Assembly (NCBI RefSeq): GCF_008831285.2
Contig: NC_045139.1
Span: 1,346,204 to 1,410,203 of the forward strand
DNA length: 64,000 bases
DNA from: Nymphaea colorata
Lineage: Eukaryota > Streptophyta > Magnoliopsida > Nymphaeales > Nymphaeaceae
Direction: 5' to 3'
Under the pieces are notes generated by a model that saw only the letters and a program-made list of their open reading frames with translations, had not been told where the DNA came from and did no database searches. Shown here piece after piece: positions 1-64,000 of this stretch; position 1 is the first letter of the stretch; each line of letters opens with the position of its first letter. The position numbers and the translations under genes are program-made.

Positions 1-1006
1 ATTGACCCAGAAATAATATTCTCCCGAGGGGGTCAAAATATAGACGATCCTGTGACAACTGACAGGAGGTTACCACACACAGGCGTTGGAACAGATACTT
101 ATGGGCTGAGCAATTCAGCTGTAGAGAGAAGGAAGAATGGAACTTTCATGCATTTGGCATCAGAGAAAGATGGCTACATTAGTATCTATGATGCTATCAA
201 GCATGGAGCTCACACAGACTCCACAGATGCCCAAGGAAGAACTGCTCTCCATATTGCAGCTCTTACAGAGAACACAAAGATGGTCAAGTACCTGCTAGAG
301 TGTGGAGCAAATATGGACAAACCAGATGCCAATGGGAAAACACCAATGATATTGGCTAATGAGCAAGGCAATAAAGACATTCAAACTCTGTTCAAGAAGT
401 ATAGGAACCTGGACCAGAGGAAACTACAGACAGCAGGGGAAGAGGGAAGGGAAGACATGATGGCCCATAAACAGCAACAAAGAAGTGGAAGCTCCAGAGA
501 CAGCGACTCAATGCCTGACATGGTTGGTGGCCCTTCAATTCCAAATAATAGCAGCAGAATTGGTACAGAAACCTTGAGAATTTTCAAGAAAAGGGTTTCC
601 ATTCATATGCACAGGGAGATGACAGAGACTTCCAGACAACAGCATGGAAAACTAATAAATCTACCCGATACTTTGGAAGAACTTCTCAAAGTTGGTGGTA
701 AGTATATTACGGTTGGCACCACAAGCAAGAAATTTGTACTACATAGTTCCTAACCAATCAAGTGTTGATAGAATAAGATAATAATTGAACAAATTGCGAT
801 AACTAGAACCAAATAGGTAAGTATTTTCTCACATTTCCTTTGCTCATCATTCCTATGTACTTCCTATACATGCAGGGCAAAAGTTCATAGGGTTCCATCC
901 CACAAAAGTGGTCAATGAAGAAAATACAGAAGTGGATGACATAACTGTTGTCCGGGATGGTGATCATCTGTTTCTTGTTGAGGAAGAGAGAGAAAGGACA
1001 GAGTGA
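1..1006 (+). CDS. Shaker-type K+ channel, C-terminal part (ankyrin + KHA domain), partial
   Basis: This is the 3' end of an inward-rectifier-type plant Shaker potassium channel of the plasma membrane; the pore and voltage-sensor part lies left of the window. The frame is open from base 1. The first exon runs to 697, where the donor GTAAGT begins at 698. The second exon is 876-1006, after a TGCAG acceptor, and ends at TGA 1004-1006. The first exon encodes an ankyrin pair (GRTALHIAA, VKYLLECGA, GKTPMILANEQG) and then a polar linker. The KHA domain spans the intron: KRVSIHMH, GKLINLPDTLEELLKVGG, then QKFIGFHPTKVVNEEN and VRDGDHLFL. In this family KHA follows the ankyrins and is used in subunit clustering. 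AKT1-like and AKT2-like members both carry ankyrins, so I leave the symbol open. An exon boundary near base 50 cannot be excluded. Confidence 0.88.
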
Positions 1007-1559
1007 AATGTGGAAGAGTCAAGTTTCAAATGGCAAGATACGGAGGTGGAACAGGAGAGACATCTAAAGCACAAATGAGTAAACAACTCATTTTCAAGTC
1101 AAAGCAGGAAGCAAGGCATAATTAATGTCAATCGAAATTTTATACTGAATTCTTCATGTCATTTTTTAAGATTCTGCTCATAGAATACAAATTTAATTAA
1201 CAGAAACTGTGAACTTGAGAGTAGAGCCAAAATCATTTACAAGTCCCATTAGATTGACAAGGAATTGTTACACAAAAATTGAATGAAGCCAATGCCACAG
1301 AAGAGCAACCAAAAGCAGCTGCTTCGAGTCCACAAGCAGTGGTAGCCAAAAAATGCAATGGCTGAAAAACTCATGAGCCTGTGTGCAACTGCTAACATGT
1401 GCAAAAGAATTCTTCAGATGATTTCATCCATCTGCTGTACATAGATCACAATAATGCCATTCAGGAACCCTGCAGCAAATGAGGAAGAATCCTGTGTGTT
1501 ATCTATAACAGGAATGCAGCCAGATGCCTCATTAACATAATATATCGTAAGTAGAAACA
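1007..1559. other. Shared 3' region between two convergent genes
   Basis: This AT-rich spacer separates the stop of the K+ channel (+) from the stop of the mannosidase (-). It should hold both 3' UTRs. No open reading frame, repeat or RNA gene was seen. Confidence 0.6.
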
Positions 1560-4500
1560 TCATCTGAGTTTTGCTGTCCAGTTGATTGGAAGAGGATGAG
1601 CTTCCGTATTGAAAACAAACTCGTCCAAAGGTAGGACATTGTCATCCCCAAATAGAAGATACAGATACTTCAATGTTTCTCCCAAGAAGAAGGTTTCCAT
1701 CTTATCTCTCTTATGAGGCGGTACAGTTGTGACATCATCTAGGGAAGTATAACCCCCAGTTTCAACCTTTGTATATTTCTCAAACGCCTGAAATATCTGC
1801 CAGCCCCACTCACGATACCTGCAAAAAGTTTTTAAAGCAAACATTTACTAAGTATTGTCAAACAAGAAAAAGAAACCGATATCAACAAGAGTAGCTTCCA
1901 TGAACAGAAAAAGAAAAAGACTAGTTAACAGTAATATGTGACATAACCAAGTAGAAACTAGAAAACTTAATTAAAAACTAAGAGAGGTTGTGAAATAGAA
2001 AGAATACTTACTTTGGATCTTCAGTAATACGATATAATACAAATAGCGATTCTACTGTTTCAGGGCGTAATAGATTATGCCGATCATTTGGCTTTATCAT
2101 GATATCATTTATATACTCTGAACTCTTGTTCCCACCATCTAAGCCATTTTCAAATTCTCCCTGGTTCAAGACAGAAGTTACAATAATTTAAGGTGCACAA
2201 ACTTGAACACTTAAATCAAATTAGTTGTCAAGAAGCCACTTCTGGAGATTTTCATGCTACACCAATGCTACACTAAAGAACTTTACAACACAGGTCAAAC
2301 TTGTCCTCATTCTCACCTCCACATGGAAATAAGCAATTTCAGGTGCCAGTCCTGTGGCAGTCACCGAGTACATTGCATTGCAGGTATTGGCAAGCTCTTC
2401 AGCAAGCTTCAAATTTTCCAGGTCATCAATGGTCAGCAAATTGCGTTCCATAGCTTTCTTCTTTGTAAGCCCTTTCGTAGCACCAAGAGCAAGTGCACCA
2501 GGAAGGAAACATACCTAGACAAAAGGACAAAGATGGCTTATACACAAAACTCCCCTACACAGACACGGCTAGATATCACCAGCCTCCCCATAAAATGAAT
2601 TTTAAACGATCAGTTTGTCATTTTAATAGACAACGATCATTTAACTTGAGAAGTATCTGTTTACTTAATGATGAGCTAACTGCCAAGCTTTAATCAGTCA
2701 TGATTTTTTTGACAAATTAATAATTGCCAAAGAAGAGGCAAGCCATCAAATACTGCCCCAAACAAAAAGAAAATAATTCAATTCACAGAATCTCCTTCCG
2801 AGTGGTCTTCACACAAATTGGCTATGAGCTTGCAATGGAAACAATAATGCAATTTGTCCTATGAAACAAGACTAGCAGTTTTATGGATCTAATAGTACAA
2901 CTAAAGAACAAAATAAAAAATGCTGCAAAAATGAGGGTTGATTCAGATGGATGCATCCAATCAAGATGGATGACTTCACAGTTTGGTGTCACAAGTTACC
3001 AAAGCTGTTGGCAAGATGATCTTCAAATACATAAAAATTCCAATTTATGATAATGAATAGACTCCTGAAACTTAATAAGCATCGCAGTGTTTCTCATTAA
3101 CTCCATTGAATTCCTTTTTCCCGGTTGATTAAAAAGTTAGAAATTTACAAATAGCCCACGTCTTAACAAAACATTTATTGATTTGAAAATGAAGGCACTG
3201 CAACGTTATGGGGAGAACGGAGGCTCCACATGAAGGTTTCAGAATCAGTATTCTGACAACCTTTATATCACATAGTTTCTATCTTATCTATATGCAGTCA
3301 ACAGTGTCCACAATGGAATTTACCACATACCAGATGATCCATTTTAGGACTAAAAGTTCCTTTCGATCCATAGGGAAGTTCCCCAATGAAAACCAGTCCC
3401 TTAGGAATCGACTTGCGAACTAGAAGGTGTCTCACTCCTTTCATTGCTTCCTCATACATTTCATGCAGAAACTTCAAATGATAATCACGACTTGATCCTT
3501 GCTGAAGCCAGACTTTTATCAGATACTCATAGTAACTGTCCCCACGAGATCCCAGCCTTATATTTTCTCCGCTAAATTCACCTGTACGAGGACTGGAAAA
3601 AGTATGCGCAGAAACTAATGTCATTCACACAATGGGTATGAAGCAAAAAAGATTCAATACGAAGGGAATTCAACACAGAATATCATGAACAAGAGAAAAA
3701 GGCCAAGTTTAATCTGTATCCCTGCAAAAGAAAGACACCTGAAGGCTGAAATACTAGATACTCTCAGCAGCTGTAATTTATGTCAATTTCATTGAAGCAA
3801 AGGTCATTAGACATGTATAAAAATTTATTATTAGGCTTATCACTTCATATATATATATATATATATATCCACACATAGCGACCACCTCTAGACAGCAAGG
3901 TCATGCCTAAGGGTAGTAAAAGCAATTTCCAAGACCTAGATATGATGGTTTTGATGGCTAATTACTGGTTCACATTTGCAACTGTGCCAAAGCCAGCATT
4001 TCTGATAAACATGGTATAACCTATTCTAATGCATCTATAAGCTGAAATTCATCTCCTCCAACACAAAATGGATATCCATCTAAAAGTTTGGTAAGAAATA
4101 TAATAAAGAAATGACTCGGCGACATTTTCCCATATGTCAGCAACAATATGTCGTTTAAAACATCATGAATAAGTAAAAACAAATAATTGAATTTTTTTTT
4201 CAGAAAGTTGCATTGCATGAAGAAGCATGGAAGGAATTAACTCATAAAATAGCAACAGCTGCACAATATTGCATGTGATTGCCACTTAGCAAGCAGAAAG
4301 AGAGGAAAGACAGAAACATATAAGTTGCTTATTTTACAAAACATGCAAAGAAAAATACAAGATACCATAAACTTCATCATTCTAATAATAGAAAATGATA
4401 ATCACCAAAATGCTACATCAGATAATTGAACCCGAAGTCCCTTGCAACTTGTAAGAAGCTGCACTGGAGGTTACACATAGACGTGTAGAAAGAACAAGAC

Positions 4501-6553
4501 TAATGTGGCACGAGATGCACCTGATATAGATAGGTACCAGCCCCTCGACCTTGGGAAGCTTCCTCATGTGCTCCAAGACCTTCATTGCTTTGGTACCATA
4601 CTTTGGATCACCAGAAATATTGCTTAAATAGGAAAACTCAAGCTGCAGAGTTGCAACCTCAGAAGTACTACTTAGTCCATCTGGAGCAGGGTGAGCTGTC
4701 TTGCTTTGGAGGATAACGTCAGAATATGGGACAGGGGTTGGGCTTAATGTAAACGCATACATCAAGCGGTCTGCCAAGTCCTTTGCTATTTCCAGGTAGA
4801 TCTCTGGCTTTGGACCTTTAGGCATGTGCGAAGAACCCCATTTTGCTGTTGTGCCCCCATGCCCCCCACTTAAATGATAGGCACTAAGAAGACCACCCAA
4901 AACACGAATTGTAGTCTCAAATAAGTTTACCTGGCCCTTTTCACTGATCCTCTTTGAGAGCTGTGTTTCTATCCAAAATCCTGCTTCAGAAACAATCTCA
5001 TCTACGCCCATTATCATGGCAGTATCCAGAGAATCAACAACAGTGGCACCAAGACCCCCTAAACCATCAGTTCCTCTCTGGCTCAATGGCATAAGTTCAT
5101 CATAGCCCAATGCATAACTTTTATACCCAGCCCATGCATGAATAAAGGCCTCTTTAACCTTGTGCTGCCTACTCAGCCATTTTGATGCTTCATCCTTATT
5201 GGCGTCTCCAAAAGATGGCAACCTTGGAGGCAGCCTTGGTGGCCTACGTAATAGCTTTTGAATAGTGCTTTTCGCTGAAAGATTATGTGAACCTACTTTT
5301 ACAGTATCTTCTAAACCTAATTCTGGGTCCAACTGTTGAGGTCCTCTATCCACCATAAGAAGATAGATCAGTCCAAAAACCATCAATAAGATCAAGAACT
5401 TTCCAGTACCGCATGTTGTACAATCCCCTCTCAGGTTACTGGTTCGCAACGCATTGATGATCACCTGCATAGTTGGATAAAAAGATATTTGTTCAAACAA
5501 TTTGAGAATGATAGAAAAAAAAACATTAAAACATTCCCATTTATTGCAAACATATTCACAATGTTCTTTGCTGATACTTTACCGGCTTATTATGAAAAAT
5601 TGAAAACTGCAACATTATCAAGCTGATAACTAATCGACACAAGTTACAACAGTAACAGAGAGACACATGAAACTTGAAAGTACACTTGAAGATATATAGT
5701 TTAATACAAATAACTTTAGAAAAATTTAAAAAATAAAAAGAGTCAAGCCTCTATATCATATAATGTCGATTGGATGATAAAATCCCGTCCGGTATATCAA
5801 ATGTTATCTTCTTCTTCTCATCTAATAAGAACTAAATTTGAAAATCCTATCAACAAAGTAGCATAAGAAACAATGACCCAAACCAACAAATCTTGATAGA
5901 AGTAAAGAGCCGCGGTTTATAATTCAAGCAAATTAAACTAGCCAAGTGTATGAGCGACACTAGAACTTCAAGCAGATATCCTTGAAAATAGCTCTACACT
6001 AACGACTGACCCATTATCAGCAGCTGCTTAAACCAAATAATAGAACAAGGAAAAAAACTAAAAGGAGTATCCTATCACCAAACACAACCCATTAATGTAT
6101 CCCGGTCTGAACTAAAAATGCATTGAGAATCGACCTAAAGAGTGCTAGAATCCGCCGTTAACTATATGGGAAAGAAAAAAAAAAAAAAAACAAAGAAGAG
6201 GGCGAAATATATGTTTTCACAACAAAACAATCGCTGTCCCCAACAGCAACGCATCATCATTAATCATCCAATGTTTAGAAATGGACCAATTCCCTAAACA
6301 CGTAGAAGAGACAATCAAACAAACTAAAGAAGAAAAACCACACAAATCCGGCCAATTATACTGAAAGAAAAGCGAAAGAGCCAGCGGATCTCGAACAGGA
6401 AAACATAGAACACAGAGAAGGTAAGATCTCCATAGATTTCAGAGAGCATACTTCAGGAGATCTAGGAATACTGACCTTGATAAATGATCGATGACGGGAC
6501 TTGTCATTATTGTAATTGACATCTCTCATCGTGTACGGTAGCTCCCTCGACAT
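1560..6553 (-). CDS. MNS3: Mannosyl-oligosaccharide 1,2-alpha-mannosidase, MNS3-type (GH47), six exons
   Basis: This is an N-glycan-trimming alpha-1,2-mannosidase (GH47) of the early secretory pathway. The exons on the minus strand are 6553-6476, 5464-4521, 3592-3331, 2514-2317, 2160-2012 and 1818-1560, all with GT..AG borders and matching phases. They sum to 1890 nt, or 629 residues, close to the known length of plant MNS3. The start is the ATG giving [16 protein letters not shown], an N terminus typical of MNS3. A single hydrophobic segment at about residues 48-64 ([17 protein letters not shown]) makes it a type II membrane protein. Then follow a proline-rich stem ([10 protein letters not shown]) and the catalytic domain: [70 protein letters not shown], and near the end [13 protein letters not shown], which holds the Ca2+-binding threonine of the family. 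No break was seen. Confidence 0.95.
3846..3868. repeat. (TA)n microsatellite in intron 2 of the MNS3-type gene
   Basis: This is a short TA dinucleotide run inside the intron between the second and third exons. Confidence 0.9.
5465..6475 (-). other. First intron of the MNS3-type gene
   Basis: This intron of about 1.0 kb has a GTCAGT donor and a TGCAG acceptor. It separates the cytosolic N-terminal exon from the exon encoding the membrane anchor. It holds only AT-rich sequence and a poly-A run near 6176-6190. Confidence 0.85.
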
Positions 6554-8240
6554 CTCTCTCTCTCTCCAGATCGCGACTGTTCTTCTTTCTATGTGAAAGA
6601 AGGAGGCGGAATGGTAAAAGTAGAAAACCAGAAAGAAAAAGAAAATCTGAGGAGGAAGAAGAAAAGACCGCGACGAGGACGAAGACGAAGACGACTCCGT
6701 TTCTGCCCGCTGTTCTTGACCCACAGAAGCACCTAACGCTGAAGCTCCGTCCCTTGGGCTCGAGACGATTCATATTTAATAAATCACAGTAAAATGCCAC
6801 GTTTCACAGTTTCATTTTTTTTCACATAGCATAGATTTTATTTATTTTTGTATATTTTTATTTAAGTTTACAAAAAAAAATTCTTTTATATTTTAAGTCG
6901 AGTTACAAAAAAAAAAAATCTTTTATATTTTAAGTCGAGTTACAATTAATTCACCTAACCTATGGATCGTCCGATTCACCAAATCCACCACACTTTCTTT
7001 TTCTTTTATCCAACAAAAGATTATAGAAATTGCCTAAAACAAGTATTGGATCTAAAGCGAGACATACTAGTTTGAGAATAGATGTTTAGATCTCTCCCCA
7101 TCTTAAGCAACACCATGTTCTTAATGATCTAAACAATCTAGATTCAGATAATTTGAATTGGATCTGGTCGAATTTGATTCGCCTAAAGAATCTAAAACTT
7201 TCAAAACTATATTAAATCATTGTCATCCTCCTATATGTCCTTCGAAATTAGCTGACTCACAATCTTAAACTTGGATCTGGATCTAGTTTTAAAAGATCCA
7301 AGTTCAAGTTCGAGTTTGAATCCTATTTGATCCGAGGTCGAAACAATGGAAGTGGACCAACTGTGCTTGAACCGTTTGCGTCTCTAGATATGTCTTTGTT
7401 CCATGGGAAAGAATATTTCTAAAGCACTTGAAGCTTGAACTTTTTTTTTTCTTTCTATTATTTAGTTCTTTTGTATTTCTAAAGCCCATTTATTTGTTTC
7501 TTTCAAGTTTTCAAAGAATTTAAATCAAGAATGAGAAAATTTCATTTGAGTAACAGCTAATTAACGAGAATTACGAAGCTAGCTACTTATATGCAGCACC
7601 CCTATGCACATCTTTTTTCCATGGAGTACAAAATGAATATGCATGCGTTGCATGCACTAGTGGCCGGTGAACCCACGTGGTCTACAAATCAAAATTTTGG
7701 ACAGTAATAGATTATTTGTTTAAAATTTTGGATAATAATGGATTATTTATTTTAAGAACATGTTGATTTGTTCATGGTTTAAACATGATTCGGTCGTGGA
7801 TATCCTTTCGAAGTTTGCCGTTTCTGGAACTTGAGTCCAAGCAAGAAGAAAATTTTGAAAAACACGGCGAAAATTTCACGCATGGCAAATAAAATTGTGT
7901 TTAAACTTTCAAGCCTACCGTTTACGGCATAATAAGAAATAGTATTCTAGTGTTGCCGGGGTCCGACCAAGTCAGTAAAAGGTAATGCTGCTTGATCAGC
8001 TTAGGCATAGTTGGAAGGCATGTGAGATCAATTGCTGAGTGCTTAGCACTCCTCGTCTAGTCCACAGTCCCGAAGAAAAGATGAATGCTTCCGCTAGCTT
8101 AAGAGAGAGACGACTGGCCGAAGGCTTTGGGAAACCCCTTCGGCGCCGCCGGGCTGGAGAAACTCGGCCCGTACGTATTAATGAGAAAAAAGGAAGGGAC
8201 AAAATGTATCATGATTGTGCGGGACTTCTTTGTCCTCTAA
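6554..8240. other. Intergenic: 5' leader and promoter of MNS3-type gene, then 3' flank of the DUF538 array
   Basis: The left part, to about 6780, is the 5' leader of the mannosidase, with a TTAAATA stretch near 6772-6782 as a possible TATA box. A roughly 35-bp AT-rich unit ending in AAGTCGAGTTACA is repeated twice at about 6870-6945. The stretch 7120-7330 is rich in GATC/GAATTTGA-type short repeats and resembles 62190-62480. From about 7670 to 7960 (ACGTGGTCTACAAATCAAAATTTT and after) the sequence is paralogous to 45050-45260, the 3' flank of the DUF538 copy there. The array duplication therefore begins here. Confidence 0.6.
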
Positions 8241-8663
8241 TTAGTTTACAAATGCAGAGATAGGAAATGATCGGGAAATCCCAGTATGCGTCTTAAACTG
8301 GATATTCCCAGAAATCGAGTTATCCACCAGCAGTTCAGAGACTCCAATCCAGAGGAGCAGTTCCTTTGCTTTTACGCCTGTCACCTTCATCATCCGCTGT
8401 GGCTCGATGAATGCAGTGATTTCTGCAGCAAAGGGGACACTCCTGCTAATCTGCTCGAAGTAATGGTCCTTCTTCTTCTTCTGTCTGAGCCATATGAAAC
8501 CCTCGGATCGTACCACTCCAATCTCGACTATGTTGTCGAGAGGGAGAAGTCCCCTTGGTATACAAAACTCATCGAGAAGCTGGTTTGCTTTCTTTTGGCA
8601 CTCCATCTCCCCTACATAAATCTCAGCTCCCTCCCTCATGGAATCAATCACTTGAGAAACCAT
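8241..8663 (-). CDS. DUF538 protein, copy 1 (group C)
   Basis: This intronless gene encodes 140 residues. DUF538 is a plant family of small proteins whose known structure resembles the lipid-binding fold of BPI; the Arabidopsis member SVB affects trichomes and growth, and the biochemical role is not settled. There is no signal peptide or membrane segment, so it is probably cytosolic. Family landmarks are IPRGLLPLDNIVEIG, EGFIWLRQKKKKDHYFEQ, AAEITAF, VTGVKAKELLLWIGVSE and the C-terminal GISRSFPISAF. Group C marks are CQKKANQLLDEFCIPRG, IGVV and NSISGNIQF. It differs from the array consensus at EPQRMMKV (usually EPRRMKKV) and SELLVDN. The start is the conserved MVSQ. A minus-strand TATA box lies at 8741-8734 and a P1 module at 8957-9033. 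Nearest relative in the window: the damaged copy at 45.3-45.75 kb. Confidence 0.9.
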   Translation of the reverse strand: MVSQVIDSMREGAEIYVGEMECQKKANQLLDEFCIPRGLLPLDNIVEIGVVRSEGFIWLRQKKKKDHYFEQISRSVPFAAEITAFIEPQRMMKVTGVKAKELLLWIGVSELLVDNSISGNIQFKTHTGISRSFPISAFVN

Positions 8664-8733
8664 TTTGATCCCTCTCTCTATTTCTCTTTGAGTGCACTAA
8701 CAGGTCAATGAGGAATTTGACGTCTGGAAGTCA

Positions 8734-8741
8734 TATTTATA
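8734..8741 (-). promoter_or_regulatory. TATA box of DUF538 copy 1
   Basis: TATAAATA on the minus strand, about 70 bp before the ATG at 8663. It is embedded in the sequence CATATAAATATG shared with several other copies. Confidence 0.75.
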
Positions 8742-8956
8742 TGCAAATGTTTGGTACTAACAGGTCATCTCTCTCTCTCTCTCTCCCCCCTCCCTCCATA
8801 TGACAAGCTGGCACGGGGCATGCAGATCTTCATTAATTTCATTAGTGATCAGGAGAAACGTACCAGTTACTTTTCATTCTTCTCTGGAAAAAGTGAAGGC
8901 CGCCATCAAGAACGAATGTTGGTGCATTTAATGTATTTGATATACTTTCGGTTCTA

Positions 8957-9033
8957 GCTTAAATAGGCAGGCCAATTTGAAGCACTGCATGCACGAGATG
9001 GCTGGTGCTAGCTGCACATGGCTTAGTCAATTC
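8957..9033 (-). promoter_or_regulatory. P1 upstream module of copy 1
   Basis: A divergent form of the array's P1 module. In plus-strand reading it is AAATAGGCAGGCCAATTTG, a short spacer, then GCACATGGCTTAGTCAATTC. It sits about 290 bp upstream of the start codon. Confidence 0.55.
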
Positions 9034-10400
9034 TTTCGCACTTAGTTCACCGATTTTACGATGATGGAGCATCAATTGTCAGGCAACTGCCTCTGATCTC
9101 ACTCTGTTTCTCTCAAAGAAAAACATTGAGGTTGGCGTTGTCGGATGACTACCCACTGGCTAATTAATTTAATACTAGAGATAAAGTGCATCCGCAGCAG
9201 CTTTCAGGCCGTTGGCACTTAGTTACCTGATGGAGTATAGATAAATCAGTTCTGTACTTATGACAAACACTTTCTTCCATGTTATGATCCTCTATAGAAG
9301 CTTCTCATTTCTTCTGCTGTAATTTTTAAATTGCTCGTGTAATGAAGGAATTCAATGTTCCCCTGCTTCTCTTAGAACCTGCTCTCGTCTGTTTCTTACC
9401 GAAACAGGATGGCTCAAGCCTGGCTTTACTTGGTCCATTCATAGGTAGGATGAGCTTAACTAGCCCAGCTTGTGGCAGAACAAGCGAAACCGCACCGAAG
9501 CTTAGTTTGTTCCACTCATTTACCAACCATGTCCGAGATTCTGTTAGTGGATATTGATGACAATCAACCCTTGCTGAACCCTGGCCTACTACACATGCTC
9601 CGCCAGATGCATAATATTAAGGTTTGCTACATCCGAATAGGTGATTTTTTTGTTCATGACCTCAACTGCTTTGAATCGATGGTGAAGTGACGAAATTCCC
9701 TTCCTCCATAGACAATCATAGCATCAAGACCAAGCAAATCATGTTAAAACTGTGGTATATTTTAAATGGAGACTTGGTTACTTGAGATTTTTACCTGTAA
9801 TAAATTTTTTACTGCTATATCTCCTCTGACAATAGGGAAACTAGTAATGCATGTTTGGCGGGTATAGCATCATAAGTTAGTATACCTGCACTCGTTGACA
9901 ATGTAAAACTCTTAAGGCAAAAGGCCCCTTGAATTCCAAAATCTAAGCACAGGTGCAGATCTGATTCCTTTTGCTATTTCAAGAGTAAATCGACTTAGCT
10001 TCATTTCTCACAAACTAGAAAGTGCTTCACACGCATGCATACAAATTTTCTGTGATTCAGAACCTCAACACGAGATACGATTTATTTGTTCTTCTGAAAT
10101 CTAAAACGTACTGTTCTCTTATTCATCAAGTTTGTTAAATTCCCACAGAACCTGGTTAGTCGTCCAAATAGAAACTAAGTTACACCAGGTGAATATAATA
10201 GGTTTTCTGTTGTCATCCTAATAAACGAAACCTAGTCTTTACTTTTTCAAAAACCTAGTTAGAAGACCAAGATTATACATAACTGGGTTGACTGAAAACC
10301 TAATTTGAAGATGTCTCACACAAAGAAGCCTTAAATTTAGAGGTAACTGGGCCATGTGCTACCTAACATGGCTGCCTAGTACATGTGAGAAGAATAATAT

Positions 10401-10470
10401 CTGACTAGTCCGCTTGCGAGCCTAATTATGTATATCCAACTCTACAACTTGGCCAGCCTATTAAAGTGAG
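10401..10470 (+). promoter_or_regulatory. P1 upstream module of copy 2
   Basis: TGACTAGTCC, then TATATCCAACTCTACAACTT and GGCCAGCCTATTAAAGTGAG. It has the same orientation relative to its gene as in the other P1 copies but lies about 680 bp upstream of the ATG. The GA tracts and the local duplication at 10.5-10.87 kb have been inserted between. Confidence 0.6.
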
Positions 10471-10519
10471 AGAGCTGAAACTTTAACATGCTAATATGGA
10501 AACAGTCATCTTTTGGTTT

Positions 10520-10659
10520 CTCAAGTGTGGTTTCTCAAGTGATGGAATCAACCAAGGTCAAGATTCATATCCATGTTCCTAGCTACAAGCTTTGAAAGCT
10601 ACATTCATCTAACTCAGTAGGCAGCCGGTGAAAAATACTACCTTTAATTAGTGTGTATG

Positions 10660-10713
<54 letters not shown>

Positions 10714-10845
10714 TGGTTTCTCAAGTGATGGAATCAACCAAGTGCGATTCATATCCATGTTCCTGGCTACAAGCCATGAAAGCGATATTCATCTGACTCA
10801 GTAGGTAGCCGGTGAAAAATACTACCTTTAATTAGTGTGTATGGG

Positions 10846-10873
<28 letters not shown>
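10520..10873 (+). repeat. Local ~190-bp tandem duplication with GA tracts and start-codon-like decoys
   Basis: The segment GGAATCAACCAAG..TCATATCCATGTTCC..ACAAGC..GTAGCCGGTGAAAAATACTACC..TTAGTGTGTATGGGGAGAG occurs twice in a row (from about 10541 and 10731). The first unit ends in a 50-bp GA tract (10662-10711) and the second in a 29-bp GA tract (10845-10873). Each unit begins with ATGG/TTGG-TTTCTCAAGTGATGGAATC, which copies the first codons of the DUF538 genes (MVSQVM). The reading frame decays at once, so these are not genes. Confidence 0.85.
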
Positions 10874-10876
<3 letters not shown>

Positions 10877-11034
10877 GACTAAGCCGTGTGAAATCTGCAA
10901 CTTAGGAATGGCAGCACACTTCTACGGACTGCCATGAAAACAATTGAATTGACAGGCTTCACTTGACTGTATCCAAGGAACTGCCTCATGCCAACTTGGT
11001 TGTTGCAGAGGGGAGATAAGACTAAGCATAAGCC

Positions 11035-11042
11035 TATAAATA
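11035..11042 (+). promoter_or_regulatory. TATA box of DUF538 copy 2
   Basis: TATAAATA in CCTATAAATATG, about 110 bp upstream of the ATG at 11147. A GA-rich leader follows. Confidence 0.8.
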
Positions 11043-11146
11043 TGTCGATGAACAAAGCTTCTTTGCTCATCACTGCCTTCTCTCATTACATACATACACA
11101 TAAAGAGAAAGGGAGGGAGAGAGACCGAAGGAATCAACGAGAGAAA

Positions 11147-11569
11147 ATGGTTTCTCAAGTGATGGATTCAATGAGAGAAAAGGCAGAAATTTATGTCGGA
11201 GAAACAGAGTGCCAAAAGAGAGCTATCCAGCTCCTTGACGAGTTCAATATCCCGAGAGGACTCCTCCCTCTCGACAACATAGTCGAGATCGGGTTAGTCC
11301 CATCTGAAGGCTTCATTTGGCTCCGGCAGAAGAAGAAGAAGGACCATTACTTTGAGCAAATTGGTCGGAGTGTTTCATTTGCTGCAGAAGTCACGGCATT
11401 CATTGAGCCTCGTCGGATGAGGAAGGTGACTGGAGTGAAGGCAAAGGAGCTCCTTCTCTGGATTGGAGTCTCCGAGATGTTGGTGGATAACTCAAATTCT
11501 GGGAATATCCAATTTAAAACACATACTGGGATTTCCCGATCATTTCCTGTTTCAGCATTTGTAATCTAA
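11147..11569 (+). CDS. DUF538 protein, copy 2 (group A)
   Basis: This encodes 140 residues in a single exon, starting MVSQVMDSMREKAEIYVGE. Group A marks are TECQKRAIQLLDEFNIPRG, EIGLV and EQIGRSVSFAAEVTAF; the end is SFPVSAFVI. It differs from copy 3 (15844) at only four residues: T20/A in VGETE, N/D in EFNIPRG, P/Q in LVPSEG and E/D in HYFEQ. The frame stays open upstream of the ATG, but that part covers the TATA box and is unlikely to be translated. The MVSQ start is shared by the family. The leader is a GA-rich purine tract (GGGAGAGAGACCGAAGG type). The unit was duplicated with copy 3 in the ~4.7-kb tandem repeat. Confidence 0.93.
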   Translation: MVSQVMDSMREKAEIYVGETECQKRAIQLLDEFNIPRGLLPLDNIVEIGLVPSEGFIWLRQKKKKDHYFEQIGRSVSFAAEVTAFIEPRRMRKVTGVKAKELLLWIGVSEMLVDNSNSGNIQFKTHTGISRSFPVSAFVI

Positions 11570-12890
11570 CAAGGAGGGTGACGATTTTTCATTCACGGGC
11601 TTTACTTTATTTTTTGTTCCATTCTACTATGTATACGTTTCTTTCTTTGGCAATAAGTGAAATGAATATTTATGATTCACATAAAGCCGTTACTCGATTG
11701 TTGGAAATTCAATCAAATAAATAGATAGTGCTTAAAAATTAAAAATATAATGTTCAAATGTATCCGCTCCCTATTTCTGCATATTAAATAAGAAAAAGGA
11801 AAAACAATTAACCATCAGATTTAATATCATGTCAAATTTCTTGCACATGGACAATTTTGCGCTTGAAAAATAGATTTCTTATACCTTTGGCATGCAGTCT
11901 GTTCTATATATTTAAAAATTTAGTTGGATATTTACTTCGACCTTAAAAATTTCTCTACAATGTTAGACTTCACCAATTGATTATCACATTATCAAACTGA
12001 GGGCCGCAAGAATCAACTCCTAAAACAATTCACAAATATGTTATTTTCCAACCCAAAATCAATTTGAAACTTTTTAAGGTTCTGAAAGTTATTTTTTAAA
12101 CAGACTACCATGCGTTTACAATAAGCTGATGAAAACAAATTAAGTTCACTCTTCGAAGCTTTTTATCATGTAACTCATACACGGAAAAATATATGAAGTA
12201 TACATATAGTACGCAATATTACACATGACTTCTGAAATGTAAATGTAGATTCACTAGCTACTCTGGACTTGGGGTTGGGGTAGGGAAGGGGTTTCAGCCT
12301 CTTTGGGTATCCCCTTTGTTCATTCATGGGATCATTTGGTTCGCGCCTTCCCCTGTTAGCCCTTAACAAGTGACCTCCCGCGTGTTTGGGTGCAAGAAAT
12401 CATAAGGCCTCAAATCATCTCCCTCTCGACATAGTCATGTTCGGATTTTATATGCCTTTTAAAGACTCAGAGGAGGATGATTAGTTGATGGCCTATCATG
12501 ATAATTACCAGGATCTTTTTTTTTTTTTTTTTTTGGCAACCTTTTTAAAGACTCTGAAGAGAATGAGTTGTTGTTGGCGGCAAATCAAGATAATTATCAG
12601 GTCCTTTTTTTGCTCAAAAGTTCTTAATCGCCAAGGTTGGGGAGCTGCCGGCGACGTGTACTGGATGGGAATTTTAGTTTTTGTCATGAAAAGGTAAATT
12701 TTTTTATCATCTTTCTATTGTTGTGCTTACACAGGTTTTCTTTCTTTCTCTCTTTTTCATATGCAGATGCTTAGGTTTCGCCTCTATAATATTGTACATA
12801 CTCTCTCTCCCCCTCTCCCATTCTCTCCCTCCCTCTCTCTTAATTAATTAATTACATTAACCGGATGAAGTGTAGTAGGGTACTGATCGC
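11570..12890. other. Spacer after copy 2
   Basis: This AT-rich spacer begins with the 3' flank shared with copy 3 (CTTTGGCAATAAGTGAAATG near 11650). A poly-T run lies at 12516-12534. The stretch 12585-12710 (TTCTTAATCGCCAAGGTT, GTGTACTGGATGGG, TTTGTCATGAAAAGGTAAA) recurs at about 17240-17335, and in part in inverted form at 44640-44770. At 12240-12400 a GGGGTTGGGG-type stretch ends in TGTTTGGGTGCAAGAAAT, a MITE-like end without a clear partner. No gene was seen. Confidence 0.5.
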
Positions 12891-13100
12891 TTTCATATGT
12901 AGACAGGTTTCTGCTCCAAAGGTAGAAAACCATTTAGAATGAACATGAATGATCATGAAAGGTAGAAAACCAGTTAGAATGAACATGAAAGATCATGAAC
13001 ATGCGTGCACGTGTTGTACAGATGCATGTGGTGCTTGAATAGGTTGGCCAACTTGAAACGATTGCACGAGGTGACCCATGCTATCTGCACATGCTATCTT
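12760..13100 (-). promoter_or_regulatory. Orphan P1 promoter (no gene behind it)
   Basis: The sequence from CATATGCAGATGCTTAGGTT (about 12760) through TTAACCGGATGAAGTG to AATAGGTTGGCCAACTTG and TATCTGCACATG (13033-13090) is collinear with the promoter of copy 10 (45840-46140). To its left, where a minus-strand DUF538 gene should begin, no DUF538 coding sequence is found. It looks like the relic of a lost copy. Confidence 0.55.
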
Positions 13101-13327
13101 TTGACGCCATGCATGCATGCTAGTTATACATAACTCTATCCTTCCTCTCTCTTTCTTTCTCTCTCTCTACATAAACCAAGTTGGCAGGAGGCATGCAGAT
13201 CGACATTAATTTCATTAGTGATAAGGAGAAATGTACCAGTTGCTTTTCCATCCTTCTCTGGAAAAAGGAACGCCACCATAAGAACTAACGTTGATGTATT
13301 TAATGTATATGATATACTTTCGCTTCT

Positions 13328-13390
13328 AGCTTAAATAGGCTGGCAATTTGAAGCACTGCATTGCTGAGATGGATTAGTCAATTCTTTCAC
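13328..13390 (-). promoter_or_regulatory. Second orphan P1-like module
   Basis: TTAAATAGGCTGGCAATTTG..GGATTAGTCAATTCTTTC is the duplicate of the module belonging to copy 1 (8957-9033), carried here by the 4.7-kb duplication. The corresponding gene is missing. Confidence 0.5.
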
Positions 13391-15170
13391 ACTTAGCTCA
13401 CAGATTTTAAGATGATGGAGCATCCATTGTTAGGTAACTCTCTCTGATCTCTCTCTGTTTCTCTCAAAGAAAAATAATGAGGTTGGCCTTGTCGGATGAC
13501 TACTCACTAGCTAATTAATTTGAGACCTGAGATAAAGTGCATCAGCAGCAGCTTTCAGGACGTTGGCACTCAGTTACCTGATGAAGCATAGATAAATCAG
13601 TTCTGTTATGACAAACATTTTCTTCCATGTTATGATCCTCTATAGAAGCGTCATATTTCTTCTGTTGTAAGTTTTAAATTGGTGGTGTGATGAAGGAATT
13701 CAATGTTCCCCTGCCTCTCTTAGAACCTGCTCTCGTCTGTTTCTTGCAGAAACAGGATGGCTCTTGCCTCGCTTTACTTGGTCCATTCATAGGTAGGATG
13801 AGCTTAACTAGACCAGCTTGTGGAAGAACAAGCGAAGCTGCACCAAAGCTTAGTTTGTTCCACTCATTTACCAATCATGTCTGAGGTTCTCTCAAGAGGA
13901 TATTGATGACAATCAATCCATGCTGAACCCTGGGCTACTACACATGCTCCGCCAGCTGCATAATATTAAGGTCTCATACATCGGAATAGTGATTTTTTGT
14001 TCATCACCTCAACTGCTTTGAATCGATGGTGAAGTGAAGAGATTCCCCTAAACAATCATACCATCAATGCCAAGCAAATATTGTTAACTTTTATTATCAT
14101 CTTACCAGGCTCATATATGCTGGACGTGTCCTTGTCAAATCTTCCAACCGCATCACGTTTTAGTACAGCAATCATGAAGTGTTTATTAAGGGTTGAAAAA
14201 CACCGAGATATTAAGGCAAAAATCTTCAGCTTAGATCAGAAATCCATTGAAAACTAAACTACAAAGGATCTTATACAAGGTATTGGATATGGTTGTTGTC
14301 TGCATTGAAAGCGAGACCTTATCTTTCTTTCATTTTCAAGTGGCGGGATGACCACATGAATGCTGGGAGCTGAATCAAGGATATTATATTTGCGGGATCT
14401 CTGTTGTACGATGATCAGAAAAAGTGAGGATCAAGAACATCACTTTGACCAGTTGAAGCATTTATGCGCCAGCAGCTCATGGATATTTGTCATGTTAGAA
14501 GTAAATTAAAGGCCAATTTTCTTTCCTCCTAAGTTTCCATGTTAAGACAGTGGTGAATTTTAGATGTAGACTTGGTTACTTGAGATTTTTAGCTGTAATA
14601 AAATGTTTACTGCTATATCTTCTCTAACAATAGGGAAACTAGTACTAACATGCATGCTTAGCGGTTATAGCAACATAAGTTAGTACACTGCACTCATTGA
14701 CATTGTAAAACTCTGAGACAAAGGCCCCTTAAATTCCAAAATCTAAGCACAAGTGCAGATCTGATTTGCTTTTCTATGTCAAGAGTTAAATCGACTCAAC
14801 TTCCTTTCTAACAAACTGAAAGTTCCTCACACACATATGGACAAAATTTCTTTGATTCAGAACCGCAACATGACATACAATTTATTTGTCCATCTGAAAT
14901 TTGAAAAGGTATTGTTGTTACTGATCAAGTTTGTTCAATTCACAGTTTCCCACAGAACCTGGTTAGTCATCCAAATTGAAACCAAGTTACACCAGGTGAA
15001 AATAATTGGTTGTCAGTAGCCATCCTAATAAACAACACCTAGTCTCTAGTATTTCAAACATCTAGTTAGAAGACCAAGACTGTACAAATTGGGTAGACTG
15101 AAAACCTAATTTGATGATGTGGCCATGTGTTACTTAACATGGCTGCCCAGTACATGTGACAAGAATAATA

Positions 15171-15240
15171 TTTGACTAGCCCGCATGCGACCCTAATTAT
15201 GTATATCCAACCCTACAACTTGGCCGGCCTATTAAAGTGG
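15171..15240 (+). promoter_or_regulatory. P1 upstream module of copy 3
   Basis: TTTGACTAGCCC, TATATCCAACCCTACAACTT and GGCCGGCCTATTAAAGTGG; the duplicate of the module at 10401-10470. Confidence 0.6.
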
Positions 15241-15404
15241 GCGAGCTTAACATGCTTATAAAGTTATATGGAGACATTCATCTTTTGGGGTCCTTTTCAA
15301 CAACCTTTTTGTTGGACGATGCACCATGAAAGTGATGGATACATCTAACTTGGTTGCTTACAAGGATCTACCCAGTACAACTTTGTCTTTTAAGAGAGAG
15401 GGAG

Positions 15405-15460
15405 AGAGAGAGAGGCATATGGTTTCTCAAGTGATGGAATCAACCAAGACCGATATTCAT
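15405..15460 (+). repeat. GA tract with DUF538 start-like decoy
   Basis: After a short GA run, ATGGTTTCTCAAGTGATGGA begins at 15419 and is followed by ATCAACCAAG..TCATATCCATG. This is the same decoy as at 10.5-10.73 kb. The DUF538 frame is not continued. Confidence 0.75.
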
Positions 15461-15731
15461 ATCCATGTTCCTAGCTACAAGCTATGAAAGCGATATTCAT
15501 CTGACTCGGTAGGTAGCCGGCGAAAAATACTACCTTTAATTAGTGTGGCCAGAGAAAGAGAGAGAGAGAAAATTGACTAAGCCGTGTGAGTCCTGCAACT
15601 TAGCAATGGCAGCACACTTCTACGGACTGCCATGAAAACAATTGAATTGACAGGCTTCACTTGACTGTATCCAAGGAACTGCCTCATGCCAACTTGGCTG
15701 TTGCAGAGGGGAGATATACTAAGCATAAGCC

Positions 15732-15739
15732 TATAAATA
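15732..15739 (+). promoter_or_regulatory. TATA box of DUF538 copy 3
   Basis: TATAAATA, about 110 bp before the ATG at 15844. Confidence 0.8.
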
Positions 15740-15843
15740 TGCCGGTGACCAAATCTTCTTTGCTCATCACTGCCTTCTCTCATTACATACATACACATAA
15801 AGAGAAAGGGAGAGAGAGAGACCGAAGGAATCAACGAGAGAAA

Positions 15844-16266
15844 ATGGTTTCTCAAGTGATGGATTCAATGAGAGAAAAGGCTGAAATTTATGTAGGAGAA
15901 GCAGAGTGCCAAAAGAGAGCCATCCAGCTCCTTGATGAGTTCGATATCCCCAGAGGGCTCCTCCCTCTCGACAACATAGTGGAGATCGGGTTAGTCCAAT
16001 CTGAGGGCTTCATTTGGCTCCGGCAGAAGAAGAAGAAGGACCATTACTTTGATCAAATTGGTCGGAGTGTTTCATTTGCTGCAGAAGTCACGGCATTCAT
16101 TGAGCCTCGTCGGATGAGGAAGGTGACTGGAGTGAAGGCAAAGGAGCTCCTTCTCTGGATTGGGGTCTCCGAGATGTTGGTGGATAACTCAAATTCTGGG
16201 AACATCCAATTTAAAACACATACTGGGATTTCCCGATCATTTCCTGTTTCAGCATTTGTAATCTAA
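15844..16266 (+). CDS. DUF538 protein, copy 3 (group A)
   Basis: This encodes 140 residues in a single exon and is the tandem twin of copy 2. Distinctive residues are EAECQKRAIQLLDEFDIPRG and HYFDQIGRS, where other group A copies have EFN and HYFEQ. The C terminus SFPVSAFVI is shared only with copy 2. An in-frame ATG lies just 3' of the TATA box (about 15741), probably upstream of the transcription start, so I choose the conserved MVSQ start. The leader from TATA to ATG is almost identical to that of copy 2. Confidence 0.93.
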   Translation: MVSQVMDSMREKAEIYVGEAECQKRAIQLLDEFDIPRGLLPLDNIVEIGLVQSEGFIWLRQKKKKDHYFDQIGRSVSFAAEVTAFIEPRRMRKVTGVKAKELLLWIGVSEMLVDNSNSGNIQFKTHTGISRSFPVSAFVI

Positions 16267-17430
16267 CAAGGAGGGTGACAAGAAGTGAAATGAAATCATG
16301 AAGGCTTTAATTTGTGACGATTTTTCAATCACGGGTTTTGCTTTCTTTATTTTTTATTCTAATCTACTATGTATACGTTTCTTTCTTTGGCAATAAGTGA
16401 AATGAATATTTATGATTCACATAAAGCTGTTACTCGATTGGTGAAATTTTCTCATTCATGATGTGAATATTTTAAAAACTTCAACCAAGTATATAAGTGG
16501 CGATTAGAAATATAAAATACAATATTCAAATGTATTCTGTAGTCTATCTTCTCACACGGAAGTTTTGAAACTGAATCCAGATCCAATGATGTCCTTGTCT
16601 GATCTCTTTCTCCGTATTAAATCACAACAAAGGAAAAGCAATTGCCATCAGATTTAATGTCATGATAAATTTCTCTACAATGCTGCAACTTTACCAATTG
16701 TTTATCACATTTTCAAACGAAGGGCCGCAAGCATCAAGTCCAAAAATAATTCACAAATGTGATCATTTAGACTCCCAAAATCAATTTGAAACTTTTTAAC
16801 ATTCTGAAAGTTCTTTGTAAAACCAGTTTACTTGGATGTCAAAACTGTACGTAGAACTAAAAAGAAAAAATCAACGCGGAACTAAAATTTCTAAACTGAC
16901 TACAATAAGCTGATGGAAACATATAGAACGTTATTACATAGGACTTCTGAAGGGTGGATTCAGTAACGATTGAACATATTTCTTCATTCTTGGGCACATC
17001 AGGATGTGCATCATTTTGGTTGCTCGAAATGATGATGCTAAATTAGGGCCTGATCAAATCATCTGCCTTTTAAAGACTCAGAAGAGGATGAGGAGTAGTT
17101 GATGGCCGATCATGCACATTATCGTGGTCTTTTTTTGTTAAAAATTCTTAATCACCAACGTTCGAAGTTGCTGGCAATTCATTTTAAAGACTAGAAGTAG
17201 ATGAAGAGTCGTTGATGGCAAATCATGATACTTATCAGAATCCTTTTAAGTTCTTAATCACCAAAGTTCGGGAGTTGTTGCAACGTGTACTGGATGGGCA
17301 TTTTAGTCTTTGTCATGAAAAGGTAAAATTTTTATATTTTTGTCCTTATACAAGCTTTCTCTCTTCATCACTTTGTTCACTTGCAGATGTTTAGGTTTTG
17401 CCTCTACAATATTGTACAATTTAATCGGAT
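16267..17430. other. Spacer after copy 3
   Basis: This holds the 3' flank in common with copy 2 (CAATAAGTGAAATGAATATT) and an AT-rich stretch. It also carries two short units with AAAGACTCAGAAGAGGATGAG and TTCTTAATCACCAA, duplicated at about 17065-17160 and 17190-17335. No gene was seen. Confidence 0.5.
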
Positions 17431-17548
17431 GAAGTGTACCGATTGCATTCCTTTATGGTCAGGTTTCTGCACCAAAAAAAGGAAAACCATTAAGAATGAA
17501 CGTGAAAGATCATGAAATGCATGCATGTCATGTGCAGATATATGTGGT

Positions 17549-17625
17549 ACTTGAATAGGTTGGCCAACTTGAAACGATTGCAGGAGATGACCCATGCTAT
17601 CTGCACATGGCCTAGTCAATTCTTC
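17549..17625 (-). promoter_or_regulatory. Orphan P1 module
   Basis: TTGAATAGGTTGGCCAACTT then TGACCCATGCTATCTGCACA and TGGCCTAGTCAATTC. It is oriented for a minus-strand gene, but no DUF538 gene follows to the left. Confidence 0.55.
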
Positions 17626-18242
17626 CTACAGCACTTAGTTCTCAAATTCTTCTTTTGTTTCACGCCCATGCATGCATGCTAATTATACATAACTCTGTTT
17701 CCTCTCTCTCTCTCTCTCCTTCTCTCTCTCTCTATATATATATACGTACATACATACATGTAACACAAATGAATTGATATACAAGACGAGAATTTGGCTA
17801 TGTCCAAATGTTCGAAAAACGATGATGAGTTAATAGAAGACGATAGAACCACCTGAAAATATCATGTCCTGCTTCATACAATCATCTTTGAAGTTTGAAC
17901 ATCTAAAAGTTTCTAAGATGCGCCATCATGCACAAGAATGACATTTGTTTTGGGTTGTTCAATCCCTTGCGACGTTCTCTTTCAATTGAGCTTGACATTA
18001 ATTCCATGCATGGGTGCATCATCTATGGTGGAATTGACAAGGGCAAGTGCAACATGTGCCAATCAGTTGGATGCAATTAATATTTCAACTGGACGTGGTT
18101 ATCTTGATCACGTATCTGGTCATGGATAATCAACATCCACCCAACTACCTGGGAATCACAAACTTGGGAAGCTCCACTGCCTTACTTTATTTGGCTAACT
18201 AAATTGATCTGCTGCAGCTTGATCACAACTTCAGACTTTGTT

Positions 18243-18245
<3 letters not shown>

Positions 18246-18278
<33 letters not shown>
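18246..18278 (+). repeat. (GA)n microsatellite
   Basis: A GA run after CTTTGTTGGGT. The same position holds GA runs in the two sister blocks (25203-25226 and 34927-34964), with different lengths. Confidence 0.9.
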
Positions 18279-18279
<1 letters not shown>

Positions 18280-18618
18280 GTTATTGTCATGCATGGACCA
18301 GTACTTTACTTATAAGCGCAATTGCTTTAAGCCAATTGAAGTTAGCCTGGACCGCTCAGTAAATGCAATTACTTGTTCAATACAGGCAAAGAATTGACTA
18401 AGCCATGTGGGTAGCTAACATGGGTAGCATCTATTGCGATAGTTTAAGTTGGTAGACAATTCATGCATTCAGGACTCTCAAGCATAGTCTTTACTGAACA
18501 ATATTGTGGCCTTAATATCTTCATCAACTAATTTGGCAATCTCAAAAGTCTTTACTGAACAATATTGTGGCCTTAATATCTTCATCAACTAATTTGGCAA
18601 TCTCAAATGATTAGAGAC

Positions 18619-19150
18619 TAAGCCTGGGCATCGGGCCCGGGTCCAGGCTGGGAAAAACCTGGCCCAGGCAGGGCCCGATAGGCTGGCCCGGCGGCGGCCT
18701 GGCCCGGCCCGACTCCCGACTCCCGCCCTCCGTCCCCCGCTCCCCCTCCTTCTGTCCTCCTCGTCTCCGCTCCCGCTCTCCCTCTCCGTTCCCCCTCTCC
18801 CTCCTCGTCTCCGCTCCCGCTCTCCCTCTTCGTTCCCCCTCTCCCTCTCCCTCTCCCGCTCTCCCTCTCCCTTCCCATCTCCCTCTCCCTCTCCGCTCCC
18901 TCCCCCCTCTCTCTCCCTCTCCCTTCCCGTCTCCCTCTCCGCTCCCCCTCCTCCTCTGTCGCCGTTGCTGCAGTCGGCGGAGACCCAACGCCATAGCCGG
19001 AGGGCGACGGGAGGGCGGGGAGAAAGGGGGTCGGGAGGGGGAAAGGGCGTCGGGAGGGCAGGGTGAAGCTATTGGGCCGGGCCCGAGCCTGGCTGAGCGG
19101 CCCGACGGGCCGGATCGGGCCGGCCCAGCCTGGCCCGATACCCACCCTTG
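18619..19150. mobile_element. GC-rich non-autonomous hAT-type element, 532 bp
   Basis: The ends form imperfect 19-bp inverted repeats: left TAAGCCTGGGCATCGGGCC, right (reverse complement) CAAGGGTGGGTATCGGGCC, with 15 of 19 matching. The flanks are 8-bp direct repeats, TTAGAGAC (18611-18618) and TCAGAGAC (19151-19158). The sister blocks at about 25495 and 35245 show the empty site, with a single TATCAGAGACC. An 8-bp duplication and YAAG termini fit hAT elements. The interior is CT-rich low-complexity DNA with no transposase, so the open frames on the minus strand are not genes. Confidence 0.75.
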
Positions 19151-19345
19151 TCAGAGACCCATATCTATACACCTTCGGCCCGACGGGCCGGCCTAGCCTG
19201 GCCCGATACCCACCCTTGTTACCCACCCTTGTCAGAGACCCATATCTATACACCTTCGGCCCGACGGGCCGGATCGGGCCGGCCCAGCCTGGCCCGATAC
19301 CCACCCTTGTTACCCACCCTTGTCAGAGACCCATATCTATACACC
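19151..19345. repeat. Tandem triplication of the element's right end plus host flank
   Basis: The host flank TCAGAGACCCATATCTATAC begins at 19151, 19232 and 19323 (spacings 81 and 91 bp). Between the copies lies GC-rich sequence (GGCCCGACGGGCCGG) ending in CCCGATACCCACCCTTG. The duplicated unit thus joins transposon end and target DNA, which happened after insertion. Confidence 0.8.
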
Positions 19346-19752
19346 TTGAAAATGATCGGTACATTTCACTTTACTAAGAAAGGGTTCTGGGCCTCAATGT
19401 TAACCAAATAACAATTTAGAAGAATAAACATTAATTATGAATGCAAAGAGCCGACTATATATTAGGCTGATAACATGATAACCTCTATCCTTCTGATTTC
19501 CAAGGAATTAATACATTTCGTGAAAGTGGCATTGCATGTGTTTTCAGAAAAACTGTGAAGGTGTCATGTACTGTATGACCAAAAAGCCTATGTCAATTGT
19601 TGAAATTCATAAAGAACTTAATATCATTTTTAGAAAGCTAAGCCATAAAAACCTAATATATTTAGTACACAGGCACTCCTGATCACCCAGCCTAATCTAA
19701 TAACTAGTAATAATCTTTCGTGCAGGTCTTTTGTCTCTTAATTTCCTATGCT

Positions 19753-19778
19753 CCCCCCCCCCCCCCCCCCCCCCCCCC
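19753..19778. repeat. Poly-C tract (26 C)
   Basis: An uninterrupted run of C in the upstream region of copy 4. The sister blocks have no such run at the corresponding place. Confidence 0.9.
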
Positions 19779-19836
19779 ACAACACAAAAAATAAAAATGG
19801 CTTGATTTTTGTGTTTGTTACGGTTGTTGTTGTATT

Positions 19837-20103
19837 ATATGGCTGCCATGTTTCCAGCGCGACTGTAAGAGTTTGTGCATTAATTCTTACAATTTGAATC
19901 AGTCACGGCCAACCAACACGATGCTGAAAGTTTGTTCTCAAGGCTACTACCTTCTTTTTACGTGGGCTTCAAAAGTATAAGTGCAGTGCATGACCTTTAA
20001 CTCGTGTGCTCTTACAACTTGCTACCCTGCACCCGTGCAGCTCACTAGGTAATCAAAATTAATGGGTAGATATTCGAACATGGCAACTTGACTGGCGGCC
20101 GCC
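19837..20103 (+). promoter_or_regulatory. P2 upstream block of copy 4
   Basis: The block runs from ATGGCTGCCATG through CAGCGCGACTG, TTTGTGCATTAATTC, CACGGCCAACCAACACGATG and CTGAAAGTTTGTTC to GAACATGGCAACTTGAC. It is shared with copies 5, 7 (twice) and 13. It ends about 240 bp before the ATG. Confidence 0.6.
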
Positions 20104-20229
20104 GGAAGAGAGGGAGAGTAGCTTTGTCGAGTCCCATAGTTAGATGACAATGAAAGCGACTGATACATATTCAACGTGACCAAGGGAAGAGAGTATGAGA
20201 GATTAGGATAGAAGGCAAACCATGGTTGC

Positions 20230-20237
20230 TATAAATA
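20230..20237 (+). promoter_or_regulatory. TATA box of DUF538 copy 4
   Basis: TATAAATA in GTTGCTATAAATATGC, the P2-class core promoter, about 110 bp before the ATG. Confidence 0.8.
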
Positions 20238-20339
20238 TGCTTAGAAGCTCCCGATTTCTTCACCAAATCAAAGAATTAGTTCACTTATCTGGAGAGAGTG
20301 AGAGAGAGAGAGAGAGAGAGGAACAGGGAGACAGAGAAA

Positions 20340-20762
20340 ATGGTTTCTCAAGTGATCGATTCGATGAGAGAAAAAGCTGAAATTTATGTAGGAGAAACAG
20401 AGTGCCAGAAGAGAGCTATCCAGCTGCTTGACGAATTCAATATCCCCAGAGGACTCCTCCCTCTCGACAACATAGTCGAGATCGGGTTAGTCCAATCTGA
20501 GGGCTTCATATGGCTTCGGCAGAAGAAGAAGAAGGACCATTACTTTGAGCAAATCGGGCGGAGTGTTTCATTTGCTGCAGAAGTCACGGCATTCATTGAG
20601 CCTCGTCGGATGAAGAAGGTGACCGGAGTGAAGGCAAAGGAGCTTCTTCTCTGGATTGGGGTCTCGGAGATGTTGGTGGATAACTCTAATTCCGGGAACA
20701 TCCAATTTAAAACACATACTGGGATTTCCCGATCATTTCCTGTTTCAGCTTTTGTAAACTAA
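20340..20762 (+). CDS. DUF538 protein, copy 4 (group A coding sequence in P2 flanks)
   Basis: This encodes 140 residues in a single exon. The protein belongs with group A (ETECQKRAIQLLDEFNIPRG, EIGLVQSEG, EQIGRSVSFAAEVTAF). Its promoter, its leader (TTCACCAAATCAAAGAATTA, TTATCTGGAGAGAG) and its 3' flank are of the class otherwise joined to group B genes. The last codons GCTTTTGTAAAC (AFVN) also match group B rather than the GCATTTGTAATC of copies 2 and 3. The junctions lie close to the ATG and just before the stop, as expected if a group A tract replaced a group B reading frame. All family landmarks are intact. The GA-rich leader directly precedes the ATG. Confidence 0.93.
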   Translation: MVSQVIDSMREKAEIYVGETECQKRAIQLLDEFNIPRGLLPLDNIVEIGLVQSEGFIWLRQKKKKDHYFEQIGRSVSFAAEVTAFIEPRRMKKVTGVKAKELLLWIGVSEMLVDNSNSGNIQFKTHTGISRSFPVSAFVN

Positions 20763-20839
20763 AAAATGAGAAAAAAAATTGAAGGAGTCGTGAAAATTAT
20801 GATAAACTTTTGTAATATTCATATTTTTTTCTTTTTGTC

Positions 20840-21072
20840 TAAATATGTGGCTTTACATCATAATGGAAAAGAAGCTTGATATTCTAGTTCATTGAGTTTG
20901 AGCTGATGATGGTAGCACCATTGCACCAAAGTCTAACAGAAGTACGCAATTCGCTGTTAATTCTTGAGAAATTCTCAAATTTATGTAACATTAATTCGAC
21001 ATAGTTTCAACCTTTCCTTCAATCAACTGTTTTTTTCCCTCTATCTTTTATCTTAGATGTAACTTTTTGCCT

Positions 21073-21112
<40 letters not shown>

Positions 21113-23720
21113 AGCTTTTTACAGCCTTTAAAACTTCATGGTTGCTGCACTAAGTAGGCAAGATGCAGTTGGAAGATTTCGCCGAGGTCATGAGATGATA
21201 ATGAAGGTTAACATTAACGCTACGACCCTCCAATCGACTATCACATGCATAATCCCATTCTTCAATTGACGGAAGGACCAACTTCAAAGTAATTTCACAA
21301 ACAATTAAAAATCAAATGTTCGAGCTCTTTTATAAAGATGTTCTTGAGACCTGAAAATTAATTTATTAAACCAGTTTATTTTGAAGTCAAAATTGTGCTT
21401 AAAAGAAAAAAGACAACTAAAATTTTGAGATTTATGAACAGATTGTCATTTAATAGGTGCGTGGATGGATCAAGCTTCACTCTCCTATATCCTTAGATTG
21501 TAAGATACATCCATATGAGCAACTGTATATTAATCTGACTTTTAAGAAGTTGATTGACCAAAAGTGTGCGTTGCATCCGGTCCATTCTTCATTAAATGGC
21601 TGGCAGCCAAACCACCAAAAATGCTGTTCTTTAACCAATGCAAAAATGGCTACCTTTTCTTGTGGATACTTTTCTGTGAATACAGTTATGATGAACCAAA
21701 ATCCAAGAGTGATGCTTGAATAAAATGTAACTTGCTCGATCAAGATTGAAGTAACTTTCTTTTGCAAACTGCATATTTTTATCAATCTGTTAGGAAAATT
21801 ATTCTAACGTGACAATATATGAGCTGCTAGTCATGTTGATTGAACAGATCAATGTGGTTGCTTCAGTTACCTGCGCTGAACACATGGTCAGTTTGGCACT
21901 TGAAAATGAGAGCTGAAAAGGTCTTGCTTTGAATCTAGACAACAATCACTCTGCCTTGTGTAAGATTAATTGGATACTAGTTTTCAGCGTCAGTTTCGAT
22001 CACAGTTTTTGCCTTATGACTTGGTTTTGTACACCTTCACGTACGTCATGACAGCTATACTAAGCATATTGATATTGTTGGAAGATTTGACAAGATCATG
22101 TTACGGCAAGCTTATTGAATCAAGTTAAAGCACGTTGAGACATCTGTAAGCACTTGAAACTGAGGAATTAAAGATTAAGAGGAGATTAAGCTTGATAAGC
22201 CATCTGTGAGTTCAAATTTCATATTACAGTCTCAAATTCAATTTTAAAGAAAATATATAGAGAACATTATGCAAATCTCCTCTAATCCAAGCACGAAAGT
22301 CTGCTGGAGACATCTACTATTCATCTGTAGGAACAAGAACATAAGTTGGTTGTCATGAGCGGTCAAAATTCTCCCTCGCTGATTCTCTGCAATAAGCTGT
22401 TATTTTCCAAATTAACTTCATATATCCAGAATTCTATAATGAAAAGAATGTGAGTTTTTCTGATCTACCTCAAGTCTGTGGCATCTGCTTTCTTTTGCCT
22501 TTGCCCTGTTTTACTCTGTTCTTCTCTGCTTCTCACAAAACTTAGTGAATCAAATCTCTAGATGACTTATGTGAAAAGACTGTCACTTGCAAGTCAGAAG
22601 CACTTCTGAACCTCTAACCCATTCTCTTGCACACGAAGCAGTAAACCAATTAATTGTCTAACTTTCTGGTTTCAAAACTCTGTTATGAATGTTTTAGTTA
22701 CTAAAACAAGCCCAAACAAGCTGAAGCAAGCCTAGTACCCCCCAATTAATGAATTACAACAAGCTTTTTACGCTGAGTACAAGCAAAGCCGCGATCGGCT
22801 CGTCTTGTTTCTGAGCCTCAGCTTTAACTGCATCATGCAACTTGAATGAGACTAATTAATGACTTTGTTCTAATTTGGAAAGGTGATCAGCATCTACTCA
22901 ACCACCTGAACACCATAAACTTGAATGCTGTTCCCTGGACCAGGGAGCTGGCACAGATTGATGAGTAACTTGTCTGGTATTGCCGACCTCATTATATTTA
23001 TTTTAAATAAATAGGAGAGAGTAGGAAATAGAGAGAGTAAATGAGGAAGCCATGTAGATGAGTTGACCAAATAATACTGGCACTAATTATTTATAGGCAT
23101 CGAGATCTACTGCAACTCTGTAAAGTGCCTCACTGATGGAATAATTAACTAGGCCATGTGCAGATAGGGATGCACCATACAGTCACATGATTTATGAACA
23201 CTGCATCTGCAGTTTGATGATTGGAATTTGTCAAGGACACTTTCATACGCAGTGAATTCTTAATTCCTGGTCAATCTTCTTCGTATTTGTATGGGGAGAT
23301 AACCAGGCTATTTTCCTTCAACAATTGGCAAATGGAAGGAGTGGATTGATACTTACTGAGTTAATCAAACTGATGTTTCTGTCTTAGCAGAGAGAAGATT
23401 CTGCGTGATTTGGCTTTATTATGGCACACTCTCTGTCTTTGGACATTCATATGGTAAGAATTAGACATAATATGCTCTCTCCCGCGATATAGGATATGCA
23501 TGGTTATCTAAAGCATGTTATGGTTCATGAAGAACTTGAAAAGAAAATCAAGCACGAGGGAAGGCATACGAGTTGCAGAGCCATTAATGCCTACAGCGAC
23601 TTGTTTTCTGCCTATTTCTGATGGCAAGAGGGCGTCTAGAAACAAGCTATTGCACACTGAGTCCGACCAAGCTGGCGCCATCCTAATGGGCCGTAAAAGT
23701 TAAATTTTAAATCAACCTAC
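20840..23720. repeat. Spacer unit R3, copy 1
   Basis: This spacer is collinear in parts with 30720-33720, 46720-47720 and 57990-59880/60660-61100. Markers include GGAAGATTTGACAAGATCATG, ACCAAAAGTGTGCGTTGCAT, TAAGATTAATTGGATACTAG, CAACAAGCTTTTTACGCTGAG and AAGCATGTTATGGTTCATGA. Open frames at about 21457-21785 exist on both strands in this and the second unit and look like by-products of duplication. A (TA)n tract lies at 21075-21109. Confidence 0.65.
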
Positions 23721-24068
23721 CTTTGATGTCCAAATTGCACTTGCAAGAACTAAAAAAAAAGCTTAATGTACTAATATTTCTGAAATTGGTAAACAGGAAT
23801 TCATCAAATTAATAAATAATAAGCTGAAGGAGGAAAGTTTACTTTTCTAAGCTTTTTTTTATCCTATCCTTTAACACATTCATATAAGAAACTACATGGC
23901 AATATGATTCCTGAAAAGTTGGTTCGCAAAAAATGAGTATCGAAACAGATCAAGTGTACCGATTGCTATCAGATATTGACAGGTTTCTCCGCCAAAAAAG
24001 GAAAACCATGTAGAATGAACGTGAAAGATCATGAACATGCGTGCATGTGATGCAGAGGTACATGTGGT

Positions 24069-24142
24069 GCTTGAATAGGTTGGCCAACTTGCAACGATTG
24101 CACGAGATGATGACCCATGCTATCTGCACATGGCCTAGTCAA
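24069..24142 (-). promoter_or_regulatory. Orphan P1 module
   Basis: TTGAATAGGTTGGCCAACTT, GACCCATGCTATCTGCACAT and GGCCTAGTCAAC, oriented for a minus-strand gene that is absent. Confidence 0.55.
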
Positions 24143-24590
24143 CTTTTCTGACTCTACTTAGTTCTCATAATCTTCTTTTGTTTGATGCCCATGCATGCAT
24201 GCTAATTATACATAACTTTATCCTCTCCCTCTACATACATGTGTACAAACATACATGCATGTAACAAAAATTACTTTGACATACAAGGCAAGCATTTGGC
24301 TATGTCCAAATATTTGAAAAACGATAATGAATTAATAGAAGAAAACATAACCACCTGAAAATATGATGTCTTTCTTCTTACAATGATCTTTGAAGTTTGA
24401 ACATCTGAAAGTTTCTAAGATTCTCCATCATGTACAAGAATGAGATGTCACACTTTATCTGAAACGCTTTTATTTTATGTGCAGTTTCTGCATAAAGCAA
24501 GCACTAAGAGATCAACTCCAATCATGTGCAGCCCACCTCCAAATCTTATAGACTTTGGCCTTTCTTCTTCATACACATTTATTTTAATCA

Positions 24591-24778
24591 AAACCATGTG
24601 AATATCACTTTCTCAACCCAAAACTTTGATAGTTACCCTTTTGGGTGTTCATGCTGCATAAAAGAAGACCATGTGAGTAACTTGTTTTTAATAGGATCAA
24701 AACTAGCTACCAAGATATCATTTGGATCAACTTTGTACATCTAAAAAGTCAAAAGCAGAAATGATATTCACATGGTTT
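24591..24778. mobile_element. Foldback / MITE-like element, ~188 bp
   Basis: The ends are perfect 17-bp inverted repeats (AAACCATGTGAATATCA at the left; TGATATTCACATGGTTT at the right), with partial matching continuing inward. It lies in sequence that differs from the two sister blocks, as expected for an insertion. No clear target-site duplication was identified, so the superfamily is open. Confidence 0.55.
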
Positions 24779-25959
24779 CTGATTAATGTATATATTTTTT
24801 TCCGGTGATATCCGCAAAGGTCAAACACACGGCCGTCGTTGGCGCGGCAAAAAATGCTAAAACTTCTCGAGCAACCCACCTTATTTTAGTAGCTTGCACA
24901 GGGGGTTGACGTTCACGGTAATCACTGCAGAATCGGATTCAGAAAATGTATGATTGTAGTTACTGTTTCCATGCATGGTGTGGCCAAGAAATGACAAAGG
25001 TAGGTGCAGCGTGCGCTAGTCAGTTGGATGCAATAAATATTTCAACTGGGCGTGGTTATCTTAATTGCCTATCTGGTGATGGATAAACAACATCCACCCA
25101 ACTACCTGGGAATCGCAAACTTGGGAAGCTCAACTGCCTTACTTTATTTGGCTAACTAAATTGATCTGCTGCAGCTTGATCACAACTTAAGACTTTGTTG
25201 GTGGAGAGAGAGAGAGAGAGAGAGAGTTGTAATCGCCATGCATGGACCAGTACGTTTCTTATAAGCGCAATTGCTTTAAGCCAATTGAAGTTAGGCTGGA
25301 CCGCCTCATTAAATGCAATTACTTGTTCAATGCAGGCAAAAGAATTGACTAAGCCATGTGGGTAGCTAACATGGGTAGCATCTACTGCGATTGTTTAAGT
25401 TGGTAGACAATTCATGCATTCAGGACTCTCAAGCATCGTCTTTACTGAACAATATTGTGGCCTTAATATCTTCATCAACTAATTTGGCAAACGCAAACTA
25501 TCAGAGACCCGTGTCTGTATACCTTGAAAGTGATTGGTACATTTCACCTGACTAAGAAAGGGTTCAATCAAATAACAATTTAGAAATGAAACCACATTAA
25601 TTATGAATGCAAAGACTAAGAGCCGACTATATATTAGGCTGATAACATGATAACCTATCTCCTTCTGATTTCCAAGGAATTAATACATTTCTGAAAATGG
25701 CCGTGCATCGCAGGTTGCTTTCAGAAAAATTGTGAAGGCGTTGTGGGTCAATACTGTATGACCAAAAGGCCCATGCTAATTGCTGACATTCGTAAAGAAC
25801 TTAGTATCATTTTTAGAAAGCTAAGTCATAAAAACTTAATATCATTTTAAGAAAGCTAAGTCATAAAAACTTAGTATCATTTTTAGAAAGCCAAGTCATA
25901 AAAACGTAATATATATAACAAACAAACACTCCCGATCATCCCGCTTAAACTAATAACGA

Positions 25960-25960
<1 letters not shown>

Positions 25961-26026
<66 letters not shown>
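25961..26026. repeat. (TA)n microsatellite, ~66 bp
   Basis: A long TA run at the place where unit 3 has a short interrupted TA/CA run (35638-35665). Confidence 0.95.
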
Positions 26027-26029
<3 letters not shown>

Positions 26030-26344
26030 AAAATATGTGAGTGTAGTCAAAATTTTTATTTAGAACAAGTTTTTAATCCAAACATAACAAATGTCATCTA
26101 TTGGGTTTGTTTAGTAAAAATCAGCTTTTGAGTTGCTTAAGTGCAGCATGGATGTTAAAATTTCTCTGGTTATCATCGACAGCTGAAAATGCATGAGATT
26201 TTTGTGCTAAAAAAATGTATACAATTTCTTGTAAGAAACACAACTTCTCTTAAGCAGCTTCGTGCATGGATTTTGTCTCTTAATTTCCTGTTGCTCTTCC
26301 CTTCAAAATGGCTTAATTTTTATGTCTGTAACAGTTGTTATTGT

Positions 26345-26680
26345 ATTAATGGCCGCCATCATTTCAGCGCGACTGCAAGAAATAGAATTTGTGCATTAAT
26401 TCCTACAAATTGAATCGCAGTCACGGGCCAACCACCACAATGCTGAAAGTTTGTTCTGAAAGCTACTGCAAGCCAACGATGGTGGTTGATAAGGGGAGAG
26501 ATACTATCATGTCACAGTGCTATCCTCTTCTCACGTGGGACTCAAAACAGAGCATGACCTTTAATTCGTGTGCTCTTACGACTCGCTACGACGCTACCGT
26601 GCACCCATGCAGCTCACTGGGTCATCAAAATTTATGGGCAGATATTCGAACATGGCAACTTGACCGGCGGCGGCTGGAGG
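26345..26680 (+). promoter_or_regulatory. P2 upstream block of copy 5
   Basis: ATGGCCGCCATC, CAGCGCGACTGCAAG, GTCACGGGCCAACCACCACA, ATGCTGAAAGTTTG, GATGGTGGTTGATAAGGGG and GAACATGGCAACTTGACC. Confidence 0.6.
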
Positions 26681-26799
26681 AGGGAGAGAGCATGAAGAGG
26701 AATTGAGATGGGCCATGTGGAGCACACACTTCAACATGATCGGGGGGAGAGAGAGAGGGAGAGATTAAGATAGAGAAAGCAGACATGGGTGGTAATTGC

Positions 26800-26807
26800 T
26801 ATAAATA
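26800..26807 (+). promoter_or_regulatory. TATA box of DUF538 copy 5
   Basis: TATAAATA in TTGCTATAAATATGC, about 120 bp before the ATG at 26926. Confidence 0.8.
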
Positions 26808-26925
26808 TGCTTGGGAGCTTGCCAATTCCTTCACCCAAAAAAAAAAAAAAATAGTTCACGTATCCAGAGAGAGGAGAGAAAAGAGAAAGAGAGAGGAGAG
26901 AAAAGAGAAGAGAGACAGAGAGAGA

Positions 26926-27348
26926 ATGGTTTCTCAAGTGGTTGATTCCATGAGAGAGAGAGCTGAGATCATTGTTGGAGAGATTGAGTGCCAAAAGAAG
27001 GCAATCCAACTCCTTAATGAGTTCAGCATCCCCGGGGGACTCCTCCCTCTAGACAACATAGTAGAAGTTGGTATAGTCCGATCTGAAGGCTTCATATGGC
27101 TCCGGCAGAAGAAGAAGAAGGACCATTACTTCGAGCAGATTAGCAGGAGTGTCTCCTTCGCAGCAGAAATCACTGCATTCATTGAGCCTCGACGGATGAA
27201 GAAGGTAACTGGTGTGAAGGCAAAGGAGCTCCTTCTCTGGATTGGGGTCTCGGAGATGTTGGTGGACAATTCAAATGCGGGGAATATCCAGTTTAAGACA
27301 CATACTGGGATTTCCCGTTCATTTCCTGTTTCAGCTTTTGTAAACTGA
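26926..27348 (+). CDS. DUF538 protein, copy 5 (group B)
   Basis: This encodes 140 residues in a single exon. Group B marks are CQKKAIQLLNEFSIPGG, GIVRSEG and EQISRSVSFAAEITAF. Private features are MVSQVVDSM, EIIVGE, VEVGIV and DNSNAGNIQF. The unusual EFSIPGG (others EFxIPRG) is common to all group B copies. The leader is an almost pure GA-purine tract of about 60 bp that reads through in frame; the start is set by the conserved MVSQ. It is convergent with copy 6, which ends 1.47 kb downstream. Confidence 0.93.
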   Translation: MVSQVVDSMRERAEIIVGEIECQKKAIQLLNEFSIPGGLLPLDNIVEVGIVRSEGFIWLRQKKKKDHYFEQISRSVSFAAEITAFIEPRRMKKVTGVKAKELLLWIGVSEMLVDNSNAGNIQFKTHTGISRSFPVSAFVN

Positions 27349-28818
27349 AAAGATGAGAAAAAAATAAAATTTAAGTAGTCAAGAAAAACATGATGCCATT
27401 TTGCATTCATACCGTTTTCTCTTTTCTTATGAATATGTGTCTGGCTCTTCATCATAAGACATGAAGACGCTTCATATTCCGATCCGGATTTAGTTTGAGT
27501 TGATGATACCACCATTGCACTGAAGTCTAGGAAGGAAACTATTTGCTATCGAGGAATTCTCAAAATTTTATAAGATTGGTTCCACGTTTTCTTCAATCAA
27601 TTGTTTTTTCCCCATCTAATCCTTTTATCTTGGGTTAGATTTTTTCCTTATACCCTGGTTTTGTACAACCTTAAGTAATTCATAGTTGCTGCTTCAGGCA
27701 TGATGCATTTGGAAGATTTGACAAGGCCACGTTCAGCATACTATAAAGAGATGACAATGAAAGTTAACATGATTTTCTTGGGCTTGGTGCATTGAATATT
27801 ATTAGAAAAGTCACATCACCAACGATTTGAACTTGCGGCTTCCAATTAATCGAATAAAACTAAGAGGAAATGCAACTTATTCATGGCAAGGTTGAGCGTG
27901 TATCCTGAGCTAGATCAGCTGCTAACAATGAAACGTAACAGTGCAAGTAGGCAAGACAAAAACAAGTTAATGAAACAGGGCCAAAACTAGGTGCCCTGGC
28001 TGTTGAATTTCACTGTTTGTATAAGAAAATTTGTTACAGATGAATGGCTGAGATGAAAGAATGCCAAATTATAGCTATACTGCATTCCAGAATGTTCTAA
28101 CTTCTACTTAATCCCTACTGAGAACACATTATGTACATAAATTACATGACTTGATTCGTTGGTAGACAGACAGTGACGGAACAGAGTGCAAAGACGAGAG
28201 TGGGAGATGATGTACAGCAGATTTGGTGCTGAAATTAAACCACAAACCCAATTCTGACACTTTCACACACAAAACTCTGGTGACAAGCATGATTCTTCTA
28301 GCTCTGTGAAGTCTCTCTTGAAGGTTCTTAAGACCTTCCTCACTCCTCTAATTATAACATAGGTGAACAGAGCATTTCCCTCTTCATCTCTGTTATTTCC
28401 TCCCTTTACAGAGTACTTTCATTTCATAGATTCTGTCAGATATTTGCTTAAAGAGGCGCTCAATAAGGCTATTCTGCTCATTGTCGCTGCTTTCTAGAGA
28501 TCCAGCAAGGAAAAAGTGGCGAGGCGCAAAATCAAGGGCGTACCTCGCAGTGGTGGCCTCACCCACTAAGTATTGCGTTTTATGATGCTAGCTTTGGGCA
28601 GTTCGTCTTCTCTCAGGCTTTTTGCTTGTCTTTCCGTTCATAATCTGTTTCCTGCTAGAAATGTCTTTCTTTCTCTCTTTCTTCGGAAGAGGAAATAAGT
28701 CGTTGATTTGAAGATTGAATTCGAATAAGCGTGTAAAAGAGAATGAATTGACCAAAATGCATTACATGATTATCAGTTGACATCAATCTCAAATTGAAGT
28801 ATTCAACAATTATTTATT

Positions 28819-29241
28819 TTATAGCAGAAATGCTGATACAGGGAAGGATCGGGAAATCCCAGTGTGTGTCTTAAACTGGACATTCCCGCAATTGGAGTTA
28901 TCCACCAACATCTCAGAAACCCCAATCCAGAGAAGGAGCTCCTTTGCCTTCACTCCAGTCACCTTCTTCATCCGACGAGGCTCAATGAATGCCGTGACTT
29001 CTGCAGCAAATGAAACACTCCGACCAATTTGCTCAAAGTAATGGTCCTTCTTCTTCGTCTGTCGGATCCATATGAAGCCTTCAGACCGGACTAACCCGAT
29101 CTCGACTATGTTGTCGAGAGGGAGGAGTCCTCTGGGGATATTGAACTCATCAAGGAGCTGGATGGCTTTCTTTTGACACTCTATCTCACCTACACAGATT
29201 TCTGCCCTCTCTCTCATTGGTTCGAACACTTGAGAAACCAT
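28819..29241 (-). CDS. DUF538 protein, copy 6 (group A)
   Basis: This encodes 140 residues in a single exon on the minus strand. It starts MVSQVFEPMRERAEICVGE; the F and the C in EICVGE are shared with copy 8. Other marks are EFNIPRG, EGFIWIRQTKKKDHYF (I for L and T for K compared with most copies), NSNCGNVQF and the end SFPVSAFLL. It differs from copy 8 at five residues. Its TATA box is at 29352-29345 and its P1 module at 29521-29583. Confidence 0.92.
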   Translation of the reverse strand: MVSQVFEPMRERAEICVGEIECQKKAIQLLDEFNIPRGLLPLDNIVEIGLVRSEGFIWIRQTKKKDHYFEQIGRSVSFAAEVTAFIEPRRMKKVTGVKAKELLLWIGVSEMLVDNSNCGNVQFKTHTGISRSFPVSAFLL

Positions 29242-29344
29242 CTCTGATCTCTCTGTTTCTCTCTGCTAGCTTTCTCTCTGTGTTTGTTTTTTTGTGCGTT
29301 GGTGAACAAATCGATGGATGATGAAACCGTCTCCCAGTGTGCCA

Positions 29345-29352
29345 TATTTATA
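29345..29352 (-). promoter_or_regulatory. TATA box of DUF538 copy 6
   Basis: TATAAATA on the minus strand, about 105 bp before the ATG at 29241. Confidence 0.8.
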
Positions 29353-29520
29353 TGCATCTCTCTCTCTTAACAGATAAGTTGGCTGGGTAGATTCTTGTAA
29401 GCAGCCATGTGAAAGTTGTATATAACAATTTAATGCTGCATCGTCCAAAAAAAACAGCTGAAAGGGACCATAACTGATGAATCTTCACATAGAAGCATGT
29501 TAGAGATTCAACTCGCTCAA

Positions 29521-29583
29521 TTGAATAGGTTGGCCAAATTGTGGGGTTGGACATGAGATGGCACATGGACTAGTCAATTGTTC
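29521..29583 (-). promoter_or_regulatory. P1 upstream module of copy 6
   Basis: TTGAATAGGTTGGCCAAATT, GTGGGGTTGGACATGAGATG and GCACATGGACTAGTCAATTG in plus-strand reading, about 280 bp before the start. Confidence 0.65.
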
Positions 29584-30474
29584 TTGTAACATCTACCCAC
29601 TCACCAATCACTGTCAAGTTGTGATGGCCGAATAGGCAACCATATAAGTTAACACATGGCCCTGCCTCTCTCTCTCTCTCTAAACCAAATTCTGGAAAAC
29701 TTGAAGCCCATCTTCAAACTGTCTTTTCATTGAACCCAGTTATGTATATGCTTGATTGGTTTTCTAACAAGGTTTTTGGAAATGTAAAATCTAGGTTTTG
29801 CCTGTTTGGGTGGCAACCGAGAACCAGTTCTTCACTTTATGCATCCTAGTTTTTGCTTGGAGTGTAAAACAGGCTTTCTAGGAATTTAACAAGCCGTTGA
29901 AAAACCTTGTACAAATCCCATCCACAGGTTCAAATTTGAGAAGCACAAAGAAATTGTTTGTTTAACTCACTGTTGAGATTTGAACTATATCTATATGTGT
30001 AGCTTTATAGTCTTTTAGAAAATCAGATACTTGAGTCAATATTACTTTTCATAAAAGAGGAGATCAATTTTACTTTGCATCTGTACTTAGATATTGGGAT
30101 TTACTGGGCTTTCACCTCAAAGTTTTAGGCTGTGAAAGAGGCAACTGCAGGTGCATGCACGTCAATACTAGGTAGCTTCTCCATTGTTAAAAAAGATACA
30201 TGTACTACTGGAAATTATATTACAGCTAAACACTCAAGCAACCAAGCGTCTAATCCAGCATAGTTGTAGCAGTACATGGAAAACTACAAAAAAGGGACAA
30301 ACAATTGGCCTACAAACTGAAATGTTGATGGATTTTGTTTAATTAAGCGCAACTGCCTGAATGAAATTTTCGGCAATTTAATGCTGCTATTTGAATGCAT
30401 AATTCTGTCCATTGTGGAAGCCACTACTCTTTGGACGTGAAGAAGAGGGTAATTGTTAGTAATTTGGTGGGGAT

Positions 30475-30640
30475 CATAACCACAAATATTGACCACAAGG
30501 GGTTGTGGTGCACTGTGTGGCAAGGCAATCCACTTCAAAGGGGTCCAAGGTTCAAATCCGATGGTTGCTGTCATGACCTAGTGTGCTCATCTTTTGGACT
30601 GTAATAGGTCTCGACGCAAGCTTTGTGAACCCTGGAGGTT
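30475..30640 (+). mobile_element. SINE-like (tRNA-derived) stretch
   Basis: GTGGTGCACTGTGTGG resembles a polymerase III A box. About 45 bases further on, GGTTCAAATCC matches a B box. The paralogous place at about 40750-40800 keeps the flanks (CACAAATATTGACCA, GTAATAGGTCTC) but lacks the A/B-box part. No poly-A tail or clear target duplication was seen, so this could also be a tRNA fragment. Confidence 0.35.
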
Positions 30641-30719
30641 ATGGGCACAGAAAAGAGGCAATTGCCTATCTTTGGGGTGGTGGAGATGAACCACTAACCC
30701 TAAATTTCATTATTAAAAA

Positions 30720-33426
30720 TGATTTCTTTGAGCTCTTTTACAAAGATCTTCTTTAGACCTCAAGAATAAATTCTTAAACCAATTTATTTTGGTGTCAAAA
30801 TGCTCAAAAGAAAAAATACTTAACTAAAATTTTGAGAATTATGAACAGAATGTTGTTCAATAGGTGTGTGGATGAATCAAGCTTCACTCCTAATTTTCTT
30901 ATCCTTAGATTGTAAGTCACATCCATATGAGCAAGTGCATAGCAATCTGAATTCTAAGATGTTGATTGACCAAAAGTGTGCATTGAACTTGATCCATTCC
31001 TCATTAAATGGTCGGCAACCAAACCACCAAAAATGCTGTTCTTTGACCAATCCAAGAATGGCTGCCCTTGCTTGTAGATACTTATCTGTGCAAAAAGTTA
31101 TGATGAACCAAAATGCAAAAGTGATGCTTGAATAAAATGTAACTTGCTCGATCAAGATTGAAGTAACTTTTTTCACAAACTACTTATTGTCATCAATCTG
31201 TTTGGAATATTACATCTAATGTGATAAATCTGTGAGCTGCTACCCATGTTAATTGAACAGATCATTATAGTTGTTTCAGTTGCCTCTGCTGATCACATGA
31301 TCAGTTTGACACATGAAAAAGATTGCTGAAATGGTCTTGCTTTGAATCTAGTCAACAGTCACTGCGTTATGTAAGATTAATTGGATACTAGTAGTCAGTG
31401 TCAGTTTCAATCACTTAGAATTTTCCCTCCAAAGCTTGATCTTAGCTGCCGGCTTTTTTGCATTATGACTTGGTTTTGTATAGATTCAAGTACTTCTTGG
31501 CGGCTATACTAAGCATATTGATGTTGTTGGAAGATTTGACAAGGTCATGTGCAACATGTAGACCTAGAAGGATGATGATGACAGTTAGCAAGATTTGCTT
31601 TGCCTTGTTGCCTTTGATTATTAGGTGAGTCTCACTTCATGAAGGATGACCATTCTGCCAGCAAAGGTTTGAAAGCACTTGATGCAATGAACAGGCATCG
31701 CCGATTGAAATGTACTCACATTAATTGTACACAGCTGGGGTTATGTGTTGTAACCAAGGTCAGGGAAGGGGTTCACTATCATCAAAATTCAGTGAGAGAA
31801 TCCCAACTATGGTTGTGAATGAGATGAACAAAGTAGGCTTTGATGCAGTTTTGCCTGTTGCTCCCACAACCTGGTCTAAGCTCAATCTGTAAATGAATTA
31901 AGTAAAGCCACGTTTGAGCTTTCTTATTTGCACTTTGAATTGATTAAAGACTCAGGAGATTCCAAGATTATCGAATCAAGTTAATCCCATGTGGAGATAT
32001 CTGTAAGCATTTGAAACTGAAGAAATAAAGATAAGAGGAGGTTAAGCTTGATAACCTATCACGAGTTCAAATTTCATATTAGTCTCAAATTATGTTTTAA
32101 AGAAAATATTTGGAGAAAATTATGCAAATCTCCTCTAATTCAAGCTTCATAGTTTGCCAGAGACATTTACTTTTCATTTGTTGTGACAAGGATATAAGTT
32201 GGTTATCTCTCCCCTCGCTGATTCTCTGTAATAAGCTGTTAATGAGTTTTATATATTCAGAGTTCGATAATGAAAAGAATGTGAGATTTTCTGCTCGGCC
32301 TCACATCCATGGGATCTGCTTTTTTTTGCCTTTGCCCTGTTCTACTCTGCTCTTCTCTGGTTCTCACAAAACTTATTGAATGAATCTCTAGATAATTTAT
32401 GTAGAAAAACTACCATTTCAAAGCCAAAAGCACTGTTGAACATCTAACCCATCACTTGCACAAGAAACAGTTGCTCCAATTAATTGTCTTACTTTAAGGT
32501 TTAAAAAACTCTGTTATGAATATTTTAGTTACTAAAACAAGCCTAAACAAGCTGAAGCAAGACTAGTACCTGCCATTTAATGAATTACAACAAGCTTTTA
32601 AGATGAGTACAAGCAGTGGTCAGCTCGGCTTGTTTCCGAGCCCCAGCTTTAACTGCAAATTGCTACTTGAATGTACTGAATTAATGACTTTATTTTACTT
32701 ATACTCAACTACCTGAGCACCCCAAACTTGAATGCAGTTCCCTTAACATGGCACAATTGATGAGTAACTTGCCTGACATTGCCGACTCCATTATATTATT
32801 TTGAATAAATAGGAGAGACAGAGGAAGAGTTAGAGTAAATGCGAGCGTCATGTAGATGAATTGACATGATGATAATGGCACTAGCTATCTATGGGCACGG
32901 AGTGATGGAGACACTGCAACTCTGTAAAATGCAGCATAGATGGAATTAACTAGGGCATGCGCCATACAAACACAAATTTTTAAGCACTGCACCTGCAGTT
33001 TGATGATTGTCAAGACACTTTCATACGCATAGCATTCTTAGTTCCTGGTCAGTCTTCACTGCATTTTTGTGGGGAGGTAACCAGGCGACTTTTCTTCAAA
33101 ACTTAGCAAAGTGATGAAATGGTTTATTGATTTTTCCCTGGGTCGACACTAAGCAGAAGATCCTTATTAAGTTAATCAAACTGATAACTCTCTGTCCTTG
33201 GCAGAGCGAAGATTCTGCGCCATTTTGCTTTAATATGAGAGAACGCTAGTTTTGGACATTCATATGGTAAGAACTAGCCATAATGTTCTCTCGCTCTCTT
33301 TCTCTCTCTCTCCCTTTCTCGATATATATATATATATATATTTATATGCTCGGTTATCTAAAGCATGTTAAACTTCATAAAGAACTTGAAAGAAAATCAA
33401 GCACAAGGAGGGCAGACGAAGTTGCA

Positions 33427-33462
<36 letters not shown>

Positions 33463-33720
33463 CATGTTAAGCTTCATGAAGAACTTGAAAAGAAAATCAA
33501 GCACAACGAGGGCAGACGAAGTTGCAGTGGTATATATAAACAGAGGATATGCATGGTTATCTAAACTAAAGCATGTTAAACTTCATGAAGAACTTGAAAA
33601 GAAAATCAAGCACGAGGAGGGCAGACGAAGTTGCAGTGGTTCGCCATTAATATCTACCGCGACTTTTTTTCACTTGAGACGTTTGGCCTCCGACAATTGG
33701 TGCCCTCATGTCTTTTCCCC
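30720..33720. repeat. Spacer unit R3, copy 2
   Basis: A paralogue of 21300-23720, with the same order of markers (ACCAAAAGTGTGCATTGAAC, TAAGATTAATTGGATACTAG, ACAAGCTTTTAAGATGAGTA, AAGCATGTTAAACTTCAT). No gene was found. Confidence 0.65.
33360..33640 (+). repeat. Three tandem ~70-bp units with a peptide-like frame
   Basis: Units at 33360-33428, 33460-33530 and 33568-33640 each contain AAAGCATGTTAAACTTCAT, GAACTTGAAAAGAAAATCAA and GGGCAGACGAAGTTGCAGT. They are separated by a (TA)n run and a TATATAAACAGAGGATATGC linker. Read in one frame each gives KHVKLHEELEKKIKH. Single copies occur at about 23512 and 47514. No protein family is recognised. Confidence 0.75.
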
Positions 33721-33995
33721 AAGCATTCAGATCGGCCTCTAACAAAAGGACACTAGAAATTTTCATTCAATTTGGAGCTTCCTTTTTAACTAAGGGATTT
33801 TGTGTACTCTCTCTCTCTCTCACCCCCCACTCATTGTCTCTTCTCACTCTCTAAATTAATTAATTTCATTAAGCAGATGAAGTGTATCGATTGCTTTCAT
33901 ATATAGACAGGTTTTTCCACCAAAAAAAGAAAACCATTTAGAATGAACGTGAAAGATCATGAAAATGCATGCATGTGACATGGGATACATGTGGT

Positions 33996-34065
33996 GCTTG
34001 AATAGGTTGGCCAACTTGAAACGATTGCACGAGATGACCCATGCTATCTGCACATGGCCTACCCA
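33996..34065 (-). promoter_or_regulatory. Orphan P1 module
   Basis: GCTTGAATAGGTTGGCCAAC, TTGAAACGATTGCACGAGAT and TATCTGCACATGGCC, without a minus-strand gene to its left. Confidence 0.55.
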
Positions 34066-34924
34066 CTGTACTTAGTTCTCAAATTCTTCTTTTGTCCGAT
34101 GCCCATGCATGCTTACAAACCTGGTTAGGTGCACCATATTGGTGCATGATTTTTTGTGCGTTAATATGGTTAATGATTAAAATATCTTTAATTCACACTG
34201 AAAAACAAAACTTTTGGTAGAGACAAGATTGAAAATAGAAAAAGTAAAAGCAATGAAGGACATTTTTTATTAAATTACCAAGATGTCCTTCCCTCCTTTA
34301 CTACGTGCACACGTAACTTTCTCTCAATTATATATACATAACTTTGTTCTCCCCCTCACTCCGTTTCTTTCTCTTTCTACATGCATACATACATGCATGC
34401 ATACATCTATACCTACATACATGTAACAAAAATAAATCCTTATGCAAGATAAGCATTTGGATACATCCAAATGCTCGAAAAGCGATTAATGAATTAATAG
34501 AAAAAAAAATAAAAGCACCAAAACATAAGATGCGTTGCTGCTTGCAGTCATCTATGAACATCTAAAAGCTTCTAAGGAGCACCATCACCTACATTAATGA
34601 GATGTCACATTTCCACCATTTATTTTGGGTGGTTCAATTCCATGCAACGTTCTCATTTAGTTTAGCCTGAAATTAATTCCATGCATGGGTGCATCATCTA
34701 TGGTGTGACCATTAATTGACAAGGGCAGGGGCAACATGAGACAATCAGTTGGATGCAATTAATATTTCAACTAGGCATTGTTATCTTAATTACCTATCTC
34801 GTCATGGATAATCAGCATCCACCCAACTACCTGGGAATCGCAAACTTGGGAAGCTCCACCGTCTTACTTTATTTGGCTAACTAAATTGACCTGCTGCAGC
34901 TTGATCACAACTTCAGACTTTGTT

Positions 34925-34968
<44 letters not shown>

Positions 34969-35986
34969 AGAGTTGTAATTGTCATGCATGGACCAGTACC
35001 TTACTTATAAGCGCAATTGCTTTAAGCCAATTGAAGTTAGGCTGGACCGCCTCACTAAATGCAATTACTTGTTCAATGCAGGCAAAAGAATTGACTGAGC
35101 CATGTGGGTAGCTAACATGGGTAGCATCTATTGCGATAGTTTAAGTTGGTAGACAATTCATGCATTCAGGACTCTTAAGCATCGTCTTTACTGAACAATA
35201 TTGTGGCCTTAATGTCTTCATCAACTAATTTGGCAAACGCAAATTATCAGAGACCCATGTCTGTATACCTTGAAAGTGATTGGTACATTTCACCTGACTA
35301 AGAAAGGGTTCAATCAAATAACAATTTAGAAATGAAACCGCATTAATTATGAATGCAAAGACTAAGAGCCGACTATATATTAGGCTGATAACATGATAAC
35401 CTATCTCCTTCTGATTTCCAAGGAATTAATACATTTCTGAAAATGGGCGTGCATCGCAGGTTGCTTTCAGAAAAATTGTGAAGGTGTTATGGGTCATATA
35501 CTGTATGACCAAAAAGCCCATGCTAATTGCTGAAATTCGTAAAGAACTTAATATCATTTTTAGAAAGCTAAGTCATAAAAACGTAATATATATAATAAAC
35601 AAACACTTCCGATCATCCCGCTTAAACTAATAACGAGTATATATATACATACATATATATATATTAAAATATGTGAGTGTAGTCAAGTCAAAATTTTTAT
35701 TTAGAACAAGTTTTTAATCCAAACATAACAAATGTCATCCATTGGGTTTGTTTAGTAAAAATCAGCTTTTGAGTTGCTCAAGTGCAGCGTGGATGTTAAA
35801 ATTTCAATCTGGTTATTATCGACAGCTGAAGATGCATCAGATTTTTTGAGCTAAAAAAATGTATACAATTTTCTGTAAGAAACACAACTTCCCGTAAGCA
35901 GCTTCGTGCATGGATTTTGTCTCTTAATTTCCTGTTGCTTTTCCCTCCAAAATGGCTTATTTTTTATGTCTGTAACCGTTGTTGTT

Positions 35987-36246
35987 GCGTTAATGGCCGC
36001 CATCATTCCAGAACGACTGCAAGAATTCGTGCATTAATTGTTACAAATTCAATCGCAGTCACGGGCCAACCAAGACGATGCTGAAAGTTTGTTCTGAAAG
36101 CTACTGCGTGCCGAAGATGGTGGTTGATAAGGGGAGAGATATTATCATGTCACAGTGCTATCCACTTCTCACGTGGGATTCAAAACAGTGCATGACCTTT
36201 AATTCGTGTGCTCTACAACTTGCTACCTTGCACCCATGCATCTCAG
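35987..36246 (+). promoter_or_regulatory. P2 block of copy 7, distal duplicate
   Basis: ATGGCCGCCATCATTCCAGA, ACGACTGCAAGAATTCGTGC, ACGGGCCAACCAAGACGATG and GATGGTGGTTGATAAGGGG. It is followed by about 320 bp before the second P2 block. Confidence 0.55.
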
Positions 36247-36567
36247 TGCATGTCACAGTGTCTTCTTGTGAATCGTTTGATGAACATAAGATGCCAATCT
36301 GTCTCATCCTTTTACTGACAGGTGCATTGGAAGTTGGAGCCAAATACTTGGTCCGTTCATGTATGAACAACAATTGCATGGTTAGCTTTAATTCTTTAAC
36401 AGAAAAACGAAAATCCCACTCATTATACACTTTTCTGTAGCAAACACAACTTCCCTTAAGCAGTTTCGCGCAGTCCCCTTAAGAAACACAACTCAAAAGT
36501 TATTTTAATTTCCTGTTGCTTTCCCTCCCAATCTGACTTAATTTTTATGTTTGCAACCGTTGCTGTT

Positions 36568-36890
36568 GTATTATATGGCTGCCATGATTCCAGCGCGACT
36601 GCAAGAATTTGTGCATTAATTCCTACAAATTGAATCGCAGTCACGGGCCAACCAACACGATGCTGAAAGTTTGTTCTGAAAGCTACTGCATGCCGAAGAT
36701 GGTGGTTGATAAGGGGAGAGAGATTATCATGTCACAGTGCTATCCTCTTCTCACGTGGGATTCAAAACAGTGCATGACCTTTAATTCGTGTAATCTACAA
36801 CCTGCTACCTTGCACCCATGCATCTCACTGGGTAATCAAAATTAATGGGTAGAGATATTCGAACATGGCAACTTGACTGGCGGCGTTCGG
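36568..36890 (+). promoter_or_regulatory. P2 block of copy 7, proximal duplicate
   Basis: ATGGCTGCCATGATTCCAGC, GCGACTGCAAGAATTTGTGC, GGGCCAACCAACACGATGCT and GATGGTGGTTGATAAGGGG. It is the nearer of two tandem P2 blocks and is collinear with the single block in front of copies 4, 5 and 13. Confidence 0.6.
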
Positions 36891-37055
36891 AAGAGAAAGT
36901 GAGTACGCAGAGCAATTGAGATGGGCCATGTGCAGCAGCTAGAAAATTGCTTTGGCATCTTGTTAGTTGAATGTCAATGAAAGCAACTGATACACTTCAA
37001 CATGACCAGGGGGAGAGAGTGAGAGAGATATGGGTAGAAGGCAGACCATGGTTGC

Positions 37056-37063
37056 TATAAATA
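37056..37063 (+). promoter_or_regulatory. TATA box of DUF538 copy 7
   Basis: TATAAATA in TTGCTATAAATAGGC, 100 bp before the ATG. Confidence 0.8.
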
Positions 37064-37155
37064 GGCTTAGGAGCTCCCAATTTCTTCACCAAATCAAAGA
37101 GTTAGTTCACTTATCTGGAGAGAGTGAGAGAAAGAGGAACAGAGAGACAGAAAGA

Positions 37156-37578
37156 ATGGTTTCTCAAGTGATTGATTCCATGAGAGAGAGAGCTGAGATC
37201 TTTGTTGGAGAGATTGAGTGCCAAAAGAAGGCAATCCAAGTCCTTCATGAGTTCAGTATCCCAGGGGGACTCCTCCCTCTAGACAATATAGTAGAAATTG
37301 GTATAGTCCGATCTGAAGGCTTCATATGGCTCCGGCAGAGGAAGAAGAAGGACCATTACTTCGAGCAGATTAGCAGGAGTGTCTCGTTTGCAGCAGAAAT
37401 CACTGCGTTCATTGAGCCTCGACGGATGAAGAAGGTGACTGGTGTGAAGGCAAAGGAGCTCCTTCTCTGGATTGGGGTCTCTGAGATGTTGGTGGACAAC
37501 TCAAAATCCGGGAATATCCAGTTTAAAACACATACTGGCATTTCCCGATCATTTCCTGTTTCAGCTTTTGTAAACTGA
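37156..37578 (+). CDS. DUF538 protein, copy 7 (group B)
   Basis: This encodes 140 residues in a single exon. Marks are EIFVGEIECQKKAIQVLHEF, SIPGGLLPLDN and EQISRSVSFAAEITAF. It is nearly identical in DNA to copy 13 (56659) over the first 345 or so coding bases, the one difference seen being RQRKKK for RQKKKK. The last 80 bases then diverge (DNSKSGNIQF..FVN against DNSNSGNVQF..FVY). Directly after the stop, a second, imperfect copy of its own last ~95 bp follows. It is convergent with copy 8, whose stop is 1.5 kb downstream. Confidence 0.93.
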   Translation: MVSQVIDSMRERAEIFVGEIECQKKAIQVLHEFSIPGGLLPLDNIVEIGIVRSEGFIWLRQRKKKDHYFEQISRSVSFAAEITAFIEPRRMKKVTGVKAKELLLWIGVSEMLVDNSKSGNIQFKTHTGISRSFPVSAFVN

Positions 37579-37591
37579 AAAGATGATGGGC

Positions 37592-37687
37592 ATTGGACAA
37601 CTCAAATTCGGGAATACCCAGTTTAAAGCACATACTAGGATTTCCCGATCATTTTCTGTTTCAGCTTTTGTAAACTGAAAAGACGAG
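37592..37687 (+). pseudogene. Duplicated 3' tail of copy 7
   Basis: GACAACTCAAATTCGGGAAT, CCCAGTTTAAAGCACATACT, TTTCCCGATCATTTTCTGTT and the stop context TTTTGTAAACTGAAAAGA repeat the end of copy 7 about 100 bp downstream. It lies after the stop codon, so it is a 3'-UTR repeat without a start. Confidence 0.85.
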
Positions 37688-39078
37688 AAAAAAAATGAAA
37701 TTTAAGTAGTCAAGAAAAACATGATGCCCTTTTGCATTCATACCTTTTTCTCTGTTCTTATGAATGTGTGTCTAGCTCTTCGTCATAAGACATGAAGACG
37801 GTTCATATTCCGATTCCGATTGAGTTTGAGTTGATGATACTACCATTGCACCAAAGTCTAGAAAGAAAACTATTTGCTGTTAATTCTTGAGGAATTCTCA
37901 AAATTTTATAAGATTGGTTCAACGTTTTTTTTCAATCAATTGTTTTTTCCCTCTCTAATCCTTTTACCAGGTTAGGTTTTTTCCTTATACCCTGGTTTTG
38001 TACAACCATTAATACTTCATAGTTGCTACTTTAGGCATGATGGCATTGGAAGATTTGACACGGCCATGTTCAGCATACTATAAAGAGATGACAATGAAAG
38101 TTAACATGGTTTTCTTGGGCTTGATGCTTTGAATATTATTAAAGAGTCTCACATCGCCAACGATTTGAAGTTGCGGCTTCCAATTAATCGAATAAAACTA
38201 AGAGGAATTCTAACTTATTCATCGCAAGGTTGAGCTTATATCCCGAGCAAGATCAGCTGCTAAGAATGAAACGTAACAGAGCAATTAGGCAAGGCCAAAA
38301 CGAGAAGCCCTGGCTGTTGAATTTCGCTGCTTGTATAAGAAAATTTGTTACAGATGAATGGCTGAGATGAAAGAATGACAAATTATAGCTATACTGCATT
38401 CTAGAATGTTCTAACTTCTACTTGATCCCTACTGAGAACACATTATGTACATAATGTACATAACTTGATTCGTTAGTAGACAGACAGTGACGGAACAGAG
38501 TGCCAAGACGAGAGTGGGAGATGATGCACCGCAGATTTGGGGCTGAAGTTAAACCAGAAACCCAATTCTAACACTTTCACACACAACACATATTTTCCTT
38601 TTTTTTTGTATGCAACTCAAAAACTCTGGCGACAAGCATGATTCTTCTAGCTCTGTGCAGTCTCTCTTGAAGGTGACCTTCCTTACTCCTCTAATGATAC
38701 ATAGGTGAACAGAGCATCTCTCTCTTTATCTCTGTTATTTTCTCTCTTTACATAGTACTTTCATTTCATAGATTCTGTCAGATATTTGCTTAAAGAGGCG
38801 CACAATAAGGCTATTCTGCTCATTGGCTTTTTGCTTGTCTTGCCGTTTATAATCTCTTTCCTGCTAGAAATGTCTTTTTTTTTCCACTAGAAATGTATTT
38901 TTTTTCTCTTTTTTCTGAAGAGGAAATAAGTTGTTGATTTGAAGATTGAATTCGAAATCTTTCGGCAGAGAAAGGCTTGATGCGTATAAGCATGTAAAAG
39001 AAAATGAATTGACCAAAATGCATTACATGATCACCAGTTGACCTCTATCTGTAATTGAAGTATTCGACAATTATTTAT

Positions 39079-39501
39079 TTATAGCAAAAATGCTGATACA
39101 GGGAAGGATCGGGAAATCCCAGTGTGTGTCTTAAACTGGACATTCCCGCAATTGGAGTTATCCACCAACATCTCAGCAACCCCAATCCAGAGAAGGAGCT
39201 CCTTTGCCTTCACTCCAGTCACCTTCTTCATCCGTCGAGGCTCAATGAATGCCGTGACTTCTGCAGCAAAAGAAACACTCCGACCAATTTGCTCAAAATA
39301 ATGGTCCTTCTTCTTCTTCTGTCGGATCCATATGAAGCCCTCAGATCTGACTAACCCGATCTCGACTATGTTGTCGAGAGGGAGGAGTCCTCTGGGGATA
39401 TTGAACTCATCAAGGAGCTGGATGGCTCTCTTTTGACACTCTATCTCACCTACACAGATTTCTGCCCTCTTTCTCATTGATTCGAACACTTGAGAAACCA
39501 T
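39079..39501 (-). CDS. DUF538 protein, copy 8 (group A)
   Basis: This encodes 140 residues in a single exon on the minus strand. It starts MVSQVFESMRKRAEICVGE; two extra in-frame residues (MR) precede it, but MVSQ is the conserved start. It is the duplicate of copy 6, with S for P at residue 8, K for E in SMRKRAE, QKRAIQ for QKKAIQ, WIRQKKKK for WIRQTKKK and GVAEML for GVSEML. It keeps NSNCGNVQF and the SAFLL end. Confidence 0.92.
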   Translation of the reverse strand: MVSQVFESMRKRAEICVGEIECQKRAIQLLDEFNIPRGLLPLDNIVEIGLVRSEGFIWIRQKKKKDHYFEQIGRSVSFAAEVTAFIEPRRMKKVTGVKAKELLLWIGVAEMLVDNSNCGNVQFKTHTGISRSFPVSAFLL

Positions 39502-39603
39502 TCTCACTATTTGCCTCTCTCTGCTAGCTGAAGCTCTCTCTGTTCGTTTTTTGTGCGTTGGTGAACTAATAGATGGATGATGAAACTGTCTCCCAGTGTG
39601 CCA

Positions 39604-39611
39604 TATTTATA
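39604..39611 (-). promoter_or_regulatory. TATA box of DUF538 copy 8
   Basis: TATAAATA on the minus strand, about 105 bp before the ATG at 39501. Confidence 0.8.
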
Positions 39612-39781
39612 TGCGTCTCTCTCTCTCTCTTAGCAGACAAGTTGGGCTCCGTAGATCTTTGTAAGCAGCCATGTGAGTTGTATATAACAATTTAGTGCTG
39701 CATCGTCCAAAAAAAGCAGCTGAAAGGGACCACAAGTGATGAATCTTCAGATATAAGCATGTTAGAGGTTCAGCTCGCTCA

Positions 39782-39845
39782 ATTGAATAGGTTGGCCAAA
39801 TTGTGGAGTTGGACATAAGATGGCACATGGACTAGCCAATTGTTC
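39782..39845 (-). promoter_or_regulatory. P1 upstream module of copy 8
   Basis: ATTGAATAGGTTGGCCAAAT, GGAGTTGGACATAAGATGGC and ACATGGACTAGCCAATTG. Confidence 0.65.
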
Positions 39846-40870
39846 TTCTAACATCCATTCACTCACCAATCACTGTCAAGTTGTAATGGCTGAATAGGCA
39901 ACCATGTAAGTTAACACATGGCCCTGTTGCCTCTCTCTCTCTGTCTCTCTCTCTAAACCAAACTCTGGAAACCTTGTAGTCCATCTTCAAACTGTCTTTT
40001 CACTGAACTCAGTTATGTATATGCTTAATTCGTTTTCTAACAAGGTTTCTGGAAATGTAAAAACTAGGTTTTGCCTGTTTGGATGGCAATTGAGAACCAG
40101 TTCTTCACTTCATGCATCCTAGTTTTTGCTTGGAGTGTCAAAACAGGCTTTCTAGGAATTTAACGAGCCGTTGTCCACCTGAAAGAAAAAGTTCCAGTCT
40201 GAAAAAACTGTCTATTCTGAAAAACCTTGTACAAATCCCATCCACAGGTTCAAATTTGAGAAGCACAAAGAAATTGTTTGTTTAACTCACTGTTAAGGTT
40301 TGATCTGTAAACATATTTTTATGTGTATATGTGTAGCTTTATAGTCTTAGAAATCAGACACTTGAGTCAATTTTATAACTCTTGGCATAAAAGAGGAGAT
40401 CTGTACTTAGATATTGGGATTTAATGGGCCTTCACCTCAAAGTTTTAGGCTGTGAAAGAGGCAACTGCAGGTGCATGCACGTCAATGCTACCTAGCTTCT
40501 CCATTGTTAAAAAAGATACATGTACTTCTGGAAATTATATTACAGCTAAACACTCAAGCAACCAAGCGTCTAATCCAGCACAGTTGTAGCAGTACATGGA
40601 AAACTACAAAATGGGACAAACAAGTGGAACTAAAATGTTGATGGATTTTGTTTAATTAAGCGCAACTGCCCGCATGAACATTTGGACAATTTAATGCTGC
40701 TATTAGAATGTATAATTGTGTCCATTGTGGAAGCCACTACTCTTTGGACGTGAGATCATAAGCACAAATATTGACCAGGTTGCACTCATCCTTTGGAATG
40801 TAATAGGTCTCCACATAAGCTCTATGAACCCTAGGGGTGGTGGGCATTTGGAAGAGGCAAATGCTTCTCT

Positions 40871-41348
40871 TTGAGGGGGTGAAGATGAACCACTCACCCT
40901 AAATTAGAAGAAAAAAAACCATAAATATTGCTGTATTTTCAAAATATTACAATATTAACCAAAAAATAAGAAAACAAAAAATGAAACACAGCCATATTTC
41001 TGAAATGATTTTTTCATTTATTTTTCTATTTCATTTTCTGTTTTTATTTTTTTCAACTTTTATTTGATTGCTTTATTTCCTCTTGTTTTAGGCATTTATC
41101 GTGGCCTCTTAAATGCAATAAAATACTGATTAGTTTTTTCATTTCCTGTAGTATTACCTAACATTTTGATGTTTTATTTTTTAAAAAAACTCCAAGTTCT
41201 TCAAATCATTTTCCTGAGAAAAACAACTTAGCTGAAAACTACCCGAGAAAACCTCGCCGATAAAAACCCAGGAACGAAATTTGTGGCTTGTGGCTACGGA
41301 TGGAACTAGAGGTCGACCTCCACGCCATTTACAGCAGCTGTAGCTACA

Positions 41349-41408
<60 letters not shown>

Positions 41409-42462
41409 AGCTGCCATATGGTAGATTTTTGTTCAATAAAAAGTTACTTGAAATATACATACCGATTGCTTTCATGGTTTTTATGTGGGCAGGTTACCTT
41501 CTCCGTACGTAACCTAGAATGCATGCGTGAAAGTGTCTTTGACAACCATCAATCTGCAAGTGTAATGCTTTACAAATATTGTGACTGTGTGGTCCATGCC
41601 TAACTAGCTGCACATGGCCTAGTTAATTCTTCCATATGCACTTGGTCTCTGCTACATTTTACAGAGTTGCAGTAGGTGCCCATGCCTACCTGTGGTTAAT
41701 TATCTCGTGGCGGTGTATCTATCATGTCAATTCATCTGTATGACCTCATTCACTCTCTCATATCTTACATCGAGATGGTTGATGTTTCGATCACCACCTC
41801 AATCACTTTCAATCCTTTGTTAGATGCATGGTGAAGTCTGATTCCCATAAAAACAAAGTATTTTGTTAACTTTTGTTATCATCTTATAAGGCCTACATTG
41901 TATATGCTGCACATGGCCTTGTCAAATCTTCCAACTGCACCATATTCAGTGTAGCAACCATGAAGTACTAAAGGTTGTACAATACCAGCAAAAATCTTCA
42001 GCTAAGATCAAACATTAGAGGGGAAAAGAAAAACAGAAAGCTGTGTATACATACACAGTACTCAATAGACTTATAGTTTTATTCTTTTCAAATCTGAAGC
42101 CATGCGTGGACATGAGTTTTTTACAGAACAGAACTCTACTTCCTGCCGTCAAGTTTATCAGATCCCCGAAAAGCTGGTTAATTAATAATTATCCAAACAA
42201 AAAAAATTCATTCAGATCAAGTGAACAATAGGTTTTCAGTTGCCATATGTCTAAGAAAAGCAAGCAGCCTATACATAACTAGCAGTTTTAGTGAAAACCT
42301 ACTTGAATTAGATGACTTATCTAAATGTGCCCTGAACTGTTTTCAGAGTTTAGTTTAATAATAGAGACAGAAAGGAGAAGGAAGGAAGGGGGAGTCGAAG
42401 TCGGGCCTTACCTAACATGCCTCTTTAGCTATTGCAACATGACTTTGATGTTTGGTGAAGAA
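40871..42462. other. Spacer before copy 9
   Basis: An AT-rich, mostly array-unrelated stretch (40900-41280) is followed by a 55-bp (TC)n microsatellite at 41353-41407. Then comes sequence resembling the promoter-side spacer of copies 1-3: CACATGGCCTAGTTAATTC near 41612, and 41860-41960, which matches 14084-14180. No gene was seen. Confidence 0.5.
41353..41407. repeat. (TC)n microsatellite, ~55 bp
   Basis: A pure CT dinucleotide run. Confidence 0.95.
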
Positions 42463-42525
42463 CAATTGACTAGTCCATGTGCCACCTTATATCCAACTCC
42501 ACAACTTGGCCGACCTATTTAAGTG
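42463..42525 (+). promoter_or_regulatory. P1 upstream module of copy 9
   Basis: CAATTGACTAGTCCATGTGC, TATATCCAACTCCACAACTT and GGCCGACCTATTTAAGTG. It is the exact reverse orientation of the modules on the minus-strand genes, so it keeps its direction relative to the gene. Confidence 0.65.
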
Positions 42526-42653
42526 AGAAAACTGAACCTCTTCATTCAGGGTCCTTTTCATCCACTGCCATGAAAGAGATGGATCCAGCCTGCATGGCCG
42601 CTTACAAGGATCTATCAGACACCAACCTGTCTGCTAAGAGAGAGAGAGAGGCA

Positions 42654-42661
42654 TATAAATA
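42654..42661 (+). promoter_or_regulatory. TATA box of DUF538 copy 9
   Basis: TATAAATA in GCATATAAATATGGC, 99 bp before the ATG at 42753. Confidence 0.8.
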
Positions 42662-42752
42662 TGGCACACTGGAAGACGGTTTCATCATCCATCTACTAGT
42701 TCACCAACGTACAAAAAGAAACAGAGAGAGAGAGCTAGCAGAGAGATCAGAG

Positions 42753-43175
42753 ATGGTTTCTCAAGTGATTGATTCAATGAGAGAGAGAGCTGAAATCTGT
42801 ATAGGTGAGATAGAGTGTCAAAAGAGAGCCATCCAGCTCCTTGATGAATTCAATATTCCAAGAGGACTCCTCCCTTTGGAGAACATAGTAGAGATTGGGT
42901 TAGTCCCATCTGAAGGCTTCATATGGCTCCGGCAGAAGAAGAAGAAGGACCATTACTTTGAGCAAATTGGTCGGAGTGTTTCATTTGCTGCAGAGGTCAC
43001 GGCATTCGTCAAGCCTCGTCGGATGAAGAAGGTGACTGGTGTGAAGGCAAAGGAGCTTCTTCTCTGGATTGGGGTCTCGGAGATGTTGGTGGATAACTGC
43101 AATTCTGGGAATATCCAGTTTAAGACACATACTGGGATTTCCCGGTCTTTCCCTGTATCGGCGTTCGTTCAATAA
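42753..43175 (+). CDS. DUF538 protein, copy 9 (group A)
   Basis: This encodes 140 residues in a single exon. Marks are EICIGEIECQKRAIQLLDEF, NIPRGLLPLENIVEIGLVP and EQIGRSVSFAAEVTAF. Private changes are LEN for LDN, AFVKPRRM for AFIEPRRM (an acidic residue replaced by lysine), DNCNSGNIQF and the end SFPVSAFVQ. The frame is open for 92 codons upstream, but that part spans the P1 module and TATA box, so MVSQ is the start. Promoter and leader match those of copies 6, 8 and 12. Confidence 0.92.
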   Translation: MVSQVIDSMRERAEICIGEIECQKRAIQLLDEFNIPRGLLPLENIVEIGLVPSEGFIWLRQKKKKDHYFEQIGRSVSFAAEVTAFVKPRRMKKVTGVKAKELLLWIGVSEMLVDNCNSGNIQFKTHTGISRSFPVSAFVQ

Positions 43176-44533
43176 AATAAATAATGATTGAAGAAGTAGC
43201 TGTGTGTCATATAAGATAATGCTATATGTTTAGATATTTTAATGCATGATCGAAATTCATTTTACACACTTACGTAGACCCAGTTTTTCTTTGCACGCGG
43301 GAAGATGTATTCAGATTAAAACTTCTAAATAAGAATTTATTGGCAATTCCTCCCTCTGTAGTTATTAGACCTCATCGGAAAATAAACTTTCTGAAGCTGG
43401 AAAGATATTATGAAGGAAAACACAAGCCAAAAGGTTGAGCGAAGACGTAATAAGCAAACTTGAATCTAGAACATTGTAGTAATTTCTGGAGTACTATAGA
43501 CGACTCCACCAAAAATCTAATCTATAGTCTCCAACTTGTCGTTTCTCCTTCTTTCCTCCTCTTTTTCTTTTGAATGACGATCGACTATGTATCAGGCCTG
43601 ATGTCTACAATAATAAATAGTATTAATTGGCGTCCTCTGATGACCAGCTCCATTGTTAAAAAAGATATATGTACTAGTGAAAATTATATTACTGGAAGGG
43701 GAGGGTGGGGTTTAGATACCTGTCAAGTTTATCAAATCCTTAAGCAACCTGGTTAATTATTAATTATCCAAACAAAAACTAGTTTAGATAAAACTGAACA
43801 ATAGGTTTTCAATTGCCATATGTCCAAACTTCTGACGGTCAAAATTTTCAGTTTCGTGAAAGGCAGGCATGCATAGTTTTCTGAAGATTATCAAAACGAG
43901 TCCTTTTCTAACATTTGACAAAAAAGTAGGCCCAAAAATTTAAAACTTCTCTGGAAGGGAATGTCATTAAAAGGGGGCTGGTATATGGTGTGAATGCATA
44001 GCTGGTGTAGGGGCCATATGCAATTAGGCCTTTAATCAAATTTTTTCATATTTACATATTGATGTTTTTTAAAAATTTAAAAATTTTATACCTAATTTTC
44101 CTAAGTTAAAATATTCTGGTTCCGCCCCTGCCACCAACTTTTCTCTGGTCAAGACATTTAAGGTGGACGTAAATAGATTTTATAACTTTTCATAACGAGG
44201 GGCGGAGGCAAGGGGGCGGCAAGGGCCTTGACTCCCTATCAAATTTTAGAAAATTTCGAAATATGTAAGTAAATTTCAGAATGTCCATTCTTACAAAAAA
44301 TTTGAAAAGTTCAATTGCAACAGTTGTTAAAATTTTAAAACTATAATTTGGCCCTTACAATAAAAAAAAGAATCCTGCCTCCACCTTAATTATCACAAAA
44401 ATTAAAATGCCAATCTTTATAAAGGGAAACACAAAGTTGTCCACTGTCATTATTTTAATGCCAGAGCTGACTTGAACTTTCATGTTACGCGTAACGAAAA
44501 ATCAGAGAAGTAGTCTACAGCTTTGAGATTATA

Positions 44534-44571
<38 letters not shown>

Positions 44572-45345
44572 TCAATGAAAATCTTTCAACGTAAGAACAT
44601 GGAAAATAATTACGAAACCAAAACAGGGAGCTGCACATGTTACCGGCAACTCTGAACCTTGGTGATTAAGAACTTTTGGAGCAAAAAAGATAAAAAAAAA
44701 AAGGAATCCTGATAATTATCACGATCTGCCATTAACAACTCCTCATCTTCTTCTGAACCTTTAAAAAGTACATAAAATCCGAACATTACTAACAAAAATT
44801 GCGAAGAAAGTTATATGCAAGACCTCTATGCACATTTTTTCGTTCCATGAAGTACAAACCAACCAGACTGCCTAAGGTGAGCTAAACCTAAAACTCACTA
44901 TACGGGCCAAAAATTGATAAGCAAAAAAGCAAATTCGCCTAAATATTTGTTTCTTCCCAGAAGAAGCAAAAAATGCCTTAAAATCCGGATAGGAATTCCT
45001 TTGATGCATATGCATTAGTGCTGGGTGGTGCACGCACGTTGACGTACGTGGTCCACAAATTAAAATTTTTGACAATAATTGATTATTTATTTAAAATTTT
45101 GGATAATAATGGATTATTTATTTTAAGAATTACATGTTGTCGTTTCCGGAATTTGAGAGTCCAAGCAAGAATAAAATTTTGATAACTTGCCAAAAAATTT
45201 CATGCACGGCAAATAAATTAAATCGTGTTTGAACTTGGAAGCTTGTCGTGTATGGCATAACAAGAGATGATATTCTAGAAAGATATTTATTAATGAGAAA
45301 AAAAAGCGAGAAAATGTATCATGATTGTGCGGGACTTGTTTGTCC
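43176..45345. other. Spacer between convergent copies 9 and 10
   Basis: This holds 3' flanking sequence and AT-rich DNA. Two remnants of the plant repeat type with GGGGCGGAG/CTCCGCCCC tips are present: CTGGTTCCGCCCCTGCC near 44119, and a ~190-bp unit at 44197-44387 with inverted ends GGGCGGAGGCA / TGCCTCCACC. A 33-bp poly-A run lies at 44537-44569. The stretch 44640-44770 is the inverted form of the 12.6- and 17.2-kb spacer motif. From 45050 it is the 3' flank shared with copy 1. Confidence 0.5.
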
Positions 45346-45750
45346 TTAGTTTACAAATGCAGAGATGGGAAATGATCGGGAAATCCCAGTATGCGTCTTA
45401 AACTGGATATTCCCAGAGATCGAGTTATCCACCAGCATTTCGGAGACTCCAATCCAGAGGTGGAGTTCCTTTGCTTTTACGACTGTCACCTTCTTCATCC
45501 GCCGTGGCTCGATGAACGCGGTGATTTCTGCAGCGAAGGACACACTCCTGCTAATCTGCTCGAAGTAATGGTCCTTCTTCTTCTTCTTCTTCTGCCTGAG
45601 CCATATGAAGCCCTCGGATCGTACCACTCCAATCTCGACTATGTTGTCGAGAGGGAGAAGTCCTCTTGGGATACAAAACTCATCGAGAAGCTGGTTGGCT
45701 TTCTTTTGGCACGCTATCTCCCCTACATAAATCTCAGCTCTCTCCCTCAT
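45346..45750 (-). pseudogene. DUF538 copy 10 (group C), normal start codon lost
   Basis: A near-complete group C copy (CQKKANQLLDEFCIPRG, IGVV, NSISGNIQF, SFPISAFVN), paralogous to copy 1. The conserved ATGGTTTCTCAAGTG start reads AGTGTTTCTCAAGTG, so M becomes S and no upstream in-frame ATG lies between it and the TATA box. The next ATG (45750) would give 134 residues lacking the first nine. Further oddities are six lysines (KKKKKKDHYF) where others have four, from an AAG repeat expansion; GEIACQKK for GEIECQKK; VTVVKAKELHLW for VTGVKAKELLLW. The frame is otherwise open. It may be a recent pseudogene or a shortened gene. Confidence 0.8.
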
Positions 45751-45851
45751 CGAATCAATCACTTGAGAAACACTCTCCTTTCTCTCTCTCTCTCTGTGTT
45801 CTTCTGTGATGAGCTAGTATGTTAGTGATAAGTTTGCCTCCTTGGTAGCCA

Positions 45852-45859
45852 TATTTATA
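45852..45859 (-). promoter_or_regulatory. TATA box of DUF538 copy 10
   Basis: TATAAATA on the minus strand, retained although the normal start is lost. Confidence 0.7.
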
Positions 45860-46080
45860 TGCAGATGTTTAGGTTTTGCCTCTATATTGTTCTAACTCTC
45901 TCTCCCATTCTCTCCTCCTCTCTCTCTCTTACTTAATTTATTAATCTCATTAACCGGATGAAGTGTACCGATTGCACTCATATATAGACAGGTGTCTCCT
46001 CCAAAAAAAACAGAAAACCATTTAGAATGAGCGAGAAAGATCATGAACATGCACGCATGTGATGTACGGATGCATGTGGC

Positions 46081-46140
46081 GCTTGAATAGGTTGGCCAGC
46101 TTGAAAGTATTGGACTAGATTGCACATTTCCTAGTCAATT
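46081..46140 (-). promoter_or_regulatory. P1 upstream module of copy 10
   Basis: GCTTGAATAGGTTGGCCAGC and CACATTTCCTAGTCAATT in plus-strand reading. The four orphan P1 promoters at 12.8, 17.5, 24.1 and 34.0 kb are closest to this one over about 350 bp. Confidence 0.6.
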
Positions 46141-46199
46141 CTGTACTTAGTTCTCAAATTCTTCTTTTGTTTAACGCCCATGCATGCATGCTAATTATA

Positions 46200-46622
46200 A
46201 ATAACTCTGAAAATAATTTGATATGCAAGACAAGCATTTGGCTATGTCCAATGATAATAAATTAATAGAAGAAAATAGAACCACCTGAAAATACGATGCT
46301 TCGCTTCTTACAATAATATTTGCAGTTTGAACAACTAAAACTTTCGAAGATGCACCATCATCTACAAGAATGAGATGTCGCACTTCCACCATTTATTTTC
46401 GGTGGTTCAATTCCTTTCGACGTTCTCTTTTAATTTATATTGAAATTAATTCCATGCATGCGTGCATTATCTATCGTGTGGCCAAGAATTGACAAGGGAA
46501 GGTGCAACATGTCAATTTAATATTTCAACTGGATGTGGTTATCATAATCAAACGTTACTTAGATATCCTGCATAGTGTATGGCCATGAAGAGAGAGAGAG
46601 AGGATTGAGACGAAGAGAGAGA
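46200..46622. repeat. Partial fourth copy of the three-copy block
   Basis: TGATATGCAAGACAAGCATT, CATTTGGCTATGTCC and TTCCATGCATGCGTGCATTA match 17770-18060. The block breaks off at about 46545 and is joined to a GA tract and the truncated DUF538 start. Confidence 0.7.
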
Positions 46623-46699
46623 ATGGTTTCTCAAGTGATTGATTCCATGAGAGAGAGAGAGAGCTGAGATCTTTGTTGGAGAGATTGAGTGCCAAAAGA
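46623..46699 (+). pseudogene. Truncated DUF538 fragment (group B 5' end)
   Basis: It begins MVSQVIDSM, then the GA repeat in codons 10-13 is two codons longer than in sister genes (MRERERAE). It continues EIFVGEIECQK as in copies 7 and 13. After the AAG at 46699 the homology stops and unrelated spacer sequence follows. Only about 28 codons remain, with no TATA box of the usual kind in front. Confidence 0.85.
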
Positions 46700-46719
46700 T
46701 TTCATTTTCAGTCAATCAA

Positions 46720-47720
46720 TTAAAAACCCAGCAGAGTTCAAATTTCATATTACAGTCTTAAATACAGTGCTAAAGAAAATATATAGAGAGCATTATGCAG
46801 ATCTCCTCTAATCCAAGCTTGAGTGTTTGATGAATTACCACAAGCCTTTTAAGCTGAGTACAAGCCAAGCTGTGATCAGCTCGGCTTGTTTCCGGGCCTC
46901 AGCTTTAACTGCATGTTGCGACTTGAATGTGATGAATTAATGACTTTGTTCGAGTCATTCTCAACTACCTGAGCACCACAAACTTGAATGCAGTTCCCTT
47001 AACCTGGCACAGATTGATGAGTAACTTTCCTGACATTGCCGACCCCATTATATTATTTTAAATGAATAGGAGAGAGAGAGAAAGAGAGAGAATAAATGAG
47101 GCAGTCATGTAGATGAATTGACATGATGATACTGGGCAATAGCCATGTCTAAACACGGGGAGCTACTGCAACTCTGTAAAATGCACCATAGATGTTAATT
47201 ACGGAATACTTAACTAGGCCATGTGCAGCTAGGCATGGATCATACGATCACAAGATTTATAAATACTGCACCTGCATGTTATCAATGACACTTTCATACG
47301 CATTGCATTCTTAGTTCCTGCATTCCTGGCCAATCTTCTTCGTATTTTTATGGGGAGGTAGGCAGGCGACTTTCTTTCAACAATTAGAAAATGGAAACAG
47401 TGCATTGATTTTTTCTCCGGATCGAAACCAAGCAGAAGATCCTTATCAAGTTAATTAAAGTAATGTTTATCTGTGTGATTTTGCTTCATTATGGCACACT
47501 TATGCATGGTTATCTAAAGCATGTTAAACTTCATCAAAAACTTGAGAAGAAAATCAAGCATGATGAGGGCATAGGAGTGGCAGTGGTTCGCCATTGATGC
47601 CTACATCGACTTGTTTGCTACCGTTGCTTGTTTTGATCGCAAGAGGGCGTGTAAACATGCTATCTCACGCTGGGTCTAACCATCTAAGCTGGCGCCATCC
47701 TAATGGCTCCTAAAAGTTAA
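46720..47720. repeat. Spacer unit R3, copy 3 (partial)
   Basis: AGAGTTCAAATTTCATATTA, CACAAGCCTTTTAAGCTGAG, CATGTAGATGAATTGACATG and AAGCATGTTAAACTTCAT follow the order of 22205-23590. It is joined directly to the truncated DUF538 fragment. Confidence 0.65.
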
Positions 47721-49277
47721 ATTTTAAATCAATCTTCCTCTGATGTCCAAATTGCACTTGGAAGAACAAAAAAGGATTAATGAACTAGTATTTCCGAAAT
47801 TGAACAGAAATTCATCAAATTAATAAGCTGATGGAGGAAAGTTTACTTTTCTAGACCCTTTTTATACCATCTTCTAACACGTTCATATAAGAAACTACCT
47901 GGTAATATGATTTCTGAAAAGTCGTTTAACTAAAATGTGTATCGAACAGATCAATTCTTTCCTTAGATTGGCAGCTGCCCAGGCACCACCTACAACCAAA
48001 TTAACCTGCAATCTCTTTCTCTCTCTGATCTCTTTCAAGTAATTTCTAGTATATCTGATGGCATCAGTCATTAATTTGATTAGTTACACGAAGCGCATTG
48101 GCAGTTTGAAACTTTATGATATCAGGGTGGTTGAGTTGTTGTTGGTCGTCCAAAAACAAACGTTTTGGCAAGGCCAGTAAGAATGGTTATCATAGTGATC
48201 ACGCAATAAACTCGATACCAATTTGTCCAACAGGTTGGCCCATGTTCCACCTGACTTTTTTATGACAGTAGACCATTGCGGAAGTAAGGCAAGTCGATGA
48301 TGCCTCCTGACCTGAATTCCATGGTGAAATGGTTGAACTTTCATCCGCACGTAGCAGCTCTATACATGTTGCACATGGCCTTCATAAATCTTATAATTCT
48401 AAATGAATTATATAGATCAAAAGTGCAGTATTCGACCACCACCCCCCCCCCCCCCCACAAATAAAAAAACAATGTTCTACATGTGGAGCTCATGCATAAA
48501 CCACATAGCTTCTCTCACTCACTCTCTCTTTGTGCGCTTACCTAGTGTAGTTTTGTCTAGTGTCTCAAGATCTTTATGTGCTTACTTGGCCTATGACATC
48601 CATTAAAGTCACAAACATATCTACAATTCGGAACCTTATCCATAGACCAGTTAGAGTGAAAAACAAAAAGAAATGACATACCATTTGAAGAACTTGACTG
48701 TTTAAGTTTTGGTGGGTCATTTGGAACTCTAGGAACAATATTATTTATAGGAATGAGGTTGTCTCAGTTCAGCGCATGACATCCTCTACTTTGTATGATG
48801 TCTGATTAATTTTTTGTAACGTTCAAATTCTTATAAGAATTAAGAACTGATTTTTAGATGTAGTCTCTTTTTCATGTTCAACTTTTTGTTGGACTTATGT
48901 TAATGTGATCTGTGTGTGTGTGTGTGTGTGGCATGGGCATCTACATTTGCTGGTAAATTATTGGTTGCTAATATATATTTTATGGAATGGTTTCCAGAAA
49001 TGAATAGTTTATATGGCAGTTGCACACAACATGGTGCCATATCTGGACTGCAAGCTATGATGCCATATATGGAGGGCCGAAAGCAGACATCACAACCGTG
49101 ATCTGTCTGATGCTTTATGATGTTACTTCTATTGTAAAATCGTCTAGTCTTATGGTTCGTGGCATCGTCCTCTATATTTGGTCTTCATTATGAGATTTTT
49201 ATCCCTGTAATAGTTCTTTTTCCCTTCCTAACTCTTTATTAGAAGGGAAGGTAATTGATAATATTAGTTACAAAAGC

Positions 49278-49317
<40 letters not shown>

Positions 49318-49623
49318 ATGTGTGTGCAGGCCACAGATCAGCTCGTGCCTGCCTAATTTTGGATGTATCCCAATGAACCAACATGAAAATTTTGATAATT
49401 TCCCGCGAACTTCTTAGCAAATAAATTTCAGTTTAAGCTTTGGTATGATGGTCGACAACTGCCAACTAAAATTTCATTGACATAGAGGATGAAGCGGCCC
49501 CTGATCATCTTTTTTTATGGCATACAGAGAGATAACCGCGTACATATTGATAAGGCCGAAAAGGGATGCATGACTAGCTAGTATATTACAGATTTCCAAA
49601 TGTTTACCATCTTAATTTCGAGT
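47721..49623. other. Spacer before copy 11
   Basis: Contains 48060-48130 (CAGTCATTAATTTGATTA, CAGTTTGAAACTT), which matches 51265-51340. A poly-C tract lies at 48442-48456, and (TG)n and (TC)n(TG)n runs at 48912-48930 and 49279-49326. The part 49380-49480 resembles the 3' flank of copy 14 (62815-62890). No gene is supported. Confidence 0.5.
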
Positions 49624-50043
49624 TTACAGAAAAGCTGAGATGGGAAATGATCGGGAAATCCCAATTTGCGTCTTAAAGTGGACATTCCCAGAACTTGAGT
49701 TGTCCACCAGCATTTCAGAGACACCAATCCAGAGGAGGAGTTCCTTTGCCTTCACACCACTCACCTTCTTCATACGGCGTGGCTCAATGAATGCACTGAT
49801 CTCTGCAGCAAACGAGGCACTCCGGCCAATCTGCTCGAAGTAATGGTCCTTCCTCTTCTTCTGCCTGAGCCATATGAACCCCTCGGACCGGACGATTCCG
49901 ACCTCAACTATGTTATCGAGAGGGAGAAGTCCCCTTGGGATACCAAACTCATCAAGCAGTTGAATCGCTCTTTTCTGGCACTCTATCTCACCAACATAAA
50001 TCTCAGCTCCCCCTCTCATGGAATCAATCGCTTGGGAAATCAT
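49624..50043 (-). CDS. DUF538 protein, copy 11 (group D)
   Basis: This encodes 139 residues in a single exon on the minus strand. It starts MISQAIDSMRGGAEIYVGE. Group D marks are EFGIPRG, WLRQKKRKDHYF, AAEISAF, KKVSGVKAKELL, SSSGNVHFKTQIGISRSF and the shorter end FPISAFL. Private changes are VEVGIV and RSASFAAE. Group D is the most divergent group in the array. The nearest relative is copy 14, with eight residue differences. Its minus-strand TATA-like box is 50155-50149. The distance from it to the P1-like module is unusually long (about 0.9 kb). Confidence 0.92.
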   Translation of the reverse strand: MISQAIDSMRGGAEIYVGEIECQKRAIQLLDEFGIPRGLLPLDNIVEVGIVRSEGFIWLRQKKRKDHYFEQIGRSASFAAEISAFIEPRRMKKVSGVKAKELLLWIGVSEMLVDNSSSGNVHFKTQIGISRSFPISAFL

Positions 50044-50148
50044 TCTGATCTCTCTGGCTCTTTCTTTCTATATTTCTCTCTCTTGACCTCCCCGTAATCT
50101 CTCTGAGTGAATTTGTTGCAGGTGACGAACTCTCCTCCTCGTGGCCAC

Positions 50149-50155
50149 ATTTATA
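50149..50155 (-). promoter_or_regulatory. TATA-like box of DUF538 copy 11
   Basis: TATAAAT on the minus strand (CTTATAAATGTGGC), about 105 bp before the ATG; shared with copy 14. Confidence 0.7.
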
Positions 50156-50164
50156 AGGAGGCGT

Positions 50165-50885
50165 TCAATTATCGGCGGCCCAGAATGCCACCACCACAGT
50201 CAAGTGGTCAAATCTTTTTAATGTATGGTTGCCAGTGCTGATTTTTCTTTTTTTTAAAAAAGGTAGGTGATTTCATAACTACACGCCTTCTCTTCAGCTT
50301 TCCTGGGTTGAACATGAACAAGACACTTACTCCATATCCGCAGCTCACCACCCACTTTTACAGGCCATCGCGGCCCCTTTCCCATTCAAACTCCTGTGGG
50401 CAATGGTCTGTAAACGAAAATTAAGTTGCGTGCTTCGTTCATCATTCTGAACAAGGTTCAATCCCAAGTCAACTTGAAATCTTGGGGTTTGTTTTTCGCA
50501 AGTCCGATGTGTTTTATGCAACAAGACTGAAGAGTGCTCATTTCACTTACTTTGAGAGCATACAGGAACACAAAAAAAAGTTCTTCATGCACTATAGAAT
50601 CGTCCTTCCCCTTTCCGCTTGGTCTCCAAGTAGTCTTTTGCAATCCAAGAGATGGTGTTTCCCTTGGACGACCATCTGGACAACGAGAAATATCGTTTTC
50701 CTTATAAAGGACAAGTGCATGATTTTCAAGTTTTACCTTTTAATCTTCAAGTCGATGTCAAATCCATTGCTAAGGATTTTTGGTGCCCTGATCTTATTTC
50801 TACTTTTACTCATCATTTCTGCTTCTAATTTGTTAAATCCATTGCCCTTGGTTGTGTTTCATTGGAATAAATTAGTTTTTAGCTT
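50165..50885. other. ~0.7-kb insertion in the promoter of copy 11
   Basis: In copy 14 the TATA region passes directly to a CT tract and CTCATTAATTTCATTGTCAG (63720-63795). Here the same CT tract and CTCATTAATTTCATTGTCAG (50889-50960) come only after about 720 bp of extra DNA. The extra DNA has no recognised reading frame or inverted ends; it includes TTTTTTAAAAAAGG near 50250. Confidence 0.55.
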
Positions 50886-51060
50886 TTCTATCTCTCTCTC
50901 TCTCTCTCTCGCCTATTCTAAAGTAGGCATAGAGCATGTTCTCATTAATTTCATTGTCAGATGATGCTTACCATCGCTTTCAAGGTGAGCAATCTTCTGC
51001 GAAAAAGAAGACCACTTAGGAATGATGATGAAGTCATCAACGTGATAAAGATACCTACAG

Positions 51061-51140
51061 TGCTTGACTAGTATAGGTTTTGCCTAAATGAGGGGTTGCA
51101 TTAGATGTCCCATGTTACCTGCACATGGCCTAGTATGATT
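51061..51140 (-). promoter_or_regulatory. P1-like module of copy 11 (displaced)
   Basis: TGCTTGACTAGTATAGGTTT, then TTAGATGTCCCATGTTACCT and GCACATGGCCTAGTATGATT. It resembles the module of copy 14; the TTGGCCAA core is lost. Confidence 0.45.
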
Positions 51141-54100
51141 CTTCTGACCGGACTCCCCAAGTTCTGCTTTGCTTGACGGCCCATTCTAACTACACAGTTT
51201 TATTTACTCAAGGGAAAGAGAGAAAGAGAGGGAGAAAGCGACAGAGAGATTTGTTGGCATTTCTTATGTCACCAGTCATTAATTTGATTATTTAGGTGGA
51301 GTGGATTGCCACTTGCCAGGTTTGAAACTTCAAGATTTATGTAGGTTAATTTTTAGCTGTTGATCATCCAAAACCAAACGATGGTACATGTAATCCGAAA
51401 CCAAATAAAGGTAAATGTAATATATGATCATATATATGCACTTAATTGACATACCAACTATTTAATTTATAACCTCTTGGCTCCTGTTCCCCATGACTTT
51501 GTCGATTCTGGCGGCCAGTACATTACCAAGCGTCCATGAAATTTCTAAATAATTAAATGGAAACCATCTGGCGTACTCTTCGTCTTTAGAAAATAGACCA
51601 AGTTTACTTCCAGAAACAAATTAAATAATCTGAACCGATCTACGCAAGTTAATGGTGAATTACACAGGTATTAGATGGCAGTTGCGTGTCGTTGTTGAGA
51701 GCTAATTATGAGAGAAGGCCAGCCGTCAGACTTTCAAATGCCAGTTTGCTCATTTTAAAGAAAAAATGCATTGATCATGGGCGCAGAGCACGTTAATTTA
51801 TGCATAAGCAGATGTTATATCACAACTAAGGACAGCGTCTAATTAAGAGGTGTACGTACGTGCATGATGCCTGGTGAATATTATATATTGTTCATGAATA
51901 AAGATCATATATACTTAGAGCCAAAGAGGGGAATCGCCTGTATTTTTTATTTTTTCATGGTGAAATCGGGTGATTCGATTTTAATGGCCAAATTTTTCCC
52001 CTAGTTTAAGCGATTCGATCGAAGATCACCAGATCTTCGAAGGCCCTCGGCTCCGCGTCTGAGGCCAATCAATCTTGGAGCGATTCCAATGGAAACGGCC
52101 GATTCCCACCGATTTATCTAATCTTAACAATAGTTATGGAGATTAAATTGCAAATAGAGAAGCGTCTTCTTTTTTCTCAAGTGTTTATAATACCTCTTAA
52201 AAAGAAACATAACCTTTATTTAAGGCAAGTCTTTTTTTTTTTTCTCTCCTCCATGAAAAGATATTTTGAGCTCCTGAAGAATAGTTTGACTTTTATATTT
52301 GCAGCTTACCTATCTAAACTTCTTGAAATCAACAGTTCATATGGTTTCCATCAAAGTCTAGTATATGAAAGCGTTGTGGCTATTTCTTTTATCTGACCCT
52401 TGTATTGGATTAAAATCATCAAGCCATTGTTTTGAAGGAGATCATGCAATGAACATTAAATTTATAAGGATAAAAGACAAATTGTTTCTTAAGAATTCAA
52501 AGTACCCTTCAAAACAACACAAGAAATTTAGTTTAAGGAAATTTATTTTCTTCTTTCCTCTCTTTGTCATTCAAAAGAAAGGTATTTCAGGCTCTTGCAA
52601 AAAAATAGTTTTGCTTCTAATTTATAACTCAAACTCCGTTAGGGTCCCTTTGAGAGGGGCGGGCATCGGCCTCTCCTTTTCTAAGAGGGGAGGCTGACTT
52701 ATATATGTAGATACACACACACACACACACACAAAAGCCTTAATAAGAACATAACTAAAATTAATAAGATTCAGTTGGCCTTGATGCTTTGATTAAAAGC
52801 AGGTTTGGTTTGCTCAGATTACATGCGCTACATATTCAAGCACAAACAAAAATGAATCTGAAAATAAACTTTTAGAATCAGTCCTGTAGGTTACATTATG
52901 TGTTTCTTAAAGGCTGCTTGGCAATAGTAACAGTAATGGTTTTAAAGATTTGCCCCAAAAAATGAGGCTGATTCATGGAATGTTGTAATAAGTGTTTTAT
53001 GAATCCATCCACTTATTGAGGCAGGTTTATAGGACCGTGACATTGTATTACCGTTCCCAAATAGCCCCTTATGGGTCGTTTGACAGAATGAACATTTTAT
53101 AAATGTCTCATAAATGTGTTTCAAAAATTGAGACATGTTTATAAAACAGGAATTGTAGTGTTTCATAAATTTGCACAACTTTTAGGATATATTCATTAGG
53201 TACTCACGAAATATTCTTATTGTCAAAGAACGCATAACAAACCGTTTGGTAGTAGAAATAATTTGAAAGCATCTTATGAGTCTACTCCAAAATCTCAGTA
53301 TATTCATGAAAAACTAGTTTTAGTGTTTTATAAATTTATCTCACTTTTAGAATAGATTCATGTGACACTTTATGATGTCCAATATTCAAGGGTCTAATTG
53401 ATTATCTATAATTATTGCACCTAATTATAAAATTATTGTCGAAGCAATCAAGTGTCGCCAAACGGGAAAAGGCATATAAATGTAGCAACAATAAAATACT
53501 AACATGGAAATTAATTATCATTTTGGAATTTGGAGCCTCCCATATTTTGGCTACAATTTTTTATACAATAAATTTTCCCCTTGCACGACTCACTTCGCTG
53601 GCAGCGTGCAGGAAATGATTCTCAATCTAATTCATCCAATCTTGAAACTGGATCACTTTTTTTTTTTAAATGACCACGTGAGTTCTCTGACTCCCCTCAT
53701 GTCAAAGTCGCTGATTTTAAATTGCAGACAACGGAAAATGAGAAAGCTGGATCCTTATTAATTTGGTAAGTTGTGATCTAAAAGAGAAACACGCATCAGA
53801 AAAATCAGAGAAATCGGGTCCAACTTTCGGACTATATTCAAAAGGTGATCTCCTGAATGAAAGCGTAGTTTCTGCAGAAACATGGGAATTAGAAAACTGC
53901 GGTCGAGACGGAAACCGTGGACAGGAAAAGCGGTCATCTGAATATTCGTCATCGTTTCCAATATCAGACGACGTTGCTGGCAAGTAATCTCCTGAACTTT
54001 TGAGCCGATTCAAGATCTGCCATCTATTAATCTCCTCAGCCTCTACTTGATTCGCCAATAAGAAAAGCAGACAAAATCCGAGCACTGACTAACAAAAATT

Positions 54101-54600
54101 GGCTTCTGGGTCGACCGATCATTTGCCGTTCCTTGTTCATAAAAATCGTAGGTCGTCACAGTTACATCTTGGATCAATATTGTCATATTTATCTCAATTT
54201 TTTGAAAATAGTAATCACTGTCAGAGCTTCAGGAGAAAATATCGAGATTCGACACATATATTGATGAGTCACTTTTTTATCTTCTTATTACTTATTTTAA
54301 ATGCAAGTTGGTTTTTCCATATATGTTTGGAATTTACGACAATCTTCTTCATGGAAACATCTTTCAAAATTTATGTCGTTTCTGGAACAATTCGAGTGTC
54401 CGAGCAAGAAGAAAATTTTGATAACATGGCAAAAATTGTCATGGCAAACAAGATTCTGTTTGAACTTATAAGATTGTTGTTCATGGCATAAGGAGAGATC
54501 TAGGAAGATAGATGTTAGTGAGAAGAAAGTAAAGGGCAACTTAATATTGTATGATCGTTTTTCGCAGGACTTCTTAATTTGTCCTGCCATCATCTTATAA
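51141..54600. other. Spacer between copies 11 and 12
   Basis: Mostly array-unrelated, AT-rich DNA. It contains the Tourist-like MITE, an (AC)n run at 52712-52732 and further hAT/MITE-like ends (TCGTTTGACAG at 53077, CGCCAAACGG at 53456). From about 54360 it is 3' flank common to the minus-strand copies (GTTTCTGGAACAATTCGAGT, AAGAAGAAAATTTTGATAAC; compare 7820 and 45150). Short open frames here have no family support. Confidence 0.5.
52910..53068. mobile_element. Tourist-like MITE (PIF/Harbinger type), ~159 bp
   Basis: It is flanked on both sides by TTA (52907-52909 and 53069-53071). The ends are imperfect inverted repeats: left AAGGCTGCTTGGCAATAGTA, right (reverse complement) GGGGCTATTTGGGAACGGTA. 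TTA target duplications and GGGGCTnTTTGG ends are typical of Tourist elements. Non-coding. Confidence 0.6.
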
Positions 54601-55023
54601 TTAATTTACAAATGCAGAGATGGGAAATGATCGGGAAATCCCAGTATGTGTCTTAAACTGGATATTCCCAGAATTGGAGTTGTCCACCAACATCTCCGAG
54701 ACCCCAATCCAGAGAAGGAGCTCCTTTGCCTTCACTCCAGTCACCTTCTTCATCCGACGAGGCTCGACGAATGCCGTGACTTCTGCAGCAAATGAAACAC
54801 TCCGACCGATTTGCTCAAAGTAATGGTCCTTCTTCTTCTTCTGCCGGAGCCATATGAAACCCTCAGATCGGACTAACCCGATCTCGATTATGTTATCCAC
54901 AGGGAGGAGTCCTCCGGGGATATTGAACTCATCAAGGAGCTGGATGGCTCTCTTTTGACACTCTATCTCACCTACATAGATTTCAGCTCTCTCTCTCATT
55001 GAATCAATGACTTGAGAAACCAT
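54601..55023 (-). CDS. DUF538 protein, copy 12 (group A)
   Basis: This encodes 140 residues in a single exon on the minus strand, starting at the conserved MVSQ (nine in-frame leader codons precede it). Group A marks are QKRAIQLLDEFNI and EQIGRSVSFAAEVTAF. It carries NIPGGLLPVDNIIEIGLV: the IPGG is otherwise typical of group B, and PVDNII is private. Other differences are AFVEPRRM and the end SFPISAFVN, shared with group C. It is divergent from copy 13, whose start lies 1.6 kb to the right. Confidence 0.92.
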   Translation of the reverse strand: MVSQVIDSMRERAEIYVGEIECQKRAIQLLDEFNIPGGLLPVDNIIEIGLVRSEGFIWLRQKKKKDHYFEQIGRSVSFAAEVTAFVEPRRMKKVTGVKAKELLLWIGVSEMLVDNSNSGNIQFKTHTGISRSFPISAFVN

Positions 55024-55124
55024 CTCTGATCTCTCTGTTTCTCTCTGCAAGCTCTCTCTGTATGTTTGTTTTTGTGCGTTGGAGAACTAACAGGTGGATG
55101 ATGAAACTGTCTTCCATTGTGCCA

Positions 55125-55132
55125 TATTTATA
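55125..55132 (-). promoter_or_regulatory. TATA box of DUF538 copy 12
   Basis: TATAAATA on the minus strand, about 100 bp before the ATG at 55023. Confidence 0.8.
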
Positions 55133-55317
55133 TGCATCAGTGTCTCTCTGTCTCTCCCACTTAACAGACAAGTTGGTGCGGGGTAGATCCTTGTGAGCAG
55201 CCGTGTAGGTCGTATCCATCATTTTCATGGTGCGTTCTCCAACCAACAAGTGGGTGAAAAGGACCCTGAATGAAGAATGTTTACATCTAGCCATGTTAGA
55301 GGTTCAGATCATGCTCA

Positions 55318-55385
55318 CTTAAATAGGTTGGCCAAGTTGTGGAGTTGGATATAATCAAGGTGGCACATGGACTAGTCAATTGTTC
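55318..55385 (-). promoter_or_regulatory. P1 upstream module of copy 12
   Basis: CTTAAATAGGTTGGCCAAGT, GGAGTTGGATATAATCAAGG and GGCACATGGACTAGTCAATT; nearly the reverse complement of the module of copy 9. Confidence 0.65.
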
Positions 55386-56099
55386 TTCTAACATGCACAC
55401 ACTCACCAAACATTAGTGTGAAGTTGCAATGGCTAAGTTGGAGGCCATGTTAGCTATGACATGGACCAATTGCTTCTCCCCAGTGGCAAAGCCAGAATTT
55501 TTTGGTTAAGAGGCACTCGAGTCAACATGTGCCAATCAGTAGAATGCACTCAACTAGTCTTTTATTCTACTCAACTAGTCTTTTAGATAATCAAAACAAC
55601 TACTTTGCTTTTCAATTTGCAACTTAATTTGTACTGCCGGTCTCTTGAAATTGATGACCTAAATGATTCCTCTAGTGCCTATATTTTCCTATATATGCCA
55701 AAACTTTTATGTAAAGCAATTTTTTAAATCCAACGTAAGGAATGTCATGTACGTCTGATTTGTTTAGAAAGGATGAGCTTTAGAGTTGCTTCAGTGCAAA
55801 AGGATTGTAAAAATTTCTCTGGTAATATGGATAGATTGGCAGCTAAAAGTGCATCGTATTTTATGGGCTCAAAAATTAATCCAGCTATAAGCTTTTCTGT
55901 TTGAAGCACAACCTCCCTTAAGCAATTTGGTGCTGCTTGACATTGTTGTCCTGAACTAAACTTAGATGACCAATTCCGAGTAGTACTGCACATGCACAAA
56001 AATTTTGGAGATAAATGTTTTATGGTTTCTGTCCCTTTTAAATTTCCGGTTGCTTTTTCCCCCATGACTTAATTATTATGTTTGTAACGTTTTCCTTGA
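55386..56099. other. Spacer between divergent copies 12 and 13
   Basis: Contains AGTGGCAAAGCCAGAATTTTT near 55480, a fragment of the same repeat type as at 44.1-44.4 kb. The part 55690-55930 matches the segment before P2 in the other group B units (CTTTTATGTAAAGCAATTTTT and CACAACCTCCCTTAAGCA; compare 26050-26260). No gene was seen. Confidence 0.5.
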
Positions 56100-56400
56100 T
56101 TTATATGGCTGCCATGATTCCAGCGCGACTGGAAGAATTTGTGTATTGATTCATACAAATCCAATCGCAGTCAGGGGCCAACCAACACGATGCTGACAGT
56201 TCATTCTGAAAGTTGCTAGATGCTGCCGATAGTGGTTGATGAAAGGAGAGTTTGTCACGTATTTACACTCTCCTCACATGGATGATGGACTTTCCAAACA
56301 TTACCTTTCTTGTAATGTGTATGCTCTTACAACTTGCTATTCTGTAACCATACAACTCATTGAGTAATCAAAATTTATGGGTAGAGATCCGAACATGGCA
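56100..56400 (+). promoter_or_regulatory. P2 upstream block of copy 13
   Basis: ATATGGCTGCCATGATTCCA, GCGCGACTGGAAGAATTTGT and GGGGCCAACCAACACGATGC, then GTAATCAAAATTTATGGGTA and GAACATGGCA. It is more diverged than the P2 blocks of copies 5 and 7. Confidence 0.55.
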
Positions 56401-56557
56401 GAGAGAAAGAGAGAATAATTCACAAAGGCCATGTGGGGGCAGAAAATAGGTTTGGCAAGTTGACAATTAGATGACAACGAAAGCAACTCATACGCTTCAA
56501 CGTTATCAGGAGTGGGGAGGAAGATGGATTAGGATAGCAAGCACAAACCATGTTTGC

Positions 56558-56565
56558 TATAAATT
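56558..56565 (+). promoter_or_regulatory. TATA box of DUF538 copy 13
   Basis: TATAAATT in TTGCTATAAATTATGC; one base differs from the TATAAATA of the sister genes. About 100 bp before the ATG. Confidence 0.75.
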
Positions 56566-56658
56566 ATGCTTAGGAGCTTGCGAATTCTTCACCAAAAAAA
56601 ATAGTTCACGTATCTGCAGTGAGAGAGAGGCACACAGACAGAGAGACGGAGAGAGAGA

Positions 56659-57081
56659 ATGGTTTCTCAAGTGATTGATTCCATGAGAGAGAGAGCTGAG
56701 ATCTTTGTTGGAGAGATTGAGTGCCAAAAGAAGGCAATCCAAGTCCTTCATGAGTTCAGTATCCCAGGGGGACTCCTCCCTCTAGACAATATAGTAGAAA
56801 TTGGTATAGTCCGATCTGAAGGCTTCATATGGCTCCGGCAGAAGAAGAAGAAGGACCATTACTTCGAGCAGATTAGCAGGAGTGTCTCGTTTGCAGCAGA
56901 AATCACTGCGTTCATTGAGCCTCGACGGATGAAGAAGGTGACTGGTGTGAAGGCAAAGGAGCTCCTTCTCTGGATTGGGGTCTCGGAAATGTTGGTGGAT
57001 AACTCAAATTCTGGGAATGTTCAGTTTAAAACACATACTGGGATTTCCCGATCATTTCCTGTTTCGGCTTTTGTATACTAA
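56659..57081 (+). CDS. DUF538 protein, copy 13 (group B)
   Basis: This encodes 140 residues in a single exon. It starts MVSQVIDSMRERAEIFVGE, with QKKAIQVLHEFSIPGG and EQISRSVSFAAEITAF. The first ~345 coding bases are all but identical to copy 7, although the two genes are 19.5 kb apart and their upstream and downstream sequences are clearly more diverged. The end (EMLVDNSNSGNVQF, SFPVSAFVY) differs. This pattern points to a recent sequence exchange between the two genes. The leader contains GA repeats broken by CACACAGACA. Confidence 0.93.
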   Translation: MVSQVIDSMRERAEIFVGEIECQKKAIQVLHEFSIPGGLLPLDNIVEIGIVRSEGFIWLRQKKKKDHYFEQISRSVSFAAEITAFIEPRRMKKVTGVKAKELLLWIGVSEMLVDNSNSGNVQFKTHTGISRSFPVSAFVY

Positions 57082-57990
57082 AAGGACGAGAAAATTGAAA
57101 GTAGTCATGAAAATCATGATAACTTTTGGTGCTCATTTTTTTTTTCTTTTCTTATGAATATATTGTATATGGCTTTTCATCATAAAAGGACAAGTGGCTT
57201 CTTATTCTAACTCGTTGAGTTTGAGCTGATGATGTCAACCACAGTTGCACCGAAGTCTAAGAAGAAAGTTATTCGCTGTCAGTAATTCTTGAGAAATCCT
57301 CAACATTCTATAAGATAAATTCTGTCACCCTGCTTTTGACAAACCAGTTCTGGAATTTATATAAGCTTGATGAAAACAGAACAACACCTTGTCCATCATA
57401 CAGAACCCCTCCTCCCACCCACGAGAAAAAGTTCTATTCTGAAAAAGCTTACACACATCATATCTGTGGTTTCAAATTTGAGAAGAACAAAGAAATTGTT
57501 ATGTTTAACAGTTTAACTCACTGTTGACCTTTTGAATTATAACAGAAAATTTGTATATGTGTCTATTACCTGGGTTCGAATTCCATACATTATATGTTTT
57601 GCATCTGTGCTTAGATGTTGTGATTAAGGTCCCTTATCTCTGAGTTTTACATTGTCAAAGAGGCAACTGCAGGTAATACTAATCTATCACGTCAGGAGTA
57701 CCTGCCACGCATGCACGTCACTGCCAGTTTGTGCGAACAGAGATAAACCAGAGAGCGGAAATGTAGAATGACAGAGCAGAAAGAACAGAGGAAGAACCAG
57801 AACAAGAGAGATAAATGTGCGATGTTCTTCCTTTGTTCTTATCAGAGCCATGGCTCCTTTAGCACCAGAATGGTCTTCACAGTTTCTTCGTTGTTAGAAA
57901 AGATGTGCTGGTGAAAAGATTTTATTACAGGTAAATAATCAAGTTACCGAGTGCGTATGATTCAGCACAGTTTTCTGCGAAGATTACAAA
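57082..57990. other. 3' flank and spacer after copy 13
   Basis: The 3' flank (GACGAGAAAATTGAAAGTAG, TCATGATAACTTTTG) matches that of copy 4. The part 57340-57670 resembles the region 29900-30140 and 40200-40460 (AAACCTTGTACAAATCCCAT type, GAGAAGAACAAAGAAATTGT, AGAGGCAACTGCAGGT). No gene was seen. Confidence 0.5.
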
Positions 57991-59934
57991 AACAAAGAGA
58001 CAATCGGCCATCAAAACTTTAGTGTTGTTGGATTTTGTTTAAGCGCAACTACCTGCACTAACATGAACTCATGCATACAGGCAATTTTGTGCTTGAAAAT
58101 GTGATTTCTTCCAACTTTTGCCCAGCTTCCCACCAAGACAGTAGGAGTTTCGGCATCTATAGAAATTTTCATCTAATAATTTAGTCGTAAATCTAATTCA
58201 ACTTTAATGTGGATATTTTTTTAATGCAAACGGTTAAGATGAATCAGAATGTCCAGAAGTGAAGCATGAACAATAAAATGAAACTCGCTCGAGATTGAAA
58301 GCAACTTTTTGCAGTCAAACCGCTTATATTGTTGTCAATCAGTTCGTAAAATTATTTCTGACGTGACAATCGATGAGCTGCTAGTCATGTCGATTGGACA
58401 GATCATTGTGGTTGTTTCAGTTGCCGGCGCTCATCACATGTTCAGTTGTGCACTAGAACTGAGAGCTGAAGAAGTCTTGCTTTGAATCTAGAGAACCACC
58501 ATTGTGCTTTGTGTAAGATTAATTGGATACTATTTTTCAGCGTCTGTTTAAATCACTTGGAGTTTTCCATTGTTCTTAGCTGAAGATATTTTCCTTATAA
58601 CCTCGTTTGGTACAACTTCAAATACTTCATGACAGCTACCTAAGCATGCTATAGTCGGAAGATTTGACAAGGTCATGTGCAACACATAGGCTAGCAGGAT
58701 GATATTGAAAGTTAACAAGAACTGGTTGGCCTTGATACTTTTGATTATTAGGGGAGTCTCACTTCACCAAGGATGACCGTGCGGGCAGCAAAAGCTTGAA
58801 AGCAATTGACGTGATGATCACCGTTACTAATTCGGATGTATCCACCATTAATTTTACACGGTTGGGCATGCGTTGTAACCAGGGCCAGGAAGGGATTCGC
58901 TTCAAAAAAAAATAACAGAGAGAATCTCAACTACATATGATTGGGTAAATGAGAGGAACAAGCTAAGCTTCGGTGCAGCTTGGCCTGTTCTCTGCAAGCT
59001 GATCCAAGCTCAACCTATAAATCAATCAATTAAAGCCAGCCAAGGCTTGTGTGCTTGCAATCAAGCAACTAAGTTTGGAATCAAAGGCATGGTCGAGCAA
59101 TCTTATGAGTACTTGAAACCGAGTACCGAAAGACTCAGGGGAGGTTGAACTCGATAGAAAAGTCATCTCGAATCCAAATTTCTGAAATTCTCCTCTCTTC
59201 CAAGCTCGAGGATTCTCTGAAGACATCTGCTATTCATGTGTCGTTGTTATAATCGAGCTGTCCAAATTCTCTCTCGGAGATTATCTGTCGTGAGCTGTTC
59301 ATAACAAACTCTATATATTCGGAGTTCTATAATGAAAGGAAAGCGAGCTTTTCCTGGTCTGCCACATGCCTGTGGCATCTGCTTTCATTTTCCTTCGCTC
59401 TGTTTTGCTCTGTTTTACTCTGCTTCCTGCGGGGCTTTATTGAGTCAATCCCTGTATAACTCGTGTCGAAAGACTTTTCATTTGGAAACTAGAAACGCAG
59501 TTAAATATCAAGAGCTATTCACTTCCACAAGAAGCACTCCAATTAATTGTCTAACTTTATGGTATAAAACCACCACGATGAACAAATTAGTTACTAAAAG
59601 GATTAAACAACCTCAATTAAGCAAGCCCTTATCCCTGCCATTTGATGGATTACAGGAAGCTTTTTCACAAGCTGAGTACCAAGTAACGCCAAGACCAGCT
59701 CATCTTGTTTTCCCAACCCCAGCTTCAGCTGCATGTTACAACCATGAACGTGATCAATTAATGACTTTGTCATACTTTTGAAAGGTCATCAGCATCTAAT
59801 CAACTGCCTCAATTGATGCAATAGACCTGGAAGCTAAAAGAGATTGATCTGCAACTTACCCCATTATATTATTTTAGATAGATAAATAGATAGATGAGAG
59901 AGAGAAAGAGAGAGAGAGCCGATCAGATGAGAAT

Positions 59935-60660
59935 ATATAAAAATTTGGGGACAAGAAGTCCCCCAGTTACAATAACAAACGCAAAATATAAACAAGAAGA
60001 CGAAATATACAATACAACGCACAATAAAACAAAATAAGAGGGGTGGGGAGAGAGTGGGAAGACGGAGCGGCACAATCACCCAACCATGGACGAAGGACGA
60101 CGTCGTAGCCGAATGACAAAATGTACATCCCCCTACACATGAGGGGTGGGGAGAGAGTGGGAAGACGGAGCGGCACAATCACCCAACCGCGGATGAAGGA
60201 CGACGTCGTAGCCGAATGACAAAATGTACATCCCCCTACACATGAGGGGTGGGGAGAGAGTGGGAAGACGGAGCGGCACAATCACCCAACCGCGGATGAA
60301 GGACGACGTCGTAGCCGAATGACAAAATGTACATCCCCCTACACATGAGGAGCCACAGACTCCGATAGAGAGAAGGTGCACCTGAAGACTGTTGTTGCTC
60401 TCTTTTCAAATGCGCCACCAAGCTGAAATGAGTTACAACCTCTAGACACGACTCCAGGAAACAGTAAGGCGGGAAGAAAGACAAAAGAGGAAAAAAAGAC
60501 GAATGGATGGTGGGTCTGAAAGACGGAAGGGACACTGGTTAGCTAAACTGATGTTAAGACACTGCAAGTGGTCAAAAGTGTTGATGTGGCCAACAAAAGA
60601 AAGCCAAACAAAAGCAGTGACACGAAGAAAAGCACGATGGGACCAAAGGGAATTGAGAGA
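59935..60660 (-). mobile_element. LINE-like 5'-truncated insertion candidate
   Basis: This ~0.7-kb insertion interrupts the R3 spacer. It is bounded by similar purine-rich repeats, GAGAGAGCCGATCAGATGAG on the left and AGAGAGCCGATAAAATGGGA on the right, as a long target duplication would look. On the minus strand its left end reads GGGGGACTTCTTGTCCCCAA followed by an AT-rich tail, a hairpin-type 3' end seen in some plant non-LTR elements. No reverse transcriptase is present. It contains the three 103-bp repeats. Confidence 0.35.
60038..60346. repeat. Three tandem copies of a 103-bp unit
   Basis: Units start at 60038, 60141 and 60244 with GAGGGGTGGGGAGAGAGTGG, include GGACGACGTCGTAGCCGAAT, and end CATCCCCCTACACAT. 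They are almost identical (ATGGACG against GCGGATG in one place). As 103 is not a multiple of three, all minus-strand frames happen to stay open; these are not genes. Confidence 0.95.
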
Positions 60661-61100
60661 GAGAAAGAGAGCCGATAAAATGGGAATGTGAGAGAGTAAG
60701 TGGGGCTGTCATGGAGATGACTTGTGGTAATGACAATGTCTATTGAAGGATTAACTAAGGCAGGGCCAGGTGCAGCTAGGCATAGGCCATACAATCACTA
60801 GATTTATAAAAGCTGCAGTTGCAGTTTGATGATTGTCAGACACTTCCACACACACTCATTCCTAATTGTCCATCTTCTTCGTATGTAATTCCATGGGGAA
60901 GGTAACCAGGCAACTTTCCTTCAAGAATTAGCAAACGGGAGTAGTGGATTAACTTTTCCATTGCTCGACACTTGAACACAAGATCCTTAGAAGCCCATGA
61001 TTCTCTATCTAAGAACGAAGATTAGATCTGCGAAATTTTTCTTCATTTCAACTGAAGATTCTGGACAATCCCCCTTGTTGTGGACATTCACATGGTGAGA

Positions 61101-63208
61101 ACGAGTCAGAATATGCTCTCTCCATCTCTCTCTCGAACTTGGTTATCCATTATAGAATTCCGAGTTTTCTTTACGAAAAAACAGCGGCTAACAGAGACAA
61201 CAATTTCATTTTCATTTGAAACTCTGTTTTTTTTTAACAGATCGAGCTTCTAGAAGACACGGTTTGAGAGTTTGAGGCAACTTCCGGACGTGCTCCCAAC
61301 CAGTTTACCTTTTCGTAAGAAGGTCTCTACCCACTCCGAACTGCATGAGAGTGAGACCAAGGGGTCACCTTAATGGGTCAGAAAGAAAATTCTTGAATCA
61401 ATATGTCTTTGATGTTCAAATTGTACTTACAAGAACCAAAATGCAAAAACAAATACTTTAATGAACAAAAAATTCAGAAATTGGCAAGCAGAAATTCACT
61501 AAAAATAATCTGATGGCATGGAGAAAAAGTTCGATGCTTTTAACTACGTCTACATAGTAAACCAAACCAGATCCATTCTTTCCTTAAATATGCAGCAGCA
61601 TAATAAATTAACTCCTGTTACGCATCAGCATAATAAATTGTGTCCATTTCTCTGTCTCCAATCATTATTAGGTAACAGTGGGCCGGTTGGCCGGGTGCTC
61701 GACAGGCTTCCTGGTACCTGGCCAACCCTGGCCAGTGAAACATGGCCTCAAGCCAGCTCTAAAACTTTTCCGGCTGCCGAGTCGGGCATGCAAATATATA
61801 TATATATATATATAAATAAATATATATATATATATTTATATATATATATATATACACACTTTTCATTATACATATGCACATGTGTTTATATATTAAATTC
61901 ATATGTTTTAAATAGTTTTTATTATAATCCAGTCGGGCAATTTTTTATTTTTCTTTTGGGACGGTGGGGGAAGGGAAACATCGGTTGGGATGCTGCTAGG
62001 GGCTCAATTTTTAATGGTTATCATAATGGTCGCAATAAATTAGATACCAACGTATCCTATTCGTTGGTCGCCCCTACTATTTGATGACAGTAGGCCATTT
62101 CAGCGTTGTCTCCTGACATGAATTCCACGTTGAAACTGTTAACTTTCATTACCACGTTAATTACCAGGTCTACACATGTTTAGAGAGGTTAAAATATCTG
62201 ATTTGCATCGAATATTGGATTGAACTGTTCTGAAAAAATCAGATTAAAAAAGATTCAATATCGAATTAAGAAATCAATTCGCATTTCGGATTTAAGAAAT
62301 GACATCTCATTGAACTTTGTTCAGATATTCGTAATTCTAACTCCGGTTCAAATCGGGTTTAGTTTTTAAATAAATGTTCTATCTCCAATGCTCTTACATT
62401 TTGAAAATGGACCAGATTGAGTTCAAAATTCAAATTCGAGTTGTGACATCAGATTTCAGATTTGGATATAACTTTTTTTGCCCGTTTTAAAATATGTGAA
62501 CATCTAGAAAAACGAGCATATCTAAAAAAACGAGCATGGTTAATAATAAATCCAGTTCAAATCCAATCAGTTGACACGTTCCAAACGGCCTTGGTAAATA
62601 TTATATTAATGCTAGATACGTTACATATATCAAAAGTGGAGGATTTGATCTACAAAAAGGAAATAATCAATTCTATGTGTACTGTGTAGAGCTCATGCAC
62701 AAACCAAAGAGTCTCTCTCTCTCTCTCTTGTGTGTGAAATCGATAGAGCTAGCGCCTGCTTCTTTGTGGATACATACCAACGATGCAAAATGCAAATTTT
62801 GATTATTTTTCAGGAATTTCGTAGCAAATTTTATTTTGAACTTCGGCAATGATGGTTGGCAAATAAACTGCATTCACGTAGAGAATGAAACCCCACGACT
62901 TTTTCCTCAGACATAAAAGAGAGCCGAGCAAACGGGAAGAAGATGCATTAAACGAAAGAGTTGACGATCAGCCGTCACCAACATATTACAAAATTCTGCC
63001 AAAGAAAGAAAACAATGACAGGTCGGAGAGGGAGAAGCGAGAAAAGGAAAGTAGAGAGAAGAAGAGAGGAGTCATCAGCCAAACGCATGCAGCGACCACC
63101 GGAAAGCGCACTTATGACATCAAAGGGAGACAATCCTGCATCTTCATAAGGCCAAAAAAGGATGACAAAGTTTCATGAACTTCTTCTCTAGCCATCTTAA
63201 TTTCCAGT
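61101..63208. other. Spacer before copy 14
   Basis: Contains a GC-rich patch at 61675-61790 (GGGCCGGTTGGCCGGGTGCT), a long (TA)n tract at about 61795-61855, and repetitive AAATTC/GATTT-type DNA at 62190-62480 resembling 7120-7330. The stretch 61980-62180 is similar to 48180-48370 upstream of copy 11's 3' flank, consistent with a shared group D unit. No gene was seen. Confidence 0.5.
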
Positions 63209-63628
63209 TTACAGAAATGCTGAGATGGGAAATGATCGGGAAATCCCAATTTGCGTCTTAAAGTGGACATCTCCAGAACTTGAGTTATCCACCAGCATTT
63301 CAGAGACTCCAATCCAGAGCAGCAGCTCCTTTGCCCTCACTCCACTCACCTTCTTCATCCGGCGTGGCTCGATGAATGCACTGATTTCTGCAGCAAACGA
63401 GACACTCCGGCCAATCTGCTCGAAGTAATGGTCCTTCCTCTTCTTCTGCCTGAGCCATATGAACCCCTCAGACCGGACTAATCCGATCTCAGCTATGTTA
63501 TCAAGAGGGAGAAGTCCCCTTGGGATGCCAAACTCATCAAGCAGTTGGATCGCTCTTTTCTGGCACTCTATCTCACCGACATAAATCTCAGCTCCCCCTC
63601 TCATGGAATCAATCGTTTGAGAAGTCAT
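63209..63628 (-). CDS. DUF538 protein, copy 14 (group D)
   Basis: This encodes 139 residues in a single exon on the minus strand. It starts MTSQTIDSMRGGAEIYVGE; the T at residue 2 differs from the V or I of all other copies. Group D marks are EFGIPRG, QKKRKDHYF, AAEISAF, VSGVRAKELL, SSSGDVHFKTQIGISRSF and the FPISAFL end. Private changes are DNIAEIGLV (A for V) and SGDVHF. The TATA-like box is at 63712-63706, and a P1-like module at 63886-63965 lies at the usual distance, unlike in copy 11. Confidence 0.92.
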   Translation of the reverse strand: MTSQTIDSMRGGAEIYVGEIECQKRAIQLLDEFGIPRGLLPLDNIAEIGLVRSEGFIWLRQKKRKDHYFEQIGRSVSFAAEISAFIEPRRMKKVSGVRAKELLLWIGVSEMLVDNSSSGDVHFKTQIGISRSFPISAFL

Positions 63629-63705
63629 TCTGATCTCTTTCTCTCTTCGTGATTTCTCTGAGTGAAGTAGTATGTGTAGTGACGAACTCTCCTCCTCGTA
63701 GCCAC

Positions 63706-63712
63706 ATTTATA
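63706..63712 (-). promoter_or_regulatory. TATA-like box of DUF538 copy 14
   Basis: TATAAAT on the minus strand (TGTATAAATGTGGC), about 80 bp before the ATG. Confidence 0.7.
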
Positions 63713-63885
63713 CAGGCATGTTTAGGCTTTGCCTCTCTCTCTCTTCTACTCTTAAGTCAGCGTAGGGCAGATCCTCATTAATTTCATTGTCAGATGAAGT
63801 CGGTTCGGAGGTGAATTATTCGCCGTAGGAAAGACGACTTCTTAGAATCGACAGGACTTATGAACGCGGTAAGGATACGTGCAGT

Positions 63886-63965
63886 GCTTGAATGGGCCGT
63901 TTGCATGTCCAATTAAAAGATTGTATTGGATGGCCCATGCTACCTGCACATGGCCTATTCTATTC
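63886..63965 (-). promoter_or_regulatory. P1-like module of copy 14
   Basis: GCTTGAATGGGCCGTTTGCA, TTGGATGGCCCATGCTACCT and GCACATGGCCTATTC in plus-strand reading; a diverged P1 module about 260 bp before the start. Confidence 0.5.
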
Positions 63966-64000
63966 TTCTGACTGCAGTCAGTCTCCAAATTAATCTTATT

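Follow-up and report, generated by a model that had tools for sequence, protein, structure and literature searches.

In plants, where local gene families are common, tandem arrays that undergo gene conversion are a well-known phenomenon, and one DUF538 relative, At5g01610, has a solved structure (1ydu) with a fold reported to be BPI-like. According to published accounts, DUF538 proteins affect trichomes, growth and ABA responses, and two reports link them to resistance to a wilt fungus or to leafhopper. The Arabidopsis SVB subgroup (SVB At1g56580, SVB2/SVBL At1g09310 and SVB3-6) shares with the locus described here the DUF538 domain, a length of ~140 residues and the lack of a signal-peptide-like N-terminus; SVB is reported to bind phosphoinositides, to be induced by ABA or ER stress and to have a role in trichomes, SVB proteins lack signal peptides and have reported binding to PI(3)P and PI(3,5)P2, SVB and SVB2 are described as redundant in Arabidopsis, and the redundancy of SVB proteins is said to extend to trichomes and growth (PMC8268597). 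The six Arabidopsis SVBs lie, by gene number, at scattered loci, whereas here at least 14 copies occupy 55 kb. Arabidopsis ASD1-ASD4 are likewise tandem DUF538 duplicates retained as working genes but, unlike the present array, they carry signal peptides, form a clade separate from the SVBs and comprise just two pairs (PMC10459309). In four cotton species, 37, 37, 70 and 70 DUF538 genes were counted, an expansion described as driven by duplication with ubiquitous tandem events, yet the tetraploids have a maximum of five per chromosome, against 14 in 55 kb here (PMC13415095). A paralogous DUF538 cluster in wheat, FRGC 29, is reported to be co-expressed after Fusarium (PMC8018971). Tandem DUF538 genes are thus already known and the present array is a larger example; among the matches listed from the open-access literature, no DUF538 array of this size was found.

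The window analysed is a stretch of 64,000 nt of Nymphaea colorata DNA (NC_045139.1:1,346,204-1,410,203, forward strand; GCF_008831285.2), of which the array spans 8.2-63.6 kb. We consider it probable, at roughly 0.62, that this is an array of mostly working SVB-type genes, shaped by unequal exchange and occasional gene conversion, that serves dosage and divided expression. The copies were located by tblastn with five of them as queries and the window as subject, and all 14 near-complete copies, seven on each strand, matched PF04398 (DUF538). The flanking genes, copies and fragments are as follows.

52-753, + strand: end of an AKT-like K+ channel gene, left of the array
Between 1563 and 5500, - strand: three ORFs matching a GH47 mannosidase gene, left of the array
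8241-8663, - strand: C01, DUF538, 140 aa
11147-11569, + strand: C02, DUF538, 140 aa; ~4.7 kb tandem duplicate of C03
15844-16266, + strand: C03, DUF538, 140 aa
20340-20762, + strand: C04, DUF538, 140 aa; mosaic, coding sequence with C02/C03 and flanks with C05/C07/C13
26926-27348, + strand: C05, DUF538, 140 aa
28819-29241, - strand: C06, DUF538, 140 aa; convergent with C05
37156-37578, + strand: C07, DUF538, 140 aa; 187 nt from ATG-3 the same as in C13
37594-37694, + strand: repeated 3' tail from a DUF538 copy, located at a duplication junction
39079-39501, - strand: C08, DUF538, 140 aa; convergent with C07
42753-43175, + strand: C09, DUF538, 140 aa
45346-45774, - strand: C10, DUF538, 142 codons, ATG lost
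46607-46700, + strand: 5' fragment of C07/C13 type, frameshifted
49624-50043, - strand: C11, DUF538, 139 aa
54601-55023, - strand: C12, DUF538, 140 aa
56659-57081, + strand: C13, DUF538, 140 aa
63209-63628, - strand: C14, DUF538, 139 aa

All matches to PF04398 had E values of 0.001 or below (best 1.8e-30), and in the four copies for which scores are given these were 95-102 against a cut-off of 25, with the match covering residues 27-138 of the domain. Thirteen of the 14 copies are uninterrupted intronless frames of 139-140 codons with an ATG and no stop. A reading of the letters alone, made before this analysis (the sequence-only reading), had described a mixed-orientation cluster of 14 near-complete copies, one of which had lost its start, together with a truncated copy and a duplicated tail, and all of these were recovered. 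It had also placed no other gene between the copies, which holds at Pfam sensitivity for all 29 non-DUF538 ORFs of at least 90 aa in the array region: none of the 29 reached the gathering score, and we read the weak matches among them (E 0.016-0.1) as chance. No tRNA genes were found in the window and an Rfam scan of it returned nothing at the gathering threshold. The channel and mannosidase (MNS3) genes said to flank the locus are present, but both lie left of the array. The window extends 372 bases past C14, and because the right end of the array falls outside it, 14 copies is a minimum. Pattern searches for relatives of C06 in collections without plants gave 37 matching stretches in prokaryotic genome contigs and one in viral contigs, none of them confirmed.

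The local expansion proposed in the sequence-only reading is borne out by repeated units of ~5-10 kb with the same internal order, which is common to units 1, 2 and 3 and shared in part by units 4 and 5.

17421-23578: unit 1 (C04); carries GC-rich inserted DNA, ~18547-19319
23943-33427: unit 2 (convergent pair C05/C06)
33813-40753: unit 3 (convergent pair C07/C08)
45896-47954: unit 4, shortened; the 5' fragment sits where other units have a gene
56022-61134: unit 5 (C13)

The array thus appears to have grown by duplication of these units and by smaller events, and unequal exchange between units, together with smaller duplications, would account for this growth. Silent distances between groups of copies are large (dS 0.50-1.31, against 0.08 in the youngest pairs), which shows the split into groups itself to be old.

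Upstream of the start codon, TATAAA occurs exactly once within 300 nt in all 14 copies, at -78 to -126, and homology between -370 and -46 was detected in 21 of the 91 pairs. Three upstream groups are clear: C02 and C03 (11147, 15844); C04, C05, C07 and C13 (20340, 26926, 37156, 56659); and C06, C08, C09 and C12 (28819, 39079, 42753, 54601). The remaining copies, C01, C10, C11 and C14 (8241, 45346, 49624, 63209), form a loose fourth group joined only by matches of 28-66 nt around the TATA box, and not in all pairs; a few short matches (16-60 nt) also cross between groups. This division comes near the four groups with distinct promoters (A-D) claimed earlier. A disagreement between coding and promoter groups was absent from the earlier account. 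Candidate ABA-response motifs were not retained: an ACGT core lies in the 500 nt upstream of five of the 14 copies (C04, C05, C07, C13 and C14), and the aligned site is lost in C13.

Open frames alone are weak evidence of function in recent copies, since 28% of frames remain open when neutral change is simulated uniformly at 0.08 per site, and we therefore used dN/dS. Its pairwise median among the 14 copies is 0.085, it exceeds 1 in none of the 91 pairs and, taken together with the TATAAA present in all 14 copies, these values make the set look mostly functional. In six sister pairs, the changes that could be polarised on the end branches were 41 replacement and 68 silent (13 could not be), with far fewer replacements than the site ratio of ~3.5:1 would give. 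The pairwise dN/dS values speak against selection of the array for protein diversification, with new ligands or partners, which we regard as distinctly improbable: 86 of 142 alignment columns are invariant and the proteins, which are under purifying selection, are 81-97% identical, and the suggestion in the sequence-only reading that the copies had diversified in ligand is thus not supported. In its favour, variable positions concentrate in the first third of the protein and at its final residue, the latter differing between groups, and Arabidopsis tandem DUF538 pairs are reported to have opposite effects on ABA sensitivity (PMC10459309). Still less credible, and highly improbable in our judgement, is that assembly error accounts for part of the array or that most of its copies are decaying. 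The missing ATG of C10, the single fragment and the tail duplicated at a junction are what such a reading can call upon, but even the most similar pair differs (dS 0.078) and all copies but one retain an ATG and lack a stop. Judged from the one assembled sequence, duplication during assembly is an unlikely source of the copies, because they differ throughout, the longest exact repeat is 187 nt (direct; 89 nt inverted) and the window contains no N bases.

What remains to be weighed is whether coding sequences have been exchanged between copies. In at least one copy, C04, the nearest relatives of the coding sequence are not those of the flanks, a pattern expected of gene conversion. Its dS is 0.24-0.27 to C02/C03 and 0.76-0.82 to C05/C07/C13, yet its flanks are common with those of C05/C07/C13 at K 0.13-0.38, and a tree forcing C04 together with its flank-mates was rejected (p-AU 0.0004), in a test that was picked after the flank pattern was known and was the one significant result of three AU tests. 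C07 and C13 differ once over their first 300 coding bases, against 26 times in the 60 bases upstream of the ATG, and are identical over 187 bases from ATG-3, yet their flanks differ by ~25%. Since a tree holding C05 and C07 together was not rejected (p-AU 0.085), the case of C07/C13 rests on this contrast with the flanks. A plain birth-and-death array, in which coding sequences are never exchanged and C04 and C07/C13 reflect unequal rates, coding constraint or chance, is unlikely in our estimation, although it agrees with the lack of significant exchange inside the coding sequences, where a PHI-like test gave p 0.13 and the smallest global p of a run-length test was 0.24 (all sites) or 0.67 (silent sites); C07/C13 reached a pair p of 0.008 but a global p of 0.78. 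It also fits the agreement of coding and upstream groupings in 13 of the 14 copies, with C04 the sole exception. Against it, the silent distances of C04 contradict its flanks threefold or more, and constraint cannot explain the silent-site identity of C07/C13, as C06/C08, a simple duplicate pair, have silent sites that track their flanks (dS 0.078, flank K 0.080-0.083). That coding-only gene conversion rewrites the copies to a common protein while their promoters diversify, with the coding sequence of C04 moved under another promoter, we propose tentatively and at rather less than even odds. Occasional copying of coding sequences from gene to gene would hold one protein almost unchanged beneath promoters of several types, and coding constraint combined with differing promoters likewise points to one nearly constant protein under different promoters.

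Turning to the possible role of this array, the maximum hydropathy over 10 residues within the first 40 is 0.52-1.11 across the copies, with no signal-peptide-like stretch; by hydropathy, all 14 thus lack an N-terminal signal peptide, as SVB proteins do, and none has the one expected of an ASD. By their length, by this absence and by the resemblance that we take them to bear to SVB proteins, the copies are most likely of SVB type. Extrapolating from these relatives, the proteins would be cytosolic or membrane-associated and would bind phosphoinositides or other lipids, and the array could supply dosage together with divided expression in epidermal or trichome growth or in ABA and stress responses. 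The array, compact and with no fewer than 14 constrained copies under separate promoters, offers a natural test of whether plants retain many copies of such a protein for dosage or for division of expression, in which the swapped coding sequence of C04 separates promoter effects from protein effects.

Several copies and fragments depart from the common pattern. C10 has AGT in place of ATG, two inserted lysine codons and changes at three further columns that the other 13 copies keep invariant, which makes it a candidate early pseudogene or a candidate for a protein begun at the in-frame Met9. Unique changes at otherwise invariant columns number three to four each in C10 and perhaps in C01 and C09. 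The 5' fragment is 94.6% identical to C13 over 93 nt, and four extra bases, GAGA, shift its frame. The duplicated tail starts a few bases past the end of the C07 homology and is 91.5% identical to C07's own tail over 94 nt and 90.2% identical to that of C05 over 102 nt, the collinear match to C05 continuing to 38825.

This is a large tandem array of DUF538 genes, a new example of a known and ordinary type; its most interesting feature is the apparent decoupling of coding sequence from promoter. The 14 near-complete, intronless copies (C01–C14, left to right), seven per strand, were found where the sequence-only reading had placed them, and all matched PF04398, in line with the family assignment made there. 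The truncated copy and duplicated tail it described are likewise present: the former is a 5' piece with a frameshift near 46607-46700, and the latter begins at 37594. Among the remaining ORFs of at least 90 aa in the array region, all of which were scanned, none of 29 reached the Pfam cut-off, which agrees with the claim that no other gene lies between the copies. There is no N in the window's 64,000 bases.

Features of the window (coordinates, strand, description)
52-753, +, end of AKT-like potassium channel gene (ankyrin repeats and KHA domain; AKT5 match, E 3.5e-27)
between 1563 and 5500, -, GH47 mannosidase gene (three ORFs matching PF01532)
8241-8663, -, DUF538 copy C01
11147-11569, +, C02
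15844-16266, +, C03
17421-23578, unit 1, holds C04
20340-20762, +, C04
23943-33427, unit 2, holds convergent pair C05/C06
26926-27348, +, C05
28819-29241, -, C06
33813-40753, unit 3, holds convergent pair C07/C08
37156-37578, +, C07
39079-39501, -, C08
42753-43175, +, C09
45346-45774, -, C10
45896-47954, unit 4 (shortened), 5' fragment at the expected gene position
49624-50043, -, C11
54601-55023, -, C12
56022-61134, unit 5, holds C13
56659-57081, +, C13
63209-63628, -, C14

The array had been described as flanked by the channel and mannosidase genes. Both do adjoin it, but because both sit on the same (left) side, they do not bracket it; its right end is outside the window. The two genes are arranged tail to tail (1-5500) and are possible anchors for between-species comparison.

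Self-comparison of the window revealed segments recurring in the constant order p-q-r-gene(-gene)-u-v (letters ours), as units 1-5, with C02 and C03 within a smaller duplication of 4.4-4.8 kb. On the 3' side of C07, own-lineage homology stops at 37586; from 37594 onwards the sequence is a C05-like tail followed by its downstream DNA, which marks a duplication junction at the gene's 3' end. Upstream of C07 (35862-36830), a stretch of ~400 bp occurs in tandem duplicate (562 bp shift, 85% identity). Unit 1 alone carries a GC-rich insert of ~0.8 kb (18547-19319) with repeated GGCCCG-type motifs, which looks like a non-autonomous mobile element.

Similarity of upstream DNA (-370 to -46), detected in 21 of 91 pairs, resolved three well-defined groups plus a fourth that is loose, coming close to the four sequence groups A-D proposed earlier. 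The coding tree agrees with these groups for 13 copies, the exception being C04. Its flanks match C05, C07 and C13 on both sides and show no long stretch matching the C02/C03 flanks, whereas its coding sequence clusters with C02/C03 (support 98/96) and sides with them at 30 of the 35 sites separating these two from its flank-mates. Forcing C04 together with its flank-mates cost 25.9 log units (p-AU 0.0004). We regard C04 as a good case of coding-sequence replacement. C07 and C13 differ at one of the first 300 coding bases, against 26 of the 60 bases preceding the ATG and ~25% divergence in the flanks; their identical stretch of 187 bases starts at ATG-3. As a yardstick for this coding-versus-flank comparison we used C06/C08, a simple duplicate in which dS equals flank divergence. 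Counting against replacement in these copies, tests for exchange within coding sequences were not significant, and a C05+C07 clade was not rejected (p 0.085). Replacement in C07/C13 is probable.

The array is real and functional-looking. Pairwise protein identity is 81-97%, with 86 of 142 alignment columns invariant; median dN/dS is 0.085 and exceeds 1 in none of the 91 pairs. Along the terminal branches of six sister pairs, our own count came to 41 replacement against 68 silent changes, and a further 13 could not be polarised. Every copy has one TATAAA within 300 nt upstream, at -78 to -126. Changes at otherwise invariant columns number four in C09, three in C01 and four in C10, the last including start loss. 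C10 has AGT where ATG is expected, plus two additional lysine codons; its first in-frame methionine thereafter, Met9, is upstream of the Pfam domain (from ~residue 27), and in our reading C10 is either a pseudogene at an early stage or a protein whose N-terminus is shortened.

In published work, the Arabidopsis SVB protein lacks a signal peptide, reportedly binds PI(3)P and PI(3,5)P2, is required for ER-stress tolerance and shares redundant roles in trichomes and in growth with SVB2 (PMC8268597); ASDs, another Arabidopsis subgroup, have a signal peptide and include tandem pairs with opposing ABA effects (PMC10459309). Wilt resistance has been linked to a family member from cotton (PMC13415095) and leafhopper resistance to one from tea (PMC12861476), and BPI-like, esterase and lipocalin-like roles have been proposed (quoted in PMC10661777). 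A hydrophobic N-terminus is absent from the window's copies, as in SVB. By this absence, and by the resemblance to SVB proteins that we take them to have, the copies are SVB-like. Because the likeness comes from these two points and the predicted structure was too weak to inform function, the mechanism that we favour, in which a single SVB-type protein is supplied in higher dosage and with its expression divided among the copies, is an inference.

Within promoter-like groups, silent divergence spans 0.08-0.38, compared with 0.50-1.31 between deep groups; therefore, the group split is far older than the latest duplications. Between the C02/C03/C04 and C06/C08/C09/C12 sets it is 0.32-0.57. Under substitution rates commonly used for plants (6.5e-9 to 1.5e-8 per site per year), ages would range from a few million years for the youngest pairs to several tens of millions for the deepest.

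Open frames of 141 and 144 codons run antisense to C01 and C10 (8286-8711 and 45391-45825, +); a profile scan gave them no Pfam match, and they probably arise incidentally from the codons of the sense strand.
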